In this document: positions 1 to 41,132 of the stretch, piece by piece
Numbering within the stretch: the first letter of the stretch is position 1
Layout: the number at the start of each line of letters is the position of its first letter
IMG/VR virus record: IMGVR_UViG_3300025449_000020
Location: 1-41,132 of that record
Reading direction: 5' to 3' (one strand)
Length of the DNA stretch: 41,132 nucleotides
Source of the DNA: a virus
Notes under the pieces: model-generated
Told to the model about the DNA's origin: nothing
The model's database searches: none
What the model saw: only the letters and a program-made list of their open reading frames with translations
Program-made: the position numbers and the translations under genes

Positions 1-567
1 GAGGCCAGTGCCTCCTTGTCCTACCGCTAATGAACCGCTGCCATTAAGAACGGCTAAACCACTAGCGGCATTTGTATTATTGCCTAATGCAGTAGCTACA
101 CCAGTTCCAAAGCTAGAAATACCAGTGCCGCCGCGTGATACAGACAATGTGCCAGATGCCGCATTACCGACATTCAAGTTCGTAATTTGCGAGCCGTCTA
201 ATGCTGGTATCTTTGCATTGCTATCTAGCTGAACAAGATTATATGCGCTTGTTCCATATTGTAGATCAGCCGCTAATGCCGAGATAAATACCTGAGCATT
301 TGTCGTAACGCTAATAGCTGTCGTGCCGTATGTCGTGCCGTTATATGATTGCGTGACTGTGCGGCTTAAAGTTCCGGCAACGGAATTATAGGTTCCAGTT
401 CCAATTTCCCAATTTAATCCATCTTCGATTGTATAACTAACAACGTCATTGTTTTGCGCGCCAGCAGATGAAAACGTCTGATACCCAGCGACAGCAACAC
501 CCAAAGACACAGACCCCGTTCCCGTCGAGGTAATGGTCATTCTTGCGCGGTTATACAATTTAGACAT
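1..567 (-). CDS. Tail fibre protein, N-terminal part (runs off window start)
   Basis: An open frame starts at an ATG at 567 and runs without a stop to base 1, giving 189 codons. The protein is Ser/Thr/Gly/Asn rich, with fibre-type motifs such as the GGTG repeats near its visible end. The last complete codon is bases 3-1. The frame at base 41132 is in phase with it and has no stop until 40329, so the two pieces probably make one protein of about 456 residues whose C-terminus is an S74 chaperone domain (see 40329-41132). It follows the 137-residue gene by 5 nt. The role is inferred to be host-range fibre on the virion tail. The joined reading assumes the window ends are adjacent in the real genome. 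Confidence 0.75.
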   Translation of the reverse strand, partial: MSKLYNRARMTITSTGTGSVSLGVAVAGYQTFSSAGAQNNDVVSYTIEDGLNWEIGTGTYNSVAGTLSRTVTQSYNGTTYGTTAISVTTNAQVFISALAADLQYGTSAYNLVQLDSNAKIPALDGSQITNLNVGNAASGTLSVSRGGTGISSFGTGVATALGNNTNAASGLAVLNGSGSLAVGQGGTGL

Positions 568-572
568 TATGA

Positions 573-986
573 TTATCCGTGTGTGATGGTGCCGCTAGAC
601 AGGGTGACTGACTGACCAGAAGAAATGGCCGTCGCGTTAATCACAATGTTTGGAGAGTTTGCGGAAACATCAACAGTTAAACCGGTAACGATCACGTTGC
701 CGGAATTGTCTCTCAATTCAGCTTTGGCCGCTGTTCCAGTTGCAGAAGCAGTTGTCGTTAAAGGCGTGCCAGAGATTGTTAAAACGCCACCGGATACTGT
801 TCCTGGCGTAGTTCCAAGTGTAAATGTCGCAAGCACACCGGTCGCACCTGACAGAGCCGATGTTCCAATAACAAGAACGCCGGCAGTAGCTGTGCCGCTA
901 GATGATGCTGCAACCTTGCCAGCAATCAAATCAGCAACAAGCTGCATCCGATTGTTTTTGAGTGTTGATGAATAAACGACTGACAT
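573..986 (-). CDS. Putative minor virion/tail protein, 137 aa
   Basis: I recognise no named domain. The first 25 residues look like a short helix (LKNNRMQLVADLIAGK); the rest is Ala/Thr/Ser/Gly/Val rich and probably beta-structured, as in small tail or fibre-associated proteins. The start at 986 has a good ribosome site (GAGAGGA about 5 nt upstream). It lies between the head-tail adaptor and the tail fibre, in the same direction and with short gaps, so a structural role at the neck or fibre attachment is the best inference. No catalytic residues are evident. Confidence 0.7.
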   Translation of the reverse strand: MSVVYSSTLKNNRMQLVADLIAGKVAASSSGTATAGVLVIGTSALSGATGVLATFTLGTTPGTVSGGVLTISGTPLTTTASATGTAAKAELRDNSGNVIVTGLTVDVSANSPNIVINATAISSGQSVTLSSGTITHG

Positions 987-1000
987 TTTCTATCCTCTCG

Positions 1001-1696
1001 TCAAAAACTTTTACGCGCGGCGTTAAGTTTCGACTGAGTTCGCACAGCGCGATCAGCCTCAACCTCAATGTCACGGAGAATGGTTTGATATGCGCCTTCC
1101 CAAGTCTGGATGCGCTCGTCTGCTTTCAGATATGGCGCGGTGTGAACAAGCGCCCCGTATAGATATAGATCCGGGTAACGCGTTAGCGCCCAATTTGTCG
1201 TATTGCCTGTATAGATTTTAGGCAGGTAGGCATAATACCAAAGGTCGAGGTAAACTAACGCTGTCGTGCTAGGTGGTGGAAAAATGCGAAGCTGATTGCC
1301 GACTATAGTGTAATAGATCGGACCCTTTGCGGGTGGTGCGGACGGCAATATATTGTTGTATGGGCCTGTTGTTGTTTGCCAGCCTTGGGCAAGAACTTCT
1401 TGCGATTGATCTGGCGAAACGTAAGCCAAAGTGATCGTGTTGTCTTGATCCATAAGCTGATAGACAGCCAAGTAATCAATCGGCAACGGCACATAATTGT
1501 TTTGGACAGAAGCGATTGCGCGCGATACTGCAAGTGGATGTTTAACGCGCGCCATGTCACGCGAAATGCGCGATGTCGCCATGACCGTAAAATCTGGAAT
1601 AACAGACGTTAGATCCTGTCTATTCAACGTGTCTGCAATTTTATTGCAAAGACCTTGATAGTCCGGCGTAAAGACAGGATCAGCGAAAACAGTCAT
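1001..1696 (-). CDS. Head-tail adaptor protein (SU10-type phage adaptor)
   Basis: This 231-residue protein begins with a short segment leading into a helical region (LCNKIADTLNRQDL), followed by the mixed alpha/beta body typical of adaptor proteins that bind under the portal ring in podoviruses such as SU10. It is rich in Tyr and Pro in the middle (VPLPIDYLAVYQL; LDLWYYAYLP). The order portal, scaffold, capsid, small proteins, adaptor matches podovirus head modules. Its ATG overlaps the stop of the 109-residue gene upstream as ATGA, indicating translational coupling. Family assignment is from overall resemblance; the position is strong support. Confidence 0.75.
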   Translation of the reverse strand: MTVFADPVFTPDYQGLCNKIADTLNRQDLTSVIPDFTVMATSRISRDMARVKHPLAVSRAIASVQNNYVPLPIDYLAVYQLMDQDNTITLAYVSPDQSQEVLAQGWQTTTGPYNNILPSAPPAKGPIYYTIVGNQLRIFPPPSTTALVYLDLWYYAYLPKIYTGNTTNWALTRYPDLYLYGALVHTAPYLKADERIQTWEGAYQTILRDIEVEADRAVRTQSKLNAARKSF

Positions 1697-2022
1697 ACGA
1701 CAAAGTCCCTTGTTCTGTAGGGAGCCGCCTCAATACTGTTCCACCATTTGCGTCGGCGTTGTGGGTCTTGCCAAATGCCGCGTTTAATCAAGTCATACAT
1801 GACAAGCATGGGGATCGACCCAACAGGAGCCATATCGCCAAGTTTTTCATGCTTTGAATAACTACTGCGGCTTTCATGCGCGAAGCGACGAATGTTTGTG
1901 TCGTCTTGCGTTGTTTCAAAGTGCATTACGCCGTCGTTGTCGATGACGAGGCGCTGCCGCGCGCCCGTCATTGCATCGACGTCGAAATTGGGATCGTCTA
2001 GGTGCCGAAAAGCGCCCATCAT
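1693..2022 (-). CDS. Hypothetical head-module protein, 109 aa
   Basis: I do not recognise the family. The protein is charged and soluble, with many Arg, Asp and aromatic residues (for example QRRRKWWNSIEAAPY near the C-terminus) and no membrane segment. It lies between the 59-residue basic protein and the adaptor, overlapping both by 4 nt (ATGA), so all three are translationally coupled. That position suggests a head-completion or neck function. An ATG at 2019 is an alternative start one codon later. Confidence 0.65.
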   Translation of the reverse strand: MMGAFRHLDDPNFDVDAMTGARQRLVIDNDGVMHFETTQDDTNIRRFAHESRSSYSKHEKLGDMAPVGSIPMLVMYDLIKRGIWQDPQRRRKWWNSIEAAPYRTRDFVV

Positions 2023-2198
2023 TTGCCCCGCTTGCCGTGATAGTTTGGACCGCCGGGGGCTGCGCCTTTTTTGCGCGCGATTTCACCGATGACTGCGCCG
2101 GGAACGCCTTTAGCTTTAAGCTGGGCGGCGCGACCGCCGTATCCGAGCTTGTTTGACTTACCGTCGAAAGAACCTGTCTTTTTGGTCGATTTAGCCAT
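2019..2198 (-). CDS. Small basic head-module protein, 59 aa
   Basis: This short gene starts at an ATG at 2198 and ends at a TGA at 2019-2021 that overlaps the ATG of the next gene. The product is rich in Lys, Arg and Gly (starts MAKSTKKTGSFDG and ends HGKRGK), so it should be strongly basic and could bind DNA or the capsid interior. It is the first gene after the capsid gene and the hairpin at 2233-2256. The support is the clean overlap, the good start, and the absence of any other feature in this stretch. Confidence 0.65.
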   Translation of the reverse strand: MAKSTKKTGSFDGKSNKLGYGGRAAQLKAKGVPGAVIGEIARKKGAAPGGPNYHGKRGK

Positions 2199-2232
2199 GT
2201 CTCACCCGTCTTGTATGTCTAGCAGATTTAAA

Positions 2233-2256
2233 GACAGGCGGCTAGTGCCGCCTGTC
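2233..2256 (-). terminator. Hairpin after the capsid gene (attenuator-like)
   Basis: A perfect 10-bp stem (GACAGGCGGC, four-base loop, GCCGCCTGTC) lies just downstream of the capsid stop. On the minus strand it is followed by only three T residues and then AAAT, so it is a weak intrinsic terminator. It would leave capsid mRNA in excess over the adaptor and tail genes or protect its 3' end. Confidence 0.6.
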
Positions 2257-2269
2257 CTGTCTATCTGGC

Positions 2270-3232
2270 TTATGCCGTCAAGAGGTTGGCAATCGTAGCG
2301 TGTGCGCGCTCAGTGCCGACAACGAGCGTGTATTCTACGAGCATCTGGGTCCGACGGCTGTCGCCTGTCTTTGCCAGAGGATTGCGCTGGAACGGACGCA
2401 GATAGCCAATTTTGGCGTATTCTGGGTCAATCAAATGCGCAAAGCTGTCGTCGGTAAAGCGGTTTGGAACAATGTCTAAATTTCCGAAATCGGACACGTA
2501 GACATCAGCCGCGCCAAGAATGAACGCTTGCTTTGGATCACGGTGATCGACACGGTTTAGTGCGATACCGGCAAACGATGAAAAGACCACTTTGTTGTGT
2601 GGACCAACCATCATCATTTTGCTTTCGCCGCCATTTGTCCAAAGGGACTGAAGCGCCGTCTTAACCATTGCTTCCGTGAAAGCCACGTTTGACGCAGCCG
2701 TCGTCCAGCCAGCGTTCGGATAGCCGTCGTTGGTTGAAGACATCGTCGGAGCGGTTTCACCGTTGGTGACGACGTTCGTGCGTATCCAAGCTGGGAAGCC
2801 AGCAAGTTTACGCGCCGTTGAGTTGTTACCAACAACCGCAGGCTGGTTCGCCAACAGGATTGTCTCCATGTCGCGCTTCAACTCGCGGCCTCTTTTAGCC
2901 AAAAGATAACTCTCAAGTGTCTTCATACCTGCCGTGTCTACAGCGCCAGACGTGCCAGACACGTTGATTGTCTTGGTCGAGATCTGGGTGTAGTTGCCCA
3001 CGCGGTTTGTAGCGACAAACGCCGTGTCTGAAGCGTCCGCGCCTTCGATTGCGGCGTTGGTCACGTCCGCAGCGGCAAGGATGTCTGTCTGCCACTCATG
3101 GTAAGTGTTTTCTACGCTTTCACGTCCAATGTTGGACATAAATGGCGTTGATGTGGGGCTGATATTATAAATAATATCAGTAAGATCCTCACGGACGGCT
3201 TTGTAGTTGTCATATCGGGTTACTGTAGACAT
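2270..3232 (-). CDS. Major capsid protein (SU10-type, HK97 fold)
   Basis: The 320-residue protein has the N-terminal signature of the SU10 major capsid family (TRYDNYKAVREDLTD then ISPTSTPFMSNIG), which builds the icosahedral shell. The central part carries the typical segment where a glycine-rich region is followed by GRELKRDMETILL, and the C-terminal part has the DVYVSDFG and PEYAKIGYLRPF segments. Length is normal for the family. There is no protease gene nearby and no obvious delta domain; a separate scaffold gene lies directly upstream. AGGA lies about 10 nt before the ATG at 3232. This is the best landmark for the virion type. Confidence 0.9.
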   Translation of the reverse strand: MSTVTRYDNYKAVREDLTDIIYNISPTSTPFMSNIGRESVENTYHEWQTDILAAADVTNAAIEGADASDTAFVATNRVGNYTQISTKTINVSGTSGAVDTAGMKTLESYLLAKRGRELKRDMETILLANQPAVVGNNSTARKLAGFPAWIRTNVVTNGETAPTMSSTNDGYPNAGWTTAASNVAFTEAMVKTALQSLWTNGGESKMMMVGPHNKVVFSSFAGIALNRVDHRDPKQAFILGAADVYVSDFGNLDIVPNRFTDDSFAHLIDPEYAKIGYLRPFQRNPLAKTGDSRRTQMLVEYTLVVGTERAHATIANLLTA

Positions 3233-3248
3233 TGTCTTGTCCTATTAC

Positions 3249-4292
3249 CTACAGAAGAGAACGAATAGCCGCAGCGGCATCGTCTATGCGGCCAGTTTGA
3301 GCGAGACGTTTCCGGGCTTCTTGGCTCTGTCTAGCGCCGCGCGCGGCAGGTGCGACGACCGCTGTCGTTGGACGGATGGCTTTTTCGAGAGGCACGTCGG
3401 GCTTTGGTCTACGAGCGACTAGCTCGTCGTAACGCATTGCCTTCCAGAGCGAGGCGACTGCGCGGGGATCGTAGGCTTGGTCGATTTCACCATCGGAATA
3501 ACCAAGCTTTTTCGCGTATTCCCGCAACTTTGGCCTATCACGCTCATAAGCCTTTTCGTCTTTCCATGCCGGTATCAGTTCTGGGAGTTTCTTACGGGCT
3601 TCAGCCACAGAGGCTTGGACCTGCTTGATTTGCTCCTCAGTCTGCTGCGTCTGGACACGCTGCAATTCAGAAAACGCAGCATTCAAACGCCCAACTGCTT
3701 CCTCGTATTTGTCTTTTTCCAAGACATACGCGAGTGGGTCTGTCTCACGCAGGGCAGGATCTGGAGCTTTAGGCAGACTTGCTTGTAGCTGTTGCGCCAA
3801 AGCCGGGAGAAGTTGCGCATATTGCGCCCTTTCTTCCTTCACCTGCTCTGCTTCCGCATGAAAGGCTTTTCTTTCATGGGCCAGAGCTTCAGTTTTCCGG
3901 GTGTAGTCCGCCGTCCTAGAATAGCCTTTGAGCAATTCGTCTAGCGGGACTTGCATTTCCTTGCCGTCAACTTTGACGGTGTAGACTTTGTCCGCGTCGT
4001 CTTGCTCCGCAGCATCCTCGTCGGGTGCGTCGGTGGAGCTTTCAGCCTCGTCGCCTTCGGGAGCCTCTTCGGCTTCGTTTGACGCCGTCTCTTCGGCTTC
4101 AGTCTCCGCGCCCTCGTCTGTTTCAGCCTGCGCCTCAACTTCCGGGGGAGTTTCTACTGTCTCGCTTCGGGACCGTTTCTTCTGGTTGTCGCCCTCTTCG
4201 GCGGTCAGAAAACGCTCAAACCTAGCGGCAGCTTCATCGACGCTGCCGGACCCTTGGGGGCTTGTCGGCGCAGTCGCTGTATCGTCTGTCAT
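3249..4292 (-). CDS. Capsid scaffolding protein
   Basis: The 347-residue protein has a long acidic low-complexity region (about residues 35-100, mostly Glu, Ala, Asp, Thr). A short ordered segment (VYTVKVDGKEMQVPLDELLKG) and long coiled-coil stretches rich in Ala, Gln, Glu and Lys (about 130-230) follow, and it ends in a basic tail. Acid-rich, coiled-coil proteins directly before the capsid gene are the standard form of podovirus scaffolds, which guide shell assembly and are then lost. Strong ribosome site (GGAAGGA) before 4292. Only 16 nt separate it from the capsid gene. Confidence 0.85.
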   Translation of the reverse strand: MTDDTATAPTSPQGSGSVDEAAARFERFLTAEEGDNQKKRSRSETVETPPEVEAQAETDEGAETEAEETASNEAEEAPEGDEAESSTDAPDEDAAEQDDADKVYTVKVDGKEMQVPLDELLKGYSRTADYTRKTEALAHERKAFHAEAEQVKEERAQYAQLLPALAQQLQASLPKAPDPALRETDPLAYVLEKDKYEEAVGRLNAAFSELQRVQTQQTEEQIKQVQASVAEARKKLPELIPAWKDEKAYERDRPKLREYAKKLGYSDGEIDQAYDPRAVASLWKAMRYDELVARRPKPDVPLEKAIRPTTAVVAPAARGARQSQEARKRLAQTGRIDDAAAAIRSLL

Positions 4293-4329
4293 GTTAGTCC
4301 TTCCTTATTCAAGACACAAGATCAAAAAA

Positions 4330-4563
4330 TTACTTAAAGCCGACGATCCCCTTGGCCGTTGTCCCGGTCGCCATGACCTTGCAAACCCGCAAAGGTATGA
4401 GCGTCCCCGTTGGGACATTTTCTAGGATCACGCTTTGACCGCCCTCTGCGCATAGAGCGACGTCACCCTCCTGTCCGATATACAAAGTCATAAAGCTCAC
4501 GCCTTTGTCGTCGGACGGCGTCACAGGAAATGCGCTATCTGGGATACAGGACACGTCAGTCAT
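4330..4563 (-). CDS. Head spike base protein (RCAP_Rcc01079-like)
   Basis: From the ATG at 4563 the product is 77 residues. It carries the hallmark pattern of a small beta-barrel virion family: ...AVTPSD-like start (FPVTPSDDKG), LYIGQEGDVAL, then NVPTGTLIPLRVCKVMATGTTA and IVGFK at the end. The same pattern occurs in the Rhodobacter capsulatus gene transfer agent spike-base protein Rcc01079, which sits on the capsid. I chose 4563 over an upstream ATG at 4599 because the family starts here and the ATG overlaps the previous stop by 8 nt. It likely decorates the head and anchors a fibre or spike. Confidence 0.75.
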   Translation of the reverse strand: MTDVSCIPDSAFPVTPSDDKGVSFMTLYIGQEGDVALCAEGGQSVILENVPTGTLIPLRVCKVMATGTTAKGIVGFK

Positions 4564-4843
4564 TCCGATTTGCTTTCGCGGCTTTTTCGTTGCGTTCAAA
4601 ACGCGCTTTTTGCAGTTTCATGTTTTCGATGAGAGCATTGCATCTGTCTCGAAACATGCGCGCGCCACGAACACGGTTAAAAGCGTCTTCTCTTTCTTCG
4701 GGCGTTTTAAAAGTCCCCGCCGCCCACGCGTCGATAAGTTGCTTTTCAAGTTCAAGCATGACGCGGGCATAGGCGTCAGAAGACAAAATATATTCTGCCT
4801 CGCCGCCTAAACGGATAACTTCATCGGCAGTCTGGGTGTTCAT
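4556..4843 (-). CDS. Hypothetical head-module protein, 95 aa
   Basis: The product is almost entirely helical by composition: acidic first half (EVIRLGGEAEYILSSDAYAR), then an EERED-type turn, then a basic helix (RMFRDRCNALIENMKLQKARF). Small helical proteins between portal and scaffold are common in podoviruses, but I cannot name a function. The ATG at 4843 follows the portal stop directly (TAAATG) and the ribosome site (AAGGAG) lies inside the portal gene, so it is coupled to portal translation. Confidence 0.7.
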   Translation of the reverse strand: MNTQTADEVIRLGGEAEYILSSDAYARVMLELEKQLIDAWAAGTFKTPEEREDAFNRVRGARMFRDRCNALIENMKLQKARFERNEKAAKANRND

Positions 4844-7291
4844 TTACGCTCCTTGGGCAAGTGGGTTCTGTGTTGCTTTTGCAACAGGCGACGGCGTTGA
4901 CGGGGCGGATGGCGCAGCTTGCGGTCCCGGTTGATTTGCAGACACGCCAATGCTGGTAAGCACTTGCGCAGCGGTTTGCTTTTCACGGTCAATTAATGTC
5001 TGCGCAATGTTTTGAATGTCTGGACGCGGACGGTTGATAAAGTTGAGAATACCGGCCGTGTCTATTGGCGCACCGTATTTGCCAGACATGTCTGCCGTTC
5101 TGATAATGACGTCTGCGTCCAGTTGATCGCGTTTAAAGTCTTGCTCTAGCTGCAACTGCGCGCGGGCCACGGCTTGGCTTTGGAGCTTGGCGAAGGTGTC
5201 GCTTTGGGCTTTGGCGAGTTCGACTTTGGCGAGGAGGACATTGGGGTCGATTTGCTGGGCTTTTTGCTGGGCTTCGGCTTGCGCAAGTTGTTGCTCCATT
5301 TCTGGGGTTATTGGAGTAAAGAAACTATCGGGGTTTTTGTATCCAGCCTTGCGAACAAGTTGGCTCAACGTCTGTTGATACTGACTAAGTTTCACAAGTG
5401 GATTGTTCATGCCCATAAGCTGCAAGATCTGCTCTTGCTTTTGAGCAATTTGACCAAGGAAATTCATTTGCTCTGCATCATCGCCGCGTCCTAACGCGAC
5501 AGAGACAGAGCAATCCATATCCTCATCCCACGTTGTCGGATCAACAGGCGTCCATTGTCCGCGTAGTCTTACTAACAACGGTTTATCTTGATGACGGCAA
5601 ATTAATCTAAGAAGTCCAGAGAATAATTGCTTGCATCCTGTCTCAGCAAAGATGCGCGCAATGATTTCAATTCGTTCCTGTGCAGCAGATATTTGCGCCG
5701 TGACCGCAGCTTTTGTTGTGCTTTGTAGCAGATCAGCATCAAGACCTTGACTTGCCGGGGTGACGCCAGTCCTCTGTGCTTTAATCTCATCCATATATTC
5801 CAAGATTGGCATTGCGGCTTGGCCGACAAATGGCGTGGATAAATCCTGCACAGCGCCGATTTGGCGCATACGAATAATCGCGCCTACTTCTTTGTTGAGG
5901 ACGTCATCCATATTGACTTGTCCTTCAACAACTGCGGTTCGCGGAAATATGGATTGCGCAAGACTGTCCATCGTGGCGCGCATGACGTGGGACTTGATAC
6001 GCTGCAAGTCCATCGTGCTATCTGCAACCGAATGTCCAAAGATTGTGTGGGGTTCGGGGTCTGGGCAGAACAATGCAAATGGCGCATGATCGACGACCTC
6101 ATGTTTTAAAACATAACAGCCCGCACCGATTGCATGAATGCAACGCAACTCAGCGATGCCGTCGCCGTCTGCGTCAATGCGCATATAAATCTTCATATAT
6201 TTAACGCGCATCATTGATGGATCTGGCGGATAGTTTGGCCAACCAAAACCGGGATTGCGTTCTACTTCTTCAAAGTTCCAATACCAATTCTCATCCTGTC
6301 CAGGTGCGCCATGTTCGCGGACTTCATCTTCGTCAAAACCCATTTGCACAAGTTCTGATACCGTGACCATATCGCGCATACCAACAAGATCGAAAAACTT
6401 GTCAGTGTCTCGCGCGCGACGATCAATAATAAAACACTCAGGAGGCAAAGCGCGAACGCGATATTTTCTTTCTTGATCGACTAAACGCACTTGGCATTTA
6501 TACGTCTGCACATTCGGCGGAATAACTTGTTCGGGTTCTATAGAAACAAATTGCGCATTAGGATTATTTTGCTGAAACATTAAAACGTCTTCTTCGGTCA
6601 ACCCCGAAAACTTACGTTCAATGACACGATCTTCGCTTTCAGCCCACCACGTTACAACGCCAAGTTTTTTTAATAGAGCATCTTTGAACGACGAATAAAG
6701 AATATTAAAACCGGGGTTCATATCTTGAAAAATAAAATTAATCGCGTCGCTTGCTTGCTCGGCATATGGAATTGCTTGCGCTGTTCGCGGCATGTATTCA
6801 ACAATCTTGTCGCCGCTTGTGAAGATACGCATAAGAGACGGAAGAATAGATTGAATTGTGTCTCTTACTTCCGTCAGAACAATTTGTGATCGTCCGTCTT
6901 CTTCATCACCAAACGGCGCACCTTTGTAATACTCCGCCGCGTCAATGCGCGCTGGCGCGACGTAAGTATCGACATATAATTCTGCTTGTTGAAAGGCTTG
7001 GTGGACGCGGGATTGAAACTCAACAGGATCAAGAGGACGAAACTCCGTTCGATTAGGCGCAGGAGATGAAATGTCAGAACTATCAACTTCCGCGCTCGTT
7101 TGAACATAGTCTGTATTTGTGTCATCGAGGTTTCCGCCCTGCCCGGAGTTGCGAAGGCTATCGACATATTTAGGACGCATACGGCGGTCCTCATCAGCAT
7201 CATCCAAAGCAATGGACGATCCCGGCTGCATGGCGCGCGAGGAATTATCAATTCCTTCAACGGGACTGCGGTTCTTTCTACGGCGAGCCAT
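4844..7291 (-). CDS. Portal protein
   Basis: This 815-residue protein is the head-to-tail connector ring subunit through which DNA is packaged and ejected. The family's features are visible: a disordered N-terminus, the YYKGAPFGDEEDGRSQIV segment near residue 115, the IQSILPSLMRIFTSGDKIVEYMP stretch in two adjacent parts, and a long C-terminal Gln/Ala-rich helical region (about 660-740). It ends in a Pro/Ala/Ser tail. The long form with a Gln-rich barrel matches podovirus portals with an extended C-terminus. The start at 7291 has AAGGA upstream and lies 15 nt after the terminase stop. Confidence 0.9.
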   Translation of the reverse strand: MARRRKNRSPVEGIDNSSRAMQPGSSIALDDADEDRRMRPKYVDSLRNSGQGGNLDDTNTDYVQTSAEVDSSDISSPAPNRTEFRPLDPVEFQSRVHQAFQQAELYVDTYVAPARIDAAEYYKGAPFGDEEDGRSQIVLTEVRDTIQSILPSLMRIFTSGDKIVEYMPRTAQAIPYAEQASDAINFIFQDMNPGFNILYSSFKDALLKKLGVVTWWAESEDRVIERKFSGLTEEDVLMFQQNNPNAQFVSIEPEQVIPPNVQTYKCQVRLVDQERKYRVRALPPECFIIDRRARDTDKFFDLVGMRDMVTVSELVQMGFDEDEVREHGAPGQDENWYWNFEEVERNPGFGWPNYPPDPSMMRVKYMKIYMRIDADGDGIAELRCIHAIGAGCYVLKHEVVDHAPFALFCPDPEPHTIFGHSVADSTMDLQRIKSHVMRATMDSLAQSIFPRTAVVEGQVNMDDVLNKEVGAIIRMRQIGAVQDLSTPFVGQAAMPILEYMDEIKAQRTGVTPASQGLDADLLQSTTKAAVTAQISAAQERIEIIARIFAETGCKQLFSGLLRLICRHQDKPLLVRLRGQWTPVDPTTWDEDMDCSVSVALGRGDDAEQMNFLGQIAQKQEQILQLMGMNNPLVKLSQYQQTLSQLVRKAGYKNPDSFFTPITPEMEQQLAQAEAQQKAQQIDPNVLLAKVELAKAQSDTFAKLQSQAVARAQLQLEQDFKRDQLDADVIIRTADMSGKYGAPIDTAGILNFINRPRPDIQNIAQTLIDREKQTAAQVLTSIGVSANQPGPQAAPSAPSTPSPVAKATQNPLAQGA

Positions 7292-7306
7292 GAGGTCTTA
7301 TCCTTT

Positions 7307-9211
7307 TCAACAAATAGAAATTCGACGTTGGAGAGGTTTGCCGGGAACCCATGACGCCATGCGACCCCCGACCATCGCGCCACGTCCGGCAAATGTAAGT
7401 GCTAAAGCATCTGCAAAGTCTGGTGAGCGACGAAGACGTTTCTTCATATCCCCCTTACTCTCGACTTGCAGTTTTCCGCTTGAGGTGAAGCTATATTTTG
7501 GCGTGACTAAATCGGCCCGCAAACTCTCTTCGTTTGGGAGCCGACATGCGCGCTGGGCGAGAAAATCTCGCACCGAAATCCAGAGTTCGTCTCGTAAACG
7601 ATTGGCTTTTGGATTGAGTGCGGAAACTTCTGATACATTGACATCTCTGACAGGTAAGCCAAGCTCTCTAAGCCTGTCAGCCAAACCAGCGCCAAGGCCA
7701 ATGCTATCAACATTAATCTCTTCTGGTTTGAGTTGTTCGGCTTCATTGACTATGGCTCCGCATAGCGACATGAGGTCAAGTCCGCGCCACGATCTAAAGT
7801 GCATGACGACATTACCTTGGCGGACACAAAGGACAGCGGCATCGTCGCCAAAACGTGCGGGGTCAACGCCGAAAAGGATTGGTTCACTTGTATCGTGGTG
7901 AATGTCGCGTCGCATGGCGGCGTCAACAAGTTCGGCTGGGATAAGGGTATCATCATCAGCAAGAGGAAATTCACCCAGAACACGCACACGAAAAGCGTTC
8001 GAGAGTTCGCCATAAGTATCCTTAATCTGCTTGACGAAATCCTCTGTGACGCGTGGGGATGTGACGCAAGAGACGTGCATCGTCTTCCATTCCGTCGCCA
8101 GTTCATGGTGCGTCTTGTAAAATAAACCAGAAGATCGCGTTGGGTTTCCGATTAGAACCGTCGTCGCGTTGTGGCCGGACATAGATCCCGCCGCGCTCTC
8201 AAAGACAGCTTCCTCGACAGCACTGGCCTCGTCCACGATAAGCAGCACGTTATCGCTGTGGACACCGGCCAGTGCTTCGGGCTTCTCCTTGCTAGATGTT
8301 CGTGCTGAAACAAAGCTAGCTTCGGGTGAAGATTTGAGAACTATTCTGTCTGAGGTAATCTCAAATAACTGCCGCATGTATGCAGGCAATTTGTTGATCC
8401 AGAACTTTATCTCCGCAAACAGCGCATCATAAAGTTGCGGCGCAGTTGGCGCTGTGCAAACAACTTTTTGCGGATATCGCGTGATAAGATGCCAGATCAC
8501 AGCCCACGCGCAAGCCGTGGACTTGCCCACGCCATGCCCTGCCCTGACTGAAATTCTTCTCGCGCCCGATTGAATGTACGCCAGAAATTCTTCTTGCCAA
8601 GGATCGGGCTGCGCACCGAAGACATTCTTGACAAGATCCGCGGGGTTGTCGCGGTAGCGCAATACAAAATCGAGAAAAGGATTATCTTCCTTTTTTGATT
8701 GCGCTGTCGATTGCGTCGGCTGCGAGGGCGCAGACGCAGACGCAGCAGTAGAGGACGAAGACGAACGCGCCTGCAAAGGTGACTGTCGCGGCTGCTGCGG
8801 CGATGGCGATGACGTCGCAGCAGGTTCTTGCAATGTCAGCGGCGCGCATGGCGGTTCACTCCTGTTTACATTCTCTGGCAAACCACCAAAAAAATTTTCA
8901 AAAATGGATGTGAATTGCTCTGATGGGGGTGTGGGGGTTGTCTTGAGTTGGCTTGTTGTAATTGGAGAATTTTTTGGGCTGATTTGGACATGAGGGTTGC
9001 CGTCAGCAGCCGCGGCTGCGGTTCCTTCGGGGGGGCGGGGGGTGATTGTCAACGGCCTGTCTAGCGTGTCTAAGTCATTGTTTTTACTGCTAGATACTGC
9101 GCTAGATAATACGCTATTATGTGGTTGTTCTATATTAATCAATGACTTAGCAGCATTATTTAATACGCGTTCGCGCAAGACTTGCGGGTCTATGCTCTTT
9201 CTAGGAGGCAT
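7307..9211 (-). CDS. terL: Terminase large subunit with long disordered N-terminus
   Basis: The DNA-packaging motor ATPase and nuclease. Walker A is GHGVGKST (residues 225-232) and Walker B is NVLLIVDEAS (321-330). The RNase H-like nuclease begins at ILFGVDPARFGDD, and a late catalytic Asp lies in SPDFADALALTF. Residues 1-175 are Ser, Pro, Thr and Gln rich with no fold visible; the packaging core starts at about residue 177 (NPFLDFVLRYR). No Met lies between residue 1 and the core, so the extension is probably real unless a GTG or TTG start is used. The ATG at 9211 overlaps the small-subunit stop by 11 nt. Confidence 0.92.
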   Translation of the reverse strand: MPPRKSIDPQVLRERVLNNAAKSLINIEQPHNSVLSSAVSSSKNNDLDTLDRPLTITPRPPEGTAAAAADGNPHVQISPKNSPITTSQLKTTPTPPSEQFTSIFENFFGGLPENVNRSEPPCAPLTLQEPAATSSPSPQQPRQSPLQARSSSSSTAASASAPSQPTQSTAQSKKEDNPFLDFVLRYRDNPADLVKNVFGAQPDPWQEEFLAYIQSGARRISVRAGHGVGKSTACAWAVIWHLITRYPQKVVCTAPTAPQLYDALFAEIKFWINKLPAYMRQLFEITSDRIVLKSSPEASFVSARTSSKEKPEALAGVHSDNVLLIVDEASAVEEAVFESAAGSMSGHNATTVLIGNPTRSSGLFYKTHHELATEWKTMHVSCVTSPRVTEDFVKQIKDTYGELSNAFRVRVLGEFPLADDDTLIPAELVDAAMRRDIHHDTSEPILFGVDPARFGDDAAVLCVRQGNVVMHFRSWRGLDLMSLCGAIVNEAEQLKPEEINVDSIGLGAGLADRLRELGLPVRDVNVSEVSALNPKANRLRDELWISVRDFLAQRACRLPNEESLRADLVTPKYSFTSSGKLQVESKGDMKKRLRRSPDFADALALTFAGRGAMVGGRMASWVPGKPLQRRISIC

Positions 9212-9557
9212 GATCTATGACCGCATTCGGTTTACTTTCAATGACTTGCGTATCATTTGCCAGGGCGCGCAGCGCTGCCAGGTGCAGCGCAGTCATATCC
9301 GTGGCGCGGACGTCTATCTGCTGCATCTGTCTTGCCTTGCCTTGTGATCTGTCTAGCGTCTCTTTGGCAGCGGCAAGACGTATGCTGTCATTTGGTGAAG
9401 ACAGCAATTCGCGCAGGACGTCAAAGGCTTCGTCCGTCATTTGTTCAAGGATTGCTTGCCTTTCTTGATAATTGCGCCGCGCGGCATTGCGCCTTTTCCG
9501 GGCAATTGCTTGATTTATTTGGTCTTCAGCTCGCGGCATAATTGCAGCGCTAGACAT
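9201..9557 (-). CDS. terS: Putative terminase small subunit
   Basis: The 118-residue protein is helical and basic at the start (ARKRRNAARRNYQERQA), followed by an acidic helix and a segment that resembles a small-terminase oligomerisation core (LRELLSSPNDSIRLAAAKETLDR in two adjacent parts). It lies immediately upstream of, and overlaps, the large-subunit gene, which is the usual place for the DNA-recognition subunit. It is the first gene of the late operon, behind the divergent region at 9558-9718. I see no clear helix-turn-helix, so the name rests mainly on position and size. A second ATG at 9539 is a possible start. Confidence 0.7.
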   Translation of the reverse strand: MSSAAIMPRAEDQINQAIARKRRNAARRNYQERQAILEQMTDEAFDVLRELLSSPNDSIRLAAAKETLDRSQGKARQMQQIDVRATDMTALHLAALRALANDTQVIESKPNAVIDHAS

Positions 9558-9718
9558 GTCTAAAACCCTGTCTAAGAAATCGTAAACAATTGTTTACCAT
9601 TTTTCACATAAATTAATCAAGACAGAACAAGACAGCGCTAGACATAAGAATAAATTATGTGGTAGCGGTTTACTGTCCTGCTTTGGGGACAACAAAAACA
9701 ACATAAGGAAACAGTGAC
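9558..9718. promoter_or_regulatory. Divergent control region between late and CobS/CobT operons
   Basis: This stretch separates the minus-strand late operon from the plus-strand genes starting at 9719, so it should hold promoters for both. It contains a perfect 16-bp palindrome (9582-9597), an AT-rich segment (9595-9660) and a leader with short complementary arms GTCC and GGAC (about 9675-9690). I cannot identify convincing -35 and -10 pairs, so promoter positions are left open. No tRNA or gene of 30 codons or more is evident. Confidence 0.5.
9582..9597. promoter_or_regulatory. 16-bp perfect palindrome, candidate operator
   Basis: GTAAACAATTGTTTAC reads identically on both strands. It lies 25 bp ahead of the late-operon start codon and about 120 bp ahead of the first plus-strand gene. 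That is a natural place for a dimeric regulator to control both units, for example the XRE repressor at 17241-17708 or the HTH protein at 22515. I did not find a second exact copy near the repressor gene. Confidence 0.5.
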
Positions 9719-9958
9719 ATGAAGACTTTAGACCTCAAGACCTTAAATGCCGCCATTGTCCGCGCAATGAACGCGCTGCGCAATAAGAGAGTGAAAGCCA
9801 ATGAAACGGCGCGCAATGCGCTGCGCATGGCGTTATCAGCGCTTAATGAGGCGCGCGTCCTTTTAAATGCCGGTGACGCTCGCGGCGCATATTGGACCGC
9901 GTCAAGCGCTGATGAATTTATTCTGACAGCGCGCCGCGCAATGGCCGGTGCGCAATGA
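9719..9958 (+). CDS. Small helical protein upstream of the CobS/CobT-like pair, 79 aa
   Basis: I do not recognise the family. The product is Ala, Arg and Asn rich and looks all-helical (LKTLNAAIVRAMNALRNKRV; NEARVLLNAGDARGAYW), without a membrane segment or Cys. The translation signal is CATAAGGAAACAGTGAC before the ATG, nearly identical to the one before the ATPase gene at 10068, so the two are probably expressed together. Position suggests an adaptor or substrate of the AAA+/VWA pair, but this is inference from neighbours only. Confidence 0.65.
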   Translation: MKTLDLKTLNAAIVRAMNALRNKRVKANETARNALRMALSALNEARVLLNAGDARGAYWTASSADEFILTARRAMAGAQ

Positions 9959-10041
9959 CCGCCTTCTCTATCCTTGAAATGCTTGCGGCCGCGCTTTGCG
10001 CGGCCGTTTTGGCGCAACCCCTCGTTAATCTTTTCATCTAA
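9955..10041 (+). CDS. Possible 28-aa membrane peptide or attenuator hairpin
   Basis: An ATG overlaps the previous stop (ATGA) and opens a 28-codon frame. Its product is almost wholly hydrophobic (ILEMLAAALCAAVLAQPLVNLFI in two adjacent parts), a plausible single membrane helix. The same DNA holds a GC-only hairpin (CGGCCGCG at 9986-9993 and CGCGGCCG at 9999-10006) followed by TTTT, which could act as an attenuator and force an Ala-rich reading by itself. There is no separate ribosome site apart from coupling. Either reading, or both, is possible. Confidence 0.35.
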   Translation: MTAFSILEMLAAALCAAVLAQPLVNLFI

Positions 10042-10067
10042 TCAAGAAACCATAGGAAACAGTGACA

Positions 10068-11534
10068 ATGACAAACGAAGAAAGAACCTCTCTTAAAAGC
10101 GCGCTATCTCAAACCCTGCGCAGTCAAGGCAAGACCTGTCTTGAATTGACGGGCAAGGATAACGTCTCAAAATTGCATCAGCACGAATTGCTGTCTTTAG
10201 CGGCCGCGCTTGGCGTTGACGTAAGGACAGCAATAGCAATCACGCCGCCACAATTAGACCCAGCGGACGCGCCTATTGTTGCCGCCAGTCCTGTTTCACG
10301 TGTAACAATAAAGACAATAACAGCAGCGGACGGTTTCAGCGCGGACGCTATCCTTGCGCCCTTGGACGGCGTCAAGACAATCCTTGCGCCTAGCGTTTGG
10401 GATTGCCTGCGCAACAATGTTGCGTCCGTCTATAGCGCTTTAGACAAGGCCCGCGCTGATCTTAAAGAGGCGCAAGAGGCTGCGCCCTTGCGGCAGATTG
10501 CGCCCGCTGCGCCGGACGAACAAGCCGCGCCTAGTGTTCAAGCTTTCAAGGCGTCAAAGATTTTCAACATGAAAGGCGCGCGCCTTGACCGTCTCGCGCT
10601 GCCCGTCTGGAACGATCCAAGCGCGCCGCCTATGGACCTTGACTTCGTTTGGGATGAAACCTTATTGGCGGACCTCTTGACCGCTATAAACCGTCAACAA
10701 TGCGCGTGGATGTTTGGACCTCCGGGGACGGGCAAGACGTCTGCCGCAATGCAGATTGCTGCCGCGCTTGGCCGTCCGTTTTTTAGGATTGCTTTTGACC
10801 GCGACACTGAAGCGTCTTTCCTTTGGGGCGGTCCCGGCATTGTTGACGGCGATACAGTATGGACCGACGGCAAGCTTACAAAAGCCATACGGACGCCGGG
10901 CGCGGTCATACTATTAGATGAACCTACGGTTTGCCCGTCTGGAACACTGGCAACATTGCAGACCTTGCTAGATCATAGGTTTGTAGTTTTGGAGACGGGC
11001 GAACGCGTTGACATGGCGCAGGGCGTTGTTGTTTTGGCCGCTGATAATACAAACGGCCGCGGCGATAACACTGGAAACTTTGTGGGGACGGCCGCAGTCA
11101 ATGCCGCCTTTATGGACCGTTTCGCGGTAGGTCTTAGCGTGGACTACCCGGACGCAAGACAAGAAACAAACGCGCTTATAAAACGGACGGGCGCGTCTCG
11201 GACCTTGGCGCAAGAGGTCGTGCGCTTTGCCAGCAAGACGCGGCAGAAATGTAATTCTGGCGATCTAACGCAGGCAATAGGCTTTAGGCGTCTTGTGGCG
11301 TTTACTGGGTGGCTTTTAGACGGCGTCCCGGCGTCTCACGCCTTTAAGGTCTGCATTCTTAACCTTGCGCATGGCGAAGACGTCCAAGCCTTGGAAGTCT
11401 TAGCAGGCGCAGATCTTAACTTCACGAACCTTGACGCCTACGCGGCAGGCGTGACGCCACAAGAGACGCAAGAGATAGAACGCAGCGCGCGCGGTCATGC
11501 AGCGGCGCAGGCTTTTCAAGACGCAACCATTTAA
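10068..11534 (+). CDS. MoxR/CobS-like AAA+ ATPase
   Basis: The 488-residue product has Walker A GPPGTGKT (residues 217-224) and Walker B ILLDEPT (about 280-286). A sensor-type AADNTNGRGDNTG segment and a following Arg-bearing FMDRFAVGLSVDYP stretch are typical of CobS and MoxR ATPases, which form rings and remodel VWA-domain partners. The N-terminal 200 residues are Ala rich and hold a helical domain unlike host CobS, so this is a longer form. The start at 10068 follows CATAGGAAACAGTGACA; a GTG two codons upstream is also possible. The partner gene begins 12 nt downstream. No CobN subunit is present, so a role in cobalt insertion is unlikely; activation of the partner is the better guess. Confidence 0.85.
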   Translation: MTNEERTSLKSALSQTLRSQGKTCLELTGKDNVSKLHQHELLSLAAALGVDVRTAIAITPPQLDPADAPIVAASPVSRVTIKTITAADGFSADAILAPLDGVKTILAPSVWDCLRNNVASVYSALDKARADLKEAQEAAPLRQIAPAAPDEQAAPSVQAFKASKIFNMKGARLDRLALPVWNDPSAPPMDLDFVWDETLLADLLTAINRQQCAWMFGPPGTGKTSAAMQIAAALGRPFFRIAFDRDTEASFLWGGPGIVDGDTVWTDGKLTKAIRTPGAVILLDEPTVCPSGTLATLQTLLDHRFVVLETGERVDMAQGVVVLAADNTNGRGDNTGNFVGTAAVNAAFMDRFAVGLSVDYPDARQETNALIKRTGASRTLAQEVVRFASKTRQKCNSGDLTQAIGFRRLVAFTGWLLDGVPASHAFKVCILNLAHGEDVQALEVLAGADLNFTNLDAYAAGVTPQETQEIERSARGHAAAQAFQDATI

Positions 11535-11546
11535 GAGGGTAGACCC

Positions 11547-13343
11547 ATGTCAATGTATCAATATCAAGACGTGATTGACGCCTGCCTGCTGGCGGCGCAG
11601 AAACTATACAAGGCCCGCAATCCATATTGCCGCTTGCCGTGGCGCGTTAGCATTGACGGCAATACTGCGGGCATATTGAAAGGACATAGGGACATATCCC
11701 TATGTCTGCCCTTCCTGCCTCTTGACGCGCGTCTCACGCGGGATGAACGCGACATATGGATTGCCTATGTGATCCACGAGGTAGGTCATGCGCTGTTTAC
11801 TGATTTTGACGCGTGGCATAATGCAATCCGTGGCGGCATACAGGACATTGCAAACGGTCTTGAAGACCCGCGCATTGAAGGCGCGCTGATTGCGCAAGGC
11901 GTGGCAACAAACGCCCGCGCCATGCTTGAAAAGTTAACAGAACAAAAACTACAAGAGGCAATCACTAACAACGCCTATGACCCTGCGGACCTCTCAAACC
12001 TTGCCTATACTCTGGCAGTCTACGGGCGCATAAAAACCCTTGGCTTTGACCTGCCAAGCGCGCCTGCCCTGCCTGCCAATATTGACAGCGCTTTGGCGTG
12101 GGTATGGCCGCGCCTCAAAGCCTGCGCCGGGACGCCTGACATTGTTGTTCTAGCGCATGAGGTCAAGGCGTGGCGTGACGCGCAGCAAACCCAGCAACAA
12201 CAAACGCAACAAACGCAGGACGCGCAGGACGCGCAGGACGCGCCACAAGAGGCGCAGGACAGCGCGGACGAACAAGAGGCAGGACAGCAGCAGGACGCCA
12301 AGCAAGACGCGCCTAGCGACGCGCAAGGCGAACAAGAAACGCAATCACAAGACAGTGACGGCGCAAGCGATACGCAGGGCGGCAAAGATCAAGACGCGCC
12401 GCAGACCTCAAACGGGGAAGGCGGGAACAAGCTTGACGGCGCAGGCTTGCGCAAAGGCGATACAATCCCAGTGGAACCCGAATTGAATAAACAAGCTGAT
12501 GAAATATTAAAGCGCATGAAGGCGCGCGACGTAGTAACAGAATATGCAGACAAGCAATTTGCGCGCGTCCCGCGTATCACGCCAAAGCCTACGGAAAAGA
12601 CAAGACGCCATACGGCCGTAGAAGTCTTGGACAAGGTCTTCCCATCCACTGCCAAGCTTAAGGCGGACCTCACGCGCCTTGTTAAATCGCCCGCGCTTGT
12701 TTCAACGCAGCGCGGTCTTGCAGCGGGACGCCTTGACCGCCACGCCTTTGCACGTATCGCAGGCGGGCGCACTAACGTCTTTGCGCGCCGTCAATTTACT
12801 GAAGGCGTCAATTCTGCCGTGGCTATTGTCCTTGATGGTTCAAGGTCCATGCGCGGCCGCAATGAGAAATATGCCGCGGCAATGGCTCTTGCTATTGGTG
12901 ACGCGCTAGACCGCGCTGCGGTCCCGTTTGAAGTATCTCGGACGGGCGAACACCCACAATCCTGCATCCCGCAGATTGACATAATGAAGACCTACGCTGC
13001 CTCATGGCGCAAGACGCGCGAACTCTTGGCGAATTCCACGCCATACGAGGGGACTTGCAATCTTACAGGCGCGGCGTCCGCAGTAGGCCGCCTTAAACAA
13101 GTGAGAGGCGTCACGCGCCGCCTCTTGTTCGTCCTATCTGATGGGCAAGACAGCTATACCTCGGACGCGTGGAAACGCGCGCAGCAATTGTGGGCGCGTG
13201 ACGGCGTGGAAACGATAGGCGTCGGTCTTGAGTATGACGTCTCTCGGATATTTCCTGACTTCGTAAACGTCTTTGACCCGGACCAATTAGCGCGCGAGGG
13301 CCTTGGCGCATTGACGCGCAAGCTTAACAAGAACGCGGCGTGA
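11547..13343 (+). CDS. CobT-like protein: zincin motif plus von Willebrand A domain
   Basis: The 598-residue protein has three parts. Residues 1-200 carry HEVGH (77-81), a HExxH zinc-protease motif, followed by NGLEDPRIE with Glu and Asp placed as a third ligand would be. Residues about 210-300 are a Gln/Asp/Ala-rich linker. The C-terminal VWA domain has a MIDAS metal site: DGSRS from residue 430, a Thr in the EGTCNLTGA segment, and LSDGQDS. Bacterial CobT shares the acidic linker and VWA domain. The AAA+ gene upstream encodes the expected partner, so a ring ATPase plus VWA-metalloprotease complex in the cytoplasm is likely. Substrate unknown. A strong terminator follows the stop. Confidence 0.85.
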   Translation: MSMYQYQDVIDACLLAAQKLYKARNPYCRLPWRVSIDGNTAGILKGHRDISLCLPFLPLDARLTRDERDIWIAYVIHEVGHALFTDFDAWHNAIRGGIQDIANGLEDPRIEGALIAQGVATNARAMLEKLTEQKLQEAITNNAYDPADLSNLAYTLAVYGRIKTLGFDLPSAPALPANIDSALAWVWPRLKACAGTPDIVVLAHEVKAWRDAQQTQQQQTQQTQDAQDAQDAPQEAQDSADEQEAGQQQDAKQDAPSDAQGEQETQSQDSDGASDTQGGKDQDAPQTSNGEGGNKLDGAGLRKGDTIPVEPELNKQADEILKRMKARDVVTEYADKQFARVPRITPKPTEKTRRHTAVEVLDKVFPSTAKLKADLTRLVKSPALVSTQRGLAAGRLDRHAFARIAGGRTNVFARRQFTEGVNSAVAIVLDGSRSMRGRNEKYAAAMALAIGDALDRAAVPFEVSRTGEHPQSCIPQIDIMKTYAASWRKTRELLANSTPYEGTCNLTGAASAVGRLKQVRGVTRRLLFVLSDGQDSYTSDAWKRAQQLWARDGVETIGVGLEYDVSRIFPDFVNVFDPDQLAREGLGALTRKLNKNAA

Positions 13344-13380
13344 CATAAAAGTCACGATGCACAAGACTTGCAGAAAAAGA

Positions 13381-13405
13381 GAGGCCCCAGCGGGCCTCTT
13401 TTTTT
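13381..13405 (+). terminator. Rho-independent terminator of the CobS/CobT operon
   Basis: A 7-bp GC-rich stem (GAGGCCC, loop CAGC, GGGCCTC) is followed directly by seven T residues, 38 nt after the CobT-like stop. This is a textbook intrinsic terminator for the plus-strand operon. Confidence 0.92.
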
Positions 13406-13423
13406 ATTCGCGTAAATGCTTTT

Positions 13424-13547
13424 GCGTAGTTGCCTGCGTAGTTCCCTATAGCGTCAAAAACGCGCGTAGTTCGCTTTTTGACTATAGGGAAACTACGCAA
13501 CTACGCGCGTAGTTCTGCGTAGATGTTGCGTAGTTCTGCGCGTAGTT
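13424..13547. repeat. GCGTAGTT repeat array with large hairpin, candidate origin
   Basis: In 124 bp there are six exact GCGTAGTT copies on the plus strand (starting 13424, 13436, 13464, 13507, 13528, 13540). Two exact copies lie on the minus strand (13491-13498, 13499-13506), and one near copy at 13517. The arm at 13436-13451 pairs with 13482-13498 with one bulged base, and GTCAAAAA (13453-13460) pairs with TTTTTGAC (13475-13482), so 13424-13506 can form a long cruciform. The array lies between two operons and beside the replicative primase-helicase gene. Iteron-like arrays in such a place often bind initiators at a replication origin; an operator or partition site is the alternative. Confidence 0.7.
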
Positions 13548-13554
13548 CCACGCG

Positions 13555-15876
13555 TCACTTAAACCCCAAAACCGTTTTATAGTTTCCTGCGTTATTGCGC
13601 ACGTTTTGTGCATAATATACGCCTTCCTTTATCAACTGCCCTATGGCGTTAAAGACCGCTGCGCGGTCTTTTTTAGCGTCCCCAGAAACGCTTTCTAAGA
13701 CGTGCTTAACAGCGCTGCGCGCGTCCCATTTGCCCACGGCCTGCTTATCTAAAACTAGCTCTTGACCAGCATGAAGCGCCGCGTCTAGCGCTACGCGCGT
13801 CTCGGCCTTCCAATCCTTCACCAAAGGCGCAGGCGCGGGCAATAGGTCCAACACCCCTACTTTTGTATTTTTAACAAACCCGCGAACGTCACGCCCCAGC
13901 ATGTCCATATTCTCAAAACGATAAAACCGCTCAATAGCGGTCGGTCTGTTATTGGCCTTCAGACCTGCGAACCGTATAGACCGGGACCGCTCGTCCGCTG
14001 TCCAACCATGCTTGACTTCACGCCCTGACCCGCATTTGGCGACGCCGACAACCATGCGCGCCGCGCCAACCAATGCCCCGGAGCCTCTAACATCATTCAT
14101 ACTGACGTCGTCGTCGCTATCGCCCGCAGCTTTCTTAACGTGATGTATTAATGTCACAGCGCAGAACCCATTAACTGCAATGTCTATGCAGTGGTTCATT
14201 AAAGCTTGCATATCGCCGGACGCGTTTTCGTCCCCGCCTTCTACGGCTGACGCGAGCGTGTCCACAATAACGAGCGAGACACAAGAGGTTTTCCTCAGAT
14301 CTGCAAGCCTGTCTACGAACCTGACCGCATTCCTGGTGGGCGCTATTCCCAATGCTCCTGTCTTAGACACAACCGCCAAGCGCTCATTCCATAGATGGAT
14401 CTTGTGCTTGAAGTCACCATCAACCAGACCAAGCTTTTTCTTAAAACCGGCGAGCTTGCTCTGTATCGTTGCAAAGCGATCTTCGTTAGACACAAGGACA
14501 ACGTCGCCCGTCCAATCCAGCTCAGTCAGACCAACCAGCTCTGGCCGTTCTAAACAAATCGCCAAAGCATATAGGAGACACAACGTAGACTTACCCGTCC
14601 CCGGCGCGGACGCCATGATTGAGACTTCACCCTTGCTGTGCCAATCCGTGATGTCTGGCCTAATTAACGGCAGGTCCATCTGCTTGTTCAAATCAAATGT
14701 TATAAACCCTTCGCCGCCATCATCCCCATAAAATTCCTTATGACCGACTTCGTCCTGCGCCTCGCGCAACCTTGCAAGCGCGCCGCGCCAACTCTTGGAC
14801 AGATAGTCGGCCTTGTCTTCAAAAGGGTCTTGGTATCCATCCTTTCTGAATAGTTCGCCTGCCGCTGCGTTTGTCGCAGACACTTGCGTATCTGCTGGCG
14901 CGATCTTGTCCAGCCACTCCCTGATATCATTCATGCCCTTGCCCTGACAGTGAGCATGGAAACAACTGAACCCGCCTGCGCCGGGATGATAACCTGCTGT
15001 GTCCTGCGTTGGATCTGTGTGTTCATCCGCCCAAGGACAGACAACATCCACCCAACCTGTTTTGTTAGGCTTGTTGTTTTTGACCATACCCATATCTTCA
15101 AACAGCCTGTAGACACTGTCGGCTGCGACTTCTTCCTCTGTCGCTGGGTCGCCGCCGGAAATAACGCCTTTGTCGTCTTGTATGCGTAACTCTGCTTGAA
15201 CGCCTTCTGCTTTCAAAGCGTCTATAACGTCACGACAAAACTGTTCAATCTGGTCATTCGTCACAACTGGTAATTTCGCAACAACTGGCGCGCGATCCCA
15301 TTTCAACCAGACATTCCCTTTGTCGCTGCGAAAACCGCCGCTGTGTAATTGCGTCGCGCCTAGCACCTCCATAAGCAAAGCTTCATCAGGAAGCCGCAAC
15401 AATCTAAATCTTTTTGTTGGTTCATTCTCTGCGCGGTGAAGCAATAAAGCTTTTGATGTCGTCCCCGGTCTTGAACGTATCGGCGCGTCTGGATAATTAG
15501 TCTGCGCGATTTCTAATATTTTATTTGCTTGCGCGCTTTCTTCTATGTCTACCGCGGGAAAGCGCTTTGTCCTGACGCCAAAGCCATATCCGCGTTCTAA
15601 TCTCTTTAATAATTTTTCAGTTGGCCAAGGCGCGTCACTATTCCAACCGTCTTCAAATGCTGCTTTGCCGCCTATGCGCGTTGCAACCAAATGTCCTTCA
15701 AAGCCATTTGCAATCCATGTCTTGGCGCGTTTGACAATTTCCAAGCCTTCTTTTGTTGCATTGTCTTGGTCGCCAAATATATCCGTTCCTATGCCTCTTT
15801 GGTTGCTGTTGGTTCTGTTTGTCTCAATTAAAGACTTGTCATCGCTATGCATCATATCTATAGTGGTTTTTGTCAC
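13555..15876 (-). CDS. Bifunctional primase-polymerase / RepA-type helicase
   Basis: The 773-residue protein joins an N-terminal prim-pol domain (catalytic VDIEE, D110 and E112; SRPGTT then LHSGG at about 178-181) and a zinc-finger-like segment (CPWADEHT near 280 and FSCFHAHC near 304-310). A RecA-fold helicase follows (Walker A APGTGKST 424-431, Walker B SLVIVDT with D539, then TLIHHVKK). The C-terminus looks like a winged-helix region. It should make primers and unwind DNA at the phage origin. The start is a GTG at 15876 with AAGGA upstream; this leader resembles those at 9719 and 10068. The repeat array directly downstream is a likely target. Confidence 0.88.
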   Translation of the reverse strand: MTKTTIDMMHSDDKSLIETNRTNSNQRGIGTDIFGDQDNATKEGLEIVKRAKTWIANGFEGHLVATRIGGKAAFEDGWNSDAPWPTEKLLKRLERGYGFGVRTKRFPAVDIEESAQANKILEIAQTNYPDAPIRSRPGTTSKALLLHRAENEPTKRFRLLRLPDEALLMEVLGATQLHSGGFRSDKGNVWLKWDRAPVVAKLPVVTNDQIEQFCRDVIDALKAEGVQAELRIQDDKGVISGGDPATEEEVAADSVYRLFEDMGMVKNNKPNKTGWVDVVCPWADEHTDPTQDTAGYHPGAGGFSCFHAHCQGKGMNDIREWLDKIAPADTQVSATNAAAGELFRKDGYQDPFEDKADYLSKSWRGALARLREAQDEVGHKEFYGDDGGEGFITFDLNKQMDLPLIRPDITDWHSKGEVSIMASAPGTGKSTLCLLYALAICLERPELVGLTELDWTGDVVLVSNEDRFATIQSKLAGFKKKLGLVDGDFKHKIHLWNERLAVVSKTGALGIAPTRNAVRFVDRLADLRKTSCVSLVIVDTLASAVEGGDENASGDMQALMNHCIDIAVNGFCAVTLIHHVKKAAGDSDDDVSMNDVRGSGALVGAARMVVGVAKCGSGREVKHGWTADERSRSIRFAGLKANNRPTAIERFYRFENMDMLGRDVRGFVKNTKVGVLDLLPAPAPLVKDWKAETRVALDAALHAGQELVLDKQAVGKWDARSAVKHVLESVSGDAKKDRAAVFNAIGQLIKEGVYYAQNVRNNAGNYKTVLGFK
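13651..13674 (+). terminator. Second plus-strand terminator inside the 3' end of the primase-helicase gene
   Basis: AAAGACCGC (13651-13659) pairs with GCGGTCTTT (13663-13671) around a 3-nt loop, and the T run reaches 13674. It faces plus-strand read-through from the CobS/CobT operon and could be a backup stop that prevents antisense transcription of the primase gene. It lies inside coding sequence, so its form is constrained by the protein too. Confidence 0.5.
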
Positions 15877-16033
15877 TGCCCTGTTCCTTATGGGGCGTTT
15901 CCTCCCTACTCACCCCGCCTTGGCTCATACCTTGGCGGGGTTTTTTAATCAGCAGGGCTTGGAAAACGCGAAGGGAAGCGAAGCTGCCTTAAAACTGTTG
16001 GCTTGGCAAGACATTAAAGACAGCAAATCTGTA
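15877..16033. other. Non-coding stretch after the integrase gene; candidate attP region
   Basis: No gene is supported here. The stretch lies between the 3' end of integrase 1 and the primase-helicase start. It holds the plus-strand terminator-like hairpin described separately and an unremarkable remainder rich in short A and G runs. Phage attachment sites usually lie beside the integrase gene, so attP for integrase 1 is most likely here. I see no tRNA-like 3' end that would name the bacterial target. Confidence 0.4.
15913..15946 (+). terminator. Isolated terminator-like hairpin, possibly part of attP
   Basis: CCCCGCC (15913-15919) pairs with GGCGGGG (15934-15940) and is followed by six T residues. 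It is oriented for plus-strand transcription, although every gene for more than 2 kb upstream of it is on the minus strand. It may stop antisense RNA, or it may be a host terminator sequence carried in the attachment core. Confidence 0.6.
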
Positions 16034-17089
16034 TTAATATTTGTGCCGAATGTTTACAGTATCATGCAACCATCTACGGCTAGTATGTGCGTATGTTTTA
16101 AACACAGTCTCTGGTGTGTCGCCTATCAAATTGCCAACTTGAACCACATCTACGCCCGCCTTCAATAAAAGCGTTGCAAACGTATGTCGCAGGACGTGTG
16201 GCGTCGCCCAAGGGTAGGACGTCGAACGAATAAAGATCCTGTAGTCGCGCTCAACACAAGACGGTGACTTGAAGACTTTATTGTTGTCGCGCTCTCTATG
16301 AGCGCGCGCCAACATGGATCTAAGCCTGTTATTTATGGGCGCGACAACACGGCGTTTCTTAGTGACAATCATTCCCGGCTCTCTGAAATCTATTGTTTCA
16401 GATACGAGATCTATTCTGTCCCAAGTTAAACCAAGTATCGCGTTTAACCTCGCGCCTGTGTCTAATGCTAGACACGCAAAGAACGTAACTGGATCAAGCT
16501 TTTGTTTTCCAATACTCAACCCACAAGCAAGCGCGTAAACTTCGTTTTCTTGTTCTTCGTCCAAGAAAACAATACGCCCTTGCGGCTGTGAAGGAAAAGT
16601 AATGTGCGGGTTTATAGACTTGTCTAAGATCCCAACCTTATGCGCGTGTAAGATTGCCGTTCTTAATCTTTTTAATCTGCTTAATACTGTCGAGGTTTTA
16701 TATTTGCCTGCGCAATCAGTTTGATAATCTAAAAAGTCTTGCGGTGTTAAAGCTGATAATCTCTGCGCGCCAAACGTCTTGCGAATAGGATTAAACATAA
16801 ACCTGTGGTTTTTGTGCGGACCGCGTTTAACGTGCTGGTCTGCGATATAGCGGTCAATAATCTCATTAATTCTTGGTTCCGCAATTGCTTCATCAATTAC
16901 GGCGTTTTGATTTTTGAACTCCGCTGCGAAAACTTCCGCCTCAAACTTGCGGCCAATGTCCTTGATACCTGTGGATATGGCGCGGGAGCGGTGCTTGCCG
17001 TTGTGGACTTCTGTCCATCTGACTTCATAGACTTGTCGCTTGTCGGACCATGCGACGCGTGTCGTGTCTCTTTGCGATTGTCTATCCAT
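16034..17089 (-). CDS. int: Tyrosine recombinase (integrase 1)
   Basis: The 351-residue integrase has an N-terminal arm-binding region (residues 12-60), a SAM-like core-binding domain (70-165) and a catalytic domain. R214 (TGARLNAILG), K244/K245, H298 and R301 (TPHVLRHTFAT) and the nucleophile Y333 (FKTYAH) are present. The usual second His is replaced by Asp (LIGDTPETVF, D324), a variant seen in some phage integrases. It sits in the lysogeny module downstream of an excisionase-like gene and repressor, so it is the best candidate for prophage integration. Its first 193 nt overlap the excisionase-like frame. Confidence 0.9.
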   Translation of the reverse strand: MDRQSQRDTTRVAWSDKRQVYEVRWTEVHNGKHRSRAISTGIKDIGRKFEAEVFAAEFKNQNAVIDEAIAEPRINEIIDRYIADQHVKRGPHKNHRFMFNPIRKTFGAQRLSALTPQDFLDYQTDCAGKYKTSTVLSRLKRLRTAILHAHKVGILDKSINPHITFPSQPQGRIVFLDEEQENEVYALACGLSIGKQKLDPVTFFACLALDTGARLNAILGLTWDRIDLVSETIDFREPGMIVTKKRRVVAPINNRLRSMLARAHRERDNNKVFKSPSCVERDYRIFIRSTSYPWATPHVLRHTFATLLLKAGVDVVQVGNLIGDTPETVFKTYAHTSRRWLHDTVNIRHKY

Positions 17090-17244
17090 TTAAGTAAGTC
17101 GCTATATCTTGTAAGCGCGGGTCTACCGGGAAGAAAAGGCAGGCTCTCGTATCGCCGCCACCTTGACACTGTATCGGGGTGTTTGCGTAGCAGTTCCCCT
17201 ATTTCAGCGTCGGTCAACCACGGGTCGCCGTCGTCAAATCTCAC
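16897..17244 (-). CDS. Excisionase-like HTH protein overlapping the integrase
   Basis: The 115-residue frame starts at a GTG (17244) that overlaps the repressor stop as GTGA. Residues 8-60 form a winged-HTH of the MerR/AlpA/Xis type: LTDAEIGELLRKHPDTVSRW, then PGRPALTRYSDLLKWID. Such proteins direct excision or regulate the integrase. The C-terminal half is Ser, Thr and Lys rich and lies wholly inside the integrase gene in another frame, so it may be a disordered tail kept only because of the overlap. The N-terminal half is convincing; the length of the functional protein is uncertain. Confidence 0.7.
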   Translation of the reverse strand: MRFDDGDPWLTDAEIGELLRKHPDTVSRWRRYESLPFLPGRPALTRYSDLLKWIDNRKETRHASHGPTSDKSMKSDGQKSTTASTAPAPYPQVSRTLAASLRRKFSQRSSKIKTP

Positions 17245-17708
17245 TTTGTTGTTTTCTCACGAATGAGACGCATCACTTCAATTGCAACATCAACAGGCAT
17301 AAGCTTATTAATTCTTAATAATGCTTTATCGTCGTGACCCGCGATCATGGTCATGTTCATTTCTGGAACTTCGCGTTCAATAGCCGCGGCGGCGATGTCT
17401 GGCGCGAGATCTATTGGCTCAACATTTAAAGCTTTGGCGATCTTGGCGAGGTTTTTGGGATCTGGAAAACCTCTACCTGACAAATATACGGAAACCCTGT
17501 CTCTATTACGGGCGGCGTTCACAACTTTGCCCGTCTTGCTATCTATTTGCTCTATAGAACCCCACACTTTGCGGGCTAAATCTGACGGTGACATGCCTCT
17601 ATCAGCAATTATCTTGTGCAACCGTCTGGCAAAATCTTCATGCACAAGCCGTTCTTCACTGGTCTGCCCCGCTGCCGGAGGCATTCGTCGTCGAGGACTA
17701 CGCGACAT
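17241..17708 (-). CDS. XRE-family repressor
   Basis: The 155-residue protein has a basic, disordered start (SRSPRRRMPPAAG). A Cro/C1-type helix-turn-helix follows from about residue 25 to 95, with FARRLHKIIADRGMSPSDLA, an unusual insertion (SIEQIDSKTGKVVNAARNRD), and then VSVYLSGRGFPDPKNLAKIA as the second half. The C-terminal part is a helical segment without a LexA-type protease (no Ser/Lys pair is evident), so induction would not be by RecA self-cleavage. It faces the early operon across 17709-17912, the normal place for the lysogeny repressor. It is translationally coupled to the excisionase-like gene. Confidence 0.8.
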   Translation of the reverse strand: MSRSPRRRMPPAAGQTSEERLVHEDFARRLHKIIADRGMSPSDLARKVWGSIEQIDSKTGKVVNAARNRDRVSVYLSGRGFPDPKNLAKIAKALNVEPIDLAPDIAAAAIEREVPEMNMTMIAGHDDKALLRINKLMPVDVAIEVMRLIREKTTK

Positions 17709-17912
17709 ACTATTAACCTCTTGTTGACTATCTTTTACAATGTCGGTTTATGTCACATCAAAACATACACTGCAAGACTTGTTCACAACATATACAATTT
17801 ATTTGGTAAATAATGCCGCATAGTTGCGGAAAATACTCACAATAAACTTGACGAAACTGCAAATCACTTGCATTACTGTCTTGTGTTGAAAGCAAACGGG
17901 ACAGCAGCCAAC
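17709..17912. promoter_or_regulatory. Divergent immunity region between repressor and early operon
   Basis: This 204-bp AT-rich stretch carries no gene. Toward the repressor, a possible minus-strand promoter has -35 TTGATG (17756-17761) and -10 TGTAAA (17734-17739) with 16 bp between, and AAGAGG lies before the repressor ATG. Toward the early genes, TTGACG (17848-17853) is a possible -35 with a weak -10 at 17871. An imperfect dyad, ATTTA and TAAAT around 5 nt, lies near 17798-17812 and could be an operator. All these assignments are tentative. Confidence 0.5.
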
Positions 17913-18170
17913 ATGAGCTATGACGCTTATTGGGATTTAGGACAGCTTATTAAGGACTTAGGGGGCGCGGAACGTGTCCGTGTCCTTCTTCATGCGCAGT
18001 CCATGCGCGTCCCTTCCCTGCGCACTCTATACTATTGGCAATCCGCGGAGCGATCCCCGGCAGACGGCGTGGCTCTGGTAATGAGTTTAGCCCGCCGTCT
18101 GGACCCGGATTTTGCCCCTCTTCGCTATCTCATGACTTTTGATAAGGAAACTGTCTGCAATGGCGGTTAA
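17913..18170 (+). CDS. Putative Cro-like regulator, 85 aa
   Basis: I chose the ATG at 17913 over one at 17868 because the extra 15 residues look unlike a protein start and would overlap the promoter region. The product contains a possible helix-turn-helix (LIKDLGGAERVRVLLHAQSM, then VPSLRTLYYWQSAERSPAD), which resembles the small regulators that open early operons opposite a repressor. Family assignment is weak; position favours a Cro role. The stop overlaps the RuvC start by 11 nt. Confidence 0.6.
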   Translation: MSYDAYWDLGQLIKDLGGAERVRVLLHAQSMRVPSLRTLYYWQSAERSPADGVALVMSLARRLDPDFAPLRYLMTFDKETVCNGG

Positions 18171-18660
18171 CAAACAAGACGTTGTAATTGGCGTCGATCC
18201 CGGCTCTGTGTCTGCGGCTTATGCAATCATTGTTCGTGGGCCTTCGCGCGCTGCATTTGTAGCCGACATGCCTGTCGCCGCGAAGATGGTTCAAGCAACC
18301 GCGTGGGCGCAGACATTAAAAGAGCATTTGAAACCTTTTGGACAAGTCGATGCTGTGATCGAACTTGTTAACGCCATGCCCAAACAGGGCGTGTCTTCGA
18401 GTTTCAATTTTGGAAAAGGCTGTGGAATGGTTGAAGGCGTCTTAGCGGCGCTTGAAATCAGAACGCACCTGGTATCGCCTTTGCGTTGGAAGAAAGCGTT
18501 GAACTTGTCTAGCGACGCCGACGCGTCGCGTGATTTGGCGTCGCGCCTCTATCCATCTGTCGCAAAGTTTCTTGATAAGAAACGCGATCATAACAAAGCT
18601 GAAGCTTTGTTGATGGCGCATTGGTTCATTCAAACACAGACAAGTCAAAACGATGAATAA
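18160..18660 (+). CDS. RuvC-like Holliday junction resolvase
   Basis: From the ATG at 18160 the product is 166 residues, with the RNase H-fold signature of phage RuvC enzymes: IGVDPG with D13, VIELV with E68, and KKRDHNKAEALLMA with D143 and E148. These acidic residues bind the metal for cleavage of branched DNA, resolving junctions before packaging. The start has AAGGAA about 7 nt upstream. It is the first enzyme of the recombination-replication operon. Two short frames follow in overlap. Confidence 0.85.
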   Translation: MAVNKQDVVIGVDPGSVSAAYAIIVRGPSRAAFVADMPVAAKMVQATAWAQTLKEHLKPFGQVDAVIELVNAMPKQGVSSSFNFGKGCGMVEGVLAALEIRTHLVSPLRWKKALNLSSDADASRDLASRLYPSVAKFLDKKRDHNKAEALLMAHWFIQTQTSQNDE

Positions 18661-18754
18661 CGCTGAATATATTATTCGCGTTGTCTACGTGATTTGTCTT
18701 CTGTCGATAATTTTATCTGGCGGCTTCATTTCTCTTTGCGTGATACTCAAATGA
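18653..18754 (+). CDS. 33-aa single-span membrane protein
   Basis: The ATG overlaps the end of the RuvC gene by 8 nt and the TGA overlaps the next ATG (ATGA). The product starts MNNAEYIIRV and continues with a hydrophobic helix of about 20 residues (VYVICLLSIILSGGFISLCV), so it should sit in the inner membrane. It fills exactly the space between two genes, with overlaps at both ends, which argues for a real gene. Function unknown; small membrane proteins in early operons often affect the host or superinfecting phages. Confidence 0.55.
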   Translation: MNNAEYIIRVVYVICLLSIILSGGFISLCVILK

Positions 18755-18957
18755 AAGACAGCGAAGTTTCAACAAATTTAAAGAAATCTTTTCCACGCGA
18801 GCGCCCTGCTTTTGTGATTGAAAAGACGTCAAGGATCATCAAGAGACAATGTGAAAGCCGGACAGGCTGCGCGAACCCATCTGAAAACGGTGTGCGTAAA
18901 ATCTTATTGTCGCTTCCTCGCGTAAAATGGTTAGAGCGCCCCGATGTCATTATTTAA
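18751..18957 (+). CDS. Hypothetical basic protein, 68 aa
   Basis: The product is Lys/Arg/Ser rich (NLKKSFPRERPAFVIEKTSR) with two Cys residues five apart (CESRTGC) and ends KWLERPDVII. No known domain is recognised. It is coupled to its neighbours by ATGA at the start and by a 14-nt overlap with the helicase start. An in-frame ATG at 18694 is rejected because it would overlap the membrane-protein frame. A DNA- or RNA-binding helper for the helicase is conceivable but not shown. Confidence 0.6.
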   Translation: MKDSEVSTNLKKSFPRERPAFVIEKTSRIIKRQCESRTGCANPSENGVRKILLSLPRVKWLERPDVII

Positions 18958-20329
18958 TTATCAGCGCGAGACAGTTGATTGGTTGTGCGAAGACTTGAAG
19001 ACGTGTCGCTACGTCGCGCATGAACCGGGACTTGGCAAGACATACACTGCGATTGCGTTTGCTGATCGTATTGGCGCAAAGCGTGTCTTGGTTATTAGCC
19101 CCGCGCATGGACGCGAGAACTGGCGTCGTGAGTTTGAGAATAGACAACTCAACTGGCGGCAATTGCGCGTCGTCCGCACTGGCAACGACAACTTTCCCCT
19201 TGAAGATCCATTAGCGCTCATACTGTCTTATGACGTCGTGTCCCGCGCGGGCTATGCGATACGTGAGTATCTGATGGCTCCACAAGTATCTTGGGATTTG
19301 TTGATTTTGGATGAGGCCCACATGTTGGGTCGCAATTCCGAGCGGACGCGTTTTCTACTTAATCCCCATACAGGCTTGTTTAAGCGCGCGCGCTATACAC
19401 TCCCGCTTTCGGGAACGCCAGCAACAAAATCAGCTTCCGAACTTTTCCCCATTATGCGCGCGTTGTGGCCGCAAATGGTTAACGGGCATTCGTGGACATC
19501 GTTCGAGGACGAATATTGTCGGATTAGAAAATATCAAACTGGAACTAACTACCGCGAGATCCGACAAATTGAGGGGACAAAGCCAGAAAAATTAACAGAA
19601 TTAAAAAAACTGTTGAAACCCGTGATGTCTATTTTAAAGACCGATAATGTTATGAAGGATATACCTTTGTTAAGGGTTACAAATTATCCGTTGATGATGA
19701 GTTTTTTGGACAAAAAGTCCAGAGAAACGACAGTTCTAAAAAATTTAGATGCGCGCCTAGCAACTGTTTTTGATGAAGAAGGTGACTTCTTAACTAATTT
19801 GTCCAAGGCGGAATTAACTTTTGCAACTGAGCGTCGCGCAATAGGTATGGCGAAGGTTACGAGTATCGTTCAACTTGTTAGCGATGAGTTAACATCTGAT
19901 CCAGAACGTAAGGTGGTTATCTTTGCTTTCCACCGAAATGTCATTTTTTCGCTTTGTAGTGGACTTGACACTTTTGGTGTTGTGTCTGTTGATGGCAGCA
20001 GAGACGCGACGCAGAAGCAGACAGCTCAAGACGCGTTTCAGACAGACCCCAACATTCGGGTGTTTGTCGGACAGATAAAAGCAGCGTCAACAAATCTTAC
20101 GTTGACCGCTGCCCATGATGTGATCCTCGCGGAAGCATCATGGAACCCCGGTGACAATTATCAAGCTATTCGCCGCTGTAGGCGTATCGGCCAGACGAAA
20201 CCTGTCTTGGCGAGATACATATCTATGTTTGGGGCGGATGACAGGATTAATGAAGTATTGGCGGCGAGATCTATGGAACTGGACACACTCTTTGCGACAG
20301 AAAGCGCGGACCATGAACAAGCATGTTAG
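18944..20329 (+). CDS. SNF2-family DNA helicase/translocase
   Basis: The 461-residue protein has the superfamily 2 motifs in order. These are NYQRETVDWL, Walker A EPGLGKT (27-33), LVISPAHGRENW (motif Ia), DEAH (123-126), LPLSGTPATKS (motif III), VVIFAFHRNVI (motif IV) and YQAIRRCRRIGQ (motif VI, about 405-416). The compact form without accessory domains is typical of phage SNF2 proteins next to RecB-like nuclease and polymerase genes. It probably remodels DNA or moves proteins during phage replication or recombination. It overlaps both neighbours. Confidence 0.88.
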   Translation: MSLFNYQRETVDWLCEDLKTCRYVAHEPGLGKTYTAIAFADRIGAKRVLVISPAHGRENWRREFENRQLNWRQLRVVRTGNDNFPLEDPLALILSYDVVSRAGYAIREYLMAPQVSWDLLILDEAHMLGRNSERTRFLLNPHTGLFKRARYTLPLSGTPATKSASELFPIMRALWPQMVNGHSWTSFEDEYCRIRKYQTGTNYREIRQIEGTKPEKLTELKKLLKPVMSILKTDNVMKDIPLLRVTNYPLMMSFLDKKSRETTVLKNLDARLATVFDEEGDFLTNLSKAELTFATERRAIGMAKVTSIVQLVSDELTSDPERKVVIFAFHRNVIFSLCSGLDTFGVVSVDGSRDATQKQTAQDAFQTDPNIRVFVGQIKAASTNLTLTAAHDVILAEASWNPGDNYQAIRRCRRIGQTKPVLARYISMFGADDRINEVLAARSMELDTLFATESADHEQAC

Positions 20330-20729
20330 GCTAAATTACGTTCACGATTTTACGGGCGACAAGCCCGCGGTGCATGTGGAGATTATTGCTGACGACGCCG
20401 AACAGGCGTTGGACAGTCTTGTCTCTCTTGCGAAGGCTTTTGGAGATAATCCGCCTTGGCGCGCGAAAGTCTCTTTGTCTAAGCTTGCAAAGGCTGTGAC
20501 AAAAGCCGACGTTAAAAAAGATGCGACGCTCGCGCCACACTTCGCGCGCGACGAAGCTTTGAAGATCTTGACTAAGTGTTATTCCGACCCAGAGACACGC
20601 GAAGAAACGCGCGGGTTGTTGGGGAAATACGGTCTAACAAAGTTTGGCGATATTGCGCTTGAGAAGGCGCAGGACTTGTTGGACGACGCGCAGGAAATCT
20701 TCTCAAGGTCTGTCCATGTCGCAACATAG
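20313..20729 (+). CDS. Hypothetical early protein, 138 aa
   Basis: The family is not recognised. The ATG at 20313 lies inside the helicase gene (17-nt overlap), which argues for coupling; an ATG further upstream would run in a shadow frame. The first 60 residues look like a small alpha/beta unit (VHVEIIADDAEQALDSLVSL) and the rest is helical and charged, with segments rich in Asp/Glu near the end (LEKAQDLLDDAQEIF). No catalytic or metal motif is visible. It sits between helicase and nuclease and may be an accessory replication factor. Confidence 0.65.
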   Translation: MNKHVRLNYVHDFTGDKPAVHVEIIADDAEQALDSLVSLAKAFGDNPPWRAKVSLSKLAKAVTKADVKKDATLAPHFARDEALKILTKCYSDPETREETRGLLGKYGLTKFGDIALEKAQDLLDDAQEIFSRSVHVAT

Positions 20730-21513
20730 CGAACGCGCACACGCCAAGCTATCTGCGTCTGGCGCGTATATCTGGTTGAATTGCACAATGTCGCCGTCCC
20801 TTTCGGAAGGCGTCCCGCGCAAGTCAAACAAATATGCGGATGAAGGCACAAGCGCGCATGAATATGCGGAATGGATGCTTGCGAAACGCCAGATCGGCAA
20901 AGCCACCAAGAAAGTCTTTACGCAAAACGACTTGTTTGAAGACAATCTTGGTGTCTATGTCGATTACGTTGAAAGTCTTGCAAAACAGACAGCGCTGTAT
21001 GCCGTTGAAAAACGCGTGTCTTTGGCGCGGCTTTGGGAAAACGAAAACCAACAACCGCCAGAAGTTATGTTTGGCACGTCCGATTTTGTCGCACTTGTCC
21101 CGCATACTGAGACAGCGCTTGGCGTTATTTTACACGTTGTAGACTTAAAGTTTGGCGCTGGGGTCGCCGTTGATCCGAAGGATAATTCTCAAGGTCTTTA
21201 TTATGCTTTGGGAACTTATCTTTCCTTACCAGATAATGTGATGCCGCCTGACATGATCCGCATTACGATTGTGCAGCCGCGCGCGTCTCACCCCGATGGT
21301 CCTATTCGCCATTGGGATATTGCAACAGTAGACATGTTGGATTGGGCGTATTCTGTCTTAAAACCAACTGTCGAACTAATTGCTGAAAACGACAAGACAA
21401 AGCTGTCTATCGTGGAAGGCAAACATTGCCGGTGGTGTCCCGCTGCTGCCGGTAACTGTCCTGTAAAGCGGCATACAAAAGCGACAAAGGCCAAAGAGGT
21501 CTTTGCCGACTGA
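20716..21513 (+). CDS. RecB/Cas4-like PD-(D/E)XK nuclease (DUF2800 type)
   Basis: From the ATG at 20716 the product is 265 residues. It has the ordered nuclease residues: ADEGTSAHEY with H48, GTSDFV with D123, VDLKFG with D143 and K145, and a following Gln (NSQGLYYALG). The C-terminus carries a Cys-rich cluster (CRWCPAAAGNCPV) as in Cas4 and RecB-type enzymes that bind Fe-S or zinc. DUF2800 proteins are found with DUF2815 and family A polymerase genes in phage replication modules, exactly the order here. It likely processes DNA ends for recombination. Confidence 0.85.
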   Translation: MSQHSERAHAKLSASGAYIWLNCTMSPSLSEGVPRKSNKYADEGTSAHEYAEWMLAKRQIGKATKKVFTQNDLFEDNLGVYVDYVESLAKQTALYAVEKRVSLARLWENENQQPPEVMFGTSDFVALVPHTETALGVILHVVDLKFGAGVAVDPKDNSQGLYYALGTYLSLPDNVMPPDMIRITIVQPRASHPDGPIRHWDIATVDMLDWAYSVLKPTVELIAENDKTKLSIVEGKHCRWCPAAAGNCPVKRHTKATKAKEVFAD

Positions 21514-21526
21514 GAGGACTAGGACT

Positions 21527-22078
21527 ATGAGCCAGAACATTAAAACACCTGTAGGCATTCTTTCTTTTGCATCACTCTTTACGCCGCGCGCCGCGGTGCC
21601 AGGAGGCGATGAAAGATATTCGACAAGCTTATTGTTTGACGAAGCTGCTCAACAGACACAAGAATACAAAGATCTTGTCGCGGCGATCCAAGCCGAAGCA
21701 AAAGAGTTCTTTGGGGGTAAAGTTCCTGCGGGCATTCGCAATCCGATACGCGACGCCGCCGAAAAAGAATACGCAGGTTACGGTCCGGGCAAGACATATA
21801 TCTCGGCGTGGTCAAAATCACGTCCGGGTATTGTTGGACCAAACCCAACATGTGAAGAGATTGTTGAAGCAGACCGTGTGTTTGCTGGACAGCGCGCCCG
21901 CCTCTACGTGCGCCCGTTTGGTTACAACAACTCTGGCAATAAAGGGATCGGGTTATCCCTCCAGCATGTCCAGATTACAAAGTTTGACATGCCGCGTCTG
22001 GATGGTCGCAAGAGCGCCAAGGACGTCTTCGCTGACGGCTACAGCGAGCAGAAAGAGCTGGAATACAGCCCCTTCTAA
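21527..22078 (+). CDS. DUF2815 protein, probable single-stranded-DNA-binding role
   Basis: The 183-residue product starts at 21527 behind GAGAGGA. Features of the DUF2815 family are visible: an early GILSFASLFTPR segment, a YSTSLLFD strand, a PIRDAAEK segment and the late GQRARLYVRPFGY and GIGLSLQHVQIT strands. An acidic tail (EQKELEYSPF) resembles the exposed C-terminus of ssDNA-binding proteins that recruits partners. Family members occur beside DUF2800 nucleases and polymerases, so it likely coats ssDNA in replication or annealing. Confidence 0.8.
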   Translation: MSQNIKTPVGILSFASLFTPRAAVPGGDERYSTSLLFDEAAQQTQEYKDLVAAIQAEAKEFFGGKVPAGIRNPIRDAAEKEYAGYGPGKTYISAWSKSRPGIVGPNPTCEEIVEADRVFAGQRARLYVRPFGYNNSGNKGIGLSLQHVQITKFDMPRLDGRKSAKDVFADGYSEQKELEYSPF

Positions 22079-22155
22079 AATGCGCAATGATTGGTGGGGC
22101 AATATATTTTTTGCCTCACCTGTCTTGTTTTGTAGATGTCAGGAAGGACAGTAAC

Positions 22156-22515
22156 ATGACAGATCATCAAGCCAGACTACCTCTTGGCGATATTCTCGCA
22201 AGAGTTGACGCGAATGAAGAAGCCCGCGAACGCCTCATGCCGCGTAATGAGATCCCCAAGCCGCCATCAGTTGAAAAGCTTTTGACAGAACGCGGCCGCA
22301 CACATGGCGACTACACAGATCACGCTGAATATACGCAGGCGTTAAAGTTCGTGATGCAAGGCTCGCGTAATTGGGACCGCATGACAGCGTTTCAGCGCGA
22401 GACGTTGGAAATGGTCGCGCATAAGATTGGCCGCATTTGCGCAGGCGACCCAAATTTCAAAGATCATTGGGACGACATTGAAGGTTATGTCCGCCTCACG
22501 GTGGAGCGCCTCTAA
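22156..22515 (+). CDS. DUF6378-like phage protein, 119 aa
   Basis: I chose the ATG at 22156, which has GGAAGGA upstream; an earlier ATG at 22087 would add residues that do not look coding. The C-terminal 80 residues carry a pattern I associate with DUF6378: RGRTHGDYTDHAEYTQALK, then RETLEMVAHKIGRICAGDP and DHWDDIEGYVRL. It is all-helical and recalls MazG-like NTP hydrolases in spacing of acidic residues, but I do not see a full MazG motif. Function is unknown. Confidence 0.7.
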   Translation: MTDHQARLPLGDILARVDANEEARERLMPRNEIPKPPSVEKLLTERGRTHGDYTDHAEYTQALKFVMQGSRNWDRMTAFQRETLEMVAHKIGRICAGDPNFKDHWDDIEGYVRLTVERL

Positions 22516-22766
22516 TGCGTCTTCCCGATGTCGCCGCAAGGCTTGTGGAGTTGTCCGCTGAGATAGCGGAACTCTCTGCACACATTAAACGCCGCCGACC
22601 TATCAATGTCGCGCCTCCGTCTTCGCGCAGAGTTACGAAAGAACTTGCTGCGGAAATACGCACGTTTGCAAGAGAGCATCAGACTTGGACCCAGATGCGA
22701 ATTGCAAAAAAGTTTGGGGTAAACCCCGGACGCGTATCTGAGGCTGTTAGAGGAAAGCGGAACTAA
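22515..22766 (+). CDS. Small HTH DNA-binding protein, 83 aa
   Basis: The ATG overlaps the previous stop (TAATG). An N-terminal helical region (LVELSAEIAELSAHI) could mediate dimerisation. The C-terminal half is a helix-turn-helix resembling HTH_38 or HTH_7 domains: LAAEIRTFAREHQTWTQMRI, then KKFGVNPGRVSEAVRGK. It lies directly before the polymerase gene. A role as an activator of late transcription or a regulator of the early operon is possible, and a palindrome such as 9582-9597 would suit a dimer. Confidence 0.7.
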   Translation: MRLPDVAARLVELSAEIAELSAHIKRRRPINVAPPSSRRVTKELAAEIRTFAREHQTWTQMRIAKKFGVNPGRVSEAVRGKRN

Positions 22767-22767
22767 A

Positions 22768-24792
22768 ATGGCGTCCCGCGTTTCCATAGACATTGAGACT
22801 TGCTCTGAGGCTGATCTACGGAAAGTCGGGACGCATGTCTACGCGCAACATCCAACAACAAAGATATTGTGCGTTGGTTACGCAATAGATGACGCGCCAG
22901 CAAAAGTCTGGCGCGCCATTAACAATCCTATGCCAGAAGACCTTTACGAAGCCGTCCACGATCCAGAGACAGAGTTTTACGCGTGGAATGCTGGCGGCTT
23001 TGAAATGATCCTTTTACCAGAGCGCCTTATTGAGTGGCCAATAATTCCGCTTCATCGCTGGCATTGCACGATGATCCGCGCAGCCTATTGGGGCTTGCCT
23101 ATGAAGCTTGAGACAGCCGCGGACGCTCTTAAACTGCACTGGCGCAAAGACATGACGGGGCATCGTTTGATGCTGTCAATGTCCAAGCCGCGCGCCAATG
23201 GCACATATTGGCACGAAAGCACAGACAAGAAAGAAATCTGGCGCTACGAGGCGTTGTGCAATTACTGCATTCAAGACGTCGAGGTTGAGCGCGACATTGC
23301 AAAACATTTACCGACATTGCCCGCTGACGAAGAGAAGCTGTGGCGCATAGATTTTGAGATGATGCGACGGGGTATGCCTGTCGATAACGACGCGATCCGC
23401 GCGTTAAAGAAAGTTGCAGAAACGCAATTAGAAGAACTCGATAAAAAGATGCGTTTTGTATCTTTTGGTAGAGTTTCGTCGGTCGGCAATGTCGGCGCGC
23501 TGACCCGTTGGTGTCATGCACGTATGAACCAGTTGGGCATACATCAGCAGAAAGCGGAAGAATTACTCCCGGCCGTAGATAAGGAAAGTATTGATGCTTT
23601 CCTATCCGAACTCGAACCAGAAGATACGCACTTTATCCATCGTTCGTCAAAACTATCTATTCCGACAGACATTGCGGACATGTTGCGTATCCGCAAAGAA
23701 GCCGCGAAAAGTTCCGTTGCCAAACTACAAGCAATGGCAAATTGCGCGACATCTGACGCCAATATTCACGGTCTAACGATGTTTTATGGCGCGTCGCGCA
23801 CAGGACGTTGGGCGGGCAGATTAGTCCAAGTCCAGAACCTGCCGCGGGGCATCAAAGGCGTCGATCCTAATACTGAAATAGATAACATTATTCGCAACCC
23901 ATACGCCTACACGCCGCCTGCGCGCGTGTCGCAGCTTGAGGTTGTCTCCGCGTGTTTGCGTGGCTGTTTTAAACCGCACAAGGGGAAATTCTATGTTGGC
24001 GATTTTAGTCAGATCGAAGCGCGGGTTGTTGCGTGGCTCGCGGGGCAACAAGATATTCTTGACGTGTTCGAGAGCGGTCAAGACGTCTACACTTTCACGG
24101 CGAACAAACTTGGATCAAAGGATCGTCAGTTTGGCAAGGTTCTGGTGTTGGCTTGCGGCTTTGGAATGGGACCAGCAAAATTCAAAGACACTGCGACGAC
24201 ATACGGACTTAATCTCACCGAAGAAGAAGCCAAGTCAGCCGTAAAAATGTGGCGCGAGGCCAATTCCAGCATTGTTAAATTTTGGCGCGATCTTGAGAAA
24301 GCCGCGCGGCTGATACTAGACGGCGCGGCAAGCACTCGCGTTGTGACAGTTGGCAAAGTCGCGCTGGCGATGGGCGCAGGTAAACTTTCTGGATGCCTAT
24401 TGATCCGTCTTCCTTCTGGTAGACAGCTTGTCTACCGCGAGGCCAGATTGATCGACCGGCAGGATGGGTATCCAGCAAACATTGCTTACGCTGGACAGAA
24501 CCAGCTAACGCGCAAATGGGAAGTCACGTATTCCTATGGCGGCAAGCTGTGCGAGAACATTGTTCAAGCCTGCGCATCTGATTTGTTGCGTCATGCGTTG
24601 ACGCTGATCCCAGCGTCGCTGTCGCCGCTTGTGACGATACACGATGAAATTGTTTGCTCCGAAGGCATCCCCACCTACGTCGAGAGCAAGAATATCGCCA
24701 ATCTGGAACTTGCGATGACGACGCCGCCAACATGGGCTGACGGTTTGCCTATCGCTGCTGACGTGAAATCTATGGAAAGGTATGGGAAATGA
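22768..24792 (+). CDS. DNA polymerase I (family A) with 3'-5' exonuclease
   Basis: The 674-residue replicative polymerase has an N-terminal proofreading domain (SIDIETC with D8 and E10; AWNAGGFE; YCIQDVEVE) and a family A core. Motif A is GDFSQIEARVVAWL (D412), motif B includes KVLVLACGFGMG, and motif C is TIHDEIV (H625, D626). All metal ligands are present. There is no 5'-3' exonuclease domain, as expected for phage enzymes. AGAGGA lies upstream of the ATG. The stop overlaps a 30-codon frame by 4 nt. Confidence 0.93.
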   Translation: MASRVSIDIETCSEADLRKVGTHVYAQHPTTKILCVGYAIDDAPAKVWRAINNPMPEDLYEAVHDPETEFYAWNAGGFEMILLPERLIEWPIIPLHRWHCTMIRAAYWGLPMKLETAADALKLHWRKDMTGHRLMLSMSKPRANGTYWHESTDKKEIWRYEALCNYCIQDVEVERDIAKHLPTLPADEEKLWRIDFEMMRRGMPVDNDAIRALKKVAETQLEELDKKMRFVSFGRVSSVGNVGALTRWCHARMNQLGIHQQKAEELLPAVDKESIDAFLSELEPEDTHFIHRSSKLSIPTDIADMLRIRKEAAKSSVAKLQAMANCATSDANIHGLTMFYGASRTGRWAGRLVQVQNLPRGIKGVDPNTEIDNIIRNPYAYTPPARVSQLEVVSACLRGCFKPHKGKFYVGDFSQIEARVVAWLAGQQDILDVFESGQDVYTFTANKLGSKDRQFGKVLVLACGFGMGPAKFKDTATTYGLNLTEEEAKSAVKMWREANSSIVKFWRDLEKAARLILDGAASTRVVTVGKVALAMGAGKLSGCLLIRLPSGRQLVYREARLIDRQDGYPANIAYAGQNQLTRKWEVTYSYGGKLCENIVQACASDLLRHALTLIPASLSPLVTIHDEIVCSEGIPTYVESKNIANLELAMTTPPTWADGLPIAADVKSMERYGK

Positions 24793-24881
24793 CAGATCCA
24801 ATTACGGAACTTGCGGAGGAAATCAAAAAGCTCCGCAAAAAGATTAAAAAACTTAAACGCGCCATACGAGTTAAGAAATAA
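24789..24881 (+). CDS. 30-aa charged coiled-coil peptide
   Basis: The ATG overlaps the polymerase stop (ATGA). The product is a short, strongly basic helix with heptad-like Leu/Ile spacing (ELAEEIKKLRKKIKKLKRAI). The stop at 24879-24881 abuts the stop of the convergent lysis gene with no spacing. The tight coupling favours a real gene; it could also be a chance frame in Lys-rich DNA. Function unknown. Confidence 0.4.
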   Translation: MTDPITELAEEIKKLRKKIKKLKRAIRVKK

Positions 24882-25178
24882 TTAAATTCTTGTTCGCTTG
24901 TCTAGCGCCTGTCTAAGCATCTTAACCTCTTGTCTAAGCATTTCGACCTCTCTTGTGAGATCTTCGATCCGGCGTTCGTATCCGTCTATGAGAGCTTGGA
25001 AGTTACGCGTGATGCTGTCTATTTTTGCGACTTCCGCGTCAACTTCTAGCTTCTCAGCTTCCGCGTTGATCTTTTTGCGACCCGCAAAATAACCAACAGT
25101 GCCGACTGTGATTGAGCCAAGTATTGGGGCGAGATAGTCTTTCACCGCGTCTAAAAAGCGTTGTTCTTCGTCTGTCAT
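24882..25178 (-). CDS. Membrane-anchored coiled-coil protein of the lysis cassette, 98 aa
   Basis: From the ATG at 25178 (overlapping the previous stop as ATGA) the protein has a short acidic start (MTDEEQRFLDAVKDYL), one membrane helix (about residues 17-33, ILGSITVGTVGYFAG) and a long coiled coil to the end (about 36-95). This topology fits an inner-membrane spanin-like or holin-accessory protein, or an antiholin. It is the last gene of the lysis cassette. Confidence 0.65.
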   Translation of the reverse strand: MTDEEQRFLDAVKDYLAPILGSITVGTVGYFAGRKKINAEAEKLEVDAEVAKIDSITRNFQALIDGYERRIEDLTREVEMLRQEVKMLRQALDKRTRI

Positions 25179-25408
25179 TTCGCGCCCCAATCACAGGCGG
25201 CTTTGCCGACAGCATTGTGCGCCTTGACTTGTTGAATGGTCGGGCGCGTATCTTTGCCCGACCAATAAATGGGTTTTGCTCCGTCGCAAAAGGTCAAATC
25301 ACTCGCCATCGGGACGCTTGAAACCGTCGTTGTCTGACACGCTGTTAGGGTTGACGATAAAAGCGCGCTCAACAGCAAGACGAACTTGGACAGACTTATG
25401 TGCGGCAT
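25175..25408 (-). CDS. Outer-membrane spanin-like lipoprotein (Rz1-like)
   Basis: The product (77 residues from the ATG at 25408; a TTG one codon earlier is possible) has a lipoprotein signal peptide: a hydrophobic stretch ending LTAC with the Cys to be lipidated. The mature part has a Cys-bearing FCDGAKPIYWS segment and a second Cys near the end (AACDW), a pattern I recognise from prophage lysis lipoproteins. Its 5' end overlaps the upstream frame at 25299-25544 by 110 nt, as Rz/Rz1 pairs often do. It would join inner and outer membranes at lysis. Confidence 0.7.
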   Translation of the reverse strand: MPHISLSKFVLLLSALLSSTLTACQTTTVSSVPMASDLTFCDGAKPIYWSGKDTRPTIQQVKAHNAVGKAACDWGAK

Positions 25409-25544
25409 CAACTTGACCCTTTAAACTTGCCAACTGCTGTTCCGTTTTCCCCAGATCGACTAACCGCTGGGAGTTAAGCCAATCAAAAAGCTTTCCCGTG
25501 GCATTAAAAAACGCAGTGATTAGACTGAGTATGACGGGGATCAT
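25299..25544 (-). CDS. Inner-membrane spanin-like protein (Rz-like)
   Basis: I place the start at the ATG at 25544, which overlaps the holin-candidate stop as ATGA. The 81-residue product has an N-terminal membrane segment (IPVILSLITAFFNATG) and a coiled-coil-like region (LGKTEQQLASLKGQVDAA). It ends in a polar, Asn/Asp-rich tail that overlaps the start of the lipoprotein gene in another frame. The overlapping pair of a membrane coiled-coil protein and a lipoprotein is typical of two-component spanins. Confidence 0.6.
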   Translation of the reverse strand: MIPVILSLITAFFNATGKLFDWLNSQRLVDLGKTEQQLASLKGQVDAAHKSVQVRLAVERAFIVNPNSVSDNDGFKRPDGE

Positions 25545-25729
25545 TTTGCCGTCGTATCTGGAATGGCGATCTGAATAACGCCCGTTACAAGCACACCGAG
25601 GGTCGGAACAAGTGCGCCTATTTCTTGTGCATGTGGCAAGAAAGCCAAACCTGCAATTAACTTTCCAATGCCACCCCAAGTTGAACCTTCTTTAAGACGG
25701 GCAAGACCCCAAGATAGAATAGCGTTCAT
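25541..25729 (-). CDS. Putative holin, 62 aa
   Basis: The protein has two hydrophobic segments (about residues 20-31, IGKLIAGLAFLP, and 37-56, IGALVPTLGVLVTGVIQIAI) separated by a short polar turn. The N-terminal region is amphipathic. Size and topology fit a two-span holin that forms inner-membrane lesions and releases the endolysin. It sits between endolysin/lipoprotein and spanin genes. AGGAGAGAAAA lies before the ATG at 25729. There is no sequence signature that proves the role. Confidence 0.6.
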   Translation of the reverse strand: MNAILSWGLARLKEGSTWGGIGKLIAGLAFLPHAQEIGALVPTLGVLVTGVIQIAIPDTTAK

Positions 25730-25738
25730 TTTTCTCTC

Positions 25739-25885
25739 CTAGTTACAAGGATTGCTAGTGTTGTCGCGGGCGAGGCATTCGGCCTCTTGTAAAGAGACGC
25801 TACACCCCGCAAGCAGAGACATACCGACCAGCGCCAGCGATACGAAAACCGCTAAAGACAGGAAACGATATGTCTCGTATGTCAT
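25739..25885 (-). CDS. 48-aa lipoprotein in the lysis cassette
   Basis: The ATG at 25885 overlaps the endolysin stop (ATGA). The product has a positively charged short start, a hydrophobic segment (FLSLAVFVSLALVGMSLL) and a clear lipobox LLAGC, followed by only about 20 residues with two more Cys. It would be exported and lipidated. It could be a second outer-membrane spanin or a superinfection-exclusion lipoprotein. Having two lipoproteins in one cassette is uncommon. Confidence 0.6.
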   Translation of the reverse strand: MTYETYRFLSLAVFVSLALVGMSLLAGCSVSLQEAECLARDNTSNPCN

Positions 25886-26298
25886 GCTGTTGCTTTCTCA
25901 GGAGGACGTTTTCCAGCCTCAAGTTGCGCTAGCGTTAAACCGCCGTCCCACTGTAAATGAGCCATTTCAAAGGATAGGCCGTGAAGGCCGAACTTGGCTC
26001 CAATGTCGTGACATTTTTTGAAGAGTTCGATGTCCTTCCAATCGGGTTTTCCCCCAACTAGCGGGACAAAATCAAAAGCGAGACGATAATTGTGAAAGCT
26101 TTGCCCACCGCGCGCATAAGTCACGATACGACCGGGGCGTGTCCGACCTTGGGCGTAGATATTATTTTGCGCGGCGTTGTCGCGGTAAGTCGAGGTAATG
26201 AGAATATCAATACCTTCTTTCTTGCACTCTTCGATAAACTGTCTTGCCTTCTCAGCCACCACAGGATGCAAATCATTGAGATCACGCGAGTTTATCAT
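25882..26298 (-). CDS. Endolysin: M15 L,D-type peptidase (VanY/T5-lysin-like)
   Basis: The 138-residue enzyme has the zinc motif of M15 peptidases: SFHNYRLAFD gives H69 and D76, and FEMAHLQW gives E111 and H114. STYRD (36-40) is also typical. It cuts the peptide stems of peptidoglycan at lysis. There is no signal peptide, so release depends on a holin. GGGAG lies 5-9 nt before the ATG at 26298, and a palindrome (26309-26325) lies just upstream, suggesting its own regulated promoter. Confidence 0.88.
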   Translation of the reverse strand: MINSRDLNDLHPVVAEKARQFIEECKKEGIDILITSTYRDNAAQNNIYAQGRTRPGRIVTYARGGQSFHNYRLAFDFVPLVGGKPDWKDIELFKKCHDIGAKFGLHGLSFEMAHLQWDGGLTLAQLEAGKRPPEKATA

Positions 26299-26308
26299 AC
26301 TGTCTCCC

Positions 26309-26325
26309 TACATACCCGGTATGTA
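26309..26325. promoter_or_regulatory. Palindrome upstream of the endolysin gene
   Basis: TACATACC and GGTATGTA (8-bp arms) surround a single C. It lies 11 bp ahead of the endolysin ATG, so a bound dimer could block lysis transcription or its ribosome access. It is one of three dyads in this intergenic region. Confidence 0.55.
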
Positions 26326-26335
26326 AACACTGTTG

Positions 26336-26352
26336 GTGCAGCAATGCTGCAC
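26336..26352. promoter_or_regulatory. Palindrome with GTGCAGCA arms, copy 1
   Basis: GTGCAGCA and TGCTGCAC surround one A. The same 8-bp arms recur in the larger palindrome at 26575-26600, so both should bind the same protein. The two sites are about 240 bp apart and flank the 34-codon frame. Confidence 0.6.
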
Positions 26353-26402
26353 AACACTAACAAACAAGACAGTAAAATACTATTGTTTCTAGGAGAAAAA
26401 CG

Positions 26403-26507
26403 ATGAAATCTTCAATAAATGTTAGGGTCTATTACGAAGACATTGTAGGCCAACATTGCAAGACAGCAGACAGTAGATATTGTTTAGCAAAATCAATGTT
26501 ATTTTGA
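26403..26507 (+). CDS. 34-aa peptide between the palindromes
   Basis: A very good ribosome site (AGGAGAAAAACG) precedes an ATG at 26403. The 34-residue product (starts MKSSINVRVYYEDIVG, two Cys) has no recognised domain or membrane segment. Its DNA contains the first of two 14-bp direct repeats (26444-26457 and 26532-26545, TGTAGGCC then A/G then ACATT), each nearly palindromic. It could be a small accessory or regulator of integrase 2, or a leader peptide. Confidence 0.4.
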   Translation: MKSSINVRVYYEDIVGQHCKTADSRYCLAKSMLF

Positions 26508-26631
26508 ATACTGGTAAAAATAACTCCCCGATGTAGGCCGACATTCCCGGTGCCTAGATGCCGCAAAAAGGGCTTGTAGTGCAGCACTTGCTGCACTACA
26601 TATAATTTTGAATTATGTGGCGGGGGCAGAA
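26508..26631. promoter_or_regulatory. Leader of integrase 2 with direct repeat and 26-bp palindrome
   Basis: The stretch holds the second TGTAGGCCGACATT repeat (26532-26545) and the 26-bp palindrome at 26575-26600, followed by AT-rich TATAATT (26600-26606) that could serve as a -10 element. No other gene is supported. It likely carries the promoter, and perhaps the attachment site, of integrase 2. Confidence 0.45.
26575..26600. promoter_or_regulatory. 26-bp palindrome, perfect 12-bp arms (copy 2)
   Basis: TGTAGTGCAGCA (26575-26586) and TGCTGCACTACA (26589-26600) are perfect inverse complements around CT. It ends 32 nt before the integrase 2 ATG and shares its inner arms with 26336-26352. It is either an operator that overlaps the integrase promoter or a recombination site; it has no T run, so it is not a terminator. 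Confidence 0.7.
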
Positions 26632-27525
26632 ATGAAATTATCAGAATGGTTGACGCAGGTTGTTGATCGTCGTCTGGCTTTAGGCAGCATTTCCGAGGGT
26701 TCTGTCAGTCTTTACAAAGCCGCGCACAAACGCCTCCCCGCCAAGTTGCTCAAGATGGGCGTGGCAGAGATCAAACGCCGCGACATAGAGGAAGCCGTCG
26801 CAGATATGAACACACGCGGGTTAAGTCCCGCGACGATCAAACATGCTCTTACAATCTTAGCCAGTGCCTTCAATGAGGCGATTGATAATGAGTTGATCCA
26901 AGGCAATCCGGCTGTGCGGATCAAGACGCCAAAGAAGAAAACGCGCCTTAATCGTAACGTCGCCACTGATGGTCTAAAACGCCTCATGTCCATAGCCGAA
27001 AACCACCCTTACGGATGGTTGCTGCGCTTTGCTCTGGGGACGGGTTTACGCCGCGGCGAGTTGCTTGCTTTAACGTGGGGCGATCTGGATCTGAAAGCCG
27101 GAACCGTTAACGTGAATAAAAGCGTGATCGTCATCGACAACAAAGAATATATTTCTACGCCTAAGACCGCATCCAGCAATCGCATTGTTACCTTACCACC
27201 TGCGATTATTGCAGAGGCGACACGCCGCCGCGGCAACTATGATGATAACAATCATGTCTTCATAAGCAGTCAGAAATGCCGTCTTGCGCTATCCACGGCC
27301 AGCGACAGAATAAAGGAAATGTTGGTTGCAGCGGGTCTGCCCGATCAGACCTTACACTCGCTGCGGCACACTCACGCATCGCAGCTTGTATCCTTGGGCT
27401 TACCACTGCCTGCTATCGCGCAGCGTATGGGCCATGCCAATGTCGCAACAACGATGAGCGTCTACGCCCACCCCACGGCAGGCGAAGACGCAAAACTTGC
27501 TGCGGCTTTCGGGGCTGCTAATTAA
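26632..27525 (+). CDS. Second tyrosine recombinase (integrase 2)
   Basis: The 297-residue protein starts at an ATG behind GGGGG; a TTG at 26608 is an alternative. It has a SAM-like core-binding domain (residues 3-95) and a complete catalytic set: R140 (TGLRRGELLAL), K178 (TPKTASS), H242 and R245 (LHSLRHTHAS), H268 (MGHANVATT) and Y278 (SVYAH). It lacks the extended arm-binding domain of integrase 1 and differs in all flanking residues, so it is not a recent duplicate. It is oriented against the late genes and overlaps the end of the ejection-protein gene by 8 nt. Confidence 0.9.
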   Translation: MKLSEWLTQVVDRRLALGSISEGSVSLYKAAHKRLPAKLLKMGVAEIKRRDIEEAVADMNTRGLSPATIKHALTILASAFNEAIDNELIQGNPAVRIKTPKKKTRLNRNVATDGLKRLMSIAENHPYGWLLRFALGTGLRRGELLALTWGDLDLKAGTVNVNKSVIVIDNKEYISTPKTASSNRIVTLPPAIIAEATRRRGNYDDNNHVFISSQKCRLALSTASDRIKEMLVAAGLPDQTLHSLRHTHASQLVSLGLPLPAIAQRMGHANVATTMSVYAHPTAGEDAKLAAAFGAAN

Positions 27526-30295
27526 GCAGACCCTTTGGCTTGGACTTGCGGTTGTAGTCATGCGCGGCTTGATTGCCCAAAGCAAGCCAAGCTGACGGAT
27601 GAACGCCTAAAGGCAGACCACCGCCCACCGCTGCAACCGCGGCAGGACGTCCACCGACTTGTTGAGCCGTCGCAAGAAACTGCGCGTATTTCTTTGGGTC
27701 GCGCATTAGCTCTTTGAATATTTCTTCCTGTCTAGGCGTAATGCGTCCAACCATTTTGCGGATCTGTTCGGAACCGACTTGGTTAGCGATCAATGTGCCG
27801 CGGCCAAAGACACCTTTAGAAATCTTACCGCCCAAAGCCGCACCGCCCATACGCGCCGCGACATCAACGACGTCCGGGATTTTGGACTGAAGATCGACAC
27901 CGGGAATACGTTGACTGCGGACCTCTCCCGCGACTTTAACTGCGCCAAGGTTTTCTCTAATTTGATTTGCCTCATCGCGTGTGAGAAGACCGCGCGCCAT
28001 CATCCAATCTGTTAGCGACGTCCCGTTTTTATTTAACGGGCTTAGTGCGCGATTAGCAGCTTCATTCATGTCTGAGGTGTTGAGGATATGGTCGCGCAAC
28101 ATGGCGCGAAAACCCTCTTTGCCGTCTGGCGTCTTGTTAGCTGTCCTGTAAAGCTGCTCCAAACTCTGAACAGGGTTTGCGCTAGACACGGCGTTATTAA
28201 TAACTTTGGTTGGATCTTCCGTGTGTCCAAGAACTTGTCTAGTAAAGTTCGCGTTACGAGATACGTCAGAAGTGGTCGCATCGCGGGCAATTTTTGCCCG
28301 GCCTTCCGCCTGCGCAGCTTTCTGTCCAACAATGTCTGCGTTCTGCGCCATCTGCGACGCCGCCGCCATGTCTTCATGCAGACCGGGAAACTGCTCGTAA
28401 ATCTGTGGCTCTTTGTGAACCGCCGCAGCAATCTTGGAAGGTATCGGCATTTTGGTTATAGGATCTAAAACGCTTTGTCCGACTTGAACGCGTTGACCCG
28501 TCTCTAATAATGCCCGCGCGGCTTCTGGATCTTTAGCCGCAGCGAGAGCGTTTTCGATCTTTTGATATTGCGCAATGTCGGAACCACCGAGAATATTCTC
28601 AATCGTTCCGAGTTTCATCAGATTATCAGCGCCAGTATTCTTATTAGCAAGCGCTTCTACGACGCCGGGAGAACGACGGTATTTATCCATCATCTGCGTC
28701 ATAAACTTATTGTAGTCTTCTAAGCCGCCAACCTTAAAATGGTTGGTCATGGTGTTGCCAAGACGATTTGCGTATTCTTTTGCTAAATTGGCAGATCCGT
28801 AATTCGCGTTAAGGCCACCACCGAACGTGCGTTGATCCGCACGAAGATTACCCAAAAGTTTTCTGTAATCTCCAACTGTTGCGTCAGGCTTGTCTAGGAT
28901 TTGTTTCCAAGTATCAAGCGTCCCCGGCGACAAAGATGTCTGTCTGTCCACGCCGAGTTTGTTGAGCATGTCTGCGTGATAGGCTCTTGCAGCCATGTTG
29001 CCTACGACGCGATCATTATCAATCAGCGCTTCGAGGTCATTTGCTTTGGCTTTGTCTTCAAAAAGACCTTTCCAAAGTTGATCCTGCAAAGCGTTGTTTG
29101 CTGTGCGCTCCATTGCTGGCGCGACATCAAGAGATTTGCCCGCGTTGATAGCTTCTTGCCGCGCCGCGTTAGCGCTCATATTTGCGTTAGCCGCTGCGAT
29201 CCCTGTCTTACCTTGAATAGCGTTAGCGCGCGCTTTTGCAGCTTCCAACATCTGCGCTGCGTCGCCGTTTAAAGTGCCGACAGCATTATGTGTAAGGTTT
29301 TGCATTGCCGCGTCTGTATCGCGCGTAATGTCATAACCGAACTTAGGATCTTTTTGTTTGAGGGCTGTAACGATACCCTGCGTCGTTTCGTCTGGTATAA
29401 AAGGCGTTGTCGCACCGCCGGGAAGATTATTTGCGGCGTGTTGTGCATCAGACATTAAGCGCTGGGTTTCAGCGTAAACTGACGTCGCGTCCGTAGGCAG
29501 ACCCTGCGACTTGAGGTTTGAAATTGCCGCGTCGGTAAAAGCTTTTTGTGTATTTACCGCTGCGCCTTTTTCCGGGTTGACCATATTGCGGACAGTCTCA
29601 GCGACAGTCCCGCCACCAACTTTTTGCGCGCCTGCTGTCGCGTAACGCAACAACTGACCGGGGCCAACAAGCGAACCAGCGACACCACCAATTAAGTGAG
29701 CCGTTGGACTGTCTGGCGATAGCGTGTCTGCGGCCATTGTGCCTGTGCCAGCACCCGAAGCTGCTGCAAGCTCCCCTTTTAGAAAGCCTGTCTTGTCTGC
29801 GTTAATGGCTTGAACACCGCGCGACAGAAGATTTGATCCCGTAGCAACTGGCCCCAAAGCGCTTGCAATTCCCGCTGTCGCAAGACCTGTTGTCGCGCCC
29901 GATCCGGCCATACGACCGCCGTAATAATACGGCCGAGCGCTTGGAGAAATATCCTCTGGCGCGCCAGCAATACGCTCCCAAGCTTTAGACGCACGATCAA
30001 ATCTGTATGGTTCACCTGTGTAAAGATGATGCGCGTATTCAATACCCGCTGATACGGGGTTTAAGTTCACAAGATCTGCAAAGTCACCAAGGCCACCGAC
30101 AACCGCGCCCTGTCCCGCAGCTTTAATTTTGCCGCTGATGCCTTGGTAATCTTGGTTCTTTTGCGCAGCGGACTGAAGGTTTGTATCTAGCTTTTTAAAA
30201 GCGCTAGACACGTCATTCCATTCCGGCGTTCCTTTAAGGTGCTGGTTCTGGACTAACCAATCGCCAAACTCGTTTAGTGTCGCTGCGTCGCTCAT
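27518..30295 (-). CDS. Large internal virion / DNA ejection protein, 925 aa
   Basis: The largest product in the window is mostly helical and Ala/Asn/Gln rich, with a Gly/Ala hydrophobic stretch at about residues 125-160 (TTGLATAGIASALG) and another near 175-220. It lies last in the row of ejection-type genes. Such proteins are packed in or near the podovirus head and leave with the DNA to make a channel across the cell envelope. No enzymatic domain is seen. The start has a 1-nt gap after the previous stop (TAAAATG), so translation is coupled. Confidence 0.7.
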   Translation of the reverse strand: MSDAATLNEFGDWLVQNQHLKGTPEWNDVSSAFKKLDTNLQSAAQKNQDYQGISGKIKAAGQGAVVGGLGDFADLVNLNPVSAGIEYAHHLYTGEPYRFDRASKAWERIAGAPEDISPSARPYYYGGRMAGSGATTGLATAGIASALGPVATGSNLLSRGVQAINADKTGFLKGELAAASGAGTGTMAADTLSPDSPTAHLIGGVAGSLVGPGQLLRYATAGAQKVGGGTVAETVRNMVNPEKGAAVNTQKAFTDAAISNLKSQGLPTDATSVYAETQRLMSDAQHAANNLPGGATTPFIPDETTQGIVTALKQKDPKFGYDITRDTDAAMQNLTHNAVGTLNGDAAQMLEAAKARANAIQGKTGIAAANANMSANAARQEAINAGKSLDVAPAMERTANNALQDQLWKGLFEDKAKANDLEALIDNDRVVGNMAARAYHADMLNKLGVDRQTSLSPGTLDTWKQILDKPDATVGDYRKLLGNLRADQRTFGGGLNANYGSANLAKEYANRLGNTMTNHFKVGGLEDYNKFMTQMMDKYRRSPGVVEALANKNTGADNLMKLGTIENILGGSDIAQYQKIENALAAAKDPEAARALLETGQRVQVGQSVLDPITKMPIPSKIAAAVHKEPQIYEQFPGLHEDMAAASQMAQNADIVGQKAAQAEGRAKIARDATTSDVSRNANFTRQVLGHTEDPTKVINNAVSSANPVQSLEQLYRTANKTPDGKEGFRAMLRDHILNTSDMNEAANRALSPLNKNGTSLTDWMMARGLLTRDEANQIRENLGAVKVAGEVRSQRIPGVDLQSKIPDVVDVAARMGGAALGGKISKGVFGRGTLIANQVGSEQIRKMVGRITPRQEEIFKELMRDPKKYAQFLATAQQVGGRPAAVAAVGGGLPLGVHPSAWLALGNQAAHDYNRKSKPKGLLN

Positions 30296-30296
30296 T

Positions 30297-31523
30297 TTAT
30301 TGTCCTAGAAGTTGTCTAGCTTTTTCTATCGTAGACATGCCGCTGTTTGCGCCGCCGTTTGTATCGCCGGTCATGCTGCGCGCTGCGTCTGCACCGGGAG
30401 TGTAAGCGCGACCCTGTTCATTAGCGGACAAGCCGTTAATGACATTTTGGAGTTGCGCTTTTGTATCGCGTAAACGGGTATAGCTTGCCATAGCCGTGTC
30501 GCGGTCTGATTTGGTTCTTGAGTTTTGCACTGTTTGCGCAGCTTCGTTCATGCGCGTATCAAGCATTGGTAAAATGGCTTGATATTTGTTTCGCGCTTCT
30601 GGACCGCCAGTAAACCAGCTACCAATTGCAGGAAGCATTTGTTGAACTTGCTGCACTTGGAACTTGCTGCGACCTGCACCTGCCAAGTCGCCAGATAAAT
30701 CGCCTGCAAGACGATTGTGCAATCCAGCAAGTGAGGTTTTATTTTGTATATGCTCTTGAACATTTTCTGAAGGCGAGCCGCCCCAGAGTGATTTCCAACC
30801 CGCTTGCAAATTGTCTGTATTAGGCCCAAACGCGCCCGCAGGATTTGTCATAGGCGGCGGCGGTACAGGCGCTGTCTCCGTTGGCGCATTAGACTGCGGC
30901 GCGCCGACCATCTCTGTCTCGCCAGTGCTTTTATTGTAACGAACAAAACCGTTGCCCATTGGATCTGCAACGACACCATAGCGTTCTTGTGATGGATTTA
31001 ACCGATCAAATACTTCTTTGGTCGGCATCTTTAGCGCACTTGCCGTCCGTTCAATATCTGTCGGTAGGCTTTGTTGAGCCAACACTTTAAGACCGTTGTC
31101 TGGATCTGCCTGTATTAACTGTTTAATTGCAGGATGCACATTAGGATCGTTCAAAGCAGATTGGACGGCTTGCTGTTGCTGCGCATAAGCTGTCTGAGCT
31201 TGCGCTTCTCTTTGATTAAGTAAACGTGTCTGCGCAGCGTTTAAAATGTTGTGCGGGACTTGACCTAATACAGCCGCGCTTGCTGCGATTGTCGCCGCGC
31301 GTTGCGACGGCATTTGACGCATACCCGCGCCGATTAATAGCGGCGCAAGCTGCATCAACATCTGAGCGTGGGCTTGACGAACGTCGTCTTGATTAGCACT
31401 TACAGTTGGTGCGGCGACGGCAGCAAGGGGGTTGGTTGCAGCCGTCGCCGCGCCCGCACCGTAGGAAGGTTCGGCGGGGCTGTTTCCACCGCCAAGCATG
31501 GCGAGAATGTCAGAGAGAGCCAT
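30297..31523 (-). CDS. Putative ejection/internal virion protein, 408 aa
   Basis: I chose the ATG at 31523, which overlaps the previous stop (TAATG); an ATG 33 nt upstream belongs to a weaker extension. The protein is Ala/Gln/Asn rich and helical (AAQTAYAQQQQAV-like segments near residue 115) with a Pro-rich break (APVPPPPMTNPAG). No known domain is recognised. Its place between the Pro-rich protein and the 925-residue protein suggests an internal or tail-associated virion protein. Confidence 0.65.
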   Translation of the reverse strand: MALSDILAMLGGGNSPAEPSYGAGAATAATNPLAAVAAPTVSANQDDVRQAHAQMLMQLAPLLIGAGMRQMPSQRAATIAASAAVLGQVPHNILNAAQTRLLNQREAQAQTAYAQQQQAVQSALNDPNVHPAIKQLIQADPDNGLKVLAQQSLPTDIERTASALKMPTKEVFDRLNPSQERYGVVADPMGNGFVRYNKSTGETEMVGAPQSNAPTETAPVPPPPMTNPAGAFGPNTDNLQAGWKSLWGGSPSENVQEHIQNKTSLAGLHNRLAGDLSGDLAGAGRSKFQVQQVQQMLPAIGSWFTGGPEARNKYQAILPMLDTRMNEAAQTVQNSRTKSDRDTAMASYTRLRDTKAQLQNVINGLSANEQGRAYTPGADAARSMTGDTNGGANSGMSTIEKARQLLGQ

Positions 31524-32110
31524 TACTGACCCCCATAAAGTTGAGCGCGCAACCACGCCAATTTAGGATCTTCTGGCGTATTGGATTGCATTACTGGACC
31601 CGGACCTTGTGACAATGTTGTCGCGCCGCGCGGTAACGTCAGACCCTGTAAACCTTGTGGCATTGGCGGACCCATTTGTGGACGCATTGGCGGCAATGGC
31701 GGATTAGCTGGCGGCTGCATTGGAGGTTGCATTGGCCCCGGTCCTTGCGCTGGACCCGCGGCTGGACCGTTGTCTATGCGCGGCATAGCCTGCTGTGGAG
31801 CTTGTCCTTGGGGCTGTCCAATTCCTTGAGACGCCAAAAATGCAGCGATTGCTTGTGGATCTGGTTGCGCAGGCGCGACAGGTGCAGGCGCGCCGCTTGA
31901 ACCTAAAAGACCAGCGGGGCGCGTTGGCGGTAATGGCGCAGTGGCAGCGCTTGACATATGTCTTGGGCGATGCGGCGGCGTAGGTGCCGCAGACTGTTGT
32001 TTTGGTGAATTGGCAATAGCGCTGGACATATCCACGCTCGGCGCGGCCTGCGCGTTTCCGCCTAGAAGACCTTGCAGATAAGGCAACAATTCGGAAGCAT
32101 AACCATACAT
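31523..32110 (-). CDS. Proline-rich virion protein, 195 aa
   Basis: After a short helical start (YGYASELLPYLQGLLGG) the protein is dominated by Pro, Ala, Gln, Met and Gly, with Pro-Pro-Met and Pro-Met-Gln repeats from about residue 120 to 165. It ends in a short ordered segment (DPKLAWLRAQLYGG). It should be extended and disordered. AGGAG lies before the ATG. It is within the ejection block; disordered Pro-rich proteins there may act as flexible linkers. Function unknown. Confidence 0.65.
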   Translation of the reverse strand: MYGYASELLPYLQGLLGGNAQAAPSVDMSSAIANSPKQQSAAPTPPHRPRHMSSAATAPLPPTRPAGLLGSSGAPAPVAPAQPDPQAIAAFLASQGIGQPQGQAPQQAMPRIDNGPAAGPAQGPGPMQPPMQPPANPPLPPMRPQMGPPMPQGLQGLTLPRGATTLSQGPGPVMQSNTPEDPKLAWLRAQLYGGQ

Positions 32111-32120
32111 TGTAAGTCTC

Positions 32121-32741
32121 CTAGATTAATCCCTGCGTAGCATTTGCAATTGCTTGTGCGTGTAAGTCTTGGATCTGTTTGATAAAATCGTCGCCATATC
32201 GCGTTGTTTGTTGCGGTTGCTCAGACAGCAATCCCTGTAAAGCTTCATTTAAAGCTGTGTTGTCGCCTTGCGGAGAAATATCAGGAAGCGCTTGCGGTTT
32301 TGGCGCGAACATCGGCGCGGAAAACGTGGCGGATGTTGTAGGCGGGATTAGAACCGTAGGCTGTCCAAGCATTTTTGCGACATGAGACGCGACAGTGCCG
32401 TTACCGTCAAAAGCGTTGTAGTGTCCGGGCGAACCAGCGTTGATTGTTGAATACATGTCTAGCAAGCCCATTCCGGGCTTGTATCCGCGCGCTTGCAAAA
32501 ACGACAAGGTTGCGTCGATTTGGTTACGCGCGTTTGGGTTCTTTGTGTCTACGCCGAACTGTTTTCGTTCTTCTGGACCAAACTGAATTAACCCAAAGTA
32601 ATTACCGCCTTTACCGCCCCAACGTGTCGGATCGCCAGAACTTTCGTAGTTCATGGCGCGCAATAGATGCTGCGGATCATAACCATACTGCGCAGATCTC
32701 TGCGTCAGATAAGCTACATCATCGGGGGTTAATCCGCTCAT
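32121..32741 (-). CDS. Virion lytic transglycosylase
   Basis: The N-terminal half of this 206-residue protein is a soluble lytic transglycosylase domain. It has LLRAMNYESSGDP with catalytic E33, GGNYFGLIQFGPEE (about 45-58), and a later NAGSPGHYNAFDG segment in place of the usual AxNAG-type motif. It would cut glycan strands locally so that DNA can pass the cell wall during injection. The C-terminal half is Pro/Ala/Gln rich and probably helical at the end. It is coupled to its upstream neighbour by TAATG. Confidence 0.85.
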   Translation of the reverse strand: MSGLTPDDVAYLTQRSAQYGYDPQHLLRAMNYESSGDPTRWGGKGGNYFGLIQFGPEERKQFGVDTKNPNARNQIDATLSFLQARGYKPGMGLLDMYSTINAGSPGHYNAFDGNGTVASHVAKMLGQPTVLIPPTTSATFSAPMFAPKPQALPDISPQGDNTALNEALQGLLSEQPQQTTRYGDDFIKQIQDLHAQAIANATQGLI

Positions 32742-34081
32742 TAATAAACAACTCCGTTTTGAGTAAAGCCCCCGCCCGGATTAGCTTGTGGAACATTAGC
32801 GTAGGAAAAACCGGGGTTAGCATTGTTACTACCGCCAAAGAAATTTCCGAGACTGTTACCCAACAAACCCAGACCAAGGCCCTGCCCGCCGGGAAGGAAC
32901 ATGCTTCCAACACCTGCGGCTAAACCTAATCCCGTAAGAAGAGGATTAGACGTCGGCATCTGTTGCTGTTGCATAGATGTGCCAGACGTATTTGAATTAG
33001 AGCTTCCCGTCGTATTGGACTGCGACGACGCTGTTGTGTTTGATTGACCTTGCTGTGTGCCTGTTTGGCTCGTAGCGCCGTTTGCGTATTGCGTTCCAGA
33101 CGTAGACTGCGCAGTTGAATGGGGCGCAGAACTAACGGTCTGGTTGTAGAGTTGCTGCAACTGCTGCGGCATATTGTTGAGATATTGATAGTTATTATAC
33201 CCCGCCGTGTCTGCGGCCTGCTGCGTTGTCTGCTGCTGATTGCCGTAACCCATGACGTTGTTAAGCTGGTTAGCCATTGTGTTAGACGCTGTCGTGCCAA
33301 GATTAGACAAAGCATTTCCGCCGTTAAGCAGATTGCCCATATAATTTTGAAACGCGTTTTGATTATTTTGCTGCGACGTCAGATTGTTGCTTATGTCCGC
33401 GCCAAGCAACGACGTTGCTTGATTATATCCGCTGTTTAGCAGGTTAGCGATAAGGTTATTTGTGTTAAGATTATTTTGCGCCGTCGCAACACCTTCCTGC
33501 ACACCCTGTCGAGAACCACCAAAAGCATTAGCTGAGATAGCTTGATCGTGGGTCTGATTGAGTGCGTTATTGAGGTTTTGCTGACCGATTTGACTGACGC
33601 TATTAACGACATTGTTAATATACGGGTTCATATAGTTCCCGATATTCTGCAAGCCATTTGCGTATGTCTGCGCCGCTACTTGCGGTCCTTGTTGCATAGC
33701 GCCGCTAATCGCATTGCCTGCCGCGTCGTAGTATGGCTGCGCAGAACCAACAAGATTTTGATACGCATTACCGACAGCGTTCTGGACATCATTCATTCCA
33801 GCCGTAAGCTGTCCAGCATATGGCGTTATGCCTTGCTGTAACAAATTTCCTGCATTTTGAACGCCAGCTTGTGAAGCTTGCTCCAACCAGACAGGAATTT
33901 GATTTAAGGACAGTCCAGAACTACCACCGACCTGCGAGCTTAAACCATTAGCTGTCTGCGACGCTGTCTGATTTGTCTGGCTCTGTTGCTGCGTGTTTGT
34001 ATTCTGGTTTGTATTTGTGCTTGTCTGTTGATTGGTGACAGTGGGTATCCACTGCATATTGTTTCCGCCGCCCTTAGACAT
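32741..34081 (-). CDS. Asn/Gln-rich tail or ejection protein, 446 aa
   Basis: The product has an N-terminal Asn/Gln/Thr low-complexity segment (residues 15-50) and an amphipathic helical middle with Asn/Gln/Ala repeats (LNNALNQTHDQAISANAFGG, SRQGVQEGVATAQ). A second Ser/Thr/Gln stretch (about 320-370) follows, then a Gly/Leu hydrophobic C-terminal region (LGLAAGVGSMFLPGG). Proteins of this style precede the transglycosylase in many podoviruses and are thought to be tail-tube or ejected components that insert in the membrane. No enzyme motif. Confidence 0.65.
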   Translation of the reverse strand: MSKGGGNNMQWIPTVTNQQTSTNTNQNTNTQQQSQTNQTASQTANGLSSQVGGSSGLSLNQIPVWLEQASQAGVQNAGNLLQQGITPYAGQLTAGMNDVQNAVGNAYQNLVGSAQPYYDAAGNAISGAMQQGPQVAAQTYANGLQNIGNYMNPYINNVVNSVSQIGQQNLNNALNQTHDQAISANAFGGSRQGVQEGVATAQNNLNTNNLIANLLNSGYNQATSLLGADISNNLTSQQNNQNAFQNYMGNLLNGGNALSNLGTTASNTMANQLNNVMGYGNQQQTTQQAADTAGYNNYQYLNNMPQQLQQLYNQTVSSAPHSTAQSTSGTQYANGATSQTGTQQGQSNTTASSQSNTTGSSNSNTSGTSMQQQQMPTSNPLLTGLGLAAGVGSMFLPGGQGLGLGLLGNSLGNFFGGSNNANPGFSYANVPQANPGGGFTQNGVVY

Positions 34082-34470
34082 TAGTGCGATCCTTCAAGAT
34101 CTAATTCAAAAGTTACGCATTTGGGCTTAAACCCATACGCAGGAAACCGTCGCAGAAACCCTTTGCGCGAAACGCTCGTCAGAGAGACGCAGCCATTTTC
34201 TTTTGCAAAAGCTTTTACCTGCGGGAGATATTCTTCTAGGAGTTTCGAGAGTTTACCCGCCGCGATAAACAGATGAAGTTTGCGACAACGCGGGTAATCG
34301 ACAATTTCTGTGATGACACAACAATCTTCGTCGCCCCAATATTGGAAGCGCCCCGCCTTGATACCTTCCGCAATATCGGCGCGCGTATGCGTATGCCCGC
34401 CAAGCGCAAGCGCCTTGTCGAATAAAGCCGGAAGACTAGATTGGTGGCTGCACTGTTCCACGTGTCGCAA
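34081..34470 (-). CDS. GNAT-like internal virion protein, 129 aa
   Basis: The protein resembles the short GNAT-fold proteins at the start of podovirus ejection blocks (compare T7 gp13). Strands CCVITEIVDY and KLHLFIAAGKL are followed by a helix (LLEEYLPQVKAFAKENGC), LTSVSRKGFLRRFPAYGFKP and a final VTFELDL. It lacks a clear acetyl-CoA loop, so catalysis is doubtful. The start is uncertain: 34470 is a TTG, and a GTG at 34461 is possible. It overlaps the previous gene by 35 nt. Confidence 0.65.
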   Translation of the reverse strand: MRHVEQCSHQSSLPALFDKALALGGHTHTRADIAEGIKAGRFQYWGDEDCCVITEIVDYPRCRKLHLFIAAGKLSKLLEEYLPQVKAFAKENGCVSLTSVSRKGFLRRFPAYGFKPKCVTFELDLEGSH

Positions 34471-34684
34471 CAGTCCTTACTAAATTGCCGCTGTCGTCCA
34501 CCGTGACGGCGTAGACAGTGCCATTTGGCGATTGAAGGAGTATTTGCGTTTGGATCGTATTCGGCCCTGCCAACAGGCTAATCCGACGTGCCAACAGCGA
34601 GAGAAACGTAGACATCCAAAGCTGATCGTATTGCTTTGGCGCTGCGCCAAAAGTCGGAAGGGGTAAGGGCTTTCCGCTTGTCAT
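34436..34684 (-). CDS. Small virion protein, 82 aa
   Basis: The product starts with a Pro-rich segment (KPLPLPTFGAAPKQYDQLWM), then a helical part and a beta part (ILLQSPNGTVYAVTVDDSGN). The TAATG coupling to the large tail protein upstream and the overlap with the next gene support it. I know this kind of short gene between the tail protein and the GNAT-like gene from podovirus genomes, but not its function. Confidence 0.65.
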   Translation of the reverse strand: MTSGKPLPLPTFGAAPKQYDQLWMSTFLSLLARRISLLAGPNTIQTQILLQSPNGTVYAVTVDDSGNLVRTVATRGTVQPPI

Positions 34685-36198
34685 TACCGTCTTCCGCTAT
34701 TACCAACAATATCTAACCGAATTTGGCCCAAACTCCAATACTGATCGTTTGTGGCTTCAATACGCATACGGTAATCCCGGCCGGTTGCGCGGCAGTCCAT
34801 ATAACCGTCAAGACGGGGCTGGTAGGGTCCAAAGATCGTTTCAGTCTGGCCGGGGGTATATCGGGTCAAAAACTTTAGTTGATAATTGTTGCTTGCCGCA
34901 GCCGCCGAGGAAGACACCATAGCTTGAACAACATCGAAATTGTCCTGCCCTTCCCCAAAGTTCAAGACAGACGTCTCGGCCCAGACAGTGCCAACCCGCG
35001 ACGCTCCATTATCCAGGTATCCGTCTTCATGCTGATAGACATTGTTGTCTAAGCCCGCAGCAATCGGAAAATTAGCCGTCACCGCGCCATAGGCCGCAGT
35101 CCGCGACCTTTGGCCTCTAATCCAGATATTCGCGTCGTAATTCCAGATCACATAGTTATTGCATTCGCCGTTAGGCGCATTGAGGTCTGGAAAGTCAAAC
35201 CAGAATTCAGGGAATGCGCCGTTCTCGTGCATGTGCGCGCGATAGCTGCCATAGAGTGGATCATAGTTTGCTTTGACGTCGCCAAAGATCGGGCATTGAA
35301 GCAGACGCACCGCGCCGCCGTCGTAGCGCCAAAAACCTTCTTCACCGAACCAAACACATTGCGCGCCGCCAGACGCGACAGCATTGGGACACGAAAAGGT
35401 TGTCGAGCCGAGTTTTTCCACGCCGTAAAAGAATGGCGCGCCGACATAGCGAACAAGAAAGACTTCGTGCTGGGTCAGCACAAGGACACCTTCTTTAACG
35501 CGCACCCCGGTAATAATGGGCGACGATGCTTCAATGTCGATATACCCGGCTTGTCCAGTTGAAGTGTTGAATGTCCAGCCGTTGTAATTTTCAAGATCCG
35601 ACCAAGCGATACGTCTAGGATTACCGCCTGCGCCCATTAACATAACGGCGCGTTCTGCCGTGACCGCGACAGCAAAGTTTCCTGTCGGAGCGTTGGAGGG
35701 AACATCCATAGCCGGAATGACGCCTGTTGTTGGCGCAAGGTGAAGCAAGCGTCCATCAGAGCTACAAACCGCAAGCAAATCCTGTCCAAACGACGCAAAA
35801 GTCCAATGGTCGGGTTTACGAAAAATGGGAGGATTATACGCGCGGGCTGTGCCGTAATTGTCTTCGCCATAATTTAACGAGCCATAGCCACCGCCAGACA
35901 CCGCCGTCATGGACACAAAGCCTGTAGGCGTAACGTCTGCAAGCGCGCCAAACAAAACTTGAATACCGCCTTCATGCCCAATGGCTGTCCATTCACGTGC
36001 GGAATTATCGCGCCATTGAAAAAGGCTTCTGATCTTTGTCGGCAATGCCTGCGCGGTAATACGCGTATTGCCGCCAATAGGTGAAATGGCTCCAGACAGC
36101 CATCGAACATTAGACGTGTCCCACCAACTATTAGGCGCGTCATATGGTGTTGACTGCCTAATAACTCCGGGCGAAATATTTACAGGGACAAACGCCAT
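34684..36198 (-). CDS. Large tail (tubular/stabilising) protein, 504 aa
   Basis: The protein begins FVPVNISPGVIRQSTPYDAP and includes WWDTSNVRWLSGAISPIGG. This is a hallmark of a structural tail protein widespread in podoviruses with SU10- or BPP-1-like modules. The body is rich in aromatic residues and beta strands, with repeated Trp-containing blades that suggest a beta-propeller (SLFQWRDNS, VIWNYDANIWIRG). It probably forms the tail hub or nozzle. No membrane or catalytic segment. Confidence 0.75.
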   Translation of the reverse strand: MAFVPVNISPGVIRQSTPYDAPNSWWDTSNVRWLSGAISPIGGNTRITAQALPTKIRSLFQWRDNSAREWTAIGHEGGIQVLFGALADVTPTGFVSMTAVSGGGYGSLNYGEDNYGTARAYNPPIFRKPDHWTFASFGQDLLAVCSSDGRLLHLAPTTGVIPAMDVPSNAPTGNFAVAVTAERAVMLMGAGGNPRRIAWSDLENYNGWTFNTSTGQAGYIDIEASSPIITGVRVKEGVLVLTQHEVFLVRYVGAPFFYGVEKLGSTTFSCPNAVASGGAQCVWFGEEGFWRYDGGAVRLLQCPIFGDVKANYDPLYGSYRAHMHENGAFPEFWFDFPDLNAPNGECNNYVIWNYDANIWIRGQRSRTAAYGAVTANFPIAAGLDNNVYQHEDGYLDNGASRVGTVWAETSVLNFGEGQDNFDVVQAMVSSSAAAASNNYQLKFLTRYTPGQTETIFGPYQPRLDGYMDCRATGRDYRMRIEATNDQYWSLGQIRLDIVGNSGRR

Positions 36199-36205
36199 TT
36201 AATCC

Positions 36206-37036
36206 TCACGTCCATGAAATATAAATAAACCCGTTGCCGCCGCCGCCGCCTGCTCTTACCGAGCCTGGGTTTCCACCTGTGCCGCCAGAACCTATTGATA
36301 TTGGAATTGTAGCGTTATACAGCGCACTTATTGCGGCATACCCCATAGTGCTAATATCAAAAATATATCTATTCTTGCCGCCCTTACCGCCTGCTCCACC
36401 ATTAGCTGCTGCATAAACTGTGTATGAATTTGGCCCTGTGCTTTGAGTATGATTTCCACCATTATCGTAGCCGGGTCCGCCACCGCCGCCAGAGATAATG
36501 TTTGCAGTATCTGGATTTGTGGCACCATTAGACCCTGCACCACCAGTTCCATCTGCGCTGCCAACTGCATATCCATACAAATAACTTACATAGCTTGTTC
36601 CACCTCCGGCACCACCACCACCACCGCTGGCGACAACATAATAAGGGTCGCTAGAACCGCCGAATGACGTTGAACCACCAGATGTGCCGGTATCGCCACC
36701 AGTGACTGTTGTTCCTGTAATATAACTACCGCTACCACCACCACCACTTGCGCCATAAACCAATACAGTCAAAACATTAAACATATTTGGTAATTTAATC
36801 GTCGAACCAGATGTGATGTTGTCAGAATTACCGGGGATTACTGGACTGCTACCGCCTGTCGCATAAAAGTCGGTGAAGCTGATTGCGCCTGTTGAAAAAT
36901 AGCCAGTGCTATTATCTGGGCGATAAAACAATGTGCCGCGGTAAGCGTTCAAATTGTTTCCGCGGCCATTGAAGCCGCTTGCGCCGTTGATGTCCGCCAT
37001 TGTGAGCGGAGGACGATTACCTCCATTGGGAAGCAT
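36206..37036 (-). CDS. Glycine-rich tail-tip/adhesin protein, 276 aa
   Basis: After an ordered start (MADINGASGFNGRG, then YRPDNSTGYFST) the protein has multiple poly-Gly runs separated by short polar segments (about residues 110-270: GASGGGGSGS, ASGGGGGAGGG, ISGGGGGPGY, RAGGGGGNG). Known phage adhesins with such runs form polyglycine-II helix bundles that recognise host receptors. The first 70 residues look like an attachment domain. TAATG couples it to the S74 fibre gene. Confidence 0.7.
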   Translation of the reverse strand: MLPNGGNRPPLTMADINGASGFNGRGNNLNAYRGTLFYRPDNSTGYFSTGAISFTDFYATGGSSPVIPGNSDNITSGSTIKLPNMFNVLTVLVYGASGGGGSGSYITGTTVTGGDTGTSGGSTSFGGSSDPYYVVASGGGGGAGGGTSYVSYLYGYAVGSADGTGGAGSNGATNPDTANIISGGGGGPGYDNGGNHTQSTGPNSYTVYAAANGGAGGKGGKNRYIFDISTMGYAAISALYNATIPISIGSGGTGGNPGSVRAGGGGGNGFIYISWT

Positions 37037-38430
37037 TACGCGGCCTCCAACTTAGCAAGACGTGCGTTAAGTTCTTTTATGGCTTCGATTAAAACGCCGC
37101 TTATGTTTCCATAAGCCACGCTAAGTGTTCCGTCATTTTCGTTGACAACCTGCGGTAATACTTCGCGTATTTCTTGAGCAATAACGCCTACCCCGGCTTT
37201 GTCGTCTTCAATTCGATTATAGAAAACACCGCGCAGGCGTTTTACGATTGCGACGGCGTCTCGAACCGTTTCGACGTCTTTCTTTAATCTTGCATCAGAA
37301 TACGCTGTCACGTTACCGACGGCAGTAAAATTTCCTGACGTGTCTGAATAAAAAGCCCAATTTCCAACGCTGTTTCTGTAAACCCCGGAGTTGGCACTGT
37401 TAGACAGGAAAGACCAACTATACCCGCCTGTGTTGGCTTGGTATTGGGAAGTGCTGTTAGTAATAGTTGTGACGCCAGATGTTGAGATATTTCCGCTAGC
37501 GTTTACGGCGCCAACAGTAAGTGTGTTGCCATTGAGGTTTATTGTAGTGCAACTAATTGGGCCGCAAGTAATGCCGTTGCTATTTGTGTTAAGCGAGCCA
37601 CAGCTTATCGTTCCGGCGTTTATAGTGTTACCTTGCGTGTTTATTGACGTGCAAGTGATTGCGCCAGAGCCGATAGCTCCCGTTGATATAGAGCCGGATG
37701 TTAAGCTATTCCCGTTTGTGTTAATCGCCGTTGAGCTAATGGCCCCGCAGTTAATTGCGCCTGCCGTGATCGTATTGTTCTGGGTGTTAATAGTCGTGCA
37801 GGTGATTGCGCCCGACCCAATCGTTCCGCAGGTGATACCGTAGCCGTTCGTATTAATTGACGTCGAACTAATTGTTGACGCGCTTATAGCGCCACAAGTT
37901 AGGTTATAGCCATTTGTGTTAATCGCGTTTGAGCTAATAGAACCTGACGATATGCTCCCAAACGACCCAGCGCCCGTAACGGCGAGCGCGCCAGACATAT
38001 ATACGTTGCCTGCTGTGCAGTTTAGCTGACCAGATCCAACATTAAGACCATTGTATGCGAGAGTTGTCGCACCAGAGACAGCGAGAGTGCTGGACAAAGC
38101 AGCCGCGCCTGTTAAGGCAAGCGTTCCTTGTAAATAAGAATTACTAGACACCGTCAAAGTGCTAGAAATGCTTGTCGCGCCAGTGACAGCAAGTTGTCCA
38201 GACATAGACACGTTGCCGCCGGTAACATTTAATTGTCCAGATCCGACGTTTAAACCATTTGATGGAAGCGTTATTGGACCAGCAAAGCTTTGTAACGTCG
38301 TAAAAATACGACTAACCATGTGGTTGTCTACGGTTAATAAATCCGTATTGACATGCGCGCCCCAAGTGTTCGTGTCCGAGCCAACTTCCGGCTGAATGAG
38401 GTTGTATGTTGGGGTATATGTATTAGCCAT
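37036..38430 (-). CDS. Tail fibre with repeat shaft and S74 chaperone domain, 464 aa
   Basis: Residues 1-60 are an attachment region (YTPTYNLIQPEVGSDTNTWG). The middle has serial repeats of an INTNG..ITCG.ISS type, about 20 residues each, which should form a trimeric beta-helical shaft. The C-terminal 90 residues are an intramolecular chaperone of the Peptidase_S74 class (YSDARLKKDVETV, GVIAQEIREVLP, then a Leu coiled coil). Such a domain trimerises the fibre and then cuts itself off at a Ser at its start. It is one of two S74 fibres here. Confidence 0.85.
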   Translation of the reverse strand: MANTYTPTYNLIQPEVGSDTNTWGAHVNTDLLTVDNHMVSRIFTTLQSFAGPITLPSNGLNVGSGQLNVTGGNVSMSGQLAVTGATSISSTLTVSSNSYLQGTLALTGAAALSSTLAVSGATTLAYNGLNVGSGQLNCTAGNVYMSGALAVTGAGSFGSISSGSISSNAINTNGYNLTCGAISASTISSTSINTNGYGITCGTIGSGAITCTTINTQNNTITAGAINCGAISSTAINTNGNSLTSGSISTGAIGSGAITCTSINTQGNTINAGTISCGSLNTNSNGITCGPISCTTINLNGNTLTVGAVNASGNISTSGVTTITNSTSQYQANTGGYSWSFLSNSANSGVYRNSVGNWAFYSDTSGNFTAVGNVTAYSDARLKKDVETVRDAVAIVKRLRGVFYNRIEDDKAGVGVIAQEIREVLPQVVNENDGTLSVAYGNISGVLIEAIKELNARLAKLEAA

Positions 38431-38432
38431 TG

Positions 38433-39503
38433 TTAAGCCGCCTGTTGAATGGATGCGGAACTAGAAGGGTTGTATGTTTGAGGCACATTTTGCCAAACAG
38501 GAGCCGCAGGTGTAGGCGTCGGTATGAGTTCCGAGCTTGCGGCAATCGGTAAAGCGCCAATCGCTTCGGCGGCGATAGCGCCAACATTTTTTGAGGTTGG
38601 CGCAGGAGGCGCAGGGTTGATGTTTTGCCAGAATACCGTTTGTGAGGTCTGCGGCGTCCAGACAATGTTTACTTCTGGAATAGCGCCCCAGAGAACATAG
38701 ACAGTTGAAGAAACCGTATCTGGCGCATCTGTAGTTGCAAGTGTTGCAATTGTTTTAACAGAGATTTGCGCATTAGTGCTGTCTTGCTGTTCTGTCGCGG
38801 CAAGTAAGGCAACAGCGTTATTGTTGGCGCTAAAGGCCACAACATCTTGTGCTTCGGTAACAGCCAGATTTGCAAATGTAACGGCGTTTATTACTGCGGC
38901 TGTGTAATCCTGAGCTTCTACTGTAGAAAGTGAAGCAGACGACACAATCGCGGTCGTAACTGACGCGATATCGGGTGCATCTGTGATTGCAAAGCCTAGA
39001 AGGACAAAATCAATTACCTGTCCAGATGCAGTATCTTGTGCTTCTGTGACAGCAAAAGATGCGAGCGTTGTTGCTTGAACTGACGCGTTAGCTACGTCTT
39101 GATTATCGTTTGCTGCAAGCGAAACAGACGCAACAATTTTAGTTGTTATTGCCGTCGTGTCTGGACTGTCCGTTACAGCCAAGGACAGCGTTGCAAAATC
39201 AAAAACAACTGCGGACGCGGTGTCTTGCGTTTCAGTCGCGTTTAGACTTGCGGACGTAACGGCTTGCGTAGACATAGACACGCTGTCTGGCGTGTCTGTT
39301 GCAGACAGCGAAGCAGATGCGATAATATTTGTCGTAACTGCTACGCTGTCTTGATTTTCAGTTGCCGCAAGAGACGCTGACGTTGTCGCGGTGGCTGAGG
39401 CTGACGCTGTGTCTTGAGCCTCTGTCGCGGCAAGCGACGGTGCAAGCACAACTCTCCCGGCAGACCCTATGGGTGCTGTCGATATGGGAAAGAGTGCGAG
39501 CAT
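38433..39503 (-). CDS. Structural protein with twelve 21-residue repeats, 356 aa
   Basis: From about residue 23 the sequence is a row of twelve units of exactly 21 residues each with a core like SLAATExQDTAS: an aliphatic/Ala segment, a Thr, an acidic or Asn-rich turn (TEAQD, TDTPD, TESQD-like), then Ser/Thr/Val. No insertions break the period. The last 90 residues are non-repetitive, Trp/Pro rich (VWGAIPEV-like, VWQNVPQTYNP). The regular unit predicts a beta solenoid or stacked sandwich. It lies between fibre genes and is probably a tail shaft or decoration. I do not recognise the family. Confidence 0.75.
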   Translation of the reverse strand: MLALFPISTAPIGSAGRVVLAPSLAATEAQDTASASATATTSASLAATENQDSVAVTTNIIASASLSATDTPDSVSMSTQAVTSASLNATETQDTASAVVFDFATLSLAVTDSPDTTAITTKIVASVSLAANDNQDVANASVQATTLASFAVTEAQDTASGQVIDFVLLGFAITDAPDIASVTTAIVSSASLSTVEAQDYTAAVINAVTFANLAVTEAQDVVAFSANNNAVALLAATEQQDSTNAQISVKTIATLATTDAPDTVSSTVYVLWGAIPEVNIVWTPQTSQTVFWQNINPAPPAPTSKNVGAIAAEAIGALPIAASSELIPTPTPAAPVWQNVPQTYNPSSSASIQQAA

Positions 39504-39510
39504 CTATGCC

Positions 39511-39672
39511 TTACTCCGCTGGAGCTTCTGCGGGTTTTAACGCCGCATTGGCCTGCGACTGAATTGTAGGAATAAGGTTTGCAACAAATTCATAAGGCAT
39601 TTTGCCTAGTGACTGCAAAACGACATTCCATTCAGCGACAGCCAATTCGATAGAGATTTTCTGACCTTCCAT
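39511..39672 (-). CDS. Small tail-fibre-region protein, 53 aa
   Basis: The ATG at 39672 overlaps the previous stop (TAATG) and the stop lies 7 nt before the repeat-protein start. The product is helical (ISIELAVAEWNVVLQSLG, then YEFVANLIPTIQSQANAAL) with a short Pro/Glu tail. Similar short helical proteins occur near fibre genes in phages, perhaps as fibre assembly helpers. No motif. Confidence 0.65.
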   Translation of the reverse strand: MEGQKISIELAVAEWNVVLQSLGKMPYEFVANLIPTIQSQANAALKPAEAPAE

Positions 39673-39998
39673 TAGTTCCCCCAAGGTAAAGCCGGTGACA
39701 CGACCGGCGGCATTTTCTGCGTAGCAATTTGCTGCGCAAGATTACTTTCAACATCCGCAACGCCCTTTTGTGTAAGCGCGTCTTTGACCCAGCCGAGGAC
39801 TTGCCATTGCTGCAAATCCTCATACGGCGTAAATTCGCCTTCTGGATCTAGGTCAATTTCCTGCTTACCCGTAAGCGTAGCTGAATGATCGCCGTCAACT
39901 GCATTGCAGCGCCAGAACACTACAAAGACGACATCGTTAAACCCGTCCTTCTCAGGATAAGCGTCCAGACGTTCGGCAAGCCAAGTGTAATTAATCAT
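39672..39998 (-). CDS. DUF7936-like small protein, copy 2 (108 aa)
   Basis: The ATG at 39998 overlaps the previous stop (TAATG). Its sequence matches the neighbour at 39998-40327 along its whole length: a NYTW..LERLDAYPE start, VVFVVFWR, a DG..SATLTG turn, TPYEDLQQWQVLGWVKDAL, and a final ending in LPW. The two are clearly paralogues by tandem duplication, with about half of residues differing. The family is common beside phage tail-fibre genes; function unknown. Confidence 0.75.
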   Translation of the reverse strand: MINYTWLAERLDAYPEKDGFNDVVFVVFWRCNAVDGDHSATLTGKQEIDLDPEGEFTPYEDLQQWQVLGWVKDALTQKGVADVESNLAQQIATQKMPPVVSPALPWGN

Positions 39999-40327
39999 TA
40001 TGCTACCCAAGGAAGCGGCGGACGAATGACCGGCGGGTTAATCTGATCCTCAATCTGCTTATCAAGCGAAGCGACTTGTGCAGCTAATGTCTCAGCGCCA
40101 AACGCATCTTCCAGCCAGCCGATAACCTGTGCTTCAGTCAGATCAGCATAGGCTGTGAATGGAGCGGCTGGATCTAATGTTACAGTTTGACTTCCATAAG
40201 TGTCAGCGGTGTGCGTTCCGTCTGTCGCTTGTCTGCGCCAGTGGATTTGGAATACGACTTCTGTATGTTTTTCGTGTTCTGGATAGCACTCTAGTTGAGA
40301 GATGATCCAGTTGTAGGAATTGCTCAT
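39998..40327 (-). CDS. DUF7936-like small protein, copy 1 (109 aa)
   Basis: This paralogue has YNWIISQLECYPE, EVVFQIHWRRQATDGTH, TAYADLTEAQVIGWLEDAFG and a C-terminal INPPVIRPPLPW. The first half should form a small beta sandwich and the second a helix plus extended tail. It lies right after the S74 fibre gene, with 1 nt between. Duplicates at this position may bind two different fibres. Confidence 0.75.
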   Translation of the reverse strand: MSNSYNWIISQLECYPEHEKHTEVVFQIHWRRQATDGTHTADTYGSQTVTLDPAAPFTAYADLTEAQVIGWLEDAFGAETLAAQVASLDKQIEDQINPPVIRPPLPWVA

Positions 40328-40328
40328 A

Positions 40329-41132
40329 TTAAGCTACCTTTGCTTTGAGTTCTGCAACTTCTGCGGCGAGTTCTTTAATCGCAGATACTAGCAACGGAAT
40401 GATGTCGCTATAATTTAAACCCAATTCATCTGGCTTACTATCTTCTACAGCTTCGGGTAATACTTTTTGAACATCTTGAGCAATCAAAAACGCGCGACGA
40501 GTTCCTTCACTATCTGTCTTGAACTTACCTATAACAGAGCGAAGCTGAGATATTTTATTCAACCCGTTTGTGATTGGTTCAATAATATCTTTAAGCCTTT
40601 CGTCAGACGCCGTAGTCCATGAAGTGCCTCCATTTGCTACATATGGCCCAGAAGTCCAACTTAATGCACTACCAACAATTCCAGTTGTCGTGCAGGTATA
40701 AATACGAACCAAGCCAGTGCTTTCGCCCAAAGAAATCATTGCTGGTTTTTTTGTTGCAGAGCCATAAACCCAACCACCACCAATATAAGGTGCGCTGGTT
40801 GTGTAATACATTTCACCTTCAGCAAAACTCCACATACCGTTTCCAGCTTTACCAACTTCAATAGCTCTGCCGGTGCTATAACTTGATGGTGTTAAACCGA
40901 CAGCTAAATTACCTGACCCCGATAATATCATTAAGTCATTAGGTGATGATTGCGATCCATTACCAAACGCTAAAGAGTAACTAGAAGATGTAGATTGATC
41001 TCCAAACTGTATGCGGGCAGTTACACCCGCTGATATAAACATCTGACCATAGCTGCTCGGATAATCACCAATATGAATTTTACCACTATTGGAAACGTCA
41101 AGTCGCGCAGATATTGTTGATGAGCCAGTGCC
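40329..41132 (-). CDS. Tail fibre, C-terminal part with S74 chaperone domain
   Basis: The frame is open to the window end at 41132 (268 codons including the stop); the first internal ATG is at 41042. It has a beta-rich fibre part and a C-terminal S74 domain: SDERLKDIIEPITNGL, FLIAQDVQKVLPEAVED, then LKELAAEVAELK-like coiled coil. An N-terminal domain is missing here. In phase across the ends of the window lies the frame at 567-1, which supplies the missing N-terminus and yields a normal fibre of about 456 residues. Confidence 0.85.
   Translation of the reverse strand, partial: GTGSSTISARLDVSNSGKIHIGDYPSSYGQMFISAGVTARIQFGDQSTSSSYSLAFGNGSQSSPNDLMILSGSGNLAVGLTPSSYSTGRAIEVGKAGNGMWSFAEGEMYYTTSAPYIGGGWVYGSATKKPAMISLGESTGLVRIYTCTTTGIVGSALSWTSGPYVANGGTSWTTASDERLKDIIEPITNGLNKISQLRSVIGKFKTDSEGTRRAFLIAQDVQKVLPEAVEDSKPDELGLNYSDIIPLLVSAIKELAAEVAELKAKVA

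Follow-up and report, generated by a model that had tools for sequence, protein, structure and literature searches.

Why does a phage genome of more than 41 kb contain not a single GANTC, the target of the CcrM methyltransferase in Alphaproteobacteria? The window, by which we mean the whole stretch of 41,132 bases analyzed here, is an IMG/VR virus record whose head and packaging genes are of LUZ24/PaP3 type. A first-pass annotation had claimed that GANTC is absent from it where about 160 sites were expected, and our scripted count of GAATC, GATTC, GACTC, and GAGTC gave 0 for all four. This set of variants is its own reverse complement, so the count covers both strands; the intergenic DNA likewise lacks the word. 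The figure of 160 was too high for the composition of the window, as we obtained expectations of 107.1 with a second-order Markov model and 75.5 with a maximal-order model. Each variant was missing on its own (expected GAATC 32, GATTC 36, GACTC 19, and GAGTC 20), and the Poisson probability of finding no GANTC by chance is about 10^-36 to 10^-46.

A first explanation is that the methylated adenine in GANTC mutates, or that base composition accounts for the absence. The hosts' own genomes contain about half of the expected sites or less, which fits this idea, but we consider it extremely improbable. When codons were shuffled inside each of the 33 predicted genes (34,923 coding bases), preserving protein and codon usage, 83.5 ± 7.0 sites were expected against 0 observed (z = -12.0), and the minimum among 300 shuffles was 64, which upholds the earlier claim of strong selection against the word. 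All twelve one-mismatch words of GANTC were present at 0.93–1.27 times the expectation (GGNTC 1.15 and GANCC 1.23), in agreement with the annotation, which had taken the abundance of such words to speak against a composition effect. Among the 16 palindromes of the form ab-N-b'a', GANTC was the sole absentee, and the second lowest, TGNCA, stood at 0.66.

The coding sequence tells how the sites were lost. In the frame GAN-TCN, the word encodes Asp or Glu followed by Ser, and 45 of the 45 such pairs were written with AGC or AGT. TCN codons make up 534 of the 782 serine codons in the genes of the window (68%), and free drawing of codons would give 45 AGY codons with a probability of about 10^-22. 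Since TCN is the majority choice elsewhere, selection acted on the DNA word and not on the protein. A change from TCN to AGY needs two substitutions and here keeps the protein, which mutation bias would not do. GANTC has thus been lost from the genes through synonymous change, and a palindromic word far below expectation with normal near-miss words is the pattern of restriction-site avoidance.

Other words are also avoided. The window had 2 GTAC sites against 66.6 expected, 9 CCWGG against 59.2, 91 GGCC against 155, and 1 GGCGCC against 24. Of the 64 six-base palindromes, 28 were absent, and the total was 482 against 818 expected. The annotation had overlooked the scarcity of GTAC and CCWGG and the missing six-base palindromes. 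GATC was not low. A pattern of low GTAC, CCWGG, GGCC, and GGCGCC is the usual sign of exposure to type II restriction. The avoidance of GTAC was constant across close relatives, and that of CCWGG varied among them.

The predicted head module of the virus matches phrog_1216, phrog_1328, and phrog_3927, as well as proteins of phage PaP3 and of the Sinorhizobium phage phiM5 (MF074189), which is the nearest isolate. Two putative tyrosine integrases and a repressor-like protein lie beside the head and replication genes; on these gene predictions the window is a temperate podovirus, LUZ24/PaP3-like by its head module. The features are as follows (G078 is a CcrM-bearing genome with an integrated relative).

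1..41132, whole phage contig without GANTC (107 expected)
2270..3232, minus strand, major capsid protein, phrog_1328, 54% identical to phiM5
3249..4292, minus strand, head scaffolding protein, phrog_3927
4844..7291, minus strand, portal protein, phrog_1216, the query for the relatives and the tree
7307..9211, minus strand, terminase large subunit, with one of the two GTAC sites inside, at 8576
10062..11534, plus strand, CobS-like AAA ATPase
11547..13343, plus strand, CobT-like VWA-domain protein
13555..15876, minus strand, primase/helicase (AAA_25)
16034..17089, minus strand, tyrosine integrase 1
17241..17708, minus strand, repressor-like HTH protein
18139..18660, plus strand, RuvC-like Holliday junction resolvase
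18944..20329, plus strand, SNF2-type helicase, not a methyltransferase
20644..21513, plus strand, DUF2800 exonuclease
21503..22078, plus strand, Enc34/Gp2.5-like ssDNA-binding protein
22768..24792, plus strand, family A DNA polymerase
26608..27525, plus strand, tyrosine integrase 2, the nearer of the two integrases to phiM5 and the G078 prophage
34684..36198, minus strand, virion structural protein, phrog_3287
37036..38430, minus strand, tail fibre protein with spaced direct repeats

Membership in the genus Bruynoghevirus was rejected: a megablast search of 50,697 phage records with bases 1–24000 gave no match, and the portal is 32% identical to that of PaP3. A 17.3-kb contig from another metagenome, with 0 GANTC, spans both ends of the window and leaves about 1.1 kb unmatched between them, which indicates that little of the genome is missing from the window.

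A phage that methylates its own DNA could keep its sites, and the annotation had seen no methyltransferase. Our searches of the window with PHROGs, Pfam, PADLOC, and a motif scan found no DNA methyltransferase gene either, although a very divergent enzyme could escape them; no Pfam model matches the methylase of phage phiLM21, so Pfam screens can miss such enzymes. Two candidates were rejected. An NPPW motif match most likely lies inside the ssDNA-binding protein (21503..22078), and phrog_11801 matches only the SNF2-type helicase. The idea that, within the portal family, phages with methylases keep GANTC and purged ones lack methylases was unsupported in 25 records: a PF01555 gene was present in 2 of the 25, both GANTC-poor, and PF05869 in none, in a screen that phiLM21-type enzymes can escape.

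Relatives were gathered by portal homology from viral contigs and from genomes, where a scan with the single portal query gave no match and one with a portal alignment gave 21 loci. The GANTC ratios of 90 relatives fell into two heaps, with 31 below 0.05, a sparse middle, and many near 1. Whole contigs showed the same: six had 0–5 sites against 99–135 expected, and others had 112–151 against 92–156. In the portal tree, the clade of the window has 15 members (the window and 14 close relatives), all purged, with a support of 100. Over the whole tree, which is blind to direction and treats gain and loss of the purged trait alike, there were 10 changes of state, at least six of them forced by well-supported branches, and 0 of 500 label shuffles gave a count as low as that observed. 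This suggests that related viruses purged GANTC repeatedly.

Of 32 four- and five-base palindromes, GANTC was the one most often purged in the 90 relatives (34% under 0.05), followed by CCWGG (22%), GGWCC (13%; degenerate sub-words), and GTAC (7%); six non-palindromic control words were purged in none of them. Type II enzymes are known that recognise each of GANTC, CCWGG, GGWCC, and GTAC. The purging of GANTC correlated little with general avoidance of six-base palindromes (rho 0.25, p =.24), which indicates that the two are separate; general palindrome avoidance was rejected as the whole cause because it does not track GANTC.

The annotation had placed the host in the Alphaproteobacteria, and several lines of evidence agree. 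The genome of phiM5 has GANTC at 0/152 (observed/expected). A contig in a Methylocystaceae metagenome-assembled genome (MAG) encodes a portal 70–72% identical to that of the window and has GANTC at 1/26. The same MAG carries a CcrM gene (391 aa, N6_N4_Mtase and RAMA), and its chromosome holds GANTC at 0.51 of the expectation. In G078, of the same GTDB family as the MAG, the integrated relative lies at C7:206,268–251,936 and shares terminase (58%), portal (40%), polymerase, and integrase genes. This prophage has GANTC at 4/167 against 37/117 in its flanks, and its longest GANTC-free run is 22.7 kb against 3.4 kb outside. Of 298 genomes from the candidate host family, 290 had a CcrM gene. On the basis of the relatives and the one MAG contig, the host of the window is probably a CcrM-bearing alphaproteobacterium of the Methylocystaceae or their close kin.

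Among phages and prophages of known host, the median ratio was 0.39 in Alphaproteobacteria (n = 20) and the values were at least 0.86 in others (n = 6), with no overlap (Mann–Whitney p = 9e-6, kinship ignored; some stretches are partial or include host flanks). The alphaproteobacterial phages from outside the family were a non-random choice with 16–20 kb of each counted, and Erwinia phage L1 was one non-alphaproteobacterial control. Pelagibacter phage HTVC106P (0.82) and Caulobacter phage Cr30 (0.84) keep GANTC, so the pressure is not present in every CcrM-bearing host. Two of the purged contigs belong to MAGs called non-alphaproteobacterial and without a RAMA hit (L112, Opitutae; L118, Xylophilus); these contigs are perhaps misbinned.

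What makes the word costly? The annotation had named escape from restriction and avoidance of CcrM-dependent control as alternatives. One possibility is avoidance of CcrM/GcrA control, by which the phage would free itself of cell-cycle-timed methylation or spare the cell the titration of CcrM and GcrA. The hosts do carry CcrM, GANTC is the most purged word in the family independently of general palindrome avoidance, and in alphaproteobacterial genomes, too, the number of sites is at most half of that expected (PMC3973325). We nevertheless regard this as rather unlikely. Site-free promoters would suffice for such an escape, yet every gene is purged and dipeptides are recoded; titration pressure fades as sites dwindle, so that an exact zero is not expected; other phages of CcrM-bearing hosts retain 0.4–0.8; and hosts enrich GANTC between genes (PMC3973325), where the window has none.

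GANTC has gone from every gene and from intergenic DNA, dipeptides are recoded, and the count is exactly zero; this points instead to a price per site wherever it is located, as cleavage gives. We therefore lean slightly towards a restriction-like nuclease, in CcrM-bearing hosts, that would cut unmethylated GANTC and whose targets the phage has deleted; both the nuclease as the agent and CcrM as the cover of the host DNA are what we infer. The lineage would have been exposed often and for long to this putative nuclease, while CcrM, or else a cognate methylase, would shield the DNA of the host. Any unmethylated site in phage DNA that had just entered the cell or been copied there could then be cut, at a fitness cost anywhere in the genome, and synonymous change would have removed every GANTC. 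Deletion of the targets would stand in for the GANTC methyltransferases found in other alphaproteobacterial phages. We rejected a nuclease that cuts methylated GANTC, as it would attack the host in a CcrM-bearing cell.

The 298 family genomes were also searched for the methylase half of a restriction-modification pair, as a second full-length gene resembling CcrM or M.HinfI. None was found among the 45 genomes with multiple hits, in which the extra hits were gene fragments or remote N6/N4 methylases that lack the RAMA part; this argues against a classical HinfI-type pair. A related possibility is that the avoidance is a relic of past HinfI-type restriction-modification that is now rare or lost, or that persists in unsampled hosts. 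Site avoidance is thought to outlast the causal restriction system in bacterial genomes (PMC4687349), all close relatives have 0–2 sites, and the avoidance of GTAC and CCWGG shows a broad exposure to type II enzymes. A relic seems doubtful to us all the same, as zero in many separate lineages needs a live or very widespread pressure and the family genomes yielded no M.HinfI-like second gene.

A more specific form of the nuclease reading is that CcrM methylation serves as a mark of self in Alphaproteobacteria and that solitary nucleases, without a cognate methylase, destroy unmethylated GANTC, the chromosome being shielded by the essential cell-cycle methylase. We hold this to be unlikely as it stands; if it were true, phages would have to delete GANTC or bring a GANTC methylase of their own. 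Counted against the nuclease reading in general were that neither a GANTC nuclease nor, in the multi-hit family genomes, a second full-length CcrM/M.HinfI-like gene came to light, the exceptions HTVC106P and Cr30, the contigs L112 and L118, the link to the host through relatives and a single MAG contig, and the rho of 0.25.

Restriction-site avoidance by phages is already known (PMC4687349), and the window resembles it in that a short type II palindrome was lost synonymously by a phage without a protective gene. It differs from the usual case in that the loss is total, affects a fourfold-degenerate five-base word, recurs in the family, and concerns the target of CcrM, which is treated as an orphan, regulatory methyltransferase. 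In CcrM-bearing orders, GANTC is under-represented by a factor of at least two and enriched between genes (PMC3973325), and it is under-represented in Ensifer (PMC8725594). The word and the direction are the same in these genomes as in the window, but they keep about half or fewer of the expected sites, enriched intergenically, and the phage keeps none anywhere.

GANTC methylases are frequent in alphaproteobacterial phages (PMC5537653, PMC7139368, PMC3925955). In phiLM21, phi2LM21, phi3LM21, and vB_OspM_OC (PMC5537653, PMC7139368), the word and the host class are the same and the pressure is plausibly the same, but those phages methylate GANTC, whereas the phage studied here deletes it and no methyltransferase was found. 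phiLM21 partly does both, with a methylase and a GANTC ratio of 0.17 in the stretch tested. phiM5 is like the window in its head module, integrase, repressor-like gene, and 0 GANTC, and unlike it in its portal (48% identical) and in GTAC (29/66) and GGCGCC (83/51), neither of which is purged. In the literature searched, we found no report of wholly GANTC-free phages or of repeated purging, although the phiM5 genome paper may mention it; complete and repeated loss of the CcrM target thus appears undescribed there.

For viral contigs, the absence of GANTC is an inexpensive sequence signature of a CcrM-bearing host. The repeated total loss of the CcrM word implies that unmethylated GANTC carries a cost in these cells, and this points to a GANTC-directed defence that has gone unrecognised or to a cost of some other kind. 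Such a cost would explain why many alphaproteobacterial phages carry GANTC methylases.

Besides GANTC, the window has almost entirely lost a second word: only two GTAC sites remain, at 8576 and 30863, against 66.6 expected, and this loss is common to its close relatives. RsaI, the enzyme that cuts GTAC, comes from an alphaproteobacterium.

The genes of note in the window were the following:

10062-13343, CobS-like AAA ATPase gene adjoining a CobT-like VWA protein gene
16034-17089, tyrosine integrase
26608-27525, second tyrosine integrase

The phage genome that holds this CobS-like and CobT-like gene pair is small. The second integrase is the nearer of the two to those of Sinorhizobium phage phiM5 and the G078 prophage. 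This prophage (G078:C7:206268-251936; loci L143-L144 and L178-L179), an integrated relative in a CcrM-bearing genome, is nearly devoid of both GANTC and CCWGG, and it shows up as a gap when the sites are mapped along the chromosome.

The window ends are spanned by a near-identical contig from another metagenome (L003), of which about 1.1 kb (12325-13403) is missing from the window. The two sequences are less alike in the tail fibre region (93% identity), which the extra stretch adjoins.

GANTC was also low in Mesorhizobium phage Lo5R7ANS (L189; 5 sites against 58 expected), which carries:

7233-8502, BglII-type endonuclease gene adjoining an MT-A70 methylase gene

The Methylophilales phage Venkman (L026) had GANTC at a normal level, unlike GATC, CCWGG, and GGCC, which were all absent (99, 35, and 21 expected, respectively).

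Two purged relatives were found in MAGs named Opitutae (L112) and Xylophilus (L118), and a RAMA/CcrM search of these two MAGs gave no match. Their placement may reflect either misbinned contigs or a GANTC pressure that extends beyond the Alphaproteobacteria.
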